Of a DNA stretch of 64,000 nt, positions 1 to 64,000 are shown one piece after another. Under the pieces are notes generated by a model. That model worked only from the letters and a program-made list of their open reading frames with translations. It ran no database searches and was not told where the DNA came from. How positions within the stretch are numbered: the first letter of the stretch is position 1; every line of letters begins with the position of its first letter. Position numbers and translations under genes: made by a program. This DNA comes from Apostichopus japonicus (lineage: Eukaryota; Echinodermata; Holothuroidea; Aspidochirotida; Stichopodidae), in NCBI RefSeq assembly GCF_037975245.1, contig NC_092568.1:4599001-4663000 (forward strand). Direction: 5' to 3'.

Positions 1-600
1 ACTTTGTCAGAAGGAAGTAGTATGGCTGTACATTACAAAAAAGGCAAAACTGACAAAATTCCTGGTTGGGGAAGGGTTGTCAGACCCCCCACTAAGTCAC
101 CCCCAGTCGGGTTAATTTCACCCTATCTAGCCCATGGACCAAACTTTGTCAGAAGGAAGTAGTATGGCTGTACATTACAAAAAAGGCAAAACTGACAAAA
201 TTCCTGGTCGGGAAGGGGTTGTCAGACCCCCCACTAGGTCACCCCCAGTCGGGTTGATTTCACCCCATCTAGCCCATGGACCAAACTTTGGCAAAACCAA
301 ACTTTGTCAAAAGTTAGTAGTATGGATGTACATTACAAAAAGTAAAACTGACAAAATTCCCAGTCGGGGAGGTGTTGTCAGACCCCAACAAATGTCACCC
401 TCACCCACTCCAAAAGGCGGGTTGATTTCACCCCATCTTAGCCCACAGACTTAACTTTGTCGAAAGGAATTAGTATGTCTGTACATTAAAATAAAGGAAA
501 ATCTGACAAAATTGCTGGTCGGGAAGGGGTTTTCGGACCCCCCCAAAAGGTGCCCCCACCCAGCCAATTCAATTCACGCAATCTAATCATAGACCAGAAT
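1..600 (+). repeat. tandem array arm of foldback copy 1, left side
   Basis: About three and a half units of the 140-bp repeat. The recognisable phrase is CATGGACCAAACTTTGTCAG followed by an A-rich stretch and a GGTTGTCAGACCCCCCACTA block. The units decay towards 600. The array starts outside the window. The short open frames in it (for example 134-454) only reflect the lack of stops in the unit. Confidence 0.8.
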
Positions 601-2700
601 TTTGTTTAAAGAAAGTATTCAAGACATTGTATTATAAAACATGGAAAAACTTACCAAATGGTCTGAAAGCAAAGATGTACCCATTCTGGTCACATGGGCC
701 ACTTTTGTATTTGTGTAACATAATATATACCGTAAAAGCAAGAAATGGATACATGTAGAACCAGGAACAAATGTTAAATATGAAAAGTTTTTACACTTGT
801 AAAGCAGATTCCTTTGCATGAAAAATGTAGAAAATAACAACATGCTTTCAACAGGACCAGTCCCAGTTCATGTTGGTAGAATAAGTTTGCTTGTTCAACA
901 TGGTTGTTTGGACTGGCAATTACCATACTTGTGTCTTCAATATGACAAACAGTCATGGAAAACTATAATAATTATTATTTAACAAGATAATTTAATTTAG
1001 GAAATACCATCCACAAAAGAGGAAATAGTTACAGCTAGAACCCCACCAAACATTGCATTTGAACAAACATGGCGAATGTGGCCTCACTCAGTTTTAAGGC
1101 CCTTCTGTTATTGGGCACAATGCGATTTAAAGGTTTTAAAATGCAAATGGTTATTCTTAAAGGTCTATGTCTTTTTGATTAGTTCCTATGATACAGTACG
1201 TCTCTGTCATTGTTCACCATCAGGTCACTTGCATAATTCTGTTGTGTCCATCTTATCAATCCACCTCTTCTGCAAATATTTTAAGTAAAGTGTGATTTGT
1301 AAACAAATTGCTAAGGTAAAGCTTACCAGTTACAGGATTTTCGACAGATAAACCGCAGTTATGAAGCCCCGATCAAGATTGATTTGCCAAATTTGGGTTC
1401 AAAATGTGAAAATTATTAGATATAAAAATAAAGGGAAATCCAGATATCTGATTTTTCAGACAAGTAGTGTCTGCACGATTTGAATAATGCACTTATTTTC
1501 CAGCATTCTTGTCTGGAACACAACTTTTTTGGGGTGGTCTGAAAGGGGAAGGGTACACCCGCCACAACACCCCCTAAATCAGACACTAAATACAGATCAA
1601 ATAGTTGAAATATGCTCTTGGTTTTTTTTTTTTTTTTTTTTTTTGGGGGGGGGGGAATACTGCCTTTTCACCTATGATGTAAATCAAATTAAACTTCCAG
1701 ATTTTGTAAATATTCCTTGATTTCAACCAAATAATCTTTATACTGGCATATGTTACCAATTGTAGGTTTAAAAAGAAACAATATGAGTACTTAATTATTG
1801 GTTGCAATAGTACAATGTGAGCTACTATAGAAATCTAACCCATAGGATACATATATATTTAAGGAAATGCCAAAAATGAAATGAAAACAATTGCACAAGG
1901 AAAGTATGCATTCGTAACACAAAAACAGCTGAAGCAGGGGAGGGGGGGAAGCTTCAATAATATAATTGAGTGGTCAAGCCTCCCCCCCCCAAATAAACTT
2001 CTTTGATTAACCAATTATATACCTGTCATATCTATAACTATTTGAAAAGGCTTCAGAAATTAGAAGAATGTTCCAATAACGATATCTAATATGCCAAAGG
2101 GTCCCCAATATTTTTTTGTTCCACCTCTGCTGTAACACCATATATTATGGGACCAAGCAGATAACTGGGTTGCAGGCCATTAACTATAGCAGGTCTTATT
2201 TTTTACATGAATAAAACATGGGAATAGAGCAATTTGGTGAAAGTGGAGGACCAACTATGGTCACATAACAGGATGTGGGCAAGGTTGTACAGTAATACAG
2301 ACATAAGACAAAGAGGGTCAATGTATTGTCTTATGAATTAAAACATTTCCAGCAAAAGGCAGGAGAAACTCCTCCCACAAGATTCTCATCTATATCAGTA
2401 TGTTTATTAGGCCAGGGATGCCTACCCATAATTTTTACTTAGGTGCTATAGTAAAAAAAAATCAAAATGTTTTAAACTGACCAAAAACAGGAGCATCATT
2501 GTGTTTCAGTCACTTCCTTGCCTAGCAACTTTGGACTGCTTGTCACCAAAAAAGATGAAGCAATTAAGAAAGGCAAGCCATAATGGACATTGAAGGCTCT
2601 TTTGAATTACATAGAATATCTCCTCTCATAAATATAATCATTAAATATTTATTTTTGTAATAATTATGTTTATATTTTTATCATCTCAGTTCATGGGTAA
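600..2700. other. non-coding core of foldback copy 1
   Basis: Single-copy-looking AT-rich DNA with a T-run/G-run junction at about 1621-1655 and poly-G and poly-C patches near 1940-1990. It matches 28080-30180 in reverse complement with very few differences, for example one base at 2418 and one at 1120. I see no coding potential. Confidence 0.65.
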
Positions 2701-2715
2701 AAGACACTGGGTAGG

Positions 2716-3620
2716 GGCTCTTTGTAGGGGTCTGACAACCCCTTCCGAACAGCAATTTTGTCAGATATTCCTTTTTTTTAACGTACAGACATACTACCTT
2801 CTTTTGACAAAATTTGGTCTATGGGCTAGAAGGGGTGAAATCAACTCGCCTTTTGGGGTTGGGTGAGGGTGACCTTTGTGGGGGTCTGACAACACCTTCC
2901 CGACTAGGAATTTTGCCAGTTTTACACTTTTTGTAATGTACATCAATACTACTTCCTTTTGACAAAGTTTGGTCCATGGGCTAGATGGGATGAAATCAAC
3001 CCTACTGGTGGTGACTTAGTGGGGGGTCTGACAACCCCTTCCCGACTGGGAATTTTGTCAGTTTTACACTTTTTGTAATGTACATCCATACTACTAACTT
3101 TTGACAAAGTTTGGTATTGCAAAAGTTTGGTCCATGGGCTAGATGGGGTGAAATCAACCCGACTGGGGTGACCTAGTGGGGGGTCTGACAACCCTTTCCC
3201 GACTAGGAATTTTGTCAGTTTTGCCTTTTTTGTAATGTACAGCCATACTACTTCCTTCTGACAAAGTTTGGTCCATGGGCTAGATGGGGTGAAATCAACC
3301 CTACTGGGGGTGACTTAGTGGGGGGTCTGACAACCCATTCCCAACCAGGAAATTTGTCAGTTTTGCCTTTTTTGTAATGTACATCCATACTACTACCTTT
3401 TGACAAAGTTTGGTATTGCAAAAGTTTGGTCCATGGGCTAGATGGGGTGAAATCAACCCGACTGGGGTGACCTAGTGGGGGGTCTGACAACCCTTTCCCA
3501 ACCAGGAAATTTGTCAGTTTTGCCTTTTTTGTAATGTACAGCCATACTACTTCCTTCTGACAAAGTTTGGTCCATGGGCTAGATGGGGTGAAATTACCCC
3601 GTCCGGGGGGTTATTTTTCA
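2716..3620 (-). repeat. tandem array arm of foldback copy 1, right side
   Basis: About six units of the same 140-bp repeat as at 1-600 but in the opposite orientation. The phrase GGTCCATGGGCTAGATGG recurs near 2975, 3130, 3270, 3430 and 3570. Two of the units carry an extra TTGGTATTGCAAAAG segment and are therefore about 160 bp long. The array is shorter than the matching arm of the second copy, so unit number changed after duplication. Confidence 0.8.
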
Positions 3621-3763
3621 GGGGGTCTGGGGTCCGAACCCGACCACTGGGGTTGAGCTGACAATTTTTTTGTGAATGACCTAGATGGTCTAAGTAACTT
3701 TAAGGGGTCAAACCTTCTGGGCTAAATGGGGTGAAATCATATGGGACAGGCTCCCAGACTAAA

Positions 3764-5200
3764 ACAATCCAAGCATGTTTCTCTGTGTATACAAGCTGAG
3801 TGTCTACCTCATTGAAAGATGGATTCCAGCTATGTGGGCATGTACTGTACTGTGCTTCTCTGTGCTGTGAAGGGGGGGGGGGAGGGGGAAGGGAGGAGGA
3901 AACAAAATTTTTGATTGTCACAAGGCAAAACCTTTCACTAAAAGGGTGGTATATCCATGGGCATCCGCAGAAAGTTTTCATGGCAGGGGCAAACACATTT
4001 CCAAGGTTAAATAAAAAATGTTTTGACTTATGCTGGCGACATAATGTCATTATCACATTGAGTGTCAAAGGCGCAAAGCCCTTGATTTTATAAATTAGAT
4101 TGCTTCTGTGGCAATTTCCAATGCCAAAATCTTTGTGTTCCAGGATATTTTTAAGTAAACAATATGCCTTTGATTAAAGTTAAATATCAGATCACAACAT
4201 TTGTGGTACCTTTTGTTTGATTTTGTGGGGGAAGGGGGAGGGGGAGGGGGAATTCCCAAGATGCATTTCCCAAAATGCATTTACCAATATTCAAATGATT
4301 AGCAATAAGTGGGAAAAATCAGCCCTTGATGCCAAATATAGCACCATGTTGCATCTATGCTTCTTAAACATGAAAGAGATTATTCTAAAGGAATACAGAC
4401 CTTGAAAGTGTCTTCTACAAACTATATTGTTAGAACTAGGTGAGCATAAAATGTGTAATTGTCATAATCCCAAAATGTCTGCCTTGTTCCAGGCGGAATA
4501 CCAATTAAGCCTAATTTTAATTATATCTTTTCAAATAAATGAAAAGGCATGTATACAAATAAGGGTCAAGAGACCCGGCAGAAGCTCTCATAAAAGGTTA
4601 AGTCTATATAGATGATGCTAGGGGCTCAGCGGGCCGTGGACCCTACTGATGCATTTTTCATATATAGTCAAGCGGGGTAAAAAAAACAATTTACCTAAAG
4701 TTTGCTCTAAAAATTGATGAGTAAGCGGTACTGTTTCGGTTCTAATGTTCAAGTGTGTGGAGTAGGATTCTCTTAAAGAGAATCTAACAAAAATTCTCCG
4801 CTTCCTGTATAGTCATGGTTTATTTGGTTTTAATTCCATCATTGCAACTTACACTTATCTAGCGTCATACTTTCGTTGTGTCACATTTTGTACTTCTCAT
4901 TCGACTGCCAAGTATTGCTGACGAAGGTCCCAGGGGGACTGAAAATTCCGATATATTTTCTAAAACTTACTCCTTATTTGTCAATTATGAGTCATATCTT
5001 ATTTCTCTGGTTTTCTCTAATAATATTTTCTTTTGGAGTAAACGTGGATTTTCGTTATATATTATATATATATATATATATAACTTTCGGGCAAAACAAT
5101 TTTTGCCCCCCCCCCCAAACTGAAATGGTCCTGTATGCCTATGCAATTAAGGCAACATTTAAAGCAACATTACTACTACATTGATCACCCTACAGTAAGT
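3764..5200. other. no gene seen; simple sequence and MITE fragment
   Basis: G-rich runs occur at 3870-3900 and 4225-4255, a (TA)n stretch at about 5056-5080 and a C-run at 5106. CATGGGCATCCGCAGAAAG near 3957 resembles the left end of the element at 58688, so a fragment of that family is likely. Nothing else is recognisable. Confidence 0.4.
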
Positions 5201-6830
5201 AGAGTGCTATAATTGGGGACTATACAGACTACCTTTAAGTAGCCTGGTAAATCACAACCATTTACTAGTTCAAGTTCCATTGTTACAGGTTCATCTGGCT
5301 CCTATGGATAGGTACATTGATTGCCTGTCCTAAACTATTCAGGCATAACAAAGAACCCACTGTTAGCCCTACTGAATTTAGTGTGGCTCACAGACAACTA
5401 ATCTGCTAAGCTTCTTAAGTTCTGGCTAACTTTCTGTCAACAATAAAACTAAAGTGAGAGCCTATATTTAAAGAGATAAACTAACTAGTACTGCATGTTA
5501 GCAAGTGTTTAGTGTATAATTTGTTAAATAGTGTACAGTGCTAGATTTTACTGTAGATAAATTCAAAGCAAACAATCGTGTATTATGGTGCCTAAAATAT
5601 TTGGAAGAATTAAGACGTGTAATAATTTGAAATGTTTCGAAATGTTTTACTTTTCCCAACTTATATCACTGAAAACAGATCCATATACCTATTACAAAGA
5701 AATGATAGGCTTACTATAGTGTTCATTTGGGATGCACAGAATCTTCTCAGAACCCAATCTTCTAAATTCTTAATGTTATGCTGTATTGGCCCCAAATATG
5801 CCAGATATTCAAATATGGTCACATTTGATCAAAATTCTTAAACTGTTTTATTACCACCTTGGAGGAAATGTACCTCACTGGGACATTCAGTCTTCTTATG
5901 TGTTCATTTCAAATATCTGAGAACAATTTGGCAAGTAAAGACCTCCAGGAATGTACTCTTTGGAAACTTCTAGCAATTATAGAGTGCTTTACTTTGGGGC
6001 CTATACAGACTTTTCAGTTCCTTGCTATTACTTTCTGTTAACTACAGTACATATATGACTTAAGTGGAATCAGAGGCCTATTTTTAAAGAGATTAACTGG
6101 TACTGCATGGTAGCAATTGTATATAGTGATTAATTTTTAAAAGAGTGTAGTGAACCTGTGCAGAGCTAGAAAAACATAGATAAATTCATAGCATGTTCAT
6201 TTTATCCTGATTAACGGTGACATCCCTATGTTCCGATGTCTCTATGTTCCGATGTCTCTATGTTCCAACAATTTGTTTGGACTCTTAATTTTTTTTGACC
6301 AAAATTTTTTCTGACCCAATTTTTTGGGGGAAACTCAATCTTTTTGGTCCCCCATTTTTAGGACCAAATTTTTGGGTGGACTTAATTTTTTGGGCCCCAA
6401 ATTTTTGGGGACCCAATTTTTTTTGGGGGACTCAATTTTTTGGACCAACATTTTTTCTGACCTACCTTTTTTTGGGGGACACAATTTTTTGGACGCACCA
6501 CAATTTTTTTCATGAAAAAGAAGGGCCCAAAGTTTGTTATGAGTTTGTTTTGGTCCGAAAAAAGTTGGTCCGAAAACATGTTGGTCAAAAATTTGGGTCC
6601 AAAAAAAGTTAAGTCCTAAAAAATTTGGGTAAAAAAAATTGAGTCCAAAAAAATTGTCGGAACATAGAGACGTCGGAACATAGAGATGTCAGAACATAGA
6701 GATGTCAGAACATAGAGATGTCAGAACATAGAGATGTAACCTCATTAACAGTACTAATATAAATGGATGCAGATCCTTATATATACCTTTGGTGAAGAAC
6801 TGATAGGCTTACTATAGTGCTGATGTGGGA
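5200..6830 (+). repeat. diverged tandem duplication, two units
   Basis: The stretch around 5205-5720 is echoed in order at about 5975-6830. ACTTTCTGTCAACAATAAAA and TACTGCATGTTAGCAA (5430-5505) recur in altered form at 6028-6115, and GATAGGCTTACTATAGTG (5705) recurs at 6800. The second unit is interrupted by the element at 6216-6741. No coding content was found. Confidence 0.55.
6216..6741. mobile_element. hAT-like MITE with repeated CTATGTTCCGATGT motif
   Basis: The ends are GGTGACATCCCTATG and, reversed, GGTTACATCTCTATG. They are flanked by 8-bp direct repeats TGATTAAC (6208-6215) and TCATTAAC (6742-6749), seven of eight matching. A 16-bp unit CTATGTTCCGATGTCT is repeated about three times at the left end, and its complement (GTCAGAACATAGAGAT) about five times at the right end. 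The middle is a low-complexity series of phrases such as GGACCAAATTTTTGGG in both orientations, so the whole unit can fold back. It has no coding capacity. The 8-bp duplication points to hAT, but the superfamily is inference. Confidence 0.7.
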
Positions 6831-7310
6831 TGTGCAGATATAACATTATTGTTACAATTAATTAATTATATCTGAGTACTTGCATTTCATTTAGTGGACT
6901 GCTGAGTCCAAGGCCCCCCGAGTCCCAGTCCAGCAAAAGTGGACCCGAGTCAGGACTCAGGTCCAGACAACAGCTTTGATATTTAGAGCATGGAGAATGG
7001 GGGTACCAGGGAATAATTTAGTGCTTTTAGCAGTTCTGAGGTTTTTCATTTCTTTAGCTTAAAATCGTTGAAAACACTAGGGTTATGCATGCAAAAAACT
7101 GCTACACAATTTTTCCATTGGTGTAGGAATTTGACCAGATTGTGTACGAAATGAGAAGGGATACTGGATAAATTATTTGCTGGGTATAGTGCAGACGAAG
7201 AAAATACTAAAGTTGGGCTTTCCTGCAAGAGGTCCCGTGCTAATGACAGCTGGTGGGGTTTGGAAACAACCAGTTACCATGCACCACTAACTCAGATATT
7301 AACAAAAGGG
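6750..7310. other. no gene seen
   Basis: AT-rich sequence. A short self-complementary patch rich in GAGTCC/GGACTC at 6895-6970 looks like a decayed foldback fragment. Nothing else is supported. Confidence 0.4.
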
Positions 7311-7719
7311 ACCATCATCAGGGCCCCCCAGTCCCCTACATGGCCCCCAGTCAGCTCATTTGGCCCCACCCCTAATAAAGGTCCCTATTTCGGCATTTAA
7401 AAGAAAATTTAAAAGATAACACAAACCTAAGAATTAATTTACACATGACATCTTATGGCATTTATAAGCTATGTCTACCATCAGAATGCCATAGCAAACT
7501 TTAATATTTCGTTGTTGCCATAACAATGACTAAACCTCATCGACCTCCAGATCGGTATGATACTATGACACTCCAGTGCCACCTTCAGTTTCGCAACAAA
7601 AAAATTACTAGGCCGCCTAGCATGCTTTTACTACTACTATAAAAATGTGAGTATTGTAAGTTGATGTTTTTTTTAACAATTGAGTCAGCATTTTCAAATA
7701 AACAAGTACTACTGGCCTG

Positions 7720-8215
7720 GGAAATAACATATACATATTGCACCAAAATACAAGGAGGTTTCTAAAATCCAAAAAATTCTCAATAGACACCCCTCCCCAC
7801 ACACAACCATAGTGTACTAGTAAATAACATTTTCAAAATGGGGTGCTAAAGGGGAATCCCTCCCCTTATACTCCTCCCCACGTTTCCTACACCTAACCAG
7901 TACTGTCTTATAACCTATTTTATTGCACCATATCTCATCTAGGAGCTTTCTAAAATCCAAAAATTCTCAAAGAGGGAGGGGGACACCCCTTAATCCTCTC
8001 GCACCCCTCCCCCAACTTTTCTCCACACAACAAATACTGGGAAATTACCTATAAATATTGCACCATATTTCATCTAGGTTTCTAAATCAAAAAATTTCTC
8101 AGAGGACACCCCTCCCCACACACAACCATAGTACTAAGGAATATCCTATGAATATTGCACCACATTTCATCTAGGAGCTTTCTAAAATCCCAAAAATTCT
8201 CATAAAACATGTCAT
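7720..8215 (+). repeat. degenerate tandem repeat, about 130-150 bp unit
   Basis: The phrase TATTGCACCA...TCATCTAGGAGCTTTCTAAAATCC followed by GACACCCCTCCCC occurs about four times with heavy divergence. A related pair of units is present at 36240-36490, so this is a dispersed family. Confidence 0.6.
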
Positions 8216-8287
8216 CTCAAAAAAAGTTTTGATGCAATTTGCAATGCCTGGGAAGTACCATGTAACACCATTACAGGCAACCTGGGG

Positions 8288-9386
8288 GGGGGGGGGGGGA
8301 GGGGGTCTGCCCTATATCCATAAGGTCCACTATTCATAAGGTTCATTGTTCATAAGGTTCGTTATTCATAACAAGCATTATTTTTATAAAAAGGTTCGCT
8401 ATTCATAATGGAAATAAAGTTCGTTATTCAAAATAAAAAGGGATCATAATTCATAAGGTCCAGTATTCATAATGGAAACAAAGGTTCGATATTCATAATG
8501 GGCAAAAAGGTTCGTTATTCATAATGGACAAAAAGGTTCATTATTCATAATGGGACAAAGGGTTCGTAATCCATAATAGACAAAAGGTTTCGTTATTCAT
8601 AATGGAAAGAAAGGTCTGATATTCATAATGGAGCGAAGGGTCCGTTATTCATAATGGGAAAAAAGGTTCGTTATTCATAAAAGGAGAAAGGGTCCGATAT
8701 TCATAATTGAACAAAGGGTTCGAAATCCATGATGTGAAAAAAGATTCGTTATTCATCATAGGAGAGAAGTGCATCATACAAGTGCAAAAGACGTCCTCTA
8801 TTTTCGCAGACGCCTATAGTGTTCAACCACTGGCCTCAACATACTTTTTATTCATAGAGGGGGGACACAGGGGGCACAACTGTCCTATGGGGGGCACCAC
8901 CAGATGCTGGGCGGATGCATAATTTTGCAGAGAATATGAGCCACACACTATCAAGACCATGCTTCACCCTACTGTATACCCCCTGCAGCAAAACCTACAT
9001 TTTCGACATATTAACGGCATAAACTTGTACATTTCCTAAAGGGGGTCCTTTTCCTCATTGTGAATGATACTGAACCTCTTCGGCTATGCCTATTATGAAT
9101 AACGGACCCTCTGTTCCATTATGAATCTATATATATCTATTTATGGATTACGAACCCTTTGCTCTAAATTATGAATATCGAACCCTTCGTCCTATTATGA
9201 ATAACGAGCCTTTTTTAATCATTATGTATATCGAACCCTTTTACCAATTGTGAACAACGAACCTTTTTTTTTCATTATGAATAACAAACCTTATGAACAA
9301 TGAACCTTTTGGCTCATTATGAATAGCGAACCTTATGAACAATGAACCTCATGGATATAGAACCTAATGAATATCGGGCTGTCACC
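8288..9386. mobile_element. hAT-like element with repeated TTCGTTATTCATAATG motif
   Basis: The left half (about 8304-8760) holds more than a dozen variants of GGTTCGTTATTCATAATGG, spaced roughly 24-28 bp. The right half (about 9065-9380) holds the complementary AATAACGAACCTTTT series, so the arms are inverted. The flanks are identical 8-bp ACCTGGGG at 8280-8287 and 9387-9394. The right end, read inward, is GGTGACAGCCCGATATTC, close to the terminus of the element at 6216 (GGTGACATCCCTATGTTC). A poly-G run separates the left duplication from the equivalent left terminus near 8304. It has no coding capacity and is nested in 7319-9517. Confidence 0.65.
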
Positions 9387-9540
9387 ACCTGGGGGGCATT
9401 TTGGCATAGATTTTCTTGGTACACTATATTCGCCAACTGATTGTGGCCCTTCGCTTAGATGGTCCCTTTTGTGAAATGGCCACCCCCCCCACTTAGAATT
9501 TCTCAAAAAAGGCCCTGACCATCATTGTGGTACTAACTAA

Positions 9541-9576
9541 GTGGAACACCTTCATCGGTTGGCCTTTAGCATATAA
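9541..9576 (+). mobile_element. left remnant of dispersed MITE split by DIRS
   Basis: ACACCTTCATCGGTTGGC followed by AGCATATAA resembles the block CGCCACCATCGGCTGGCGCGCAGCGTACAA found at 59430. The continuation of that block (GAAAATTTTTGGCC type) resumes directly after the DIRS element at 16121, so the DIRS insertion appears to have cut this copy in two. Confidence 0.45.
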
Positions 9577-9615
9577 ATTCCAAAACTTACTGGTTTGGAT
9601 ATTTACGAGTGACGA

Positions 9616-9736
9616 GCTTACCTGTCTCCTCACAACCTTAGCACTTCATTCTACTGTGCCTATAAAGTCTTGGTAAAATAATAACACTGTGCGCCCTCTA
9701 TGACCGGGCCCCCCCCGGTCACTCCTCCTTTCTCAT
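9616..9736 (+). repeat. DIRS left inverted terminal repeat
   Basis: It begins GCTTACCTGTCTCC and ends near CTCCTTTCTCAT. It matches the reverse complement of 15984-16104 almost base for base, including the GGGCCCCCCCCGG tract. The 39-bp outer extension 9577-9615 is not shared with the right end. Confidence 0.9.
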
Positions 9737-10214
9737 GAGACCATTCCTAAAAAGTGGCCTCACGGTTACGAAGATAGGGGGTGGCTAGGACCCTCTAGCC
9801 AGCCCCAACAACTCCTGTCGAGAAAACTCCCTTAGGTTAGCCCCTAACAAAAAGTCACTGACGCCTTCCTAGCAGGGGGGAGTGTAACCCTCTCCGGCGC
9901 AGCGGAGCAGGGGGAACACTCTCCTGGACCCTGCAGGCGTAACTACCCCTTATCCTAACAAGGAGCCTAATTTGTAAGACCCGACACCTGTTAACCGCAA
10001 AAACAACTTAGGTGAGAGCGTATACGTAGTAGAACATGTAATATAAACGCATACGAAAAACATAAAGTTACACTCACCGATAGACCTGGCCGGAGACTCT
10101 CTAGTCGTAGTTGGCTCTGTCTATCTGGTGTGGTGCCTGGAGTCGTGAGTCAAGTCGAACGACCGCTCCCCCGTCCGGCTGTGTCCCACCTTCCTCGGGG
10201 GAGGGAGGCGGGAA
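9737..10214. other. 3' non-coding part of DIRS element
   Basis: Lies between the left terminal repeat and the internal complementary region, downstream of all three frames. It is moderately GC-rich, with no frame and no repeat that I recognise. Confidence 0.6.
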
Positions 10215-10312
10215 TGGAGACAGGTAAGCTCGTCACTCGTAAATATCCAAACCAGTAAGTTTTGGAATATTTACTTCGCTCCTCGCTTACCTGTCTCCTC
10301 ACAACCTTAGCA
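10215..10312. repeat. DIRS internal complementary region
   Basis: 10215-10267 is the complement of the left end (9577-9629), and 10268-10312 is the complement of the right end (16076-16120). The junction GTTTTGGAATATTTACTT equals the reverse complement of right end joined to left end, AAGTAAAT + ATTCCAAAAC. In DIRS-1 such a region templates circularisation of the cDNA. Here it also contains the stop codon of the recombinase frame. Confidence 0.92.
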
Positions 10313-11320
10313 CCGAGTGGCACTGCCCGATGGTGGGAGGCCCGAGGGGTGGGACCTATTACCCGCCGGACCTCGCATCACCGCGCTACCAAATGCCGCC
10401 TCGGCGTGTAGTGTGTCAGTTAGATAGCAGGCGACGAACGTAGTTGGTGTTTTCCACGCTGCCGCCTTGAGGATGTCCTCTATCGGGATACCGGCAAAGA
10501 GGGCTGTGGAGGCTGAGATCCCTCTGATGTCGTGGGCTCTTGGCCGGGCAGCCCCCGTTGTGAACGGGCGTATTGTCTCCACTAGCCATCTGGACAGGGT
10601 ATCCTTGGAGGCCGATGTGTAGGGTGGTCGTGGCAGGATAAAGAGGGAAGTTGTTTGTCTTAACTTCTCTGTCCTGCTTAAATACCACTTCAAAGCCCTG
10701 ACTGGGCACCATCGTTTGTCCTCGGCCACTGATGACAGGGTTTTAATCTCCGGGATGAAGATGTCTCCCGGCAAGAAGGTCAGGGCCTGGTTCTTGGCAA
10801 TGAAGGCCGGGTCTGGAACCATCCTCACCCCATGGCCCTCGAATCTGATGTGGTTCGGTTTGGTCGTTAGGGCATGTAGGCAGCTCCTCCTTCTTGCTGA
10901 CGCTACCGCAATAAGAAAGAGTGTCTTCTTTGTGAGGGCAGCTAGGGAAGCGTTTGCCATTGGCTCGTAGGGAGGCCCTGCCAGGGCATGCAGTACTGCT
11001 GAGAGCCCCCAGGAGGGGGCTAACCGTCTGACTCGTGGACGGCGATTAGCCATGCCTTTGATGAGCTGGGCAATGTCTAGGTTATTGCCCAGAGTGGAGC
11101 CGTCTGGAAAACCCTGGTGGATGGCAGCGATGGCCGACCTGTAATTTTTGATTGTAGAGACTTGTTTGCCTTCTCTGAAGAGTGAGAGTAGGAACTCGGC
11201 AGTCTGTGCTATAGAGATCTTAGTAAGCAGTATCTGTCTAGGCCGGCACCACTGTTCGAACTTCCGCAGGCGGGAATCGTAAGTCTTTGCGGTCGTTCCC
11301 CTTCTAGCGTCGGCTGCCAT
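10307..11320 (-). CDS. DIRS tyrosine recombinase (integrase)
   Basis: Inserts the circular DIRS DNA by lambda-integrase-type recombination. From the ATG at 11320 (MAADARRGTT) the protein is 337 residues. An N-terminal helical SAM-like half is followed by the catalytic half with the family's residues visible: arginine in ASARRRSCLHAL, the H-x-x-R box in AHDIRGIS, tryptophan in AAWKTPTTF and the nucleophilic tyrosine in ACYLTD. The same frame stays open upstream to 13207, but that part is only the shadow of the RT frame. The true start may lie a little upstream (SLRQRGFSEAAAA). The frame overlaps the RT frame by about 110 bp or more and ends at TAA 10307-10309 inside the internal complementary region. 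All catalytic residues are intact. Confidence 0.9.
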   Translation of the reverse strand: MAADARRGTTAKTYDSRLRKFEQWCRPRQILLTKISIAQTAEFLLSLFREGKQVSTIKNYRSAIAAIHQGFPDGSTLGNNLDIAQLIKGMANRRPRVRRLAPSWGLSAVLHALAGPPYEPMANASLAALTKKTLFLIAVASARRRSCLHALTTKPNHIRFEGHGVRMVPDPAFIAKNQALTFLPGDIFIPEIKTLSSVAEDKRWCPVRALKWYLSRTEKLRQTTSLFILPRPPYTSASKDTLSRWLVETIRPFTTGAARPRAHDIRGISASTALFAGIPIEDILKAAAWKTPTTFVACYLTDTLHAEAAFGSAVMRGPAGNRSHPSGLPPSGSATRC

Positions 11321-13239
11321 CGCGGCAGCTGCCTCTGAAAAACCTCTCTGTCGTAGGGAAGACCGGACAGTTTCCAGGCAACTAACTGCAACCCCTTGAT
11401 GTCCGGGTGGGAGAGTGTTCCCTGTCTCTGGGACAGTAGGTGGGGCTTGTCTGGTAGGCTCGCTGGGACGTCCATGAGGAGTTGGGGAATCTCTGCGAAC
11501 CAGGGTCTGCGAGGCCAGAACGGGGCTATTAGAATAAACCTGCCCTTGGAGTTCCGGATCTTTCTGAGAACCTGCCCGACCATGCAAAGCGGTGGGAAGA
11601 CGTAGGCCTCTAAGTGGTCCCATGGGAGGGACATCGCATCCGTGTGGTAGGCCTGGGGGTGGAACCGTCTGGAACAGAAGGTCTGGAGCTTGCTGTTTGT
11701 GTATGTTGCGAACAGGTCTATCATCGGCTTTCCGAAGATCGCGAAGATTCTGTTGCAAGTTTCTTGTTCCAGCGTCCATTCGTTGGGGTCTAAATGCCCC
11801 CTGGACAAGGCGTCTGCCATCACGTTGAGCTTGCCCGCAATGTGGGAAGCTCGTAGGATCGTGCCCGAATCCTCGGCTGCTGTTATCACCTCCCATGCTA
11901 GCCGGCAGAGCTTCTCTGAGTGGGTGCCCCCCTGCCGGTTGATGTAAGCCACCACTGTGGTGTTGTCCGTGAAGACCGTGGTTATTGTACCCTGTATGTG
12001 CTCGTTGAAGGTTTCCAGAGCTCTCTTGACTGCGATCATCTCCAGGATATTGATGTGGAATGATCTTTCTGTTGGGGACCACGTTCCCCAGGCTGTGCGG
12101 TTGCTCCAATGAGCCCCCCATCCGGTGAGTGAAGCGTCTGTCGTTACAGATGTCATTGGTAGCTCTATTGTGAAAGGTACCCCTTGACTCCAATTGTCTG
12201 GGTCGAGCCACCATCGGAGGTGTTGAGTGGTTTCCTCCGACCTGTGGATTGGTGTTGTCATGTCCGGATCTGTGGGGTCTGCGGACTTCAGGAGGTGAAG
12301 CTGTAGGGGTCGCATGTGTAACCTGCACAGTCGGACTACATCGACCAGACTGGCCATGAGTCCCAGGGCTCGGAGCCACATCATTTTGGGTGACTCTTGG
12401 TGTGACAAGATCTGTTGCGTGGTCGTCCTGACCGCAGTGATCCTTTCTTCCGAGGGTCGGGCTACCCCGGCGGAGAAGTCTAGTATCGCTCCAAGGAACT
12501 GGGTCGTCTGAGTTGGAGATAGTCGAGACTTCTTCTCGTTCACGATCCAGCCCAGCTCTCGGAGGGTATGGAGCGTTTTGTGTACGTTGTCGGCGGCCTC
12601 TGACTGAGAGCTCCCTACCACCAACCAGTCGTCGAGGTACACGTACAGGGTGACCCCTCTCCTTCTGAGGTAGGAGACTACCGCTCCCGCTATTCTCGTG
12701 AAGACTCTGGGGGCCGTGGACAGGCCGAACGGGAGCGCCCTGAACTGGTAATCCTGTTCTGCATACCGGAACGTTAGAAACCGTCGGTGATCCTTGTGCA
12801 CTAGGATGTGTAGGTAAGCGTCCCGTAAGTCTACGGTCGCCGCCCACATGCCCTTTCTGAGTAGGGGTAATATTATATTTAGGGTTTCCATACGGAAGTG
12901 TTTTGGCCTGATAAATTTTGTGTTGAGGGGTTTTAGATTTAGGATGGGACGCCAGGTGTCGTCCCGTTTTTTGGTCAGAAAGAAAGAGGACCGGAAGAGT
13001 GGTCCCGTCCCTCCCGGTACCTCCACAATTGCCTGCTTGGCCAGCAGGGCCAGAATTTCCCCTTCTAGAATTAGGCGTTTGACGGGGTCTGTGGGTGTGG
13101 GTGTCTGTCTTCCTCCGCCCCCGAAGGGTGGGCTGGAGGAGAATTCTATTCGGTATCCGTGTTCGACTGTGTCCAACACCCACTTGTCCCCGCCAATGAA
13201 TTCCCATTGCTGGGTAAAGTTTGTCAGTCTCCCCCCCAC
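11209..13239 (-). CDS. DIRS reverse transcriptase / RNase H
   Basis: Polymerase of the DIRS element, about 676 codons in this open stretch. The RT palm motif YVYLDDWLVV lies near residue 200. RNase H follows with its acidic residues visible in order: TTDASLTGWG, NILEMIAVKRAL, FTDNTTVVAY and NVMADALSR. The C-terminal section (IDLFATYTNSKL ... FPPLCMVGQVLRK ... FWPRRPWF) is typical of DIRS and Ngaro proteins. The frame has no early ATG: the first listed codon is GTG, and the frame is open further upstream past the Gag stop. It is +1 relative to Gag, so synthesis by frameshift, reinitiation or splicing is likely. Its end overlaps the recombinase frame. Confidence 0.92.
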   Translation of the reverse strand: MGGRLTNFTQQWEFIGGDKWVLDTVEHGYRIEFSSSPPFGGGGRQTPTPTDPVKRLILEGEILALLAKQAIVEVPGGTGPLFRSSFFLTKKRDDTWRPILNLKPLNTKFIRPKHFRMETLNIILPLLRKGMWAATVDLRDAYLHILVHKDHRRFLTFRYAEQDYQFRALPFGLSTAPRVFTRIAGAVVSYLRRRGVTLYVYLDDWLVVGSSQSEAADNVHKTLHTLRELGWIVNEKKSRLSPTQTTQFLGAILDFSAGVARPSEERITAVRTTTQQILSHQESPKMMWLRALGLMASLVDVVRLCRLHMRPLQLHLLKSADPTDPDMTTPIHRSEETTQHLRWWLDPDNWSQGVPFTIELPMTSVTTDASLTGWGAHWSNRTAWGTWSPTERSFHINILEMIAVKRALETFNEHIQGTITTVFTDNTTVVAYINRQGGTHSEKLCRLAWEVITAAEDSGTILRASHIAGKLNVMADALSRGHLDPNEWTLEQETCNRIFAIFGKPMIDLFATYTNSKLQTFCSRRFHPQAYHTDAMSLPWDHLEAYVFPPLCMVGQVLRKIRNSKGRFILIAPFWPRRPWFAEIPQLLMDVPASLPDKPHLLSQRQGTLSHPDIKGLQLVAWKLSGLPYDREVFQRQLPRWQPTLEGERPQRLTIPACGSSNSGAGLDRYCLLRSL

Positions 13240-13270
13240 CTGCGGAATGGCCGCGGTGAGGTGGGCACCC

Positions 13271-15397
13271 CTAGGGCTGGGAGGCGAACGACGGTCGCGT
13301 GGAGGAGCGGTCGTTGTCCCGTCTGGGAGGCGCTGTGCCTCTGCCTCCTCTCGGTGTCCAGGAGCGGGTCGGGCGGTATGCCGTTCCCCTGCTTCTTCCT
13401 CTGAGAGCTCCTCTGCTCAGTGGTCTGGCGGGTGCTGCTCTCGCTCCCCTGGTTGGCTTGTTCTCCCTCGGTCGGAAGGGTCTCGGTCTTTGTGTAGCCG
13501 AGGGTCTAAACTCCGATTTAGCCAGGGTCTCTCTCCGGGCTACCTCTTCCTGTAGTTTTTTCTGGAAGTTGCCTCCGAAGAGGTCCTCACCGAGCACTGG
13601 CAGAGCTAGCATTCTGTTCCTTGCCTCGGTTGATGGCCAGCGGATGGCGGAGACGACGTTCTCCCTGCGGGCTTTTACGGAACGTGTAGCGACTCTTGCA
13701 AACTGGTCGTATGCGAGCCTTACGAGGGGTCCTAGCAGTAGGAGGAGCTGGCCCGCTTCATCCCTGGACACCTGGCTGTCGTCCTCAGGGAGTTGCTGGT
13801 GGTGCCGCATAAGGACCTCGGCTGACAGCATTAGGACTGAGGCGAACTTCATGCCTGAGCGGGCCGCTGTGTCCACCTCAACTAGAAGTTCTTCCAGCTT
13901 TCTCTGGTCAGGAGTCTTAAAGGTTTGGGAAGATGAGGCCCCATGCTCGGCCTTCAGCCTTTCTTTGGCCTCCTGGGGGATGGTTGGGCATTTGAATAGC
14001 GCCCTCCAGGCCTCGTCTGGTACCCTGACTGCCCTGTCTGCCCTGGCTGGGAAGGCAGTCCACCTGTTCTTATCGGCTATGGCCTCGAATCTATCATAAC
14101 ATGTTGCATCAACGGGCATGGTGGTCTTTGGCTTCGATGACATCTCGCCGGTTGCCGTGAGTTTGGACACCCGGCCTGCCTTCTGTGGCTGGGTCTCAGG
14201 TTCCTCGAACCCCAGGTGCCGTCTGAAGATGTCGGCCGCCCGTGCCATTAACTCTTGGGGGAGCGCTCCTCCTGTTATGGGAGCCTCCTCTGGTTCGTAG
14301 CTTCGACTAAGGCTATCTTCCATAGGATCGTAGTCGAGGGGTTCTGTGGGATCCATAAGATCCCCCTCGTCCTCCAAGCCGGATAGATTTACCGACGCTC
14401 TGCAGTCCAGGGCGTCTGGATCCGAGACCGGATGTGGGGCCGTAGTAGGGCCGGAGCCTGTGGAGCCTGGTGCCTTGTCGGTCACCGTGGTTACTCTCTG
14501 CTCTATCAGGGGGCGTAGTAGGCCGGTAAGTTGAGCCAGCCATGCTGGCTCCTCCTCCTGTCGCCGTCTCGGGGACCGGCGCCTCCTCTTCGCTCTCCTG
14601 TAGCCGTCGTCAGACGACTCTGAAGACTCGTCGGAGGTCGGGGAGTGTCTTCTCCTCTCCTTCCGTCTCGGGGATCTTGAGTGCGTTCCGGATCTATCTC
14701 TTCTAGGTCTGCGGGAGGTCTCTCTCCCCCTGCTTTCCCGGGTCGGGGTCTCAGTAGGGACCCGTCTTTCCGGCTCCCTCTCCGGCTCCCTGCTATGGGA
14801 CCGGCTCCGTCTCACTGACCCTTCGATCGCACTCTCTTTCGGACCCGAGCTCTCTGTGGCCGGCGGCCCGCGCTCCGTGGGTCTATCTTGCTGCGGTCCA
14901 CACTGAGGCGTAACCTCTAGCCCGGCCGAGCAGTGCCTCTTCTTGAGAGGTCTTTTCTTGGCAGGAGCCTTCCCTTTGCTCCTGCCCTTCCCTTTGGTCG
15001 TAACTACGCCGGACGTCGCCGGGGCCGTTAGGGGTACTCTCTCTTTCTCTTTCTCTTTCTCTTTCTCTCTCTCCTCTCTCTCTCCTTCGGCCCTCTCCTG
15101 GCCACTCTCCTCCACCTCTCTCTCTACCTCACCCTCTTCCTCTCTCTCTCCCGTCCCTCCTATATCCTCTGCCCCGATGTCGTTCGGGATCAAGTCTAGC
15201 TTGCCCTGCAGCTTGGTTCGCAGACTCTTGAGCCACTGATCAATCTCCTGCCACTGGGTCGGCGAGAATTTTATACAGACCAGGCAGGGGTCCCGTCTGG
15301 TGCAGGATCTGCACTTGGGGCATAGGTCGTGCTCGTCCCAGGCTCTGCCTGGCCGAAACATCGAGCAGCTGACACACTTCAGCTGGTTACGAGACAT
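13271..15397 (-). CDS. DIRS Gag-like protein
   Basis: About 708 residues from the first ATG (15397). Seven further in-frame codons upstream begin with TTG. The N-terminus has clustered cysteines (CVSC, CPKC, CTRRDPCLVC) that look zinc-binding. A long glutamate/lysine-rich and then arginine/serine-rich segment follows (EREEREKEKEKEKER, SRSPRRKERRRHS). The second half has a conserved-looking block (AFPARADRAVRVPDEAWRAL, LPVLGEDLFGGNF) and an RG/RP-rich basic tail suited to RNA binding. It is the first frame after the right terminal repeat. Function in particle assembly is inferred from position and composition. Confidence 0.8.
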   Translation of the reverse strand: MSRNQLKCVSCSMFRPGRAWDEHDLCPKCRSCTRRDPCLVCIKFSPTQWQEIDQWLKSLRTKLQGKLDLIPNDIGAEDIGGTGEREEEGEVEREVEESGQERAEGEREEREKEKEKEKERVPLTAPATSGVVTTKGKGRSKGKAPAKKRPLKKRHCSAGLEVTPQCGPQQDRPTERGPPATESSGPKESAIEGSVRRSRSHSREPEREPERRVPTETPTRESRGRETSRRPRRDRSGTHSRSPRRKERRRHSPTSDESSESSDDGYRRAKRRRRSPRRRQEEEPAWLAQLTGLLRPLIEQRVTTVTDKAPGSTGSGPTTAPHPVSDPDALDCRASVNLSGLEDEGDLMDPTEPLDYDPMEDSLSRSYEPEEAPITGGALPQELMARAADIFRRHLGFEEPETQPQKAGRVSKLTATGEMSSKPKTTMPVDATCYDRFEAIADKNRWTAFPARADRAVRVPDEAWRALFKCPTIPQEAKERLKAEHGASSSQTFKTPDQRKLEELLVEVDTAARSGMKFASVLMLSAEVLMRHHQQLPEDDSQVSRDEAGQLLLLLGPLVRLAYDQFARVATRSVKARRENVVSAIRWPSTEARNRMLALPVLGEDLFGGNFQKKLQEEVARRETLAKSEFRPSATQRPRPFRPRENKPTRGARAAPARPLSRGALRGRSRGTAYRPTRSWTPRGGRGTAPPRRDNDRSSTRPSFASQP

Positions 15398-15419
15398 GCT
15401 GTAAAACTCTCGAGTCAAG

Positions 15420-15983
15420 GAGGTATAATTCTTAGAGCTTAAAAATGAAAGCCAATGAAGCTAACAAGAGAACGGGAGATAATCTGGGGGAGGAACATGC
15501 TAACAGAGAATAGGTGGAACGTAGCGTAACCTAGCAACGGTAAATACAAACGCTACGAAGTGGCCTAACAACAATCAAAACAAGCTGAAAAGAACGTGAG
15601 AGAGCAATATATATAGAAGAGGAAAATAATAACGAGTAAACATGCTATGAACATGAAAATACACGAAAAACAACATGCTACGAACATGAAAGAACATGAA
15701 AACAACACGCCTATAGCGTGGGGGAGGAAAATGGCGGGAACCTAAGCAGTTCGCGGAACTGCTACCCCCGCACAAAAAACGCCCGAAGGCGGAAACGCAC
15801 TGAGAAAACAGTCCCCAAAACCCTCCCTTTCAACAAAAAGGATACTTATCGGTCTGGAAAAGACTGCAAAACTCCACCGAATCCGAATGAAAGGAAATTC
15901 CAACGATCGTATAAAGAAATCCAAGACAAAATTCAAGGGAAACTTCCACAAGAATTTTTGCGTGTAGACACTTTAATGGTAGG
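15420..15983 (-). promoter_or_regulatory. DIRS 5' leader between Gag start and right terminal repeat
   Basis: About 560 bp with the reiterated phrase GAACATGAAAA/ACATGCTA at 15585-15700. It has no coding frame of note. Position implies it is transcribed leader; no promoter element is certain. Confidence 0.4.
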
Positions 15984-16104
15984 ATGAAAAAGGAGGAGTG
16001 ACCGGGGGGGGCCCGGTCATAGAGGGCGCACAGTGTTATTATTTTACCAAGACTTTATAGGCACAGTAGAATGAAGTGCTAAGGTTGTGAGGAGACAGGT
16101 AAGC
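15984..16104 (-). repeat. DIRS right inverted terminal repeat
   Basis: Reverse complement of 9616-9736. The outer extension 16105-16120 (GAGGAGCGAAGTAAAT) is specific to this end and is complemented only in the internal region at 10268-10283. Confidence 0.9.
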
Positions 16105-16120
16105 GAGGAGCGAAGTAAAT

Positions 16121-16240
16121 CAAAGAAATATTTTGCCAAAAATGCCTTCCAGACTGCCAGAAACAGCACTTCCCATGCATTGTCAGTTGCAGCTAAACCC
16201 TCTGTATTTTGACATCATCTCATGTTTTAAATATTTAGAC
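16121..16240 (+). mobile_element. right remnant of dispersed MITE split by DIRS
   Basis: CAAAGAAATATTTTGCCAAAAATGCC followed by ACAGCACTTCCCATGCAT matches the second half of the repeat family also seen at 23005, 25780, 31065, 58560 and 59460 (AAATGGCACTTCCC phrase). Confidence 0.55.
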
Positions 16241-18010
16241 ATCCATAAAATAAAAGTTTAATAAGCTTTTATATTTACTTTTGGTTACAATTGTTACATC
16301 AATAACCAGACATATAAGGCACACTAGGGCAGGATGGGGGTACATAGCATACTGCCTAGGGAAAAAGCCATATGGGAAGTTAAGGTATAAATCATTTGTA
16401 CAGAGTATTATTATTATTTACACTAGTGAGTATGTTTAAAAGCCCTAAGGTTTTTATTACTTTCGCTTTGAACACTTTATGGGATCCAGGGACCCCCTGC
16501 AGGCCCTGGAAGCTATATGGATTAGCTGCCCCTTAAGGCTTAAAATGGTCTAATTTCATCCAATCAGCTGAAGTTTCACTGATGGACCATGTTAATTACA
16601 TGGTCATTAATGGTCTTTCAATACAACACATTTGTTTCAAGTTTACCCTTCTTACCATGCTCACATACACATTATTTGCAAAGGTTACATCAGTTACACT
16701 TTTCTGAAGAATTAAACTGGCCAAATTGACCAAATTTACAATCCAAATACACTTTATTTAACCTTAATAAAGCTTCCTGTTAGAAAAACCTAGTTGTTAC
16801 AAGATTTGACCATGGGTGGAAATGTTGGGGCTCCAAGGAAGAATGAATAAAAATAATAAATAAATTAAAAACATAGAGGGGTGTGAGGGTTCTCACCCCC
16901 ACACCTAGATTCAGCAATGGTACACGGGTAAATATCATCACTTTTATAGGTACTGGGTGTGTACTGAATAATTAAAGGCATATTTTGCATTTAGTTTGTT
17001 TTATTTTTTATTTCTACTGGCTTTCACTGTTTTACACTACCCTACAGGCAGTGATCGAAATAACAAAATAAATAAATTTAGGAGGTCCCATGAGCCTGAT
17101 GCCCCTAAAACATACAAGGGGCCCTAGAGATGGACAGTGACTAGCCCAATCCAAAAGGTGACAATAATAAACTTAAACCCTTTTAAATCACGCCCAATCC
17201 GTAAAATGTTACCCCAAAATTTGTGCAACTCAACCAGCTGGATGTATTGTTACAAATAAGTGTAAATGCTGAAGGCAGTTTCAACTATCTCGAAAGATTG
17301 AGCAGAAAACTTCTGAAAGTATATCATAAAAAAATAAATAAATTTGAATGTTGTACAAAATGCAACTGTTTCATGGAAACAAGGCTCTAGTTCATCCATT
17401 CATAAATACTAGAACACCAGAGCTGTTGTTTTTTAGTGGAAAGGAGAACAGACTTTTTGTCATTCATGAACACAAGAAACAGGTGTTTGCGTAGGATACA
17501 ATGGGTCTTTATTGAGTGTTGTATTGTGAATGAAATTACAGTCTCCATATTTGCATTGACATTGGAAAATTAAGTATTTTATTTCAAAGAAACAAAGGGG
17601 GTGGGGGGGCGGGACAGAGAATCATAGTTTAGATTCAAATCAATTTTTGAATAAAATGTGTGGTCTCCTCTCCTCCTCTCCTCCTCTCCTTCTTTCTTTT
17701 TTGCACCTCTCCAAGTTCTTTCTCTGACCCTTAAGAGGGGTTATGTTGTTATTCAAAGTCAAAAGGGAACAGTCTCAAAACATGAATTCACGTTACCCTA
17801 AAGTGATGTTACGATACCAGAAAATTACAGATGTGTAATATTTATAAGAGTCCTTCACTCTCCTCAAATGCCAGTCAAATTTGATCAGTTCAGCAATTGT
17901 ATCGTGTAAGGAATTGCTCACACATGGTAATTTGAAATATGATCTAAACATATTCCTAAACCCATTGGTGTAACCAGCAGCAGGCTTCCAATGACTCCTA
18001 CTTGAAGGTG
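16240..18010. other. no gene seen
   Basis: AT-rich sequence with scattered TAA/ATT runs, a local hairpin near 16880-16905 (GGTGTGAGGGTTCTCACCCC) and a pyrimidine microsatellite (CTCCTCTCC units, about 17665-17695). No exon, RNA or mobile element boundary could be supported. Confidence 0.4.
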
Positions 18011-18019
18011 CATGAGCTG

Positions 18020-19752
18020 ATTACAGTCCATGAGACCGTCCGAAGGTCCGCGAGACCGAAAATAAAAAGGTCCGCGAGACCGAAGTTAATTAGGGGTCAA
18101 CTTTTAACCTCCAGCCCGTAACATTTGACACAATTTCCTCATAATAAATTTTAAAATAATTTAACTTCCGAACTTTTTGTACATTTTGTAGCACAAACAC
18201 ACAAAAATGCTTCTGGTTTTCGGTAATGTGACAGGTATTTTTTTCAAGAAATACCCGTAGCATCAACCTATGGTGACGCTTCCATTTTTCGGGCAAGGTT
18301 TTGGAAATTTTGGGCAAAGAACGTCATGCCCCCCCTTCCTAAAGTGAAATTCTTCCATAGGCTTATGAGTCCCCCTCCTACCCACCCACCCCCACCATGT
18401 CTCAAGACCCTGTATACACCACTACTCTCCCCGGGACGCCGATCAACATTTTTCGCATGTTGAGAATATTAATCAGACACGGGTTTGCTCGTCCCCCCTA
18501 AAATGTTGATGATATCGCCGCCAATGTTAACAACTATCAACAATAGGCTGTTGGCAATGAACGTCGAGTTGGTAACTTGGTACAACCGAGCTGGACTCTA
18601 ACAACTCCCTGGAACAACTGCCATAGACAATCATACACAAATCAAGCATAGTGTTGTATTACGTATTGGCCAATGACGTTTGTAGCTTTTAAATATTCAT
18701 ATTATGGGCGAGGTTTATTTGGATCCCAACGAAAAAATATCTTCGAGAAAAACAAAACAGTTGAAAGTTTTAAATTTTTCGACTTTAATGCCACCATTTG
18801 AAGTAAGATTTGAATAGATAAGCTAGTTATGTATGTCGTTATCATTGTGGATTCATTGAGGTTGAGAGAAAAAAAAGACGCAAAATGCTGCTTTAAAGTC
18901 CAGACATTGGACAATAAACAAGAGTCATCCTACTGGAGAAATTATAAAGAGAACTATGTTTGTCTTTCTGATATAATATGTAAAAGAACATGTAAAAGAA
19001 TTCAAACAGGAAAAAAATCTGCTGATAATATGATATCATATGATAATGATGAAACTGGAAAAACATTGCACCAGATCGCATCTAAGGACCTTCAATTGTT
19101 CCCAAAAATCTCAACAGAGACCCTCCCCCCCATATCAATCTCAAAATGTGCCCCGCTTTAAATTTCTGGCTACGACGATGTCGTGGGGCCTAGTAGGGCC
19201 GTGTGGTCAAGTGGTTAAGGCAGTGGACTTGTGATCTAAGGATTACAGGTTCGAGCCCTGGCCAGATCATTGCTTTGTGTCCTTGGTCAAGGCGCTTTAT
19301 CTCCATTGCCTCTCTTCACCCAGGTGTATAAATGGGGACCTGCGAGGTAACTTGTAAATATAGTTGCGTGCGCCGGTTTGTGGCTGCACCCTATGGGAAG
19401 TTCCCGGGGGGACACGTGGTTGTGGTGCACTGTGGTGCCCCAGGAGAGATTGATTGAATTGTGCACACTTTGGTGTGTGGGTGTGACAAGTTACCAATGA
19501 CCAGGGGTTAATAATTTTCAGCGCACTGAGACTTAAGTGTGTATTTGCGCTTTATAAGAACTGTGTATTATTATTATTATTATTAGTAATAGTTTCGGTC
19601 TCGCGGACCTTCGGTCTCGCGGACCTTTTTTTAATTTCGGTCTCGCGGACCTTTTTTTAATTTCGGTCTCGCGGACCTTTCTTTAATTTCGGTCTCGCGG
19701 ACCTTTTTTTAATTTCGGTCTCGCGGACCTTCGGTCTCGGGGAATTCCCCCC
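18020..19752. mobile_element. foldback element with repeated GGTCTCGCGGACC motif
   Basis: The left end has about two to three copies of AAGGTCCGCGAGACCGAA (18043-18090). The right end (19590-19740) has about six of the complementary 26-bp unit TTTCGGTCTCGCGGACC plus T-run. The block is bounded by a perfect 9-bp direct repeat CATGAGCTG at 18011-18019 and 19752-19760, so the duplication overlaps the stated right edge by a base. The core shows no ORF above about 110 codons and carries a nested SINE. The motif itself is nearly palindromic. Superfamily is uncertain because the outermost bases of the two ends do not match well. Confidence 0.65.
19195..19586 (+). mobile_element. tRNA-derived SINE
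   Basis: The head is tRNA-like with an A box TGGTCAAGTGG (19204-19214) and a B box GGTTCGAGCC (19248-19257) at the normal spacing. A tRNA-unrelated body of about 300 bp follows. The tail GCGCTTTATAAGAACTGTG runs into a (TTA)n repeat at 19568-19586. It would be transcribed by RNA polymerase III and mobilised by a LINE. It sits inside the foldback element 18020-19752. It is not a functional tRNA, since the downstream acceptor-stem partner is missing. Confidence 0.8.
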
Positions 19753-19760
19753 ATGAGCTG

Positions 19761-21990
19761 CAGGCACAAGTTTTAAAATTATCAAGATTAGAAAACAATG
19801 GCCAACTCCCATATCCATACCTTAATTGCTCTGTTACTAAGATTAAAAAAAAATGTTAAAACTTGAGGCAGTTTTCAATGAAGGAGGAGGCAATAATATA
19901 TGATGTGGATGGAAACTGCATAGAAAGATATTTTTTTTCACAAGTACCGTATCCAGTTTTGGTAACACTTGTTATCGCTCTTCCATATAGGCTACATGAC
20001 TGTATGTATGGCATCTAAAATGGTATCCTTTATTTATGTTCATTTAAGCCCCCAGTTCAAGCCTCTACACATCCATGTTGACCATATTTATACCTTTGAC
20101 AAATTATTTTTTACCTTATAAAAAGGCATTTAAAGAAGAGGGACTGAGTTTCTGTCCTGTTTTATTGAGACTTTGGATCCTAATTGTACCCCACTTTTTC
20201 ACATAGGTTCACTTGAAAAGCCTGCAACATCGGAACACAGATTTAAAATGCATTTTAATCTTATTTATGTTAAAGCCAGTTTACGGTTGAAGTTAATGCA
20301 TAATCGGAGTTAACTGATGTCTTTCATGGAACCATTTAGGATCAAGGATTCACTTCAAAACACAACAACTTGAGACCTAACATGTGTTAGGTATACTGAG
20401 CTCTACCATGTCAGATCTAAGGAAGTGGTAGAGCATCTATGAATGGGTGACCAATCTCAGCAATGCAATTCATAGGTGTCAAGGGGGAGTGGGGTGGTCA
20501 CCCACAAAACAATATAATCGTGTTGAAACCATCATTTTACCCCCCCCCATGAAAAAGTATCAATAGACCCCCCAAAAAAAAGTTGCAGTTGAAATCAACT
20601 CAAATATGTCACCCTATCTCTTATCAGGAGTTGAGAAAATGCCATAATTATTCCAAAATAGTTAGGAAAATTTGACCCAAATATAGTGAATTTATTGTCA
20701 GAATTAATAAAGTCCACCAGAAATTGGGAATTTGTTGACAATAAACATACTTTAAACTGTATGCCAAACATTTTCCAGTAGGTTCTCCAGCCAGACCAAA
20801 TATTTCCAGCCGACCAAATATTTGGAGATGGGGGGCATTTGGGGGTCGAGTCTGATGAGCATTCCCATCACTTAACATGTCTGGCAGCAGCCATTCATGA
20901 TGCCTGGGACTATGCCAAACCAAAGTTTCCATTGTTTGAGAATGGGGCATATTGCAAAACCACCCTAAAGATCTTCACCTCCTTGGTCATTTCAGTAAAT
21001 GAAAAGAAAGTTAGATTTTATACTTGTTTCACCCTATATTTTTCTCTAATTCTTGTACTTAATTATAAGGTGTATTTTTATTGGGACTTTGTTAGACTTT
21101 CGTCGTCATAAGACCCTCACCGGACATTAATAACTGTTGAGTCGATCGTGTTGATCTAGTATTTAAGTGTTTATATCAATCAAAAACTGGATTGGTTTGT
21201 TAATATCAATGGCGTCATTAACAAATTAATCTCTAAATGAGGAAATTGAATTCTTTCCATGTAGATACCAAATTTTTAATGAACTTGTTTTGTAAGGGGG
21301 TGGCATTATTGCCTAATTTGCAGGGGAGGCAATCCTACAATTACTGGAAAGGAGTGTATTAATTAATGTATTTATAGGAGGGCGGGATGAGTTATTGGTG
21401 AGGTGCAGGAGGAGGTGAACTATGTTTACCAATGCCTTGTATGTAGCAAGCTGCAAGAGTCCCCCCTGCATGTCCAGCTTATGAGACAAGCAATCCCGCC
21501 CAGTAGTAGGCTCATACAGCCTCCTTCTGTTACTAAAACCCCCACTATCCTTTATCTTTCATTCCTCAGCCTATTAAAACTCATAATATTAAAATTAAAC
21601 GTTAGGTTTTCTTTCTTACCTTTTCTGTACAGCCTGCTAGGCAGGGTCAAGGGAAATGTAACATTTGGGTTGAAATGTACAGAACTTGGTCAAATGTGGT
21701 ATGGCTAAGATAGTTAAGATAGTTAATGAATTATATTTTACCACTGTGCTTGCATAACAAAAATATAATAATAATATACTAATTTAATAAAAAGTTATAG
21801 ACATATATAATACATGCCAATTTCACTTGTGTTGTGCCCCACATTATTGAATTATAGGGATATTTTTAAAACCAGATTTTCCTAGTACACAATCTATATA
21901 CAATATCTGTCATGGTCATTATTATGCGTACCACAGGAATAATTCCCCTTCAATGTTTATAACTTGACAATTAGCAGTAATTGCTAATTA
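19761..21990. other. no gene seen
   Basis: AT-rich DNA with short C-runs near 20540. Small frames at 20648-20950 and 21403-21708 have no recognisable product and no splice context I trust. Confidence 0.35.
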
Positions 21991-22908
21991 CCTGATTTGA
22001 CCCTCCGTTACATGTCCCTCCGTTACCTAAAAAATACATTTTTTTATATTATTTCCTAGTCATTAAATGTTGGGAAAATTTCATAATTTGTATAAAACAC
22101 TTTCTTAGAATTAACCAGTCAAGAAATGTTAAACCATGGATTTAGCTAATTTTTATGCTAGAGTAAAGAACAAGTGAACTAGTGTCCCTCCGTACCAGTA
22201 ACAGAGGGACAGTTGTTTACCACATGCTCTTGTGCACAGATTCCTGGGAGTTAACTTGCTACTTAATTGTTGTGTTCTTTGAATAGATTCCTTGACTTCC
22301 TGTTTATGTGAAGAGAACGATAGCTTGCATAAAATGATTCCTCAGAATGTGAAGTCAGTAGGCATCTTGGCAAGAAACAGAAACAAATTTGTGCACATGG
22401 TACAGTGCAGTACCTGTGAACTGTCTACTGTAAATACACGTGATTAATTGACTTGTTTTGAACTGTACAAGTCCCCCCCCCCCCCTCAGTTTCTCATAAT
22501 GCAGTTAGAGAGTGTTAAATGATGAAAAGTGCTCTGCTTAAACTTGTCCTTTAAACCAATTTCTTATTATTTTTTACTTTTTTCTTAAATCTTTTAGTAA
22601 TCACATATGCTAATGGTTTGGTGAATAAAGCTATTGGTTTAATACTCTTATCCTTGTTTCGCTAAGTAATATAACTGTTAGTCTAATAGCAATGAAAATA
22701 TTGAATCTATAGCAGCAAAACAGGCAAAAGACTACACTAAACAGCACCGAATATTTTGTGACCCTTCGTTACCATCAGAATTGTCCCTCCATTACTGTAG
22801 AAGATCAAATGTAGATTTGACAGTTGATGCCTGTTCATCTAATTTTCCCTTGGTATATGTGAAGCAATGCACCAGCCAACACAAGATATCAGTTACATGG
22901 TCAGTGCA

Positions 22909-23295
22909 CAGTGGCGAAGCTAGGGGTATTGGTCAGGGGGCGAGAATGGTCTGTAGGGGTGCTTTCAACACTATCTAAGCGAGCGCTACCACAGGTTGGC
23001 GCGGATCGTACAGAAATGTTTTGAGTAAAGATACTCCCTAGATCGCCGGAACTGACCCTTCCCAGGGGGCCTTGCTAATTTGCAGATAAACGAAGAATAA
23101 ATAGGTGTCATCGCCACCAACAAAATGTCATTTTTTTCTTGTGATTGGTATTTGAGAGAGCAATAAAGTCAATAATCACGAATAAGTAAAAAGTGGTAAA
23201 AAGCCGAAAAGGGCGCCAGCAGTCCATTTGAGTCCGTCAGGTGGAAGGGGGGGGGGGGATCTGCCCCCTCTGACTGTATGGATGCTCCGCCACTG
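22909..23295. mobile_element. hAT-type MITE, CAGTGGCG termini
   Basis: The ends CAGTGGCGAAGC and, reversed, CAGTGGCGGAGC are typical hAT termini. The flanks TCAGTGCA (22901-22908) and TCAGTGTA (23296-23303) match at seven of eight bases. The interior contains the shared block GCGCTACCACAGGTTGGCGCG ... GATCGCCGGAA that recurs at several other sites in the window and inside the larger hAT at 59347. There is no ORF. Confidence 0.75.
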
Positions 23296-23464
23296 TCAGT
23301 GTAACTTAAGAACAGTGAATTTGACATCTTCAAAAGAAAGTGTGAAACACAAACTCATTTCGTGTCCCTCCGTTACCGTGATGTTTTTCATGCCATATTT
23401 TTCCTACAGTAACAGCCACAAGAATTAAATATATGGGTATGAAGCAAGTTACTAGCTGTTTAGA

Positions 23465-23940
23465 CATAGGCGTAGTAGCCTAATTCGATTTGGGGGGCTG
23501 TAAAGACTTGCCCGAAAAATAAAATAAAATAAAAAATAAAATAAATGTTCGCGCGCTCCGCACGTTCAACATGTTATTGTGCATATCATATGGGCATTCA
23601 TCGGTTATAACATCACATGCCAATAACATACATTCATTTTTCATCTTATTACCTTTCCATATTTGTTAAAATTATTGGGGAATTTGTTACAACAACAATG
23701 ATCATAAGAATATAAGTTTAACCATTGAAAAACACATTGCAAAATATGCTTCTTTCAGTAGGTGCCCGAAAAATCCTCAGCATATTGCCGAATTTTCACC
23801 CCAAAAAATGAAATTACACTGCAAATTATTCTTTTTTCAGTAGGTGCCTGAAAATTCTCAGCGTTTTGCCCGAATTTTCACCAAAAATTTTGGTTGGGGG
23901 GCTACAGCCCCCTTCCCCCCCCCCGCCTCCTACGCCTATG
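23465..23940 (+). mobile_element. hAT-like MITE, CATAGGCGTAG termini
   Basis: The left end CATAGGCGTAGTAGCC is mirrored by CTCCTACGCCTATG at the right. The 8-bp flanks TGTTTAGA (23457-23464) and TGTCTAGA (23941-23948) differ at one position. Internal phrases TTGCCCGAAAAAT and CAGTAGGTGCC are repeated. A truncated relative lies in opposite orientation at 61091-61437. Confidence 0.7.
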
Positions 23941-24049
23941 TGTCTAGATAACCACACAAGAAATTGCAAAATAATCACCCAAGCTAATGCAGAGAGAAAC
24001 AAAATGTGTCAGTAATACAGTCAAATGTCCCTCCGTTACCGCTTGACCA

Positions 24050-25670
24050 GTCAATAAGTAGGCTATTGTCCAACAAATGATCTCTATAGTGTTATTTTGT
24101 TTACAGTAGTACTTGGTAGTTGGTTCACAGGGATGTTGCCAGAGCATTATACATAGGGGTGGGGGAAGGGGGGTATCGGGCAATCTTTACCAACTGAAAA
24201 ATAAAAAAACAGGGATTGCCTTTATCGGGCCCATAAGTGGGGTTAAACTGTTTTTTTAAGCTGACGAGTGAAAGTTTAGGCACAAGTAATCCTTCAAAGT
24301 AGTCCTCCAAACCTTAAGGTGGAGCCCCAGATTTGGACCTACAGTGCAAGGGCCACCTCGTCCCTTCCGTTCCTACCCCTATTATAAGGAAAAATTCCAG
24401 TTATCTGCTGCAAGCTCCGGTATATTACAGTAGGATTCAGTGTTTAATGCTATCAGGGCAATTCCTGGCATTCATTAGATCACTACTCTGTCAGCAAATA
24501 CTTATTTGTCCAGTTTCTCATGCATATTTACTAATTCTGTGGCATTTTCATATGTAAATTTCCACACAATGTCCATCAGCCTAGTTGGTAATTCGTTAGA
24601 ATTTCAATCAGCCAATGAGCAGGAAGTAAGTATTGCATAACACTATTGAGCACTTGAATAATTATAAAACACAGAAGGGTAAAATCTGTGATCGTTGCAA
24701 TCTCCACAGCGCAGTGAAAACCACACTCAGGGAAAACAAACGTAGTATAGGTGTATACAGTACACTTTACTTGAAGGCAACGTTGATAGAACCAGATGCC
24801 AGAGCTTAATAGATGAAATTTGCCCTCTTCAAGAAAAGAATTAAAGCAGGAGGGCATTTCCATGAAAAAGTGGACATGGGCTCAAAATATAAATTCTGCA
24901 ATCACATCTTGTCATTGGTTAAATGTTGTTGTAAACATATCCAAGTTTGTGGAATCAATATGATACCTTCCTAAATATTGATTTTTTTGTTGTAGAATTT
25001 TGCATATGAAGTGAAAGGATGCTGTAATGCAAATTTTGTGCACAAATTATTAAAAGATTTGTTTTTGTTCTCCTAAGAAATTAAATGGTAATACTCAACT
25101 GATTTGTTTATTTATTGCTTACATAGTGCACTAACTTCAGATATCACTACCAACCTTTTGAATATATAATCAAAAATAATCAATATTTGCTTTATTCAAA
25201 CCTCTATCAGCTGATGTAACGTGAGTAACCAAAATTAATATTTTTCCCCATACATCAAATATGACACTACTAAAAATCTCATAATTGGATTTGGGTTTCT
25301 ACTCATCACCCCGAAATGTGAAACAAGTAAAGAAATGATGTGCACCCCACTATGTTAAGTAGGGTAGGTGATGCAAATGGTAACGTGAGTTACCATGTTA
25401 CGAGAGTTATCATACAGTATAATCATGCTTATAATGTAGACAATTATGCTACCAAGGTATAACTTAAGTCAAACATGAAGCACCAAATGTGGTGAATGAA
25501 CATGGTCATTTCAAGTTTTCTATGGTGTTGTTGAGATATGGACAATAATTCATTCACAATGAATTATGGCTTAAAACTAAATATGTTATTGAAGTTCAGT
25601 TAGTTTTTATCAGAGTCAATATTTGAGAACTCAAAATTGAATTGGTGGTTTTCACTGCTTAATAATCATT
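24050..25670. other. no gene seen; GTAACGTGAGTAACC-like motifs
   Basis: AT-rich DNA. Near 25217 and 25380-25415 the phrases GTAACGTGAGTAACC, GGTAACGTGAGTTACC and GTTACGAGAGTTATC recur, partly palindromic, hinting at a further decayed motif-bearing element. No exon was recognised. Confidence 0.35.
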
Positions 25671-25675
25671 GTGAA

Positions 25676-25860
25676 CAGGGGCGGCGATCTGTTTCAAATA
25701 TTGGGGGGGACATTTGCTTGGATGCAGGCAAATTACTATCAAAGCGGAGCACCACCATTGGTTGGCGCGCAGCGTACAAGAAAATTTCTGGTTTTGATAG
25801 CGCCCCAAATCACCGGAAATGGCACTTCTCGGGCTTGGAAATGACCAACCAGATGTACAC
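25676..25860 (+). mobile_element. fragment of the hAT MITE family
   Basis: It begins CAGGGGCGGCGATCTG and carries the family block GAGCACCACCATTGGTTGGCGCGC, then AAATCACCGGAAATGGCACTTC. No matching right end with the same flank was found, so it is truncated or rearranged. Confidence 0.55.
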
Positions 25861-26309
25861 TTTTGCCTGAGAACCAAGTTTTCCTAATAGGTTTTTTTTT
25901 TCATTCATAACCTTTTTTTCAAGATTGTCACCAGTCACACATCATGTTCGACCTCATTGCATCTCCTGTGGATCATTGCCTTTGTAGGTAATTCTATGTA
26001 ACGCCTCACAATACCCGTCCGCCCCACTTTTCAAGGTTTTAAGCCCATTATTTGTTCAGAATTTGAATAATAAATTTTACTTCAAAACATACCCATAATG
26101 TTGCACAAAATTTCATCTATGGACAACCAATTTAGAAACCCCCCCTCAACCCCTAATAGACCGGTCAATTGCACGAGTAGAGGGAAGTATGATGAAGAAT
26201 GTTGGTGAAGGAATTTCTGAAAATTCAGACACAGTTAAATTATTGGTGTACAAATATTAAAACCTCTTATAACTGTTACTATAAAACTTCGATATCTTAA
26301 AAATATCAA

Positions 26310-26386
26310 AAAAAAATATGCTCCATGGGGAGGGCGGTCTCCACCCTTCATCCCCCCCCCCTCCCTTGGCTACGCACCTGCAGTTA
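26310..26386. repeat. poly-C rich MITE end fragment
   Basis: A short stretch with GGGGAGGGCGGTCTCC, a C-run and CTTGGCTACGCACCTG, resembling a right-hand terminus of a hAT MITE. No partner was found. Confidence 0.35.
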
Positions 26387-26639
26387 GAAGTCTTGTAGGA
26401 AACTGGCCAAATGGAAACCCAGTGAACCCATATCGATGTGGATCATATATATGATTGTACGTACTTACACTTAGTCTGGGAGCCTGTCCCATATGATTTC
26501 ACCCCATTTAGCCCAGAAAGTTTGACCCCTTAAAGTTACTTAGACCATCTAGGTCATTCACAAAAAAATTGTCACCTTAACCCCAGTGGTCGGGTTCGGA
26601 CTCCAGACCCCCTGAAAAATAACCCCCCGGACGGGTTAA

Positions 26640-28080
26640 TTTCACCCCATCTAGCCCATGGACCAAACTTTGTCAGAAGGAAGTAGTATGGATGTACATT
26701 ACAAAAAAGGCAAAACTGACAAATTTCCTGGTTGGGAAGGGGTTGTCAGACCCCCCACTAAGTCACCCCCAGTCGGGTTGATTTCACCCCATCTAGCCCA
26801 TGGACCAAACTTTGTCAGAAGGAAGTAGTATGGCTGTACATTACAAAAAAGGCAAAACTGACAAAATTCCTGGTCGGGAAAGGGTTGTCAGACCCCCCAC
26901 TAGGTCACCCCAGTCGGGTTGATTTCACCCCATCTAGCCCATGGACCAAACTTTTGCAATACCAAACTTTGTCAAAAGGTAGTAGTATGGATGTACATTA
27001 CAAAAAAGGCAAAACTGACAAATTTCCTGGTTGGGAAGGGGTTGTCAGACCCCCCACTACGTCACCCCCAGTCGGGTTGATTTCATCCCATCTAGCCCAT
27101 GGACCAAACTTTGTCAGAAGGAAGTAGTATGGCTGTACATTACAAAAAAGGCAAAACTGACAAAATTCCTGGTCGGGAAAGGGTTGTCAGTCCCCCCACT
27201 AGGTCACCCCAGTCGGGTTGATTTCACCCCATCTAGCCCATGGACCAAACTTTTGCAATACCAAACTTTGTCAAAAGGTAGTAGTATGGATGTACATTAC
27301 AAAAAAGGCAAAACTGACAAATTTCCTGGTTGGGAAGGGGTTGTCAGACCCCCCACTAAGTCACCCCCAGTCGGGTTGATTTCACCCCATCTAGCCCATG
27401 GACCAAACTTTGTCAGAAGGAAGTAGTATGGCTGTACATTACAAAAAAGGCAAAACTGACAAAATTCCTGGTCGGGAAAGGGTTGTCAGACCCCCCACTA
27501 GGTCACCCCAGTCGGGTTGATTTCACCCCATCTAGCCCATGGACCAAACTTTGTCAGAAGGAAGTAGTATGGTTGTACATTACAAAAAAGGCAAAACTGA
27601 CAAAATTCCTGGTCGGGAAAGGGTTGTCAGACCCCCCACTAAGTCACCCCCAGTCGGGTTGATTTCACCCCATCTAGCCCATGGACCAAACTTTGTCAGA
27701 AGGAAGAAGTATGGCTGTACATTACAAAACTGGCAAAACTGACAAAATTCCTGGTCGGGAAGGGGTTGTCAGACCCCCCACTAAGTCACCACCAGTAGGG
27801 TTGATTTCATCCCATCTAGCCCATGGACCAAACTTTGTCAAAAGGAAGTAGTATTGATGTACATTACAAAAAGTGTAAAACTGGCAAAATTCCTAGTCGG
27901 GAAGGTGTTGTCAGACCCCCACAAAGGTCACCCTCACCCAACCCCAGTTGATTTCACCCCTTCTAGCCCATAGACCAAATTTTGTCAAAAGAAGGTAGTA
28001 TGTCTGTACGTTAAAAAAAAGGAATATTTGACAAAATTGCTGTTCGGAAGGGGTTGTCAGACCCCTACAAAGAGCCCCTA
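26640..28080 (+). repeat. tandem array arm of foldback copy 2, left side
   Basis: About ten units. Spacing of CATGGACCAAAC is near 140 bp, with 159-160 bp units at 26939-27098 and 27238-27398 that carry an extra CTTTTGCAATACC segment. The alternation of 140 and 160 creates a higher-order repeat of about 300 bp. Units decay towards the core (27820-28080). Confidence 0.85.
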
Positions 28081-30180
28081 CCCAGTGTCTTTTACCCATG
28101 AACTGAGATGATAAAAATATAAACATAATTATTACAAAAATAAATATTTAATGATTATATTTATGGGAGGAGATATTCTATGTAATTCAAAAGAGCCTTC
28201 AATGTCCATTATGGCTTGCCTTTCTTAATTGCTTCATCTTTTTTGGTGACAAGCAGTCCAAAGTTGCTAGGCAAGGAAGTGACTGAAACACAATGATGCT
28301 CCTGTTTTTGGTCAGTTTAAAACATTTTGATTTTTTTTTACTATAGCACCTAAGTAAAAATTATGGGTAGGGATCCCTGGCCTAATAAACATACTGATAT
28401 AGATGAGAATCTTGTGGGAGGAGTTTCTCCTGCCTTTTGCTGGAAATGTTTTAATTCATAAGACAATACATTGACCCTCTTTGTCTTATGTCTGTATTAC
28501 TGTACAACCTTGCCCACATCCTGTTATGTGACCATAGTTGGTCCTCCACTTTCACCAAATTGCTCTATTCCCATGTTTTATTCATGTAAAAAATAAGACC
28601 TGCTATAGTTAATGGCCTGCAACCCAGTTATCTGCTTGGTCCCATAATATATGGTGTTACAGCAGAGGTGGAACAAAAAAATATTGGGGACCCTTTGGCA
28701 TATTAGATATCGTTATTGGAACATTCTTCTAATTTCTGAAGCCTTTTCAAATAGTTATAGATATGACAGGTATATAATTGGTTAATCAAAGAAGTTTATT
28801 TGGGGGGGGGGAGGCTTGACCACTCAATTATATTATTGAAGCTTCCCCCCCCCTCCCCTGCTTCAGCTGTTTTTGTGTTACGAATGCATACTTTCCTTGT
28901 GCAATTGTTTTCATTTCATTTTTGGCATTTCCTTAAATATATATGTATCCTATGGGTTAGATTTCTATAGTAGCTCACATTGTACTATTGCAACCAATAA
29001 TTAAGTACTCATATTGTTTCTTTTTAAACCTACAATTGGTAACATATGCCAGTATAAAGATTATTTGGTTGAAATCAAGGAATATTTACAAAATCTGGAA
29101 GTTTAATTTGATTTACATCATAGGTGAAAAGGCAGTATTCCCCCCCCCCCCAAAAAAAAAAAAAAAAAAAAAACCAAGAGCATATTTCAACTATTTGATC
29201 TGTATTTAGTGTCTGATTTAGGGGGTGTTGTGGCGGGTGTACCCTTCCCCTTTCAGACCACCCCAAAAAAGTTGTGTTCCAGACAAGAATGCTGGAAAAT
29301 AAGTGCATTATTCAAATCGTGCAGACACTACTTGTCTGAAAAATCAGATATCTGGATTTCCCTTTATTTTTATATCTAATAATTTTCACATTTTGAACCC
29401 AAATTTGGCAAATCAATCTTGATCGGGGCTTCATAACTGCGGTTTATCTGTCGAAAATCCTGTAACTGGTAAGCTTTACCTTAGCAATTTGTTTACAAAT
29501 CACACTTTACTTAAAATATTTGCAGAAGAGGTGGATTGATAAGATGGACACAACAGAATTATGCAAGTGACCTGATGGTGAACAATGACAGAGACGTACT
29601 GTATCATAGGAACTAATCAAAAAGACATAGACCTTTAAGAATAACCATTTGCATTTTAAAACCTTTAAATCGAATTGTGCCCAATAACAGAAGGGCCTTA
29701 AAACTGAGTGAGGCCACATTCGCCATGTTTGTTCAAATGCAATGTTTGGTGGGGTTCTAGCTGTAACTATTTCCTCTTTTGTGGATGGTATTTCCTAAAT
29801 TAAATTATCTTGTTAAATAATAATTATTATAGTTTTCCATGACTGTTTGTCATATTGAAGACACAAGTATGGTAATTGCCAGTCCAAACAACCATGTTGA
29901 ACAAGCAAACTTATTCTACCAACATGAACTGGGACTGGTCCTGTTGAAAGCATGTTGTTATTTTCTACATTTTTCATGCAAAGGAATCTGCTTTACAAGT
30001 GTAAAAACTTTTCATATTTAACATTTGTTCCTGGTTCTACATGTATCCATTTCTTGCTTTTACGGTATATATTATGTTACACAAATACAAAAGTGGCCCA
30101 TGTGACCAGAATGGGTACATCTTTGCTTTCAGACCATTTGGTAAGTTTTTCCATGTTTTATAATACAATGTCTTGAATAC
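28080..30180. other. non-coding core of foldback copy 2
   Basis: Reverse complement of 600-2700 with isolated substitutions and small length changes in the A-run/C-run near 29142-29175. No long frame. Confidence 0.65.
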
Positions 30181-30199
30181 TTTCTTTAAACAAAATTCT

Positions 30200-30690
30200 G
30201 GTCTATGATTAGATTGCGTGAATTGAATTGGCTGGGTGGGGGCACCTTTTGTGGGGGTCCGAAAACCCCTTCCCGACCAGCAATTTTGTCAGATTTTCCT
30301 TTATTTTAATGTACAGACATATTAATTCCTTTCGACAAAGTTAAGTCTGTGGGCTAAGATGGGGTGAAATCAACCCGCCTTTTGGAGTGGGTGAGGGTGA
30401 CATTTGTTGGGGTCTGACAACACCTCCCCGACTGGGAATTTTGTCAGTTTTACTTTTTGTAATGTACATCCATACTACTAACTTTTGACAAAGTTTGGTT
30501 TTGCCAAAGTTTGGTCCATGGGCTAGATGGGGTGAAATCAACCCGACTGGGGGTGACTTAGTGGGGGGTCTGACAACCCCTTCCCGACCAGGAATTTTGT
30601 CAGTTTTGCCTTTTTTGTAATGTACAACCATACTACTTCCTTCTGACAAATTTTGGTCCATGGGCTAGATGGGGTGAAATTAACCCGCCC
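30200..30690 (-). repeat. tandem array arm of foldback copy 2, right side
   Basis: About three units in the opposite orientation to 26640-28080, the first strongly decayed. They mirror 1-600 of copy 1. Confidence 0.8.
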
Positions 30691-30979
30691 GGGGGGTCTT
30701 TTTCAGGGGGTCTGGGGTCCGAACCCGACCACTGGGGTTGAGCTGACAATTTTTTTGTGAATGACCTAGATGGTCTAAGTAACTTTAAGGGGTCAAACCT
30801 TCTGGGCTAAATGGGGTGAAATCATATGGGACAGGCTCTTGGCTTAACTCATACACAAGATGCAAACCAAATTTCATTACGGATGCAGTCCGTCTAGCTA
30901 TTCATTTCGAGAGAAAAAAGTAAAAACTACTTTCGGTCATATATAGTAACAAATTGTGACATGGTTAGACAGGCGCCTT

Positions 30980-31303
30980 GCGACGAATTTGTCAAGGGAG
31001 GGGCAAAGCTTGTTCCCAAACTTTCTAATTGTAGCGCCACCATAAGTTGGCGCGAAGCGCAAAAGAAAATTTTGGCCGAAAATGCCCCCCAGATCGCTGG
31101 AAATGGCACTTCCAAGGCCTTGTAAGTTGCATCTAAGCATTTTCTATTTTGAAATTACTTCGATATCATAAAAAAATACAAAACATATGCTTAAAAAAAA
31201 CTATGCCATCAAATATTGGGGGGGGGTATTAGATACTATATCCCCCACCTAAAATATTGTGGGGACATGTCCCCCCCGTCCCCCCCATGATCGCCGCCCA
31301 TGA
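30980..31303. mobile_element. fragment of the hAT MITE family
   Basis: Contains GCGCCACCATAAGTTGGCGCG, AGATCGCTGGAAATGGCAC and a right end CATGATCGCCGCCCATG preceded by a poly-C tract, like the other copies. The left terminus is not clear. Confidence 0.55.
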
Positions 31304-31319
31304 TTGTTAATATTAGTGT

Positions 31320-31410
31320 TAACAAGGGTCCAAAAATCAGGAACCGAGTACCCGAGAGCTATTACCCATCGGGTATCTGGGTATCCGGGTACCCGGGGAA
31401 AAAATTACCC
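31320..31410. repeat. GGGTACCCG-rich foldback fragment
   Basis: GGGTATCTGGGTATCCGGG followed by TACCCGGGG is highly self-complementary. A similar short piece, TACCCGGGTTACCGGGTA, occurs at 40420-40440. Probably decayed MITE ends. Confidence 0.35.
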
Positions 31411-31825
31411 TTGTGTATCGCGATTTACAAGAAACTACATATTGGGTGCTATACTAAATGAATTATATTCTCCTCTGACAATGTTTTCATGTCCAAATAG
31501 GTGTAAGATAAGGTATGAAACCTTCCTCAACAATTTCTATTTGCTTTTGTTTCTGTCATTAACTTGTTAATAAATTAACAACACTACTAACATCGCAATG
31601 CAGCCGCTACTTATGTTTGCTCTTCCATATAAATATCCAATTTAGCTCTTAAACAGTTTTAAATACTACTATCTATTATGCAAGCCCAGGGTTTGCACAG
31701 TTAGCCACACAATTGCGTGATTCCCACAATATGATCACATTTGGAATAAACTTTTAGTTAAAAACCACTTGCAATTATTATTTTTTAGTTATCCTGTTTA
31801 TACCCGTGCAAACATTATAAGGAGA

Positions 31826-32064
31826 TATTGCCACACTGGCCAGAGTCCTTAGTACATAAGATGTTTGGCGATATTGCTTTGTATTCTCTCCTAATTTCAA
31901 TTTGATTGAATTGCACTATCGAGGACAATGCATTTGGATAATGGTACTGGGGGGAAGTGGTGTTCTGGGTAGGCCTATAATTAATCCTACCCAGATGTGG
32001 CAGGGACTCTCTCTAGGAGGGCATATTGAGGGACACTTTACCATTACAGAAGGTATTGTGCCTG
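31826..32064 (+). repeat. direct repeat of about 240 bp, copy A
   Basis: Matches 34313-34552 with few differences (AGATATTGCCACACTGGCC through CATTACAGAA). The first 55 bases resemble one unit of the minisatellite at 33330-34110, which suggests a local duplication rather than an LTR. Confidence 0.75.
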
Positions 32065-33186
32065 AGCGAAAAGAGACTCCAAAGTCTTTAAAGGAGCATT
32101 TTGTGTTGGTTTTCAATATTTGGTACTCCTTTTTTATCCCATAACAATGTTGCTTATTAGCTTGACTTGTCCTGTTTCACGTCCAATAATATTACAACAA
32201 ACATTGTCAATTTTACATTTTTGGAACTTTGACTTTGACCCAAATCACATCAAGTTTTCATATCAAATTCTTGCAATCTGTGCGATCCAATCCATTGCAT
32301 GTATTGTTAGCACTTACTGTAAGGCTCAAAACCTAAGTACTTCGAACTATCATGATCGATCAACCAAAACTCATTAAAATATGTCCTCAAACTTTGCATG
32401 TTGCACTAAATAGATTAACATGTAACAAGACTCTAGTTTCTGGGTTCTTTCATTACAGCTCAAAGTCATATGGTGTTGCTTATTTGTGTTAATTAATTTT
32501 TAATAACAAATAACTAGTGCAAGGTACCCCAGGGATTCCATAGGGCTTGTAACTCAAAATGTAAATGAACTGTACAATAGAGAGGGCTATTTCCAGTTGT
32601 TATGTAATCATTTTAAAGATCAATAGCACAATTACATTATGCAAGGTTTACTATTAGTATGGTGCAATTTATATCTTCTAGTTCAATATAAGGGGAGGGA
32701 GGGAGGAATACCTTAAAAAAATATATGTTCAATCTATGTTGCATATTTATAGCTGATTTGGAGGTATACTGTACAGAAAGTCCAAATGTATCTCTCAACT
32801 ACCTATCCTCCTTTAAAGCTAAATTTAGGTCACAATGAGGCCACATGTTCTGTGAAAAAAAACATAATACATGCAGGGGAGGGGGGGTATGCTCTGTGAC
32901 AAAAAAAACATAATACATGCAGGGGAGGGGGGAGGAGGATAATACATGGACAACTTTTATAAATGTTTAACATGTTGCTCTTGCAATTCAGGAGAGTACA
33001 AAAATAAAGGGTCACTGAAGGACAGTATACAGGAAAAATGAGGTAATGAGACCATAATTCCTTTATGTTAATTCTGTGACAACAGACAAAAACAGAATAC
33101 TGCAGTGTTCTCTTTTTATGGTACTTTAGAATGTAGTCAGGGTTGAGGATCCAGACTTGGGGAAAGACCCATTTTTTCACTTGTTC
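32064..33186. other. no gene seen
   Basis: AT-rich. A short tandem duplication at 32850-32935 carries AAAACATAATACATGCAGGG twice. No exon supported. Confidence 0.4.
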
Positions 33187-33285
33187 TTTTGTAAATTAAT
33201 TTACTTTCTTTGTAAAGCGCTTTGAGCAGTAACTTTTGTTTACTGATTTGGCGCTATATAAGTCTCATTTATTATTATTATTACT
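33187..33285 (+). mobile_element. SINE/LINE 3' tail
   Basis: TTTGTAAAGCGCTTTGAG, then TTTGGCGCTATATAAGT, ending in (ATT)n. This is the kind of 3' end shared by CR1/L2-type LINEs and the SINEs they mobilise. Only the tail is present. Confidence 0.6.
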
Positions 33286-33329
33286 AAAGGGGAGCTCATT
33301 AGAGCCTTAACATGAGAGCAGTGAAGGTT

Positions 33330-34110
33330 AATCAACAGTTGGGGTGATCAATACAAAACATGTTTGGAGATACTCTCACACTAGTGTCTCAATACATAAA
33401 ATGTAAAGTGATATTGTCACACCGGCATGTGTCTCAATGAATTACTATTCATGATCACAATTTGGCCATGTTCTCAATACATGACTTGCATGAGGATATT
33501 GTACAAATTTAATGATCACACTGGCTTTTGTCTCTCTTTACTGTCAGTCTACATAACATGTGTGAAGATACCGGGACAATGAACTGTGTTCAAAACATGA
33601 ATAAAAATATTGTCACACTGGCCCGTGTCAATACATTTAACTTCAGTGTTGTCATTCTGGCCTTTGTCTTTAAGAATAACATGTGAGGAGATATCATCAT
33701 AATGGTCATTGTCTAAATACATGGATGGAGATATTGTCACATTTGCCAATTCTCAACACTGGCATGTGTCTCAACACATTAAAATTATAATGACATTCTA
33801 TTATCTCAATACACTCACATGTATCAGAGATAAATTGTCACAATGGTTTAATTGTCTCTATACACTAACATGCATATTGATACTGTCACACTGACCAGTG
33901 TTTGAATACAACATGTATGGAGGTATTTTAACACTGACCTGTAACTCAATGCGTGTCTCTACAATACTGTCACAATGGCCATTGTATCTAACATGTATCC
34001 ATCCTTGGGTATGTTGTCACACTGAGCTTTGTCTCTAAACATAACCTGTACGGAGGTGCTGTCACACCGGCCAGTGTCTCAACACATACATAGCAGGTAC
34101 AGCAATAGGA
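33330..34110 (+). repeat. degenerate minisatellite, about 50-60 bp unit
   Basis: A phrase of the type GAGATATTGTCACACTGGCC followed by TGTGTCTCAATACATAACATGT recurs about a dozen times with strong divergence. Frames through it are not conserved. Confidence 0.65.
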
Positions 34111-34129
34111 CCATTATCACAAGTGTTGT

Positions 34130-34290
34130 TTTTTTGTTATTTCTCATTTCCTAATTTTTGTTAAGGTTGCTAGCTTTGTTAAACATTTATTATTTGTCTT
34201 GCTAGTACCCTGTGTATATATGCTTAATTATACTTAACTATGTATTTGTACTTGCATGCATACACAAAATAAATCAAATCAAATCAGTGC
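34130..34290 (+). mobile_element. retroposon 3' tail ending AATCAAATCAAATC
   Basis: A TA-rich 3' segment ending in a short AATCA tandem at 34268-34286, as at LINE or SINE insertion ends. The body was not identified. Confidence 0.4.
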
Positions 34291-34312
34291 CTAAATAGGT
34301 AGAATGTAAGAA

Positions 34313-34552
34313 GATATTGCCACACTGGCCAGAGTCCTTAGTACATAAGATGTTTGGCGATATTGCTTTGTATTCCCTCCTAATTTCAATTTGATTGAAT
34401 TGCACTATCGAGGAAAATGCATTCAGATAATGGTACTGGGGTAAGTGGTGTTCTGGGTAGGCCTATAATTTGTCCTACCCAGATGTGGCAGGGACTCTCT
34501 CTAGGAGGGCAGATTGAGGGACACTTCACCATTACAGAAGTATTGTGCCTGG
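34313..34552 (+). repeat. direct repeat of about 240 bp, copy B
   Basis: Partner of 31826-32064. Ends differ just after TATTGTGCCTG. Confidence 0.75.
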
Positions 34553-34559
34553 AAAATTC

Positions 34560-37500
34560 TTGATAATTTGACAATCAACCTCAAAAAGCTGCTTTAACAT
34601 ATATCAGTGATGGACTTTGCTCCTTCACATGATATTTATGCAGTGTAAGAAAATGAAAAGTTGATGACCAGTGCAATGTACAAGTCCTAACAGAAATTGG
34701 AAAAGCAAATGTACTTAAATGCCTATTATTCTTAATTTTCTTGCAATGATAAAATATCTGGTAAAACTTCATTTGATTTCAAGAATTAACATGACATTTA
34801 TTGGGAGGATTAACTGGTAAAAGGACTGCTAAGCATTGACAAGTTATAATTAACCTTCATCTCAATTAAGTCTTAATCCGTAGTAAACAAAGCAATAACG
34901 GCGGACCATTCAAGTTACTTCCTGTTTGATTCAGTCTTAGACAGCAGATTTACACCATATAGTTTAAAGTGGTCCATTGTAGTGTGAACTAATATCCTGC
35001 CACACCCACTCACCCCCTAGCTGGATCCGCCCCTGATATAGTGACAATGTTTATGCATTAAATGGAAACTTAACAATTTCAGGCATTATACTGTATGCAA
35101 CTGTCATTAGACATATATCAGAGACATGTAAATCAAGTCAAGGATCCTATACAACTGATAATTTGGTGAGGAACTGAATTATGTAAACATACACATTAGC
35201 AAAGTGGCAGAAGATATACTTCAGTATGCTATAGGCCTCTACCAAATTTATTTCTTGCTTTCCCTATTGTTCAAGTGTTTATATTTTCAAGCACTCAAAA
35301 AAAATATGTTACAAACATTCAAATGCTAAAATCCACAAGTTATCCTAACAACTTACATTTAATGATTAGCATATCACATAGGTTTGCTATGTCTTGTTTT
35401 TTGCATAAAAGGCAAAAAATAACCAGTTAGCAGCTTTTAATGAAACCCTTGCATACAGTACTTGCAAATATAAAATATAGCTCAAAGCATTCCCTAAATT
35501 ATCGGGGTACTAATTATGGCTAACCTCAAAGTAGAACTAAGTTAAGCTGGGAGGCACTTTATTGCAAAACACAGAATGGAATATTTTAACCATACTGAAG
35601 TACATTTAAAGCGATTTGAAAGAACAAAATGTAAAACGTGGAAAGTTTCTTATATACTTATTCAGTTAATTTTCATTTATTTGCTTTTCATTGTTTTAAT
35701 TGCTATTTTTATTTATTATTATCATTTTATTTATTTATTTAATTATTTGTTATTATTTATTACTATTTTTTTTTGGGGGGGGGCAGGTTGTCTGAACCCC
35801 AAGAATCCCCTGTTTGTACAGGTATGTTATGTACTGTCTCATGTAGTATTTTGAAACAACTGAATAATAACAATGATTAAACACTACTCCAATCCTTGAA
35901 GAAACTTTATCAATTAAGAAGGAATTGGATCAATGAATCAATTTTGTTGTTGATACTACCTTTACCAAATCCTGCACCCATAGTTCTGAAGGTTATTTTT
36001 CCATTTTGAAGAAGATTACTGATAGCTTTACAAATGATTTGTAAATTATTAACTACAGGAAAAAAGTTAAAAACTCATACAGTTGTAATTCTTCCCTCCT
36101 ATAAGGATAACACTATTCATACTGCTTTGCAGTTCACATAGACCCTGTATACTTTCCAACTGATTTAATCCAAAATACTGCGCCCCCCCCCCCCAAGGTC
36201 CACATCTCTGCAAATACTAAATTCAAATGATTCAATTAGCAATGGGAAATGACCAATAAACATTGCAACATCTTACATCAAGGGCCTTATAAAATCCAAA
36301 ACATTCCAAAAGGGGAGGTGGACACCCTACCCCCCCCCCCTTGGACCACTCCCCCAAGTTTCCCTACCTGCAGATATTAACTTCAAATATGCAATGACTT
36401 GTACTGAGAGAGAACCAGTAAATATTGCATCTAATTGCTACAAAAATTCCAAACATTTCTTAAAGGGGAAAGGGGGAACCCTTTGTCCACTACCCCCCCC
36501 CCCCTGGCCCCACTCTCAGACACCAAATTTTACTACCAACAGCTTCCCAAATGACCCACTTAAGCAACAAAGACATCTCTTCAACCCTTTCCATGTAATT
36601 TACCATGAAGGTATCCCATTTCTAGTTACTAAATCAACTGTAATTATAATTTTTCTACAGTAGGGTGTGATTATATAACTTCTCTGTATGTGTGGATATA
36701 TTATGACTTTTACCTCTCCCTGACTTCTGTAGCTCTCACCTCCCCCATTTATTTTGGTTTCTAACTAGGCCATACACAACAGTCAGTCTCATCATCTATA
36801 GCGTCCACCCCCCCCCCCACCTGGAAAAATATGTACGCCCCAGTAGGAAAACTACATGAAAAAATTGTAAGCATTGCTTGACAGAGCTGGGAATTAAACT
36901 GATACCTCATTTTCTACTTCCCATACCAATATTTTTAAATTCAGTTTGTCATACAATTTTGTTGCTATAAAATAATGTACAGATTTACTACATGCTAGTG
37001 AGTTCATTCTAAAATCCTGCATATTGGTGAAATGTGAAACCTATAACACCAACATCTATCTTGATCACATTTTCTATTGCATAAACATTTGTACTTTGTC
37101 AATCAATTTCAACATATCCACTCTGGAACATGTTGAAAAAGTGTAATTAAATTCTACAAGTTGCATATGAAATTGTGTGAGTAGATTAATAAATTGTAAA
37201 GGTCCATTCCCAAATGTTGTTTATGACAAATAGCACTCAGTTATTCAGCAGAATGTACTAAGACACTTTTCAATTTTAAGCTGATGTTTTGCTTTGATAT
37301 GTCACAATAATAGAGCATTTTTGTGCAATTCAGAATACTCAATCTTCTAGCCTTTTTAGGTATGTTCATTTAAGCTATGCTCAATGTCATGAATGCATTT
37401 TTAATGAATTAAGTGCTGAAGTCAACTCCTCAGTGTAGTTCTCATTGGTAATGTTACCTTCTGTATTATAAACTTCTTTACACTGCCCAAAATCTTTTGC

Positions 37501-39140
37501 CTTCATATCAACACTAAATCAACCTAGTATTAAATGCAGCATTTTTCCTTCACAGATTTTGTGTGACCTTGCAAACTGGAGGCAATACAGTAATATTATG
37601 AATTTTATTCAATTAGTCAATGTATAGATAAACTTAGACATCCAAAAGTTGAAAGCTTGAAAAATCCATAGATATGGTATGTATAGCTTTCTGAATATAG
37701 CACACTGTTACTTATGAGCAATTGTTTCAAAACCCATTTTACAAGGTGTTAAATGGTTGAGAAATGCACCTAAAATCTGAACACACAAAGTCCCTGTACC
37801 CTCCCGCAAAAGCCTTTCAAATGGTTTGACTATACACCACTCAAATGCCACCACTCTTGGCAAAACATTTTCAGGTGAATTCATGTCCATACTACTTGAT
37901 TATTTGTGCATGCATCAATAACAATTAAAGGTGACTTACCAGAGTATATCTATAGCCAATTGTGGGTAGTCAGCCATTCATAATTGATGACCAATGGAAT
38001 TCTCAGTTTGTAACAAATTTCTGCCACAGCTGTGTAATACAAACAAACATTTTTCAATGCAATATCCTTAACTATATTCTCAGTGATGTACATACAAAAT
38101 TATATTCCAATGATGCATACAGTTTTTGTAATAATGCAAGACCCCTAAATGTTAAGTCCTTTGCCTACTGTAACAAATTACTGAAGTATTATACTAAATA
38201 AACAATAATAGTTTGCTGTTACTGGCTTGGTGATCAATGGTTTTCCCTGCTTAATGAAACATACTTGAGTTAATAAAGCAAACTATTGTTTTATGCAATA
38301 TTGTGCTCTGTACTTCTTCAAACAAAATATTCAAGTTAAGTAGCCAGACATATGAAAAAGAATTGGTAATTACTTGATGAAGAGATTCTTGGCCCCACAA
38401 AATTAACCATTTGGAGGTAAGAAAATATGAATTACTTAAAATGATAAATTGATGAATCTCTGCAAATCATTGGAGCTCCCTATTAATCAAAGTGCCTACT
38501 TCGCCAAAGTGTTCAATAGGCCTTATTACATACTTAATAAAGATAAGAGGAACACTCACCATCACAGATTCAAAATGATCCCATACTTTCTTGTATATTT
38601 TTCGTGGCAGTTCCATGCAATTAGTGTACAAATTACACTAATCTTTTCCTCAATTACCAGTGCCCGGGGTTTTCGAGTTACGATTTGTATTGAAGAACCG
38701 ATGTATTTATAAATGCCTTAGTTAAAGCCTACATTCTGGAAATTTAATTGATTATATTTGCAAGCTATGTTACTAGTTACAAATAAATCATGACCAGTTG
38801 TATCATTGTTGAATGTGTATCATTCGTTTACCAACCTAAGCCAAGTGCAGACATGATGCAGGCCTACATATGGCGAGGACAAAAAAGTGTTGAAAATACC
38901 ACACTAGTGTCTAGGATATACATCAAATGTAACTTGTTACAGTAATGACATTACTTCTATCTCTTTACTGCACACCAATGCCAGTTCTCACCAATTACCG
39001 ATTCAGGATAAACATTTTTTCTCTGCTGTATGGATCTATCAAACAATGACTTTTGGAAAGCACTTTATATAAAGTTGCTAAAGAAGTTATAACACTTTGC
39101 GTTGTAACTTGAAATTTTACCAGATCACTCTAGGCATGGT
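34560..39140. other. no gene seen; scattered simple repeats
   Basis: AT-rich (TTATT microsatellite at 35690-35770), poly-C tracts at 36182, 36332, 36492 and 36808, and two decayed units of the 7720-8215 family at 36240-36490. The small frames at 36394, 37962 and 38449 show no recognisable product. Confidence 0.4.
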
Positions 39141-39148
39141 AGAGCATA

Positions 39149-39197
39149 GGTGCTAAGGTTGTGGGGAGACAGGTAAGCAAGGATGCAGAGTAAATAC
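39149..39197 (-). mobile_element. DIRS terminal relic
   Basis: GGTGCTAAGGTTGTGGGGAG followed by ACAGGTAAGC and, after divergence, AGAGTAAAT matches the outer right end of the DIRS element (16077-16120). No other DIRS sequence adjoins it, so this is a solo terminus or a deletion remnant. Confidence 0.6.
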
Positions 39198-39800
39198 ATC
39201 CTTTTCCCTCTGTCATTATTCCAACAGCACAATTTCTACACTGCATTGAAAGCAATAGTTTGGGGCAGATTAGAACTGCACAAGGCAAAATGGTGGCAGT
39301 AATTAAGAACCTGCCCAAGTTCAGTCAAGCGTGAAGGTCAATTGTATGGAGGTGTGTGAACAGGCATTAACAAAGAGGGGTTGTCAGAGAGATGTTTCAG
39401 CCTGATAGTTGCATTGAAAATGTACAGTGTCCTTACGGGGTACTGAATTTGTTCCCCGTAAGGAATGTGTACCCTGTAAGTAATGCTGAAACTCGTATAG
39501 TACCCCATAAGGTATCAAACTTGAACACATTCAAACACACATATAATATATGCATGAGTCATGACTTAGAGCTCCCCTATAAAATCTGTTACAGAAAGAT
39601 GCAACTGGTATTAAATTAACTGAATTGCTTTTTACCCACAATGTTTTATTCTCTTTTCCACCTCATTAATCAATTTTCACCCAAGCCTGAAAAAACATAC
39701 AAAGCCACTCCAAAACACAATGCAGTGTTTACAGATAATGCCATAATAACTAAGTGTTGGGAATAATTACGAAAGACAGCTATCGATGGAGGCTTTGTAG

Positions 39801-40397
39801 GGGTGTTACTAAAACGAATGACAATTGCGTTACACATAACGAATGACAATATGTTTTGCACACTAAAAAATTGCGTTGACTAAAACGAATGACAGTAATG
39901 ACAGCACAGACATTTGCTTCAAGCGGACATCATAGTTCAGACTTCGTGGGTATCTAGATCTAGTAATGTACGGACAAGATAAAAACGCACCTTATAGTAA
40001 GCGAAATTGTAAGTTTGATTTTAAAAAGTAAATTTAACGTCATTTTTACGATATTAATTGTTAGAAACTACCAATACTATAATCTTGAAAAGGCTTCAGT
40101 TATCTTTCTATATAAATCTACAGAGGTAAAAAGCACAGCACTCAAACGCATTCTCACACAAAAACTTTCCCTGTGGTTTCTATCCGTAAATTACAACCCT
40201 GCCTGCAACCCCGTAACATGCGATTTTCCTCAAATCATTTTTGCGCATAAAACCAATAACCGCATTTACTCCACTCCGTTAATCATTCTATCTCCACTCA
40301 ACACTGTCCTTCGTTGTCATTCGCTGTCATTCGCAAATGATAATTAACCCTGTACAAAGTCAATTGTCATTCGCTGTCATTCGTTTTAGTTTGTCCC
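39801..40397. mobile_element. hAT-like MITE with repeated CGAATGACA motif
   Basis: A perfect 8-bp direct repeat CTTTGTAG flanks it (39793-39800, 40398-40405). The ends are GGGTGTTACTAAAACGAATG and, reversed, GGGACAAACTAAAACGAATG. AACGAATGACA occurs three times near the left end, and its complement TGTCATTCG about five times near the right end. Interior without credible coding; the 110-codon frame at 40015-40347 runs into the right-end motif array. Confidence 0.75.
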
Positions 40398-40479
40398 CTT
40401 TGTAGTGTTTACAGAATCATACCCGGGTTACCGGGTATGAATGCGAACAGTTTTTATAAGCTGCCATGAAAAATAATGT

Positions 40480-40620
40480 ATGTAGGCCTATATATATATA
40501 GCTATATATATGTATATATATATATGCAGCATTATATATGTATATATATATAGCTATATATATATGTGTATATATATATATAGATATATACATATATATA
40601 GCTTTATATATACATACATT
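40480..40620. repeat. (TA)n microsatellite with AGCTA interruptions
   Basis: Long alternating TATA with TATAGCTATA and ATGTATAT interruptions, strongly self-complementary. No coding. Confidence 0.85.
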
Positions 40621-41639
40621 ATTTTTATATAAGTTTCAAACTTGTTGTAGGCCTATCAGTCAGACACTGTGTATGCATATTGTGTGTGTTAGATGGAACA
40701 TGTATCTGTGCTTGTTGCATAGACAAATGAGCCATTTTGGACAGCTCATGTGTGGTACAAATCCATCATTCATGTACAGAAACCACAAAATTCCTGTCGA
40801 CTGACTTAACTCACGATCTATAATAATTTAAAATAGGGAGGAATATAAGAGTTGTAACAAATTATGACCCATTTGATATGACATTTAATATAACATTTGA
40901 CATGGTGTCCCCCTTCTGAAAAAGTGTGGGGGGAAGAAACAAGTCTCCCAAGATTGACTCCCATGCCCCCAATTCTTCTGCTTTCCCTTCCCTCCAAACC
41001 ACTTCCCTCCTGCCAACCGACACCCTCCATCCAACATTACCCCTCCAAAACCCCCTTCCCATCACTCTTACCATTTCAGATTGGCAGGATGGTTATCAAG
41101 CAAACTAACATTTTCACTATGAAAAGTTGACCTAATTCATTATTCCATAATTGCCTTCTTTCAAAAAGCGTGTTCTGGACACTTATTCATACCTGTTTTC
41201 ATCACACACAGTATACTTATGAAAGCTTTTCAAAGCAGTATACCCTAGCTACAGGGGGTGGATGGGGAAAAAAGGGGTGGATGGGGAAAACAGGGGGTTG
41301 AATGAAGGATGATGGGAGCCCTGAGGTTCCTAGGTTACCTCAATATTTGTCTGGCTCCCAAAGAATATTGTCAGAATAACGTTTTCTCATTTGTTGGGTT
41401 TTTATTTACAAACTTTTTGAGGTATAAAAATGATGATATATAGCATTGAGGTGTCATTGATATCCAGTTTGTTACATAATGTGGACGGAAATGAAGAATA
41501 ATAAACTATACACAACTTTCATGATAATTAGTTACCGCACAGCTCTGTTATGTCAGAATTGATGGAGTTCTCTGGTTCCGATTAACCAAACATTACCTAT
41601 AGGTCTTCTACAAAATTATTTGTTGGAACCTGGAGATCA

Positions 41640-42320
41640 GGTTTAAGAATCTTTCTGATTTACAGGATTTGGACTAGAGCAGAAATGAAGAATCTTGGTT
41701 GTTTGGTATCAGACAAACAGATATTTCAAGAGATGACAGCAATCTGCTGTGATTTAAAATAAAGGAACTGGACTAGAGAAGAACTGATTGCATCTACTTT
41801 ATCAAATCTGTTGAGGTTCGCATTAATGGACCTGGACTGCAGCAGAGGTTACCAGATCGACCAATCAATGACCGTACAAAGCGATTTGCATTTCCATCAC
41901 ACCGTTTTTGGACCTGGACCGCAGTACACTGATAGAAGTCTGCTTTGCATCAGACACACAAGAATGTCCAGGAATCACCTGACATTCGAATCTGCTAGTA
42001 AGTCACATAAATGAGTAGTAGAGGATACAGATCAATCCACTGAATGTCAGGTAAAAAGAGATTGGATGTTTTTATTTCATGTTGGACCTGGACTACAGTA
42101 GGCAGATGGAACAGTCTGCTCTGGATCAGAGTACATAATGTAATAATAATCCAGAGATCACACAACTCTCAAATCTGCTGAGGTTTCTCTCAAAGAACTC
42201 TCAAATCTGTTCAAGTTTTACATCAATGGTCCAGGACTACAGTAGAGCTGATGGACTTGTTTGCTGAGGACTGGACCAATGTTTCTGCAAAGGAAAGATG
42301 GAGACTTGTTTGTGGTTGTA
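41640..42320 (+). repeat. degenerate tandem repeat, about 120-140 bp unit
   Basis: Phrases ATGGACCTGGACTRCAGYAGAG, CTCTGGATCAGA and CTCAAATCTGCTGAGGTT recur in order about four times with strong divergence. No frame is conserved between units. Confidence 0.55.
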
Positions 42321-43200
42321 GTAATATCTCACTCCAAGAAGTAGGGGATATTTCAAGACATGTCCTCCCCCTTCCAAGAAGGAGGACCATTTATATCGAA
42401 CCTAAAGACACCAAATGAGATGTACAGTATATCTTCCAAATATCCAGGCTTTTTGAGTTGCCATTTAGGATTTTTTTCTAATAATGTAACATAGTAAAAG
42501 TGATATAGTCGTTTATAGCCATATTTTTCTTACTTCTTATACACCCAACAGGATGATGCTATGGTGTCATCTTCAAAAGAGCACCGTGGGAAGAGTATGC
42601 ATAGTGGGGATGGGGTTGGAAGAAGATTTTGGAAATAGCAATAAAGAAAGTTTTGCAAAACTTTTTTGAACAGGAAAATGGTAAAATGCGAAAAGGTATT
42701 CTTACTTACCAAATTTGTCATAATACAAGAAGTTGAAACCATAGACCTCATAAGAGCTTATTATTTAGTCATTCCCCTCCCCCCCACCCCTTCTCTGCAG
42801 GGGATAATTTACAGTTAACTTTTTGTGTACCAGTTTTGATGTTTCCCATCAAATACTGGAACAGCCATAGTTATGAACACAAATACTGACATACATATTT
42901 ACATCTTTGTAGCAATTTAAGTGACTTTTGTATAGAATTTTGCTCTGCTATTTCTATAGCAGATAAATCATTGATTAAGCCCAGGCACCTGTTGTCCTGG
43001 TACAATCTACAAGCAGCTGGTTTGGTGTATGCTGCTTCTTGGAAGTAATATTCTCATAGTTTTCGAATCATATAACAAGTTAATAAAGACATTTAAACGG
43101 TAAGAATAACCTAACCGTACAGTGTGCTGCTGACTTAACATAGCGCAAATCTTTGGTCTGCATATATGATCATGAATATAGGAAGTATGGAATTCTTTAC

Positions 43201-43284
43201 CTCTCTAATTTACCATATTTCACTTTAGCCAGGAGTTTCTCTTTGTCAGCTGGTAATGCACAAACGTTGTAGGCATCAAACAAG
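43201..43284 (-). CDS. MUS81: MUS81 exon 16 (penultimate)
   Basis: [20 protein letters not shown] then VKYGKLE, second half of the HhH domain. Acceptor CTGGAG is weaker than the others. Ends AG|GTAAAG in phase 2. Read-through gives an immediate TAA, so without the last exon the protein would stop at KLER. Confidence 0.88.
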
Positions 43285-46200
43285 CTCCAGAGAAAAATGG
43301 AGAGGAATAAACAAAATAAGTAAATGTTGTATATCTAGTTGTCAGTAGGATACGTAATTAAGTCTTTGTGGTACGAAAATGCCCAAACTGAACATTTATC
43401 AGAACAATTTACACTTCCACAAACCTGATGCAGACTTCCAATGCATCTTTCTTTTATATTTCTACTCTTTTAAGAATAAGGAAATGTAGCTTCTAGTTGT
43501 AGGAAACATTTTCGAAACAAAACATCATTTTCACAGAAATTAATTTTACTATATATCCTCTCATACTCACAGAGACACAAAATCTTACAACGATGATAAA
43601 AAAAAAAACGGTCTCAGAGTCCTATGGAGTTGTTCTCAACTTCTAATGTTTTAAGAATAAGGAAACTAATCCTCTCATTGTAAGAAACATATTGAAACAA
43701 AAAAAATGTTATTTAGGACCGTTCACCTGGAATGTTCTCCCAGACTCGATCAAAAATTCTTCTTCCCTACTAAGCTTTAATAGAAACTACAAATCCTACT
43801 TGCTATCTGATTATATTTAATTTACATTTTGATATTGTTATCCAGCCATACGTTTCCACCTTTCTTCCTGTTTATTGTTTTGTCCTTTATTCTGTTTAAT
43901 CGTATTGTTCCTTTCCAGTCTTGAGCATGTTTTCATTTTCTCTATAAATGGGATTCACATCCCACAAGCTTTTAGTAGCTTCCTTGTGTAATCCAGGGAT
44001 GAGACTGAGCCGGGGAAAAAAATCTGAAATTTATCGATAGCCGTCCTGGGGAGGGGTTTAAGGGGAGGGGGTGTCCCCCTCCCCTTTAGAAATTTTTTGT
44101 CAGGTAAGGAGGGCTTAGATGCAAAATGGTGGACTCTAGATGGAATCTATCACATCACGTAATTTGCCAAAAAAGTGTGGAATTTCTGCTTGTATAATTT
44201 ATCCATTAGCTTTTTTGAACCAAAAAAAGGCTTTTTTTGCTTGCTTTGTGCTACTTGATTCCACCACTGGTCAAATTCGGTGTTCCTTCCCTTCACAGTC
44301 CAGCATATTCGGCAAAAAAAAAAAAAAAAAAAAATTAAATCAAAAAATAATAAAAAACGCGAATTACGAGAAAAAACGTGAAAATGAGAAGAAAAAAAAT
44401 CGGAAATCCGCGTTTCCGCGGAAGAGTCTCATGCCTGGTAATCCCCTCAACCATTTATCATGTTTTAACTCTCTTGTCTGAACACATCACTGTAAATTGT
44501 TTGAATATTTGTAGGTTGAAATAAAGTTGAATTGAAATTTTCAGGTACATTTATTTTATGATGGACTCTCTAACGTTCACAGAGCAACACAAAGTTACAA
44601 CATTGATAAACACCTGACTTGGATTCCTATGCATGATTCTTTATTTCCTTTGTTTGAAGAATACAAAAGTTAAGCCTCTCATTGTACGAAACATTCATCA
44701 AGGACCTAATCAGCTAATATCTAATCATCCTTGAGCTTAGACTGTCACTCATCGCTTCTTGTTTTTAATACGAATTGTTAACATTCTCACCACGCTGGAG
44801 TTTTGTAGATGGTTGTGATTGCCAACGCTTTCTCAGCACTCATGCCACTGATCTGTAGTAACTGCTTGGCAAATGTCTCGTTTATGCTGCTTTCCTGTAT
44901 AAACAAGTCAAGATAATTTCAATTATTAGTTTAACTATATGCAAAATGAGTTTCATCCCCTTTGTTTGTTTTTTGCCAAATCAACCTACATTGTAGTTCT
45001 GAAGAAAATAGGTTCACTTGGATACATGGCCTTGGCCTAAAAATTGCACGATATAGAGAAATACTAGTAAACTTTACGTACCTTATTTTTCACAGATTTT
45101 TCATTAAATTCTTTAAAAGTCATTAACTGGTGAGTTGCCTCAGCCAGACAGAATGGCTGACGAATCCTGTCGAGACCGTCCTTTTCGTAGGCAATCAGAG
45201 TCTTGGGCTGTAGGAGGAATATTATCCTGTTTTATAATTTTGGACTAAGTTGTAGATTTTGAAGACACTCCATAACAGCACACACTGTAATGCGTAAACG
45301 GCAATGCCATAACACCAAACATGTGTACACGGCAACTTTATAACACCACACACTGTAATGTGTACACCCCAAGTCCATAACACCACATACCTTCCATTTA
45401 AATGCTGTTAACATTGTACCAAATGTGCTACAGTTGTAAATTAGTCAATAATTGCAGGTGCCCTCCCAGGTTTGTGAAAAACCTAAAAGTGCCCCTCTTT
45501 CATGAATTACAAGTGGCCATATTTGGTCAGTAAATTTGCCCCTTTGTTATTCAAATAGTGAGCTTTGGTTGAAGAAGTGTCTTGTCATTAAAAACATAAG
45601 AGAAAAAAGTAACTTGCCATCTTGTTGATAGCAAGCGAACATTCCAAATTCTACTCAACTCAACACATAGATAGAGTGTGAACATATTATCAAGATTTGT
45701 CCAGTAAACACAAGATAACCCTTCCTTTCCCTTCACAACCCTCTACTCAGTTTCCCATCGAAAAAGTTTACCTTCTTTACATTAGTCTACAGTTTGTTTT
45801 TACTTTATAGTTTGATTGCTTCAGCTCGCAATTCCATCTAAGCTAGAATCTTTAGTGTCCCATATAAGTTTGATTTATTTGCCAAACTCTTGAACGTCAT
45901 ACTTACAGAGTAAATACTTTGCAGGTATCTGGTCATGATGGTCAGGTATGCTACAGATTCTTTTATGTCTTTAGTGTGTTTCACAAAAAATCCATCAGAA
46001 ATCTGTGAACAACAAGAGAAAGTATTTATTCCAAAACAATATGTAGAAAAAAGGGCAAATCTTTAAGTGAAACTAAAAATACAATAAAACAGACTAAACG
46101 TTGTCACCTTGTTGCATGGACAAAAACAGTATTTCACGCTCAATACATAGAGAACGCAGGCATTTAGCAGTTTGCGCAAAACATATGAACACAATATGTT

Positions 46201-49200
46201 TAAGCAGCTGGTCGTGTTCGCAACGTGCCTCCACTCTCAAAATGTGAGCACAATAAGTCGGATCTTTCAAAATTTTGAGAAATTCGGTTTGCTCTTCAAA
46301 ATAAACATCCGTATTTAAAGTAGACCTCCATTACTTCCAAAATTGCCTCCCAGCCTGCTTTGCAAATATAAGAAATAGGGCAGTTTTTGTTATATATCAT
46401 CTAATTTTACCTCTTTTGTGCAAGATAAGAATACTTTTGAATAGCATTGAACTAGTCACCTGAGTGAATCTGAGAGGATATGTAATTACAGATATGTATT
46501 ATACAGTTGCATTTAAGGCATTGAAGACTTGCCCCAAACCGCCTTCCGCACTCTAAATAGGTAACTTTCCGTTGCTTGCAAGTGAAGTTTTCTGCTTGTC
46601 GCTAAAAAATGCAGACAGTAATGAAACGTGATACCTTGTTATCTTAAGCTGGACTTGAGATGTCCATCACTGTATCGTTTGTACACTGTGCTGTGGGTAT
46701 TGACCGCAGCTGTATGTACTGACTGTACACTAGTGTCTAATTACCGACGGTAGCAAGCTGTGTGTGTATTTTCTGGGATCGATGGTGGTGTCTAACACTT
46801 CTGTTACACCTCATTTGAAACTAGGTCTGATTACCAGCATTAGACGTTTCTTTTTGCGCGAGTCTTCACACCCTTTAATATGTGCTTTATATGGTCTGTT
46901 AGGATGCTACCTCGTAGGGTTGTTAATTACATGCTTCATATTTGCTAAGCATTAATTCAGAAGTTGTCAAAAATGGGGGTGTCCAGAGGGCAAGAAATCT
47001 GGCAAAACAATAACTAGAGGTTTCTAGCATCGCAAAATGAAGACCGTGTGGGTAAAACGATGTTAAAATGGTGGAAATCCTTTTGCTGATAAGAACTTAA
47101 ATTGGGAATATTTTAATGGATAATCTGATTGTAACTATTGAATATTCATACTTACCTGCGTGTTGACAGTAGCTTGGAAAAGCGTTGACTGAGGGATGCT
47201 AAGATGATCTGATGATCCATGTTCCTCCACAAGGTATATCGGTTTCCTGAGTCCACAGTTCTTCAATCTGAACTTTAATTCCGAGATAAGGAGAATGGTT
47301 TGTCATTACAAGCTGATGTCAGGAAGGTATACTATATTTACTCAAAATCAGAACTAGTAGTAATAAAAGGATGAATATTATTTTAAGCTTTATGAAGGGC
47401 ATGACCTTTCAAGGGACATATTTCACCACAGCCCTGTAATAAGGTGGGGTTTGCATTGGTTGGATTAGCCTGGTGAGGGCTGCTGAAGCAATTAAAATGG
47501 CCAAGATGTGAATGTTACAAATTTGAAAATATTTTAAGAATTCATCTGGCAACAGCAGTCTGAATGATGTCATCAGAACAATTGAGATGAAAATGTCTTT
47601 GTTTTCTATATAATATTTCAATTATAACAATTGCCTACATAAGCTGTTATTGAAGAGCATCTAATTAGTGGATAACATCGCAGACCCACTTACTGTAATG
47701 CACATCCAGGAGTAAGGAAAGGCTGAGCTGGTCAAAATAGGTTACATTCTATCCATCATACCTCAAGTTAAGGACAACTAACATCTTCAGATGTTTTTTC
47801 CAAGAACAGTGTGGATTTTGCTACCCATCCAAATTAGACAATCCTATAATATGCCTGAGAATATTAACTCTCAACTTACAAGACAACAAAACAAAATATG
47901 ATTATGTTTTCTTGAATAAAAAACATATTGAAACAATACCTTTTGTTCTCTGAATCTTCCATCTTGCATGCTACTGCACAAGTCATCCATTCGTTTCCTT
48001 TCGACGACAAAATCCAAGACCACCTCTCTCCGCTCTGGCATTTTTAACTGCCCCACCCTAGGGGCTAGTTTCTCCCTAGCAACCCAGAGGAAGTCTCCAA
48101 CCTGTAGTTTCCTCACATCCATGTTTACTCCATTCCTCATCAGCTCTGGGAGAAGAAGTTGTTTTTGACTCCTGGCACCACTTTGCAGAATAAAAAAATC
48201 AAAGATACTTCACAAAATATTCATCAATACTCTACATCATATACAACATTCATAAGTCTTTCCTATTGGTGATCCATACTACAGCTTGCTAGAACTTGCT
48301 AGAAGTTTCCATGACTTTGAAATAATAATAATATCCCTGGTGAGGGCATCACATTGTCTACAACCAGAGTGCTTTAAAGTTTAACACTCTCAGTCTGCAA
48401 TGACTTTGACTGCATGGACCAGGCAATAATTTATCTAGTATCGCATCACAAATGCATTGCAAAATGGTCAAATTGTTATAAAAGTGCAAAGATGCATAGT
48501 AGATTTTGTCATGCAAACAGTAGTATTTTATAAGATATAAAATTCATAGCCTGTGAAGTGTTAAAATGTTTGATCACCAAGAGATCATTTGAAGGTCTCC
48601 TGGCATATTCGTAAGAAGATTATCATCACTGTCAAGAAAAATTATAGCCAGAGAAGGAGACTCACCCTCCAGCAGTTTCACAATTGTCCACACAGAGAAC
48701 CACCTCAAATTCTCCCGGTTGAAAGATAAAGAGAGGGTCTGGTGGGTCCGTGACCTCTGACCGCTGTGAAGAATCCTCCCTGACTGGGGACGATGACTGG
48801 GAGCAAGAGACGACAGAACTCTGCTGAGACGATGATAACTGAGATGAAGAAGGGACTGAACTCTGCTGAGAGGATGATACCTGGGATGAAGAAGGGACCG
48901 AACTCTCACGAGAAGCGACTCCTGATGAAGAAGCGGACTGAGAGGTTGCATTGCTGGAGGATGGATGGGACGGGACAGTTGTTCTTGAGATTGGCATTGG
49001 TCCTTTGCCGATGGAGGATGACAGCTGCTCTGAGAAAGAAATAAAACCTCAGGCTGAGTACAAGAGTGCAAAATAATCTACTACACCTTCGGTACAAACA
49101 GCTTCCACAATTTTTCCCTTTTCGCAACTACCGAATAGTAAGTGTGTATAGCATTCAGTATGATTCATTTACTAATTGAGTAATTTTTTCATTGAGCTTC

Positions 49201-52200
49201 ATTTTCACATCAAATGAAACTTCTTAGGAGTGGAACAAGCTATAAAGATGAGAGTTTGACTAATGAGTTTTTTTTTTGTCTTACTTTCATTATTATGAAA
49301 TGGGTTTGCTTGGGAGGTTTTGGTCCTCATTAAAACCTACATTATAATTGCGAGAACCCTCACCTGTATTGGGTGACATCATGGTGCAAGTGTCTTCTGC
49401 ATTCTCATTGGCTAGGTATACGTAGACATCTCCATCCGAACAAAGCTTAGATCGCTCCTCTCTGTATCTGCGACCTGATTCCTCCAATGCAGCTCTGTTA
49501 CATTTAACCAGGAAACCAACTCCAATATCATCTAAACAATAAATGAAATTTAAATCACACAAAATCTGACATCTCTTGAAAACAGTCACCTAAAAGTAGA
49601 TAATTTTGATGTTTCAAAGCAGAGAAATGATTTCAACCAAGACACATGCTGCTGGTGTTGTATAAGAAAGTGCAATATGAACAGTTACTGACTGTGTTTG
49701 CTCACAGCCTACAGGACAGTCAGCTTACAGCAATGTTGTTGAATAAGCTAGTCATGTAAACATTAGCAAAACACACCTTGACTACATTAAGTAAATAATG
49801 CCAAACATTCCTACCACCCTCCCCCATTGAATTCAATAATTTTATTAGACATGATAATGAAATCATTGAATATGAAACTACTTTTGTTACGTACCGCAAG
49901 TGAATGGTTGGTCGCAACATTTACCTACTCTATAAATAATGCATTTGTATATATTTTCAATGGAAACAAATATCTCAATTAAATTGATTTTCATTGCCTT
50001 CTCATTATTGACCCTCTTGTTTACCTCCCCTAACGATGACCAATTGAAATTATTTGTGAGTTAGTCTGGTCACTATCTATCACTATCTCTACCAGTGATG
50101 AATATGTGAGATACAAGCACACAAGTTACTCATGTTTTCCTTTACTCAATCTATCACCAATGGAACTTCTAGAAATTAAACTCTGGCCATCAGCAATGAC
50201 CATGTTTCAGCAATGACCATGATTGAAGCTAGCAGCCATTAACTGCCATCAGCAATGACCATGTTTCAAGATAGCAGCCAATTTCATGCCATCAGCAATG
50301 ACCATGTTTCAAGCTAGCGGTCATTTACTGCCATCAGCAATGACCATGTTTAAGCTAGCAGCCATTTACTGCATGATTTACTCACCATCTATCAATACTG
50401 CTGCTGAGTCCTTCATGCTGACTTTCCTTCCCCTGTCGTCAATGTACCAAAACAGAAACTCCTGACAACTGGCTGGTGTGCATTTAGGAGGCCTTTGGAA
50501 GAAAAAGAGTTAATAGTAAGTACATAAACATACAGAAATGATATAATGGTAAAGAATACTTACATAGGTCATTACCATCAGGTTCATTAAAAGTATCATT
50601 CAACCATAACAAACTGTTTCACATGTGTAACGTTGTTTTGATGAATTATGCATGCATTGGAGGTGCCAGTGTAAAGACGTTGTGATAATTTATGCACTTG
50701 TCTGTGGTGCGTGCTGCTTGGAAAGTGTAAATGGTGCATGTATGTTAGTTCAAATGGGATATGGAACTGACTAGGACTGGAGTGATTAATTTAGAGTTCG
50801 CAAAGACACACGTTTTTCATCTTTGAGTTGGAGTTTTCAATAAAGACGTAGACTTTTCAATCTCGCTTGTTTGTCTAATTATTCTGGTTATAATAAACTC
50901 TGATGTAGTGACAGGTATTATCCCCCGTGACTCGTTAGATATATTTATGACAACATGCTTCTCATTCTAGTTGCTAGTGCCAGTGTAGTAGAGATGATTC
51001 ACCTTATTTCTCCTTGTTTATAATCATTACGTCAGCTGGTAACGAGCTAATTCAGTTGATGATAATAATTTATGCCCAGAAGTTTATATTTAAATTAGAA
51101 TTCGCATGCATGGAAAAAGGGGTGTGCTGTGAAGGGTTCATGGGGAGATTCTACTGGCTCAAAAGAGAAAGTTTAGATGATATTTATTAAACATTTGTGT
51201 CTGTGTATTGTATTGCTATAGGACTTGAGTCCAGACAAGGTAGTCTAGGCCATTCTTCAAGCTAACCATAGTGATCCGATACTCAACTTTTGGGATGAGA
51301 TTCTGCAATTTCATACATTACTTACTTAGTGTTAGTGTGTTCACATGATCCAGCCAGACTTTGAACTCCTGGTTATGTGTTAGTTTGTTTAAACTTAACA
51401 ATACATGATAACTAGTAGCTTGGGACCTGAGAGATGAGGACCTTGACTCCCACTTGGATACTGAGGTATAAGACTTGGATTTGATGGACTTGACTTCAAC
51501 ACTTGAAAGTGGCAGTGTTATTTACAGGCTTATGGAAATTCAAAATTTCAAAATTCCAATATACACTACAACTAGGCTAATGTTAAGAGATTCTGCTTAG
51601 TGCATATCTGCAAGTGATTCTGTAAAGCATTACACAAAGTAAAGTTCAGATACTCACAGAAAGTCAAGCATTGATATGAAAGATTATTGGAAATATTTTG
51701 TCTGGAGAAATAATAAATAAACTTGCCCTATGTAGATACATACTGCAAGTATTGGATAGTATAGTATAGTGTAGTGAAGTGCAGTATAGCATAGTGTAGT
51801 ATAGTATAATACAGTATACTACAGTATAGTATAATATTATAGTATAATAGTATAGTACAGTACAGTAGCATGGTGGGCTCATAATTGATACACTTAAGCA
51901 TTTGATCAACGATATCTATCAAGGAAAAATCACTCTACTGTATTCGTTTTTCATAGGTGTAGCTCGTCAGGAATGTAATGATTTCAAAATATGCATTGGT
52001 CTGTGCCTACAAAACGTATAATTGAGCAGAATTTGACCACAAAATGTCTGCCGTGTCAAGTTCTTTAATACCCCTAAATTGACACATTCATCAATAAGCT
52101 AACTGTAGTGTAGGCCTACGCATACATCCATTGACTTTGGATGCTATCTGCTATGCTCTGAGCCTCTAAGCTCAGACAGGTGAGGTCCCAGAGAATTAGT

Positions 52201-55200
52201 GGTATTATATTGGGGTAATTTTGGTAACATTTTATGATACAATCTCTCCTCTTTATTACCTATCTTGGCCTACCCTTGACCCTGCAGACACCTCTGTCTT
52301 ATTGCTGGTGACATCACTGTCTTCCATCCTTGGTAGACAAGGTGAGACTGGAGAGGAGACAGTCGATGTCCAAAAATGATAACCTGCGGTATCTGATCCT
52401 GATGGTGGAGTCTTCGGTGAAGATACTCCTTGATGTTTGTCTACTGTTTCCAGTCTATGTGCCAACTCACACCCTTTCTCAGTAATGGTATACCTGAAGC
52501 GATGAGACAGATATATAATATTGTTAGAAATTCCACTAGAGGAATGAATCAAGTAAGCTAGTAAAATGCCAATTTACATGGAAGAAGGGAAAGTAATAAG
52601 GAAACAGAAAGAAGGGCTGTAAGCAAAATTCAGGTCATATGTTACTAACTTACTATCACAATTCAGTTTGTGTGATTAAAATAACTAAAACTTATAAATT
52701 GAGGAAATTCTACATGACAAAAATTCAAGCTACTCGCCAGTCCTTAGGGAAGACGATTCATTATTCATTAGTTATTTTTGAGAGGTTTGAGATGTTCATG
52801 CAATGTGCTAACAAGCTACATATTTACTGTACTTTACAGTTTGTTACAATGTTTGTATTTTCCTGTTTTTAACTTCTTGTCCTGCCTTGCATTTCTCTTC
52901 CCTGTACTGTAGTCCACAACATTCTCATCATAGATTGCCATGCCAATTTTCCCTCAGAAGTTAATCAAAGCTTTGACCATACAAATGAGAGCAAAACCTG
53001 GCACTGGAGTTTAGGTTTAATGCAAGATTGGTCACTAGCTGAGATAACAGCCTTGCTGTTTTTCTAGTGTCCTTCATATGTTTAACCTTCCTACTGTAAT
53101 GTTAGTTTGTATCAATCTTGTACAAACATATGAGAAATAAATTTCAAATTGAAATTGAAAAATTGCTATAACTATATTAATGCAGCTAAAGATACCATAC
53201 CAATACACCAATGTGATATCAAAGATACATTGTGGTTCTACTGACCTTGCTGGCTGCCTCTCTTTGCTGACAAATCCTTTGTTAATGAGAGTACTCATCG
53301 ATGACCAGGCAGTGTAGTATGAACCAGGGTCAGGCTGTTCAGATCAAATAGAAGATTAATAATAGGTTTAATCCAGAAGAAGAAGCAGATGCAATATCCT
53401 TTTTATCAAACAATAGTAGTCTAGAAAATATACATTTTATGACATTAGAGAGCATTCACTGTGCAGAAGGTGAACATTGTCCTTACTGACAAATTTTTGC
53501 TTTATACAGTTCTAGCATGCCTTCAGGTAGAATATTCCCACTTTGCATAATCACATAAGATTAATTGAAATGCTAACCAAGTTTGCACATTTGAACTGTT
53601 TATATATTTCCTGATATCAAATGGTAAGTAACCAACCATAATCGAGGAAATTGAAAATAATTTTGCTCAAACAAACCCCTAAGCAAAGTCTGTACTCTGC
53701 TCAAGCCAAGCGAAAGACTCAAAATAATTTGAAAATTGACTTTATTGTGACTGGAGACACTACTGCCATAGATATACTGTATAGTCCAAGTCTTACTGTC
53801 CTTGAAGAAAAATGTCCAAACTGTACTCAAAGAATGTCCTAGTCTCACCCTCAGTTTTCACTTTCAGACTAGAACTTGGAAGGATATTAAGTAACCATGA
53901 TAAATGTAACACGACAATGTAACAACTTTTCATTTGGTTCTCAGCATTTTGTTCCTCAGCTCTTTGCAATTTTAAAAGAAAGTAAAGTTTGCTATAAAAA
54001 AGGCATCATTCTTTCTTTAATACCATCTAAACAAAGTCAGAATACCAGAAAAAAATCAGATTTTTTCTCTAACTTTGACCAAAACGCATCTGTTGTAAAT
54101 TTTAATGTCTTTAAAAGTTGCTTTAATTATTTTACCCTTGAGAAGGATTTGTCAGCCAACTGTTGTGCAGCTTCTGTTAGTTCTTCTTTGTGCATAAATC
54201 CACGGCTGTTATCTTTCTGAAATATTAGAAAAGTTGGATGATTTTTGGCAAAGTACGATTATTATACATATGAATCAAAGCCACCATGAAGTGAAGCATA
54301 TTATATTTTTGGAACAAGGTGCAGCTATGACTCATCTTTAATAACAAACTATGTAAGCTCCTCTTCATTCTTATCATTAATGATTGCTAAAACATTATCA
54401 TCAGTATTTAATACCTTGATACAAATTTGGTTAAATTCATTCTGATAACTCAAATTTCTTAATCACCTACTTCTAGGCAATCAACAGTTAAGTCATTTCC
54501 CCACCCCCACCCCCCCCCCCCATTTACTGTGGACCCCCTGTTTGTGTGTTCATTTAAAGTAATTAATACCTACCTTGAGCACCACACCAATCTGTGTGCC
54601 AATTACAAATGTAAAAGAAACCTCATAGCATCAAAAAGTTACTGTATCATTTGGCTAGTGGTTCATTCAGCTGATAATCTTTCACTCTTAAAATAAGTTT
54701 TTCAGACTCTACAGTGTTTAGCCTAACATCTGCAGTAAGGCTTACTATAATACCCACACACTTGTGATATATCATGGCTTTCACCTAAAAATTAATGACA
54801 AAGCAGGTATTTGTATAGGTTGGAATTGCATGCTTACGATGTGGTTCCTATACAGAGTAAGGATGAGAGCATAAGGACCAGATCGATAAACTGGAACATA
54901 CTCTCCAGGGGACCTTTTTGGAGTTTTCCTCTTTTTCTGCAAGTAAAAAGCAAGGCAATTTCTTTTGTCATTTTATCTATTTACATTGGGTGAAATGGGA
55001 GATCACAGATCTAACATAAGATTATCCTTTCCAGGCAAACGTCATGGGTTAGATAACTTTGAGAGATCTCTAAATATTATACACAATGTACACAAATTTC
55101 TTTCCATTTGCAATAACCTGTTTGGCTTTATAATCTGTGGGTTTTACTAAATGTACAAGTAACATAATCAAAACCAAACAGTAACAACTAACGCAAAGAA

Positions 55201-58137
55201 ATAAGTAACTAATCCAATAAGCACTGTTGTCACCGACTCCTTCACAGACTCTAACACCACCGAGGTGATACTTACCAAAACAACACTAGACACAATGCTG
55301 CATTGACCATTCTGTTAATTTACACCCAGAAATGCCTCCCAAGCATCTTGAAACGTTATCAGTATTGCCCATACGTAAAGGTAAGCATGCCTAGAATTTC
55401 ACAATTTTAGACACTTGCAGAAAAATGCCAGTGAATAAAAATCTACTGGCTAAAATTGAATTACCACTTGCAAGTTACTTGTATTAATAATACAAAAAAG
55501 GAACATTAGTTTCCACTGGCAGGAAAATACCAGTGCTTTTTTCCTCTGTTGATAAATAGTGAAATCATTAATCCAGTAAGTAGCATGAATTTTGAGGCCT
55601 GAAAATTTCTGTACTGCAATGAAAATTTATAAACCAAGGTCAATTAGAAAAAATTGTCCGGGTGAATAAACTGCTCTATAAGCGGCAGCCAAAGAAGTCA
55701 ATGAAGTCGATCATTGTCTGAACCTTCTCTGCTTTTCCTAGATTGTCAGATGACAACACTGATAATATTTCAGTCTGTTGTGAATCTGTCAAAACCAGCT
55801 TACTTCCTTGTGACTTAGTTAAATTGTTGAAACATTTTCTAAAGTTGTAATAATTTGAGCATGACTTACTTACCTACAGTAGAGAACTATGGTCAGTGGA
55901 CAATGGAACAATAGAGTGATGATATGTAAGCTAGTACAATGGGACATGAAATACCTTACTTTAACAGATGCCAGTTAAGTCTACCTTCACCCACATCTCC
56001 TAATTCACGCAGTCCATCATCCTTCACCAAACCAGAATTGCACTCATTACTTGTGGGGTAAATTTATTTACAGAAATCTTATTTCTTCTCAGCAGTCAAA
56101 CTTGATGAGGGACTTACCCTAACTGGAGAACGATGCTGTACTCCTGGAGATATAGGAAGACCTGGAACAGACTCAGAATCAGAATCTGAGATGTCAATGG
56201 AGGTAGATCCTGATACATTTTCTTTTGTTAGCACACCTGTGATGGGATCTCTGATAATTGGTCCTGCAAACAATGAACATTTTATTAAGAAAGTGTGCAA
56301 TTTACTTTTCATATTCTGGAATTTAGTTCTATATCAAATATAAAAACAGGTGAAAAAATACATTTCACAGATCTACTTCATACTTGAACTGTGGCAAAGT
56401 GATGAACACCTTGCAAAAAATTGGAGTTGTATTAAATGTTTTTCCTTCAAAGGATTGTGGTGAGGCCTTAGGAGCCAATTTTCAAAGCGAGTGTACATTC
56501 AGTCCAACAGAAAGCAGAACTACTTTAAATTGGATATAAGATAGTTTGAGGTTACTGAATTATATATATTGTCTTGATTCCTGCCTTCGATTTCCCTTTA
56601 AAGGCATTGAAGACTCACCCCAAACTGCGTGCCATGCTCTGAAAAAGTTAAATTTCCATTGCTTGCAAGTGAAGTTTTCTTCTTGTCGCTACAATATACA
56701 GACAGTAATGAAACGTGATACCTTGTTATACTTAGCTGGCCTGAGATGTCCATCTCTGTATCGTTTGTACACAGTGCTGTGGATATTGACCGCAGCTGTA
56801 TGTACTGACTGTGCACTAGTGTCTAATTACCGACGGTAGCAAGCTGTGTGTGTATTTTCTGGGATGGTTGGTGGTGTCTAACACTTCTGTTACACCTCAT
56901 TCGAAACTAGGTCACATTACTGGCATTAGACGAAATTTCTTTTTGTGCGAGTCTTCACACCCTTTAGGGGTGCAGTTTATAGGGTAAAACAATTTACCTG
57001 TCAAATTTATTTTGATGAATATTAGGTCTTTTCTTACCGTTCAGAGAATGTTTGAGAAGCATAGCAAGTGGCACTTGCAGTTACAGTAGTATGTATTTGG
57101 AGATGAAAGTGTTTCTTAGAGCTACATTAGTACCACAAAATGTTCTGCAGGCCTAACAGCAAATTTATGCAATGGGATTTTGCATAATTAGTTAAAATAC
57201 GAGCTGCATGAACAGCAAGCTTACCATTCTCAGCGATGTAATCCTCTAGCTTTTTGTCCAACATCTTGCAAATTTTATCTCCAAAACTGTCTAATATACT
57301 GCAGGACTTTCCTGTGGACAGTGGCATTGGATACTTCTTTAGAGCTCTCAGTGCCTGAAATGTTTATAAGTTGAACACAAGATTCACTTTTAGGTTACAA
57401 AGATTCCTAGGAAACATTTTAAGTATTGATTAATACCAGTGGAAAGCTAGTTGATCAGGTGATTTGTACTATGAAGGTGAATAGCCTTAGAATTGCCTCT
57501 CTGACCCATCCCACCCTCTCCCTGGAATATGTTGTTACAGTAGCTGCTTTCACCATATCTGCCTTTGAAATTGCAAGGCAATTAGGCCTACCTAACTTGA
57601 ACGTTTGTGACATAGGCCAGCAAATTGTACAAATTTCACTGAAGTTTCACAGAAACTGATCATGCACATGTATGACATGTAATGTTACGTTAGGCCTTCC
57701 TTTATACAGGGCTAGAACTATTGTACGAGTACGAGTATGACTGTAAAATATTGTAGGCTATCTGCAATGCTAACACAAACACTTGGAACTGGTGCACAAC
57801 TCCCCTCTCCTTGCCCTGCTGCTACATGTTTTAGGTGCATTGAAATAGGGATCAGGAGACCTATGCTATGAATGACTTTTCTAAGAGTTAGTCATTACAA
57901 CATGTTATGCTAACGAAAATAAACTAGTAATAGAGGCTTAGGCCTAGTTGTCCTAGCCTTGACTTGATGTTGAGGCTACGAAGCTAGCCTAAGCCAACTT
58001 TTCACCTTCCCAAACGCATATTGGGTCTTTCTTCCCTTTTCGGCTGCTTCGTCTCGCCATTCTGTAAGCCACCGGGTAAAAAGTGGATTAGGATTTTGAT
58101 TTACTTTCTTTTTGCGCTTCAATACAGGTTTGGACAT
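43201..58137 (-). CDS. MUS81: MUS81 structure-specific endonuclease catalytic subunit (16 exons; last exon not found)
   Basis: MUS81 pairs with an EME partner to cut 3' flaps, stalled forks and nicked Holliday junctions in the nucleus. The N-terminus [17 protein letters not shown] is the family signature. Order: N-terminal HhH region (exons 1-2), acidic/serine linker (exon 3), winged helix (exons 4-7), long linker with an unassigned segment (exons 7-10), ERCC4 nuclease (exons 10-13) with [17 protein letters not shown] and [14 protein letters not shown], and C-terminal HhH (exons 14-16, [13 protein letters not shown]). All nuclease acidic residues are present. Joined exons give 769 codons plus two bases, against about 551 residues in human. 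The excess lies mainly between winged helix and nuclease. All phases match across splice sites. The final exon (about 15-20 residues expected) was not recognised. Confidence 0.93.
43700..44545 (+). pseudogene. 5'-truncated LINE: end of RT frame plus 3' UTR
   Basis: 43735-43820 reads [20 protein letters not shown] then a short basic tail and TAA, the typical C-terminus of CR1/L2/Jockey-type reverse transcriptases. A T-rich 3' UTR follows and ends GAAATAAAGTTGAATTGAAA near 44540. The UTR is interrupted by a MITE (43994-44437). It lies in the last MUS81 intron recognised (between exons 15 and 16), antisense to the gene. Confidence 0.7.
43994..44437. mobile_element. MITE inside LINE 3' UTR
   Basis: The ends CAGGGATGAGACT and, reversed, CAGGCATGAGACT are flanked by GTAATC on both sides (43988-43993, 44438-44443). 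The interior has GGGGAGGGGG/CCCCCTCCCC and AAAAAACGCG-type foldback sequence and a long A-run at about 44315-44333. No coding. Confidence 0.65.
44791..44894 (-). CDS. MUS81: MUS81 exon 15
   Basis: [20 protein letters not shown] then YKTPA, the first hairpin of the C-terminal HhH domain. Acceptor TATACAG, donor GTGAGA; leaves in phase 2. Confidence 0.93.
45082..45207 (-). CDS. MUS81: MUS81 exon 14
   Basis: [16 protein letters not shown] is the conserved entry to the C-terminal HhH domain. Preceding residues ([11 protein letters not shown]) are variable. Acceptor CTACAG, donor GTACGT; phase 0. Confidence 0.93.
45240..45400. repeat. minisatellite, about 42 bp unit, three to four copies
   Basis: CCATAACACCACACACTGTA followed by ATGTGTACACGGCAA recurs. 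In the MUS81 intron upstream of exon 15 (minus-strand sense: between exons 13 and 14 sits 45208-45906; this array adjoins exon 14). Confidence 0.7.
45907..46002 (-). CDS. MUS81: MUS81 exon 13
   Basis: [20 protein letters not shown] through QSIYS, end of the nuclease domain. Acceptor TTCACAG, donor GTAAGT; phase 0. Confidence 0.94.
46516..46875 (+). mobile_element. TA-flanked MITE, copy A, in MUS81 intron
   Basis: The ends AGGCATTGAAGACTTGCCCC and, reversed, AAGGGTGTGAAGACTCGC are flanked by TA. About 85 percent similar by eye to 56601-56964. TA flanks and ~18-bp termini suggest Tc1/mariner-like mobilisation. It lies between MUS81 exons 12 and 13. Confidence 0.75.
47156..47272 (-). CDS. MUS81: MUS81 exon 12
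   Basis: [19 protein letters not shown], then [11 protein letters not shown], nuclease-domain strand and helix. Acceptor TTAAAG, donor GTAAGT; phase 0. Confidence 0.94.
47940..48171 (-). CDS. MUS81: MUS81 exon 11, nuclease motif
   Basis: Holds [11 protein letters not shown] and the catalytic [14 protein letters not shown], then DGRFREQK. All metal-binding acidic residues are present. Phase 2 in, phase 0 out. Confidence 0.95.
48666..49029 (-). CDS. MUS81: MUS81 exon 10
   Basis: A serine/glutamine tract with a repeated [14 protein letters not shown] phrase (internal 13-residue repeats), then [20 protein letters not shown], the first strand and acidic residues of the ERCC4 nuclease. Donor GTGAGT; leaves in phase 2. 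Confidence 0.9.
49364..49531 (-). CDS. MUS81: MUS81 exon 9 (unassigned segment, part 2)
   Basis: [20 protein letters not shown], then a charged helix and [16 protein letters not shown]. Continues the compact segment of exon 8. Acceptor TTTAG, donor GTGAGG; phase 1 both sides. Confidence 0.82.
50180..50378. repeat. minisatellite next to MUS81 exon 8
   Basis: Units of about 55 bp containing CCATCAGCAATGACCATGTT and AAGCTAGCAGCCATTTACTG, about four copies, end within ten bases of the exon 8 donor at 50385. Confidence 0.75.
50386..50492 (-). CDS. MUS81: MUS81 exon 8 (unassigned segment, part 1)
   Basis: [20 protein letters not shown] then VLID. Looks globular and conserved, not like linker, but I do not recognise the fold. 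Acceptor CCAAAG, donor GTGAGT; enters in phase 2, leaves in phase 1. Confidence 0.82.
51755..51875. repeat. AGTAT pentanucleotide microsatellite
   Basis: Imperfect repetition of AGTATAGT/ACAGT in the intron between MUS81 exons 7 and 8. The frames through it are meaningless. Confidence 0.8.
52260..52493 (-). CDS. MUS81: MUS81 exon 7
   Basis: [15 protein letters not shown] closes the winged helix. The rest ([16 protein letters not shown]...) is proline/serine linker. The donor AG|GTAATA at 52260 was preferred over AGG|GTAGGC fourteen bases upstream because only it keeps exon 8 open. Confidence 0.85.
53085..53160 (+). mobile_element. LINE 3' tail fragment
   Basis: GAGAAATAAATTTCAAATTG followed by AAATTGAAA resembles the tail of the LINE at 44520-44545. 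Only the 3' end is present. Confidence 0.4.
53246..53334 (-). CDS. MUS81: MUS81 exon 6
   Basis: [20 protein letters not shown] then RQPAR, recognition helix and wing of the winged-helix domain. Donor GTCAGT; leaves in phase 2. Confidence 0.9.
54136..54216 (-). CDS. MUS81: MUS81 exon 5
   Basis: 27 codons, [20 protein letters not shown], second helix of the winged helix. Acceptor ATTTCAG, donor GTAAAA; phase 0. Confidence 0.92.
54838..54936 (-). CDS. MUS81: MUS81 exon 4
   Basis: [10 protein letters not shown] basic patch (possible nuclear localisation signal), then [20 protein letters not shown], the first helix of the winged-helix domain. Acceptor CTTGCAG, donor GTAAGC; phase 0 both sides. 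Confidence 0.92.
56118..56263 (-). CDS. MUS81: MUS81 exon 3
   Basis: Low-complexity acidic/serine linker ([16 protein letters not shown]), likely a phosphorylation or interaction region. Acceptor TTTGCAG, donor GTAAGT; enters in phase 1, leaves in phase 0. Confidence 0.88.
56601..56964 (+). mobile_element. TA-flanked MITE, copy B, in MUS81 intron
   Basis: Same family and orientation as 46516-46875, also flanked by TA (TTTA on both sides). Lies between MUS81 exons 2 and 3, antisense to the gene. Confidence 0.75.
57225..57354 (-). CDS. MUS81: MUS81 exon 2
   Basis: [18 protein letters not shown] through KLEDYIAEN, with the [15 protein letters not shown] helix of the N-terminal HhH domain. Acceptor TTTCAG, donor GTAAGC, ends in phase 1. 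Confidence 0.92.
58006..58137 (-). CDS. MUS81: MUS81 exon 1
   Basis: Start ATG at 58137 with A at -3. 44 codons from [11 protein letters not shown] to QYAFGK, basic N-terminus then the conserved [11 protein letters not shown] helix. Donor GTGAAA; phase 0. Confidence 0.93.
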
Positions 58138-58180
58138 GGTCACCAGTTTCGCGTTTAAAATACAGAAATTTGCTAGACAT
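58088..58180 (-). CDS. upstream ORF overlapping the MUS81 start
   Basis: ATG at 58180 with A at -3, 30 codons, in a different frame, ending at TAA 58088-58090 inside exon 1 after the MUS81 ATG. If the transcript begins upstream of 58180 it could reduce MUS81 translation. It is not a gene in its own right. Confidence 0.35.
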   Translation of the reverse strand: MSSKFLYFKRETGDHVQTCIEAQKESKSKS

Positions 58181-58258
58181 TGTTTTGAGTTGTTCGGCGT
58201 ACACTGGTAACAGGTACACACTATCTTGAAGTTACAACTTACAAGGGATGACTTTTCC

Positions 58259-58278
58259 TTCGCGAAACCGGTATATAT
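58259..58278 (-). promoter_or_regulatory. candidate MUS81 core promoter elements
   Basis: A TATATA sequence (58272-58277) and an E2F-like palindrome TTTCGCGAA (58259-58267) lie about 120-140 bp upstream of the MUS81 ATG. An E2F site would fit a replication/repair gene. Assignment is by position and motif only. Confidence 0.3.
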
Positions 58279-58479
58279 GGAGGTTATTATACAGTACAGT
58301 ATGTGGTAATGAGATAGGCCTACTGTTTGAAATCACCCGCCAATCGACTTCATCAAAATATTTATGGCAGTCAAAGTCAAAATAGTCTGAAATACTGAGA
58401 AAGTAAACCTCAATGGTGAATTGAACAACATGCTATGGGTGTGTAATTATTTCATCATTTGTTTTATCATTTGCATATG

Positions 58480-58640
58480 CGGTGCGACCAGTCCATAAAG
58501 AGATGGGTCAATGACAGGGTCTGCCATGGGTTCGCGCGTATATCTTTTACGCTATAGCGTACAAGACTTTTTTTGTGGCAAATATACCTCCCAGATCGCC
58601 GGGAATAACACTTCCCAGACCCAATGATGCTCCCAAACCT
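58480..58640 (+). mobile_element. fragment of the hAT MITE family
   Basis: ACGCTATAGCGTACAAGACTTT and CCCAGATCGCCGGGAATAAC are the family's internal block. Ends are not recognisable. Confidence 0.5.
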
Positions 58641-58687
58641 CCTGAAATTTTACATCTCATGGCTTAGAAATTTAGTTTAGGGAAATA

Positions 58688-59035
58688 CATGGGCGTCTGC
58701 AGAAAGAAAATCAGGGGACAAATAATCAGAGTAGACTTTTGTATACGATGCGTCTAGGGTCCTCTCCCAGAAAACAATTATGGACTGCCGCAAATGCGAT
58801 TTCCGTCCAGTACTGTGGATAAATATAGCAAAATGAGAACCGCTGCATGTCATTTGCATAATACTGGATCAAACTGCGCCCAAGTTCAAAACAGGGAAAT
58901 TTGAAATGCAGCGTTTGGTCAAGACAAATTGGTGGGGACACGATACAGTATATCATCTCCCCACCACTGAAATCGTTAATTGGTGGGGACGCGTAGGCGT
59001 ACGTCCCGCTGTCCCCACCAGGATCTGCGCCCATG
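58688..59035. mobile_element. hAT-like MITE, CATGGGCG termini
   Basis: The left end CATGGGCGTCTGCAG is mirrored by CTGCGCCCATG at the right. The interior has GGTGGGGAC/GTCCCCACC repeats. Flanking 8-mers do not match, so the target duplication is lost or an end is misplaced. Confidence 0.55.
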
Positions 59036-59338
59036 GCTGTAATCGTTTCACCGTTCATCTCTTGTCTTTCATATTACATTTTTTTCCCATTAACATGTTA
59101 AAAGCCTAATATAGGAGGTCAGGTTCGGCGGAATGAGGTTCAAACATGCCAGGAGGAGAGGGATCGAGGGCTCAAACTTCGAGGTGCAATGGAATCGGCA
59201 TATGCGTCTTTGATATCAGGGGGCTAACCTCAATACCTTTGGACACAAATGATCTTCAAAGAGAGAGAACACTTGTTAACAATTTGCTTATCTACTGTAG
59301 AATACCTGTGTAGGTAAATAAGAATATAAAAGTTATAA
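59036..59338. other. no gene seen
   Basis: About 300 bp of unremarkable AT-rich DNA between two mobile elements. Confidence 0.4.
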
Positions 59339-59985
59339 ATCGGGCCCAGGGGCGTCAATCCGATTTGAACGGGGGGGGGGGGTAGACGTGATCGATTCGA
59401 GTAATCCGGCCGTAAGTACTATCTAAGCGGAGCGCCACCATCGGCTGGCGCGCAGCGTACAAGAAAATTTTTCTTCTGGCAGACCCCTCAGATTGCAGGA
59501 AACGGCACTTCCCGTGCATTATGGCAGTAAGCAACACCCCTAAAATTGATAAAAATTTCCGGCAATTTTTTATTTTGGGAAATATTCTCGAAGGAAGTGA
59601 TCGCCATTTGTTCCTCAGTTTACAAATTCCTCGTCTCCCAGAAGCGCCCAAAATTTAAGATATCGAAACATTTTTGTGTTGGCTGATCCATGATCACCGC
59701 CCATGCCCGTGAGAAGTGGTGACTGGGTGAATAAAAAGCTATGCCGTTTGAAAACATGGGCAGAAAAAGCGAAAGTAGCGAAACCTAAGGTAAAACGCAA
59801 CGACCATCAAAGAGCAATTGAATATTTAGTCTACTTTTCGATTTCGAAAACACTTTTTTTTAAAATTATGACAAAATTTTATGACACCTTTGACAAGTTT
59901 TCTTGGTGGGGGGGGGGGGGCTGTGCCCCCGGGCCCCAATGGGCACGACGCCACTGACCCCAGGGCCTCAGATATAGGCCTATTG

Positions 59986-60346
59986 CAGGGGTGGGCAACC
60001 TTTTGAATGAATGGGACAGATTTTAGGAGTGAAAGATTGACAGGGCCGCACCTAACCAACGACCTGCTGTTGATTTCAAACCTTTGATTCCGAGGACGTT
60101 CAAGCAATAGGTGTGTGTAATTAATCTGTATTCACAAGACCATAATGTCTATACAGTCCAGTTGATAATTAATGGTGATAATAGACCAACCTGACAGCAT
60201 CATTAGTGCAGATAAATTCTAAGCAGCTAGCTCGTTTTTGGTGATGATGCAAAATAGATTGATTTTTTTCTTTTTCTTGAGACATCTCACAGGCCGCAAA
60301 AAAATCACTGGCGGGCCGCATGTGGCCCGCAGGTTGCCCACCCCTG
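59986..60346. mobile_element. hAT-type MITE, CAGGGGTGGGCAACC termini
   Basis: Terminal CAGGGGTGGGCAACCT is mirrored by AGGTTGCCCACCCCTG, the widespread animal hAT terminus, followed by GGGCCGCA-type subterminal repeats. Flanks GCCTATTG (59978-59985) and GTCTATAG (60347-60354) match at six of eight positions. No coding. Confidence 0.8.
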
Positions 60347-60354
60347 GTCTATAG

Positions 60355-61090
60355 GAATGATGTCCCAAAATTTTCCCGGACATATAGGCGAAGGAAGCTA
60401 TCCGCCGCGACTGCATGTGAGTTTCTCGACTTCCCGTCCTGGGAGTCATACCACAAAATGGTGCATTTCCTCATACGCCATTATTAATAATTTAAATAAC
60501 TAACTAATAAGGCACAGCCCAGATCCGAGTTCGTATAGCAAATTTAGCCAAAAGTCGTCAAACGCCAGGATGTTAAACCAGGTTGCTAGGTCTACGAGAA
60601 TACATTTATATGAAATTTGAAAACAAGGATAGCCCGACAAACCACTTTTATTATGTTTTCAGGACCTCACACATGCGCATGTATCGTCAGACTTAGAATA
60701 GGTCCCATTGAGTGGTGGCTAAAGTGTTGAAGGCATGAAAATAAATCAGTGGTTGTTTGTTGGAGTCCTCAAGCAAGTTACCTCGGTTGCTAGGTGGATC
60801 TGGCTATCGGGTGAATTCTGGTCGGAGCGTACTATGTAACCACCATGTACCCAGTGACGCAGCTAAGGCCTGATGATTGGGGGGGGGGGGGGTGTAGTGG
60901 CTGGAAATCGGTTTTGAAGCCAGAAAATTCCGACCGCTGCTTTTTACCCCCCCCCCCCCCCGCCCACCCTCGCGCTACTCGTCAACGATACGGTCAGTGT
61001 CAGTCAGAAAACCCAATCTTTCGCGACTGCACTTCTGTTACGGACTTGTTGCGATACATTTGTACCCACTGGCACTCATTTCACAAGCTT
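60355..61090. other. interior of the hAT element, no gene seen
   Basis: Contains poly-G (60880) and poly-C (60950) tracts around TGTAGTGGCTGGAAATCGG; probably further decayed MITE sequence starting near CAGTGACGCAGC at 60852. No transposase frame is recognisable here. Confidence 0.4.
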
Positions 61091-61437
61091 ATTGCCCCCC
61101 CCCCCCCCGCCCAACCAAATATTTTTGTGAAATTCGGGCAATATGCTGATAGCTTTTGGGCACCTACTGAAAGAAAGATAATTTGCAATGTGTTCTTCAG
61201 TGGTTAAACATATTATTATTACCCAACAATTCTCACCAATACGGAAGGGTAATAAGACGGAAAATGATTGTGTGCTATTTGCATGCGATGTAAAAACCGA
61301 TGCATGCCTGTATGATATGCACATTATCATGTGGAATGCGCGCGCAGGGCGCGAAAAATTTTGGTTATATTTTTCGGGCAAGTCGTTACAACCCACCCCC
61401 CCCCCCCCACAAATCAAATTGGGCTCCTACGCCTATG
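61091..61437 (-). mobile_element. truncated copy of the CATAGGCGTAG MITE
   Basis: Reverse complement resembles 23465-23940: CATAGGCGTAGGAGCC at 61437, ACTTGCCCGAAAAAT, ATGTGCATATCATA and CAGTAGGTGCCC all occur in the same order. The second terminus is missing. Confidence 0.65.
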
Positions 61438-61615
61438 ACGGTAGTTCTATTAGGCATTTTTTTGTAGTATTTAAAATCATACGAAGTTTTGTACGGTGGA
61501 GTATAAGAATCGCGAGATACAATTTCCCAAATTGGCAAGGAAAACGTGGTAAATATGACAGGTTAAAGGTCAATTTTGACCGAAAGTTTTTAAAAAATGT
61601 TTAGGTCATGCACAA

Positions 61616-62145
61616 TCACAGGGATGAATGAATAGGCCTAGATAAACTAGAGTGCGACGGTCGGAAATTCCGACTGTCGCACTCCAATTTTCCAATTAGC
61701 ATCAGTTTTACCAAGTTTGGGGTGAGACACCCCCACACCCCCTCTAACGACGTCCCTGCGCGGTGAATATGGCACACCATCACATGGTTCAGCCTCTGTT
61801 GAGTCATGTTGCTCCGTAGCCATGTCTTCAAACGCCTCAAAGCACTAAAAGATCTCTCGACTTCCGTCGAACTGGCGGAGGAGACGAGGAGCAACCGCAA
61901 GAGAGCTTCGACTTCACCAAACATAGCCCGTACCGCTGGATTCATCGACTTGAATATTTGTCTATACCCTTCAACCGACGACAAATGGAACTGGCCTCGA
62001 AAGAAAGGCAGACTAAGCTTAAGATTGTTGGAGAGCTCTGGGTACCAACTCACGAGATCTGGGTGGAATTCTCCATTCAGCAACATTGAGTGATATTCGA
62101 GGACATGAATCCTAAGATGTGTAAGCCGTAACCAAATAGAGCCAC
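61616..62145 (-). pseudogene. hAT transposase C-terminal dimerisation domain fragment
   Basis: The frame reads WLRLTHLRIHVLEYHSMLLN, then LLRLLLVSSASSTEVERSFS and ALRRLKTWLRSNMTQQRLNH, the hallmark of the hAT C-terminal (Dimer_Tnp_hAT) region in ZMYM1-like transposases. There is no upstream BED/TTF finger or catalytic half in frame: the reading frame hits a stop near 62150, and 62150-62267 is poly-G and terminal sequence. The last about 45 residues after CHIHRAGTS are probably out of the original frame. It is thus a remnant and cannot make an active transposase. Confidence 0.8.
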
Positions 62146-62275
62146 GATACTACTCTTTTTCCAAATGTGTGTGTGTGTGTGGGGGGGGGGGACATTTGAT
62201 ATTGTTTCCCCCATCCATCAAAATGTGGGGGACGTGTGCCCCCGTCCCCACTGGATTGACGCCCATGATCGGGCC

Positions 62276-62581
62276 TGATGTTCGATCCTAGCATGATCAA
62301 CTTCCGAAGGGTAAACATGGATCCTCATCAGCTGTCCAGTAACGTATACCACAGGTTCTAGTAAGAAGATTAATCAATAAAGGACACGTAACTTTTAATT
62401 AAATTTCTCTCAATTTTTCTACAATAGGTTCGCAATTTCCCCATTAAATTTCACCTCAAAGGTCTTTTCAAAACTATTTCTAAATATCATGGTTTTGTAG
62501 TGTATCTATGTTTGTTTATAATTATATGTTTAATAATTATGTCCCCCCTATAGCTGTGACTGCGGATTGACGCCCCTGAAA
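62276..62581. mobile_element. partial hAT terminus
   Basis: Ends GGATTGACGCCCCTG at 62579, identical over 15 bases to the reversed left end of the 59347 element. A matching opposite end with the same flank was not found, so this is a fragment of a sibling copy abutting the main element. Confidence 0.45.
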
Positions 62582-62989
62582 TAGACCATGGTTATCCTTC
62601 AGAAACTATCGATCATCGGCAATATGTCATTTTACAAATCGGAAATGCTTTACACCTTCGCTATTCTGATATTTGATGTATAGGGCTACATCTCTCTGTA
62701 GAGTTTCCAAAATTACATGTGGTTTACCTTCTTAAGGAAACTAATACATGCATCTTAAGCTATGAAGCTTTAAGCTTGAAAATTAGAACAAAATAAAGTA
62801 TGTATTCTATTATGTAAGCTATTCACGTATCCATCTCAGCATCAGGATATTATTACTGTATATTTAATCCTTACGTATATACTGTATTATATAGGCCTAT
62901 ATTTGTACATTTTTCTTTTCTTTTCTCCCACGGAGTCTCCTATATCTTGTTCAGTCTTTTTAAGACTTCATACACTGAAAACTTAAATT

Positions 62990-63365
62990 GGTTCACCGAC
63001 TAACATAACGTTAGTCCATCTGGTGCCTCTCCCGACTAACATAGCCTTAGTCACTTGCTATACCGACTAATTTATTCCTTAGTCAGTTGGATTTCTTAGT
63101 AGGTCATCTTAGTCCGTCAGCTTAGTCGATCAACAATTTCTTAGTCGGTAAATGTATATTAGTCAGTTACATTAATTGGTGACATTAGTCGGTCTTTACC
63201 GACTAATTTATATGAGCCACCGACTAGTTTATAGCAGGTTTTACATTAGTCAGGATGGTGCCTCTCCCGACTAACCTTTCTTAGTCGGTATCGACTGACT
63301 AGTTGCACTGACTAGAATCACTGAAAGAATTAAACCCGACTAGTTTCACTGACTAGCATCACTGA
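62990..63365. repeat. CCGACTAA / TTAGTCGG motif cluster
   Basis: More than twenty exact or near copies of CCGACTAA or its complement in under 400 bp, in both orientations. The phrase GGTGCCTCTCCCGACTAAC occurs twice (63021, 63265). CACTGAAA occurs near both edges (62972 and 63359), a possible 8-bp duplication, but a further copy inside makes this uncertain. Confidence 0.6.
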
Positions 63366-64000
63366 AAGAAAAGAGAGCAGAAGAAACACAAATAATGTGT
63401 ACGTTGGCAGTATTTATTTCTGATAAAACTTCTGATGTCTGCAAAGGCTGACTTTCAACAGATAGAGAAGAAATCACTGTAAACAAAAATCTGAAAATAT
63501 GATTTTATTCCAACAAAGTTAAGACAAGTTCATGGATCAAACATGAATCGCAAAAGTATAGCACTGCACAATAATGCAAAGTTGAATCTTGGGCAAGGGT
63601 TCCTCATGACTTTCGTTTTAAAGTGGTACCCCAAATCGACACCAGTTAAGTCTTCACGAACAAAGAGTGTTTCTCTTAACTACAAATGGCCTCCCACTTG
63701 TCTTCAGGAAGCCCAAATCTGCACCATTATTGACCTGTGAACAGAAAATATGATATACGTGTAAGCGCAGATACAGATATAGCACATGATAACTCACATT
63801 ATCATAAACATATATTTACATTAAAATTTTATAACATATTGGGAGGTATACATTTAAATCTAGGTCCCTCAAATTATAAGCCAGGAATAACAGCTTTACC
63901 AAATAATTATTAGCTTTGAACAGCATAACACCAAGTTATTTTTCAAAGCTTAATAATTATGTTAATCATGTTAATAATGAGCCCAATAGACCGGGAGCCC
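63366..64000. other. no gene recognised
   Basis: AT-rich. A 65-codon plus-strand frame (63543-63740) and the opposite strand (LGFLKTSGRPFVVKRNTLCS) both look weakly protein-like, but no family is recognisable and no splice context is convincing. Confidence 0.3.

What the first reader, a model, noticed from the sequence alone, without database searches (positions are those of the whole stretch)
6216..40397. Several unrelated hAT-like elements built on one plan: a private repeated motif, inverted between the two ends
6216-6741 (CTATGTTCCGATGT), 8288-9386 (TTCGTTATTCATAATG), 18020-19752 (GGTCTCGCGGACC) and 39801-40397 (CGAATGACA) each carry a different short motif in several to more than ten copies, mirrored at the two ends, and each is flanked by an 8-9 bp direct repeat. 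hAT transposases are known to bind subterminal repeats, so these may be amplified binding arrays, each adapted to a different transposase. I know of no named group defined by this architecture.
Basis: partly seen in the sequence, partly recalled or inferred. Interest (0 to 1): 0.75.

Follow-up and report, generated by a model that had tools for sequence, protein, structure and literature searches.

The report
Foldback transposons with mirrored motif arrays
Four short mobile DNA elements carry mirrored rows of a private repeated motif at their two ends; this is a known transposon layout ('foldback'), but three of the four turn out to share one end design and one spacing rule behind their different motifs.

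Summary
All four are mobile families: ends recur elsewhere (534 and 711 exact matches for elements 1 and 4, both ends; 49 and 24 for one end of 2 and 3; zero in controls), with other duplications. The interpretation needs correcting. (1) 'hAT-like' is unsupported: ends start GG/GA, some duplications are 9 bp, no hAT gene was tied to a copy. (2) 'No named group' is wrong: this is the foldback layout (sea-urchin TU, Tm1, Muta1; Galileo's long repeats are similar). (3) 'Unrelated' is wrong for three: elements 1-3 share an 11-bp cap and 16-bp units, and 2 and 3 take the same ~10-bp A-rich linker at the same place. (4) Elements 1-3 ride in one ~36-42 kb repeat found at 13 places. No autonomous partner was found; a Mutator-like transposase is my best guess. 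The genome is probably the sea cucumber Apostichopus japonicus (assembly size only).

The parts
6208..6749 (+). E1 with its target duplications (TGATTAAC 6208-6215, TCATTAAC 6742-6749)
6216..6226 (+). E1 left cap GGTGACATCCC
6226..6266 (+). E1 left array, 16-bp units (3 motifs)
6655..6737 (-). E1 right array, 16-bp units (5 motifs), reverse
6731..6741 (-). E1 right cap GGTTACATCTC (reverse strand)
8302..9386 (+). E2; caps GGGGTCTGCCC (left) and GGTGACAGCCC (right, reverse); duplications ACCTGGGG 8280-8287 and 9387-9394 by hand
8315..8756 (+). E2 left array, 16- and 26-bp units
9151..9373 (-). E2 right array, 16- and 26-bp units, reverse (inner edge approximate)
18011..19759 (+). E3 18019-19751 with duplications CATGAGCT (18011-18018, 19752-19759)
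18019..18085 (-). E3 left cap (canonical GATTACAGTCC) and array
18560..18896. module inside E3 that also occurs on its own as a repeat (query 541-877; related piece in L060)
19180..19590 (+). tRNA-like SINE module inside E3 (by eye; ARAGORN calls no tRNA gene in the window)
19594..19751 (+). E3 right array (16/26-bp units) and G-rich cap
39793..40405 (+). E4 39801-40397 with duplications CTTTGTAG; ends GGGTGTTACTAAAACG / GGGACAAACTAAAACG; CGAATGACA arrays
1..39541 (.). large dispersed repeat carrying E1, E2, E3 (left edge about 2,535 bases left of the window)

Best explanation
E1-E4 are non-autonomous cut-and-paste DNA transposons of the foldback kind ('type 2 foldback'). Shown: defined ends, mirrored arrays of a family-specific short unit, 8-9 bp target duplications, no transposase domain in the window copies, tens to hundreds of copies. 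Shown: E1, E2 and E3 share a plan: an 11-bp cap (G(G/A)T(G/T)ACA(T/G)(C/T)(C/T)C at one or both ends), then 16-bp units; in E2 and E3 a unit is a 16-bp block (GGTTCGTTATTCATAA or GGTCCGCGAGACCGAA) with either nothing or about 10 A-rich bases between blocks. Inferred: a transposase supplied in trans binds the 16-bp blocks, several per end, and cuts at the cap, leaving an 8-9 bp stagger; a linker of about one helical turn keeps neighbouring sites on the same face. Inferred: E1-E3 descend from one lineage whose inner motif diverged; E4 is a separate family. Inferred, less sure: the transposase is Mutator-like (MULE). Array length changes after insertion, as one and the same E3 insertion carries 4 to 10 units in 11 copies of the host repeat.
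For: Families and ends; end signatures 711 (E4) and 534 (E1), both ends, 49 (E2) and 24 (E3), one end; controls 0. Duplications: E4 8 of 12 exact 8 bp, 3 exact 9 bp, 1 at 7/8; E1 5 of 8 exact 8 bp, 2 at 7/8, 1 cut off; E2 2 of 9 exact 8 bp, 1 exact 9 bp, 2 at 7/8, 1 at 6/8, 2 none, 1 (window) by hand; E3 4 of 9 exact 8 bp (L075 and L076 are one insertion), 2 exact 9 bp, 1 at 6/8, 1 none, 1 spoiled by a G-run. No transposase family in six-frame Pfam scans of the four window elements (one ApeI-like hit at E 0.033 in E4, below cut-off, taken as chance). Shared cap: E1-E2 10/11, E2-E3 8/11, E1-E3 7/11; 20 of 200,000 random sets reach that sum, 8 reach all three; E4 5/11 with each. Register: E1 53 of 54 spacings are 16; joint offsets: E2 (26,18,8) 84, (16,8,8) 41; E3 (26,19,7) 47, (16,9,7) 36, (25,18,7) 20, 114 of 114 with the second joint at 7. 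Array drift. Precedents: Muta1, 8-9 bp duplications, 10-bp terminal motif, nine 12-bp subterminal repeats with 3-4 bp spacers, over 300 non-autonomous derivatives with variable repeat number (PMC5225508, passages); Tm1 (PMC3169594, passages).
Against: No autonomous copy was found. MULE genes exist (38 matches), but none of the 5 MULE loci fetched (5 of 38) bears E1-E4 ends. Longer copies looked at were clustered, nested or truncated (L054, L055, L080, L081, L100). Merlin also has 8-9 bp duplications and GG ends (recalled), and Merlin genes are present (12 matches; 2 of 12 fetched, none of the scanned motifs). The cap comparison was made after looking at the caps. The constant block could reflect tandem duplication rather than binding. 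Not all spacings fit: in E2, 12 of 105 spacings up to 60 bp are off the 16/26 scheme. L078 (E3) and L071/L072 (E2, one region duplicated) show no duplication; L050 has its first unit at 26, not 16.
Confidence: 0.7

Rival explanations
1. hAT elements: subterminal motif arrays bound by hAT transposases, strict 8-bp duplications.
For: 8-bp duplications dominate; hAT genes are common here (150 matches among 150 of 633 candidates scored), one fragment in the window at 61616-62149 (E 0.00072, below the Pfam cut-off); hAT transposases bind subterminal motifs (PMC3143072, passages).
Against: Ends begin GGG, GGTGACA or GATTACA, and the bases before the E4 ends vary, so no C/TA end is hidden in the duplication (hAT end rule recalled); exact 9-bp duplications in E4, E2 and E3 (one extra terminal G would restore 8 bp in the three E4 cases and L048, not in L077 or L100); no hAT match between a pair of printed ends (by eye).
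Confidence: 0.12
2. Merlin (IS1016/IS1595) elements: GG-starting ends and 8-9 bp duplications.
For: End and duplication type fit (recalled); 12 Merlin-domain matches in the genome; one of them (L053) lies beside another mirrored-array element.
Against: 2 of 12 Merlin loci fetched: none of the E1-E4 motifs scanned for, apart from a lone GGTGACA heptamer in L052; the L052 inverted repeat (22 bp, weak, E 0.072) is a different sequence. The array in L053 does not flank the gene on both sides.
Confidence: 0.15
3. The arrays have no binding role: they are tandem repeats that grew by slippage or unequal exchange in the terminal repeats and are carried along. (Not exclusive of the superfamily question.)
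For: Unit number differs between copies of one and the same insertion (E3 4-10 units in 11 copies; E1 6-9 motifs in 12 copies), so growth does not need transposition; constant offsets can come from duplication alone.
Against: Mirrored motifs are kept at both ends in copies at other sites; two families with different motifs hold the same 16/26 spacing and the same linker position; real binding sites are known in Galileo repeats (PMC3688188, abstract and discussion).
Confidence: 0.2
4. P-superfamily foldbacks like Galileo.
For: Galileo has long, internally repetitive ends with several THAP sites.
Against: Galileo and P duplication lengths and CA-type ends differ (recalled); no P-type search was run here.
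Confidence: 0.06

Closest known systems
Muta1 / Muta5 (Mutator-like, Aedes aegypti; 'type2 Foldback'), PMC5225508
   Same: 8-9 bp duplications; short terminal motif followed by tandem subterminal repeats (12-bp repeat plus 3-4 bp spacer in Muta1, 15 bp in Muta5); many non-autonomous derivatives with foreign interiors and variable repeat number (passages)
   Different: Muta1 has an identified, active MULE transposase; sequences differ; the 16/26 alternation seen in E2 and E3 is not in the passages I read
Tm1 Mutator/Foldback family (root-knot nematodes), PMC3169594
   Same: variable number of 13-15 bp tandem units in the inverted repeats; asymmetric terminal 7-bp motifs; MITE-like forms; 8-10 bp duplications (passages)
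   Different: transposase-encoding members known; usual duplication 9 bp; other sequences
Sea-urchin TU elements (Liebermann, Hoffman-Liebermann and colleagues, 1980s)
   Same: echinoderm foldback elements; by recall 15-bp repeats in an outer domain, 8-bp duplications, interiors made of other dispersed repeats, as in E3
   Different: original papers not seen; I saw only citations of them; no sequence comparison was possible
Galileo (P superfamily) and Tetris, Drosophila; PMC3688188, PMC4079207
   Same: foldback-like layout with internal tandem repeats in the ends; THAP-domain binding shown for Galileo; 8-9 bp duplications in the complete Tetris copies
   Different: much longer inverted repeats and units (Tetris about 220-bp repeats, inverted repeats up to 1,735 bp); Galileo is a P-type element

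Membership tests
Foldback elements (layout class) | Terminal inverted repeats made of a terminal domain plus tandem short repeats of variable number | tested here: met
Foldback elements (layout class) | Dispersed copies with target-site duplications | tested here: met
Foldback elements (layout class) | Variable interiors | tested here: met
   E3 interior holds other repeats; E1 copies 526-723 bp in 7 loci
Mutator-like (MULE) | 8-11 bp duplications | tested here: met
   8-9 bp; definition PMC6446971, passages
Mutator-like (MULE) | Transposase with MULE domain in an autonomous member | tested here: inconclusive
   38 MULE matches in the genome, 5 fetched, none with E1-E4 ends
hAT | Strict 8-bp duplication | tested here: inconclusive
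   mostly 8 bp, but exact 9-bp cases in E4 (3 of 12), E2 (1 of 9) and E3 (2 of 9); an extra terminal G would restore 8 bp in the E4 cases
hAT | Ends beginning C/TA-R-N-G (recalled) | tested here: not met
hAT | hAT transposase in an autonomous member | tested here: inconclusive
   150 of 633 candidates scored; no match seen inside a printed pair of ends (against 32, 48, 49, 66; by eye, printed ends only)
Merlin | Transposase with IS1595-type domain in an autonomous member | tested here: inconclusive
   12 matches, 2 fetched, no shared array or end

The most novel reading that the evidence does not exclude
E1, E2 and E3 are one transposon lineage with a fixed scaffold (11-bp cap, 16-bp blocks, optional one-turn linker) and an exchangeable address: the 9-11 bp inner part of the block differs between families while cap and geometry stay. 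Each family would then be served by a transposase paralogue that was re-aimed to a new DNA word, after which all sites of its array were rewritten together.
Probability: 0.3. Interest if true: 0.6.

Novelty: new member of a known kind. Interest (0 to 1): 0.4.

Why it matters
Foldback elements with internal site arrays are known, but how an array of sites and its transposase change specificity together is open. Three families in one genome with a common cap and register but different motifs give a direct comparison, and the 16-versus-26-bp alternation makes a clear prediction about how sites lie on the DNA helix. The common host repeat also orders three insertions before its own spread.

Tried and rejected
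Autonomous partners: end signatures were searched genome-wide, but only the first places are printed (about 100 of 711 for E4, about 100 of 534 for E1, 49 of 49 for E2, 24 of 24 for E3). Long pairs that I followed up did not look autonomous: L054 (several E4 copies side by side, longest frame 115 aa), L055 (1.6-kb E4, longest frame 142 aa), L100 (3.1-kb E2 with a nested E4 relative, longest frame 106 aa), L080 and L081 (truncated E3; the 283-aa frame of L081 is a tandem repeat). Their frames were not searched against protein families. Merlin loci L052, L053 and MULE loci L056-L060 do not carry these ends.

Is the large repeat a transposon with the inverted arms as its ends? Rejected: the same sequence continues outside both arms in the four other copies tested (C13, C16, C14, C1; in C13 a further unmatched kilobase lies at the right arm). 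Its outer edges show no inverted repeat. Six-frame Pfam scans of 1-10306, 16600-26460 and 30850-39540 gave only two sub-threshold hits that I take as chance (DUF468 E 0.043, RELT E 0.045); a third, ApeI-like at E 0.033, is in E4. Not scanned: 15461-16599, 26461-30849 (mirror of the left arm), the part left of the window, and 10307-15460 beyond the three DIRS-like frames. Its nature stays open.

Motif number as a driver of copy number: not supported by four families.

PMC3422177 (ATon, passages) was not relevant.
Full report
Check of the observation. In the window the motifs are mirrored at the two ends (E2 has one exception) and lie inside the elements above chance. Tandem Repeats Finder gives period 16 in E1, 16 and 26 in E2, 16 and 26 in E3 and 10 in the right E4 array.

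They are mobile families. The own-genome search (671.6 Mb, 35 contigs; the window is C8:4599001-4663000) scored 40 of 585 E4 candidates: the window itself, 39 others at 91-95% identity, and one extra piece at 90%. Exact end signatures: E4 711, E1 534, E2 right end 49, E3 left end 24, with zero in each reversed-pattern control. The first two patterns match both ends, the last two one end only, so they mean roughly 355, 267, 49 and 24 copies as lower bounds. Duplications were measured by script on 12 E4, 8 E1, 9 E2 and 9 E3 loci, window copies included: E4 8 exact 8-bp, 3 exact 9-bp, 1 at 7/8; E1 5 exact 8-bp, 2 at 7/8, 1 cut off; E2 2 exact 8-bp, 1 exact 9-bp, 2 at 7/8, 1 at 6/8, 2 none (one duplicated region, L071 and L072), window only by hand; E3 4 exact 8-bp (two are one insertion), 2 exact 9-bp, 1 at 6/8, 1 none (L078), 1 spoiled by a G-run (L050, 6/8 by hand). 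Six-frame Pfam scans of the four window elements found no transposase.

They are not hAT-like by their ends. E4 ends start GGG, E1 GGTGACATCCC/GGTTACATCTC, E2 GGTGACAGCCC/GGGGTCTGCCC, E3 GATTACAGTCC/GGGGGAATTCC, and the bases just outside vary. The hAT end rule is recalled. hAT, MULE and Merlin domains are all in the genome (150, 38 and 12 matches), and none was tied to these ends; only 5 MULE and 2 Merlin loci were fetched, and hAT matches were compared by eye with printed ends.

Three of the four share a plan. Comparing two ends per family over 11 bases, E1-E2 agree at 10, E2-E3 at 8, E1-E3 at 7; of 200,000 random triples of G-starting 11-mers 20 reach that sum and 8 reach all three values, and E4 agrees with each of the others at only 5. 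This test was set up after seeing the caps. Directly inside the cap come 16-bp units (L050 starts with 26). In E1 53 of 54 neighbouring motifs are 16 apart. In E2, of 105 spacings up to 60 bp, 8 are 16, 49 are 25-27, 11 are 32 or 42, 25 are 50-54 and 12 fit none of these; in E3, of 85, 16 are 16, 54 are 24-28, 10 are 32 or 41-43, 4 are 50-52 and 1 fits none. The joint count (8 loci per family, neighbours at most 30 bp apart) shows where the extra bases go: E2 (26,18,8) 84 and (16,8,8) 41; 145 of the 151 cases in the 14 listed classes keep the joint GGTYC-to-motif at 8. E3 (26,19,7) 47, (16,9,7) 36, (25,18,7) 20; 114 of 114 keep it at 7. So the block GGTTCGTTATTCATAA or GGTCCGCGAGACCGAA is kept whole and the linker between blocks is absent or about 10 bases, 52% A in E2 and 76% A in E3. 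The loci include the window copies and two related E2 loci.

Arrays drift. The same E3 insertion, copied with the host repeat, has 4 to 10 units in 11 copies, and the same E1 insertion 6 to 9 motifs in 12 copies. Unit number therefore changes without transposition, which weakens any simple link to copy number.

The host repeat. The best copies of E1, E2 and E3 lie together, in the same order, at 13, 13 and 12 places. A 1.9-kb probe from the inverted arm (40 of 56 candidates scored) shows 13 loci with two arms; in 4 of them both arms read in the same direction, so one is flipped. The inverted arms (window 81-3762 with 26471-30714) are internal: sequence outside them is shared too. The repeat runs from about 2,535 bases left of the window to about 39541 (each edge seen in one comparison). 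The E2-to-E3 distance is 3.1-3.7 kb in the 11 other copies where both were listed, against 9.7 kb in the window, where a DIRS-like retroelement (reverse transcriptase, RNase H, and a weak phage-integrase N-domain just under its cut-off) lies between. E1 and E2 have the same flanks in the sister copies fetched, and E3 in those whose left end can be read, so E1-E3 inserted before the repeat spread; E4 lies just outside it.

Mechanism. Best reading: non-autonomous foldback transposons served in trans, with arrays as multiple binding sites. Steps shown: ends, duplications, arrays, absence of a transposase domain, dispersal. Steps inferred: binding, cutting at the cap, helical phasing, Mutator-type enzyme. 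The closest described case is Muta1 (PMC5225508, passages): 8-9 bp duplications, 10-bp terminal motif, nine 12-bp repeats with 3-4 bp spacers, called a type2 Foldback TE, and over 300 derivatives with variable repeat number. Tm1 (PMC3169594, passages) adds asymmetric terminal motifs, as in E2, E3 and E4. Galileo (PMC3688188, outline, abstract and discussion) shows real binding to repeats of this kind. The Tetris paper (PMC4079207, passages) lists sea urchin among foldback hosts and cites the view that the layout may arise independently. TU element details (15-bp repeats, 8-bp duplications) are recalled.

The organism. Assembly size and contig number fit Apostichopus japonicus (671.60-671.63 Mb, 34 scaffolds, 23 chromosomes of 18.21-46.02 Mb; PMC10344927, passages; here 671.58 Mb, 35 contigs, C16 46.04 Mb). 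This is inference only.

Verdict. Observation confirmed; family label and 'no named group' not supported; a new member of a known kind with a notable shared geometry. Interest 0.4.

Noticed in passing
window 1-39541 and L051 (965-3500): A ~36-42 kb dispersed repeat, 13 places on 11 contigs, arms mostly 97-99% identical, no coding domain in the parts scanned apart from a DIRS-like insert; internal inverted arms with 142/157-bp satellite arrays.
   Followed up: partly
G000: C3 8.08-8.11M, C12 34.51-34.53M, C1 3.26-3.27M, C2 19.96-19.98M: In 4 of 13 copies of that repeat one arm is flipped; outer and inner satellite arrays of an arm are inverted to each other, so inversion by recombination between them is likely.
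   Followed up: no
window 10307-15460, minus strand: DIRS-like retroelement (gag-like, RT/RNase H, tyrosine recombinase-like frames); it would account for the extra E2-E3 distance of the window copy against 11 others.
   Followed up: partly
L053:2957-3866 and L059:3435-5518: Two further mirrored tandem arrays (about 22-bp and 24-bp units) beside a Merlin and a MULE gene: perhaps more families on this plan.
   Followed up: no
G000 contig C17, mainly 11-26 Mb: C17 (37 of 672 Mb) holds 6 of 12 Merlin and 13 of 38 MULE matches: a cluster of transposase genes.
   Followed up: no
window 47871-48209 and 57976-58332, minus strand: Frames that look like exons of MUS81 endonuclease (by eye; not searched).
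   Followed up: no
window 61616-62149, minus strand: hAT dimerisation-domain fragment (E 0.00072, below the Pfam cut-off).
   Followed up: partly
window 50207-50372: Four tandem 42-bp units TCAGCAATGACCATG....
   Followed up: no
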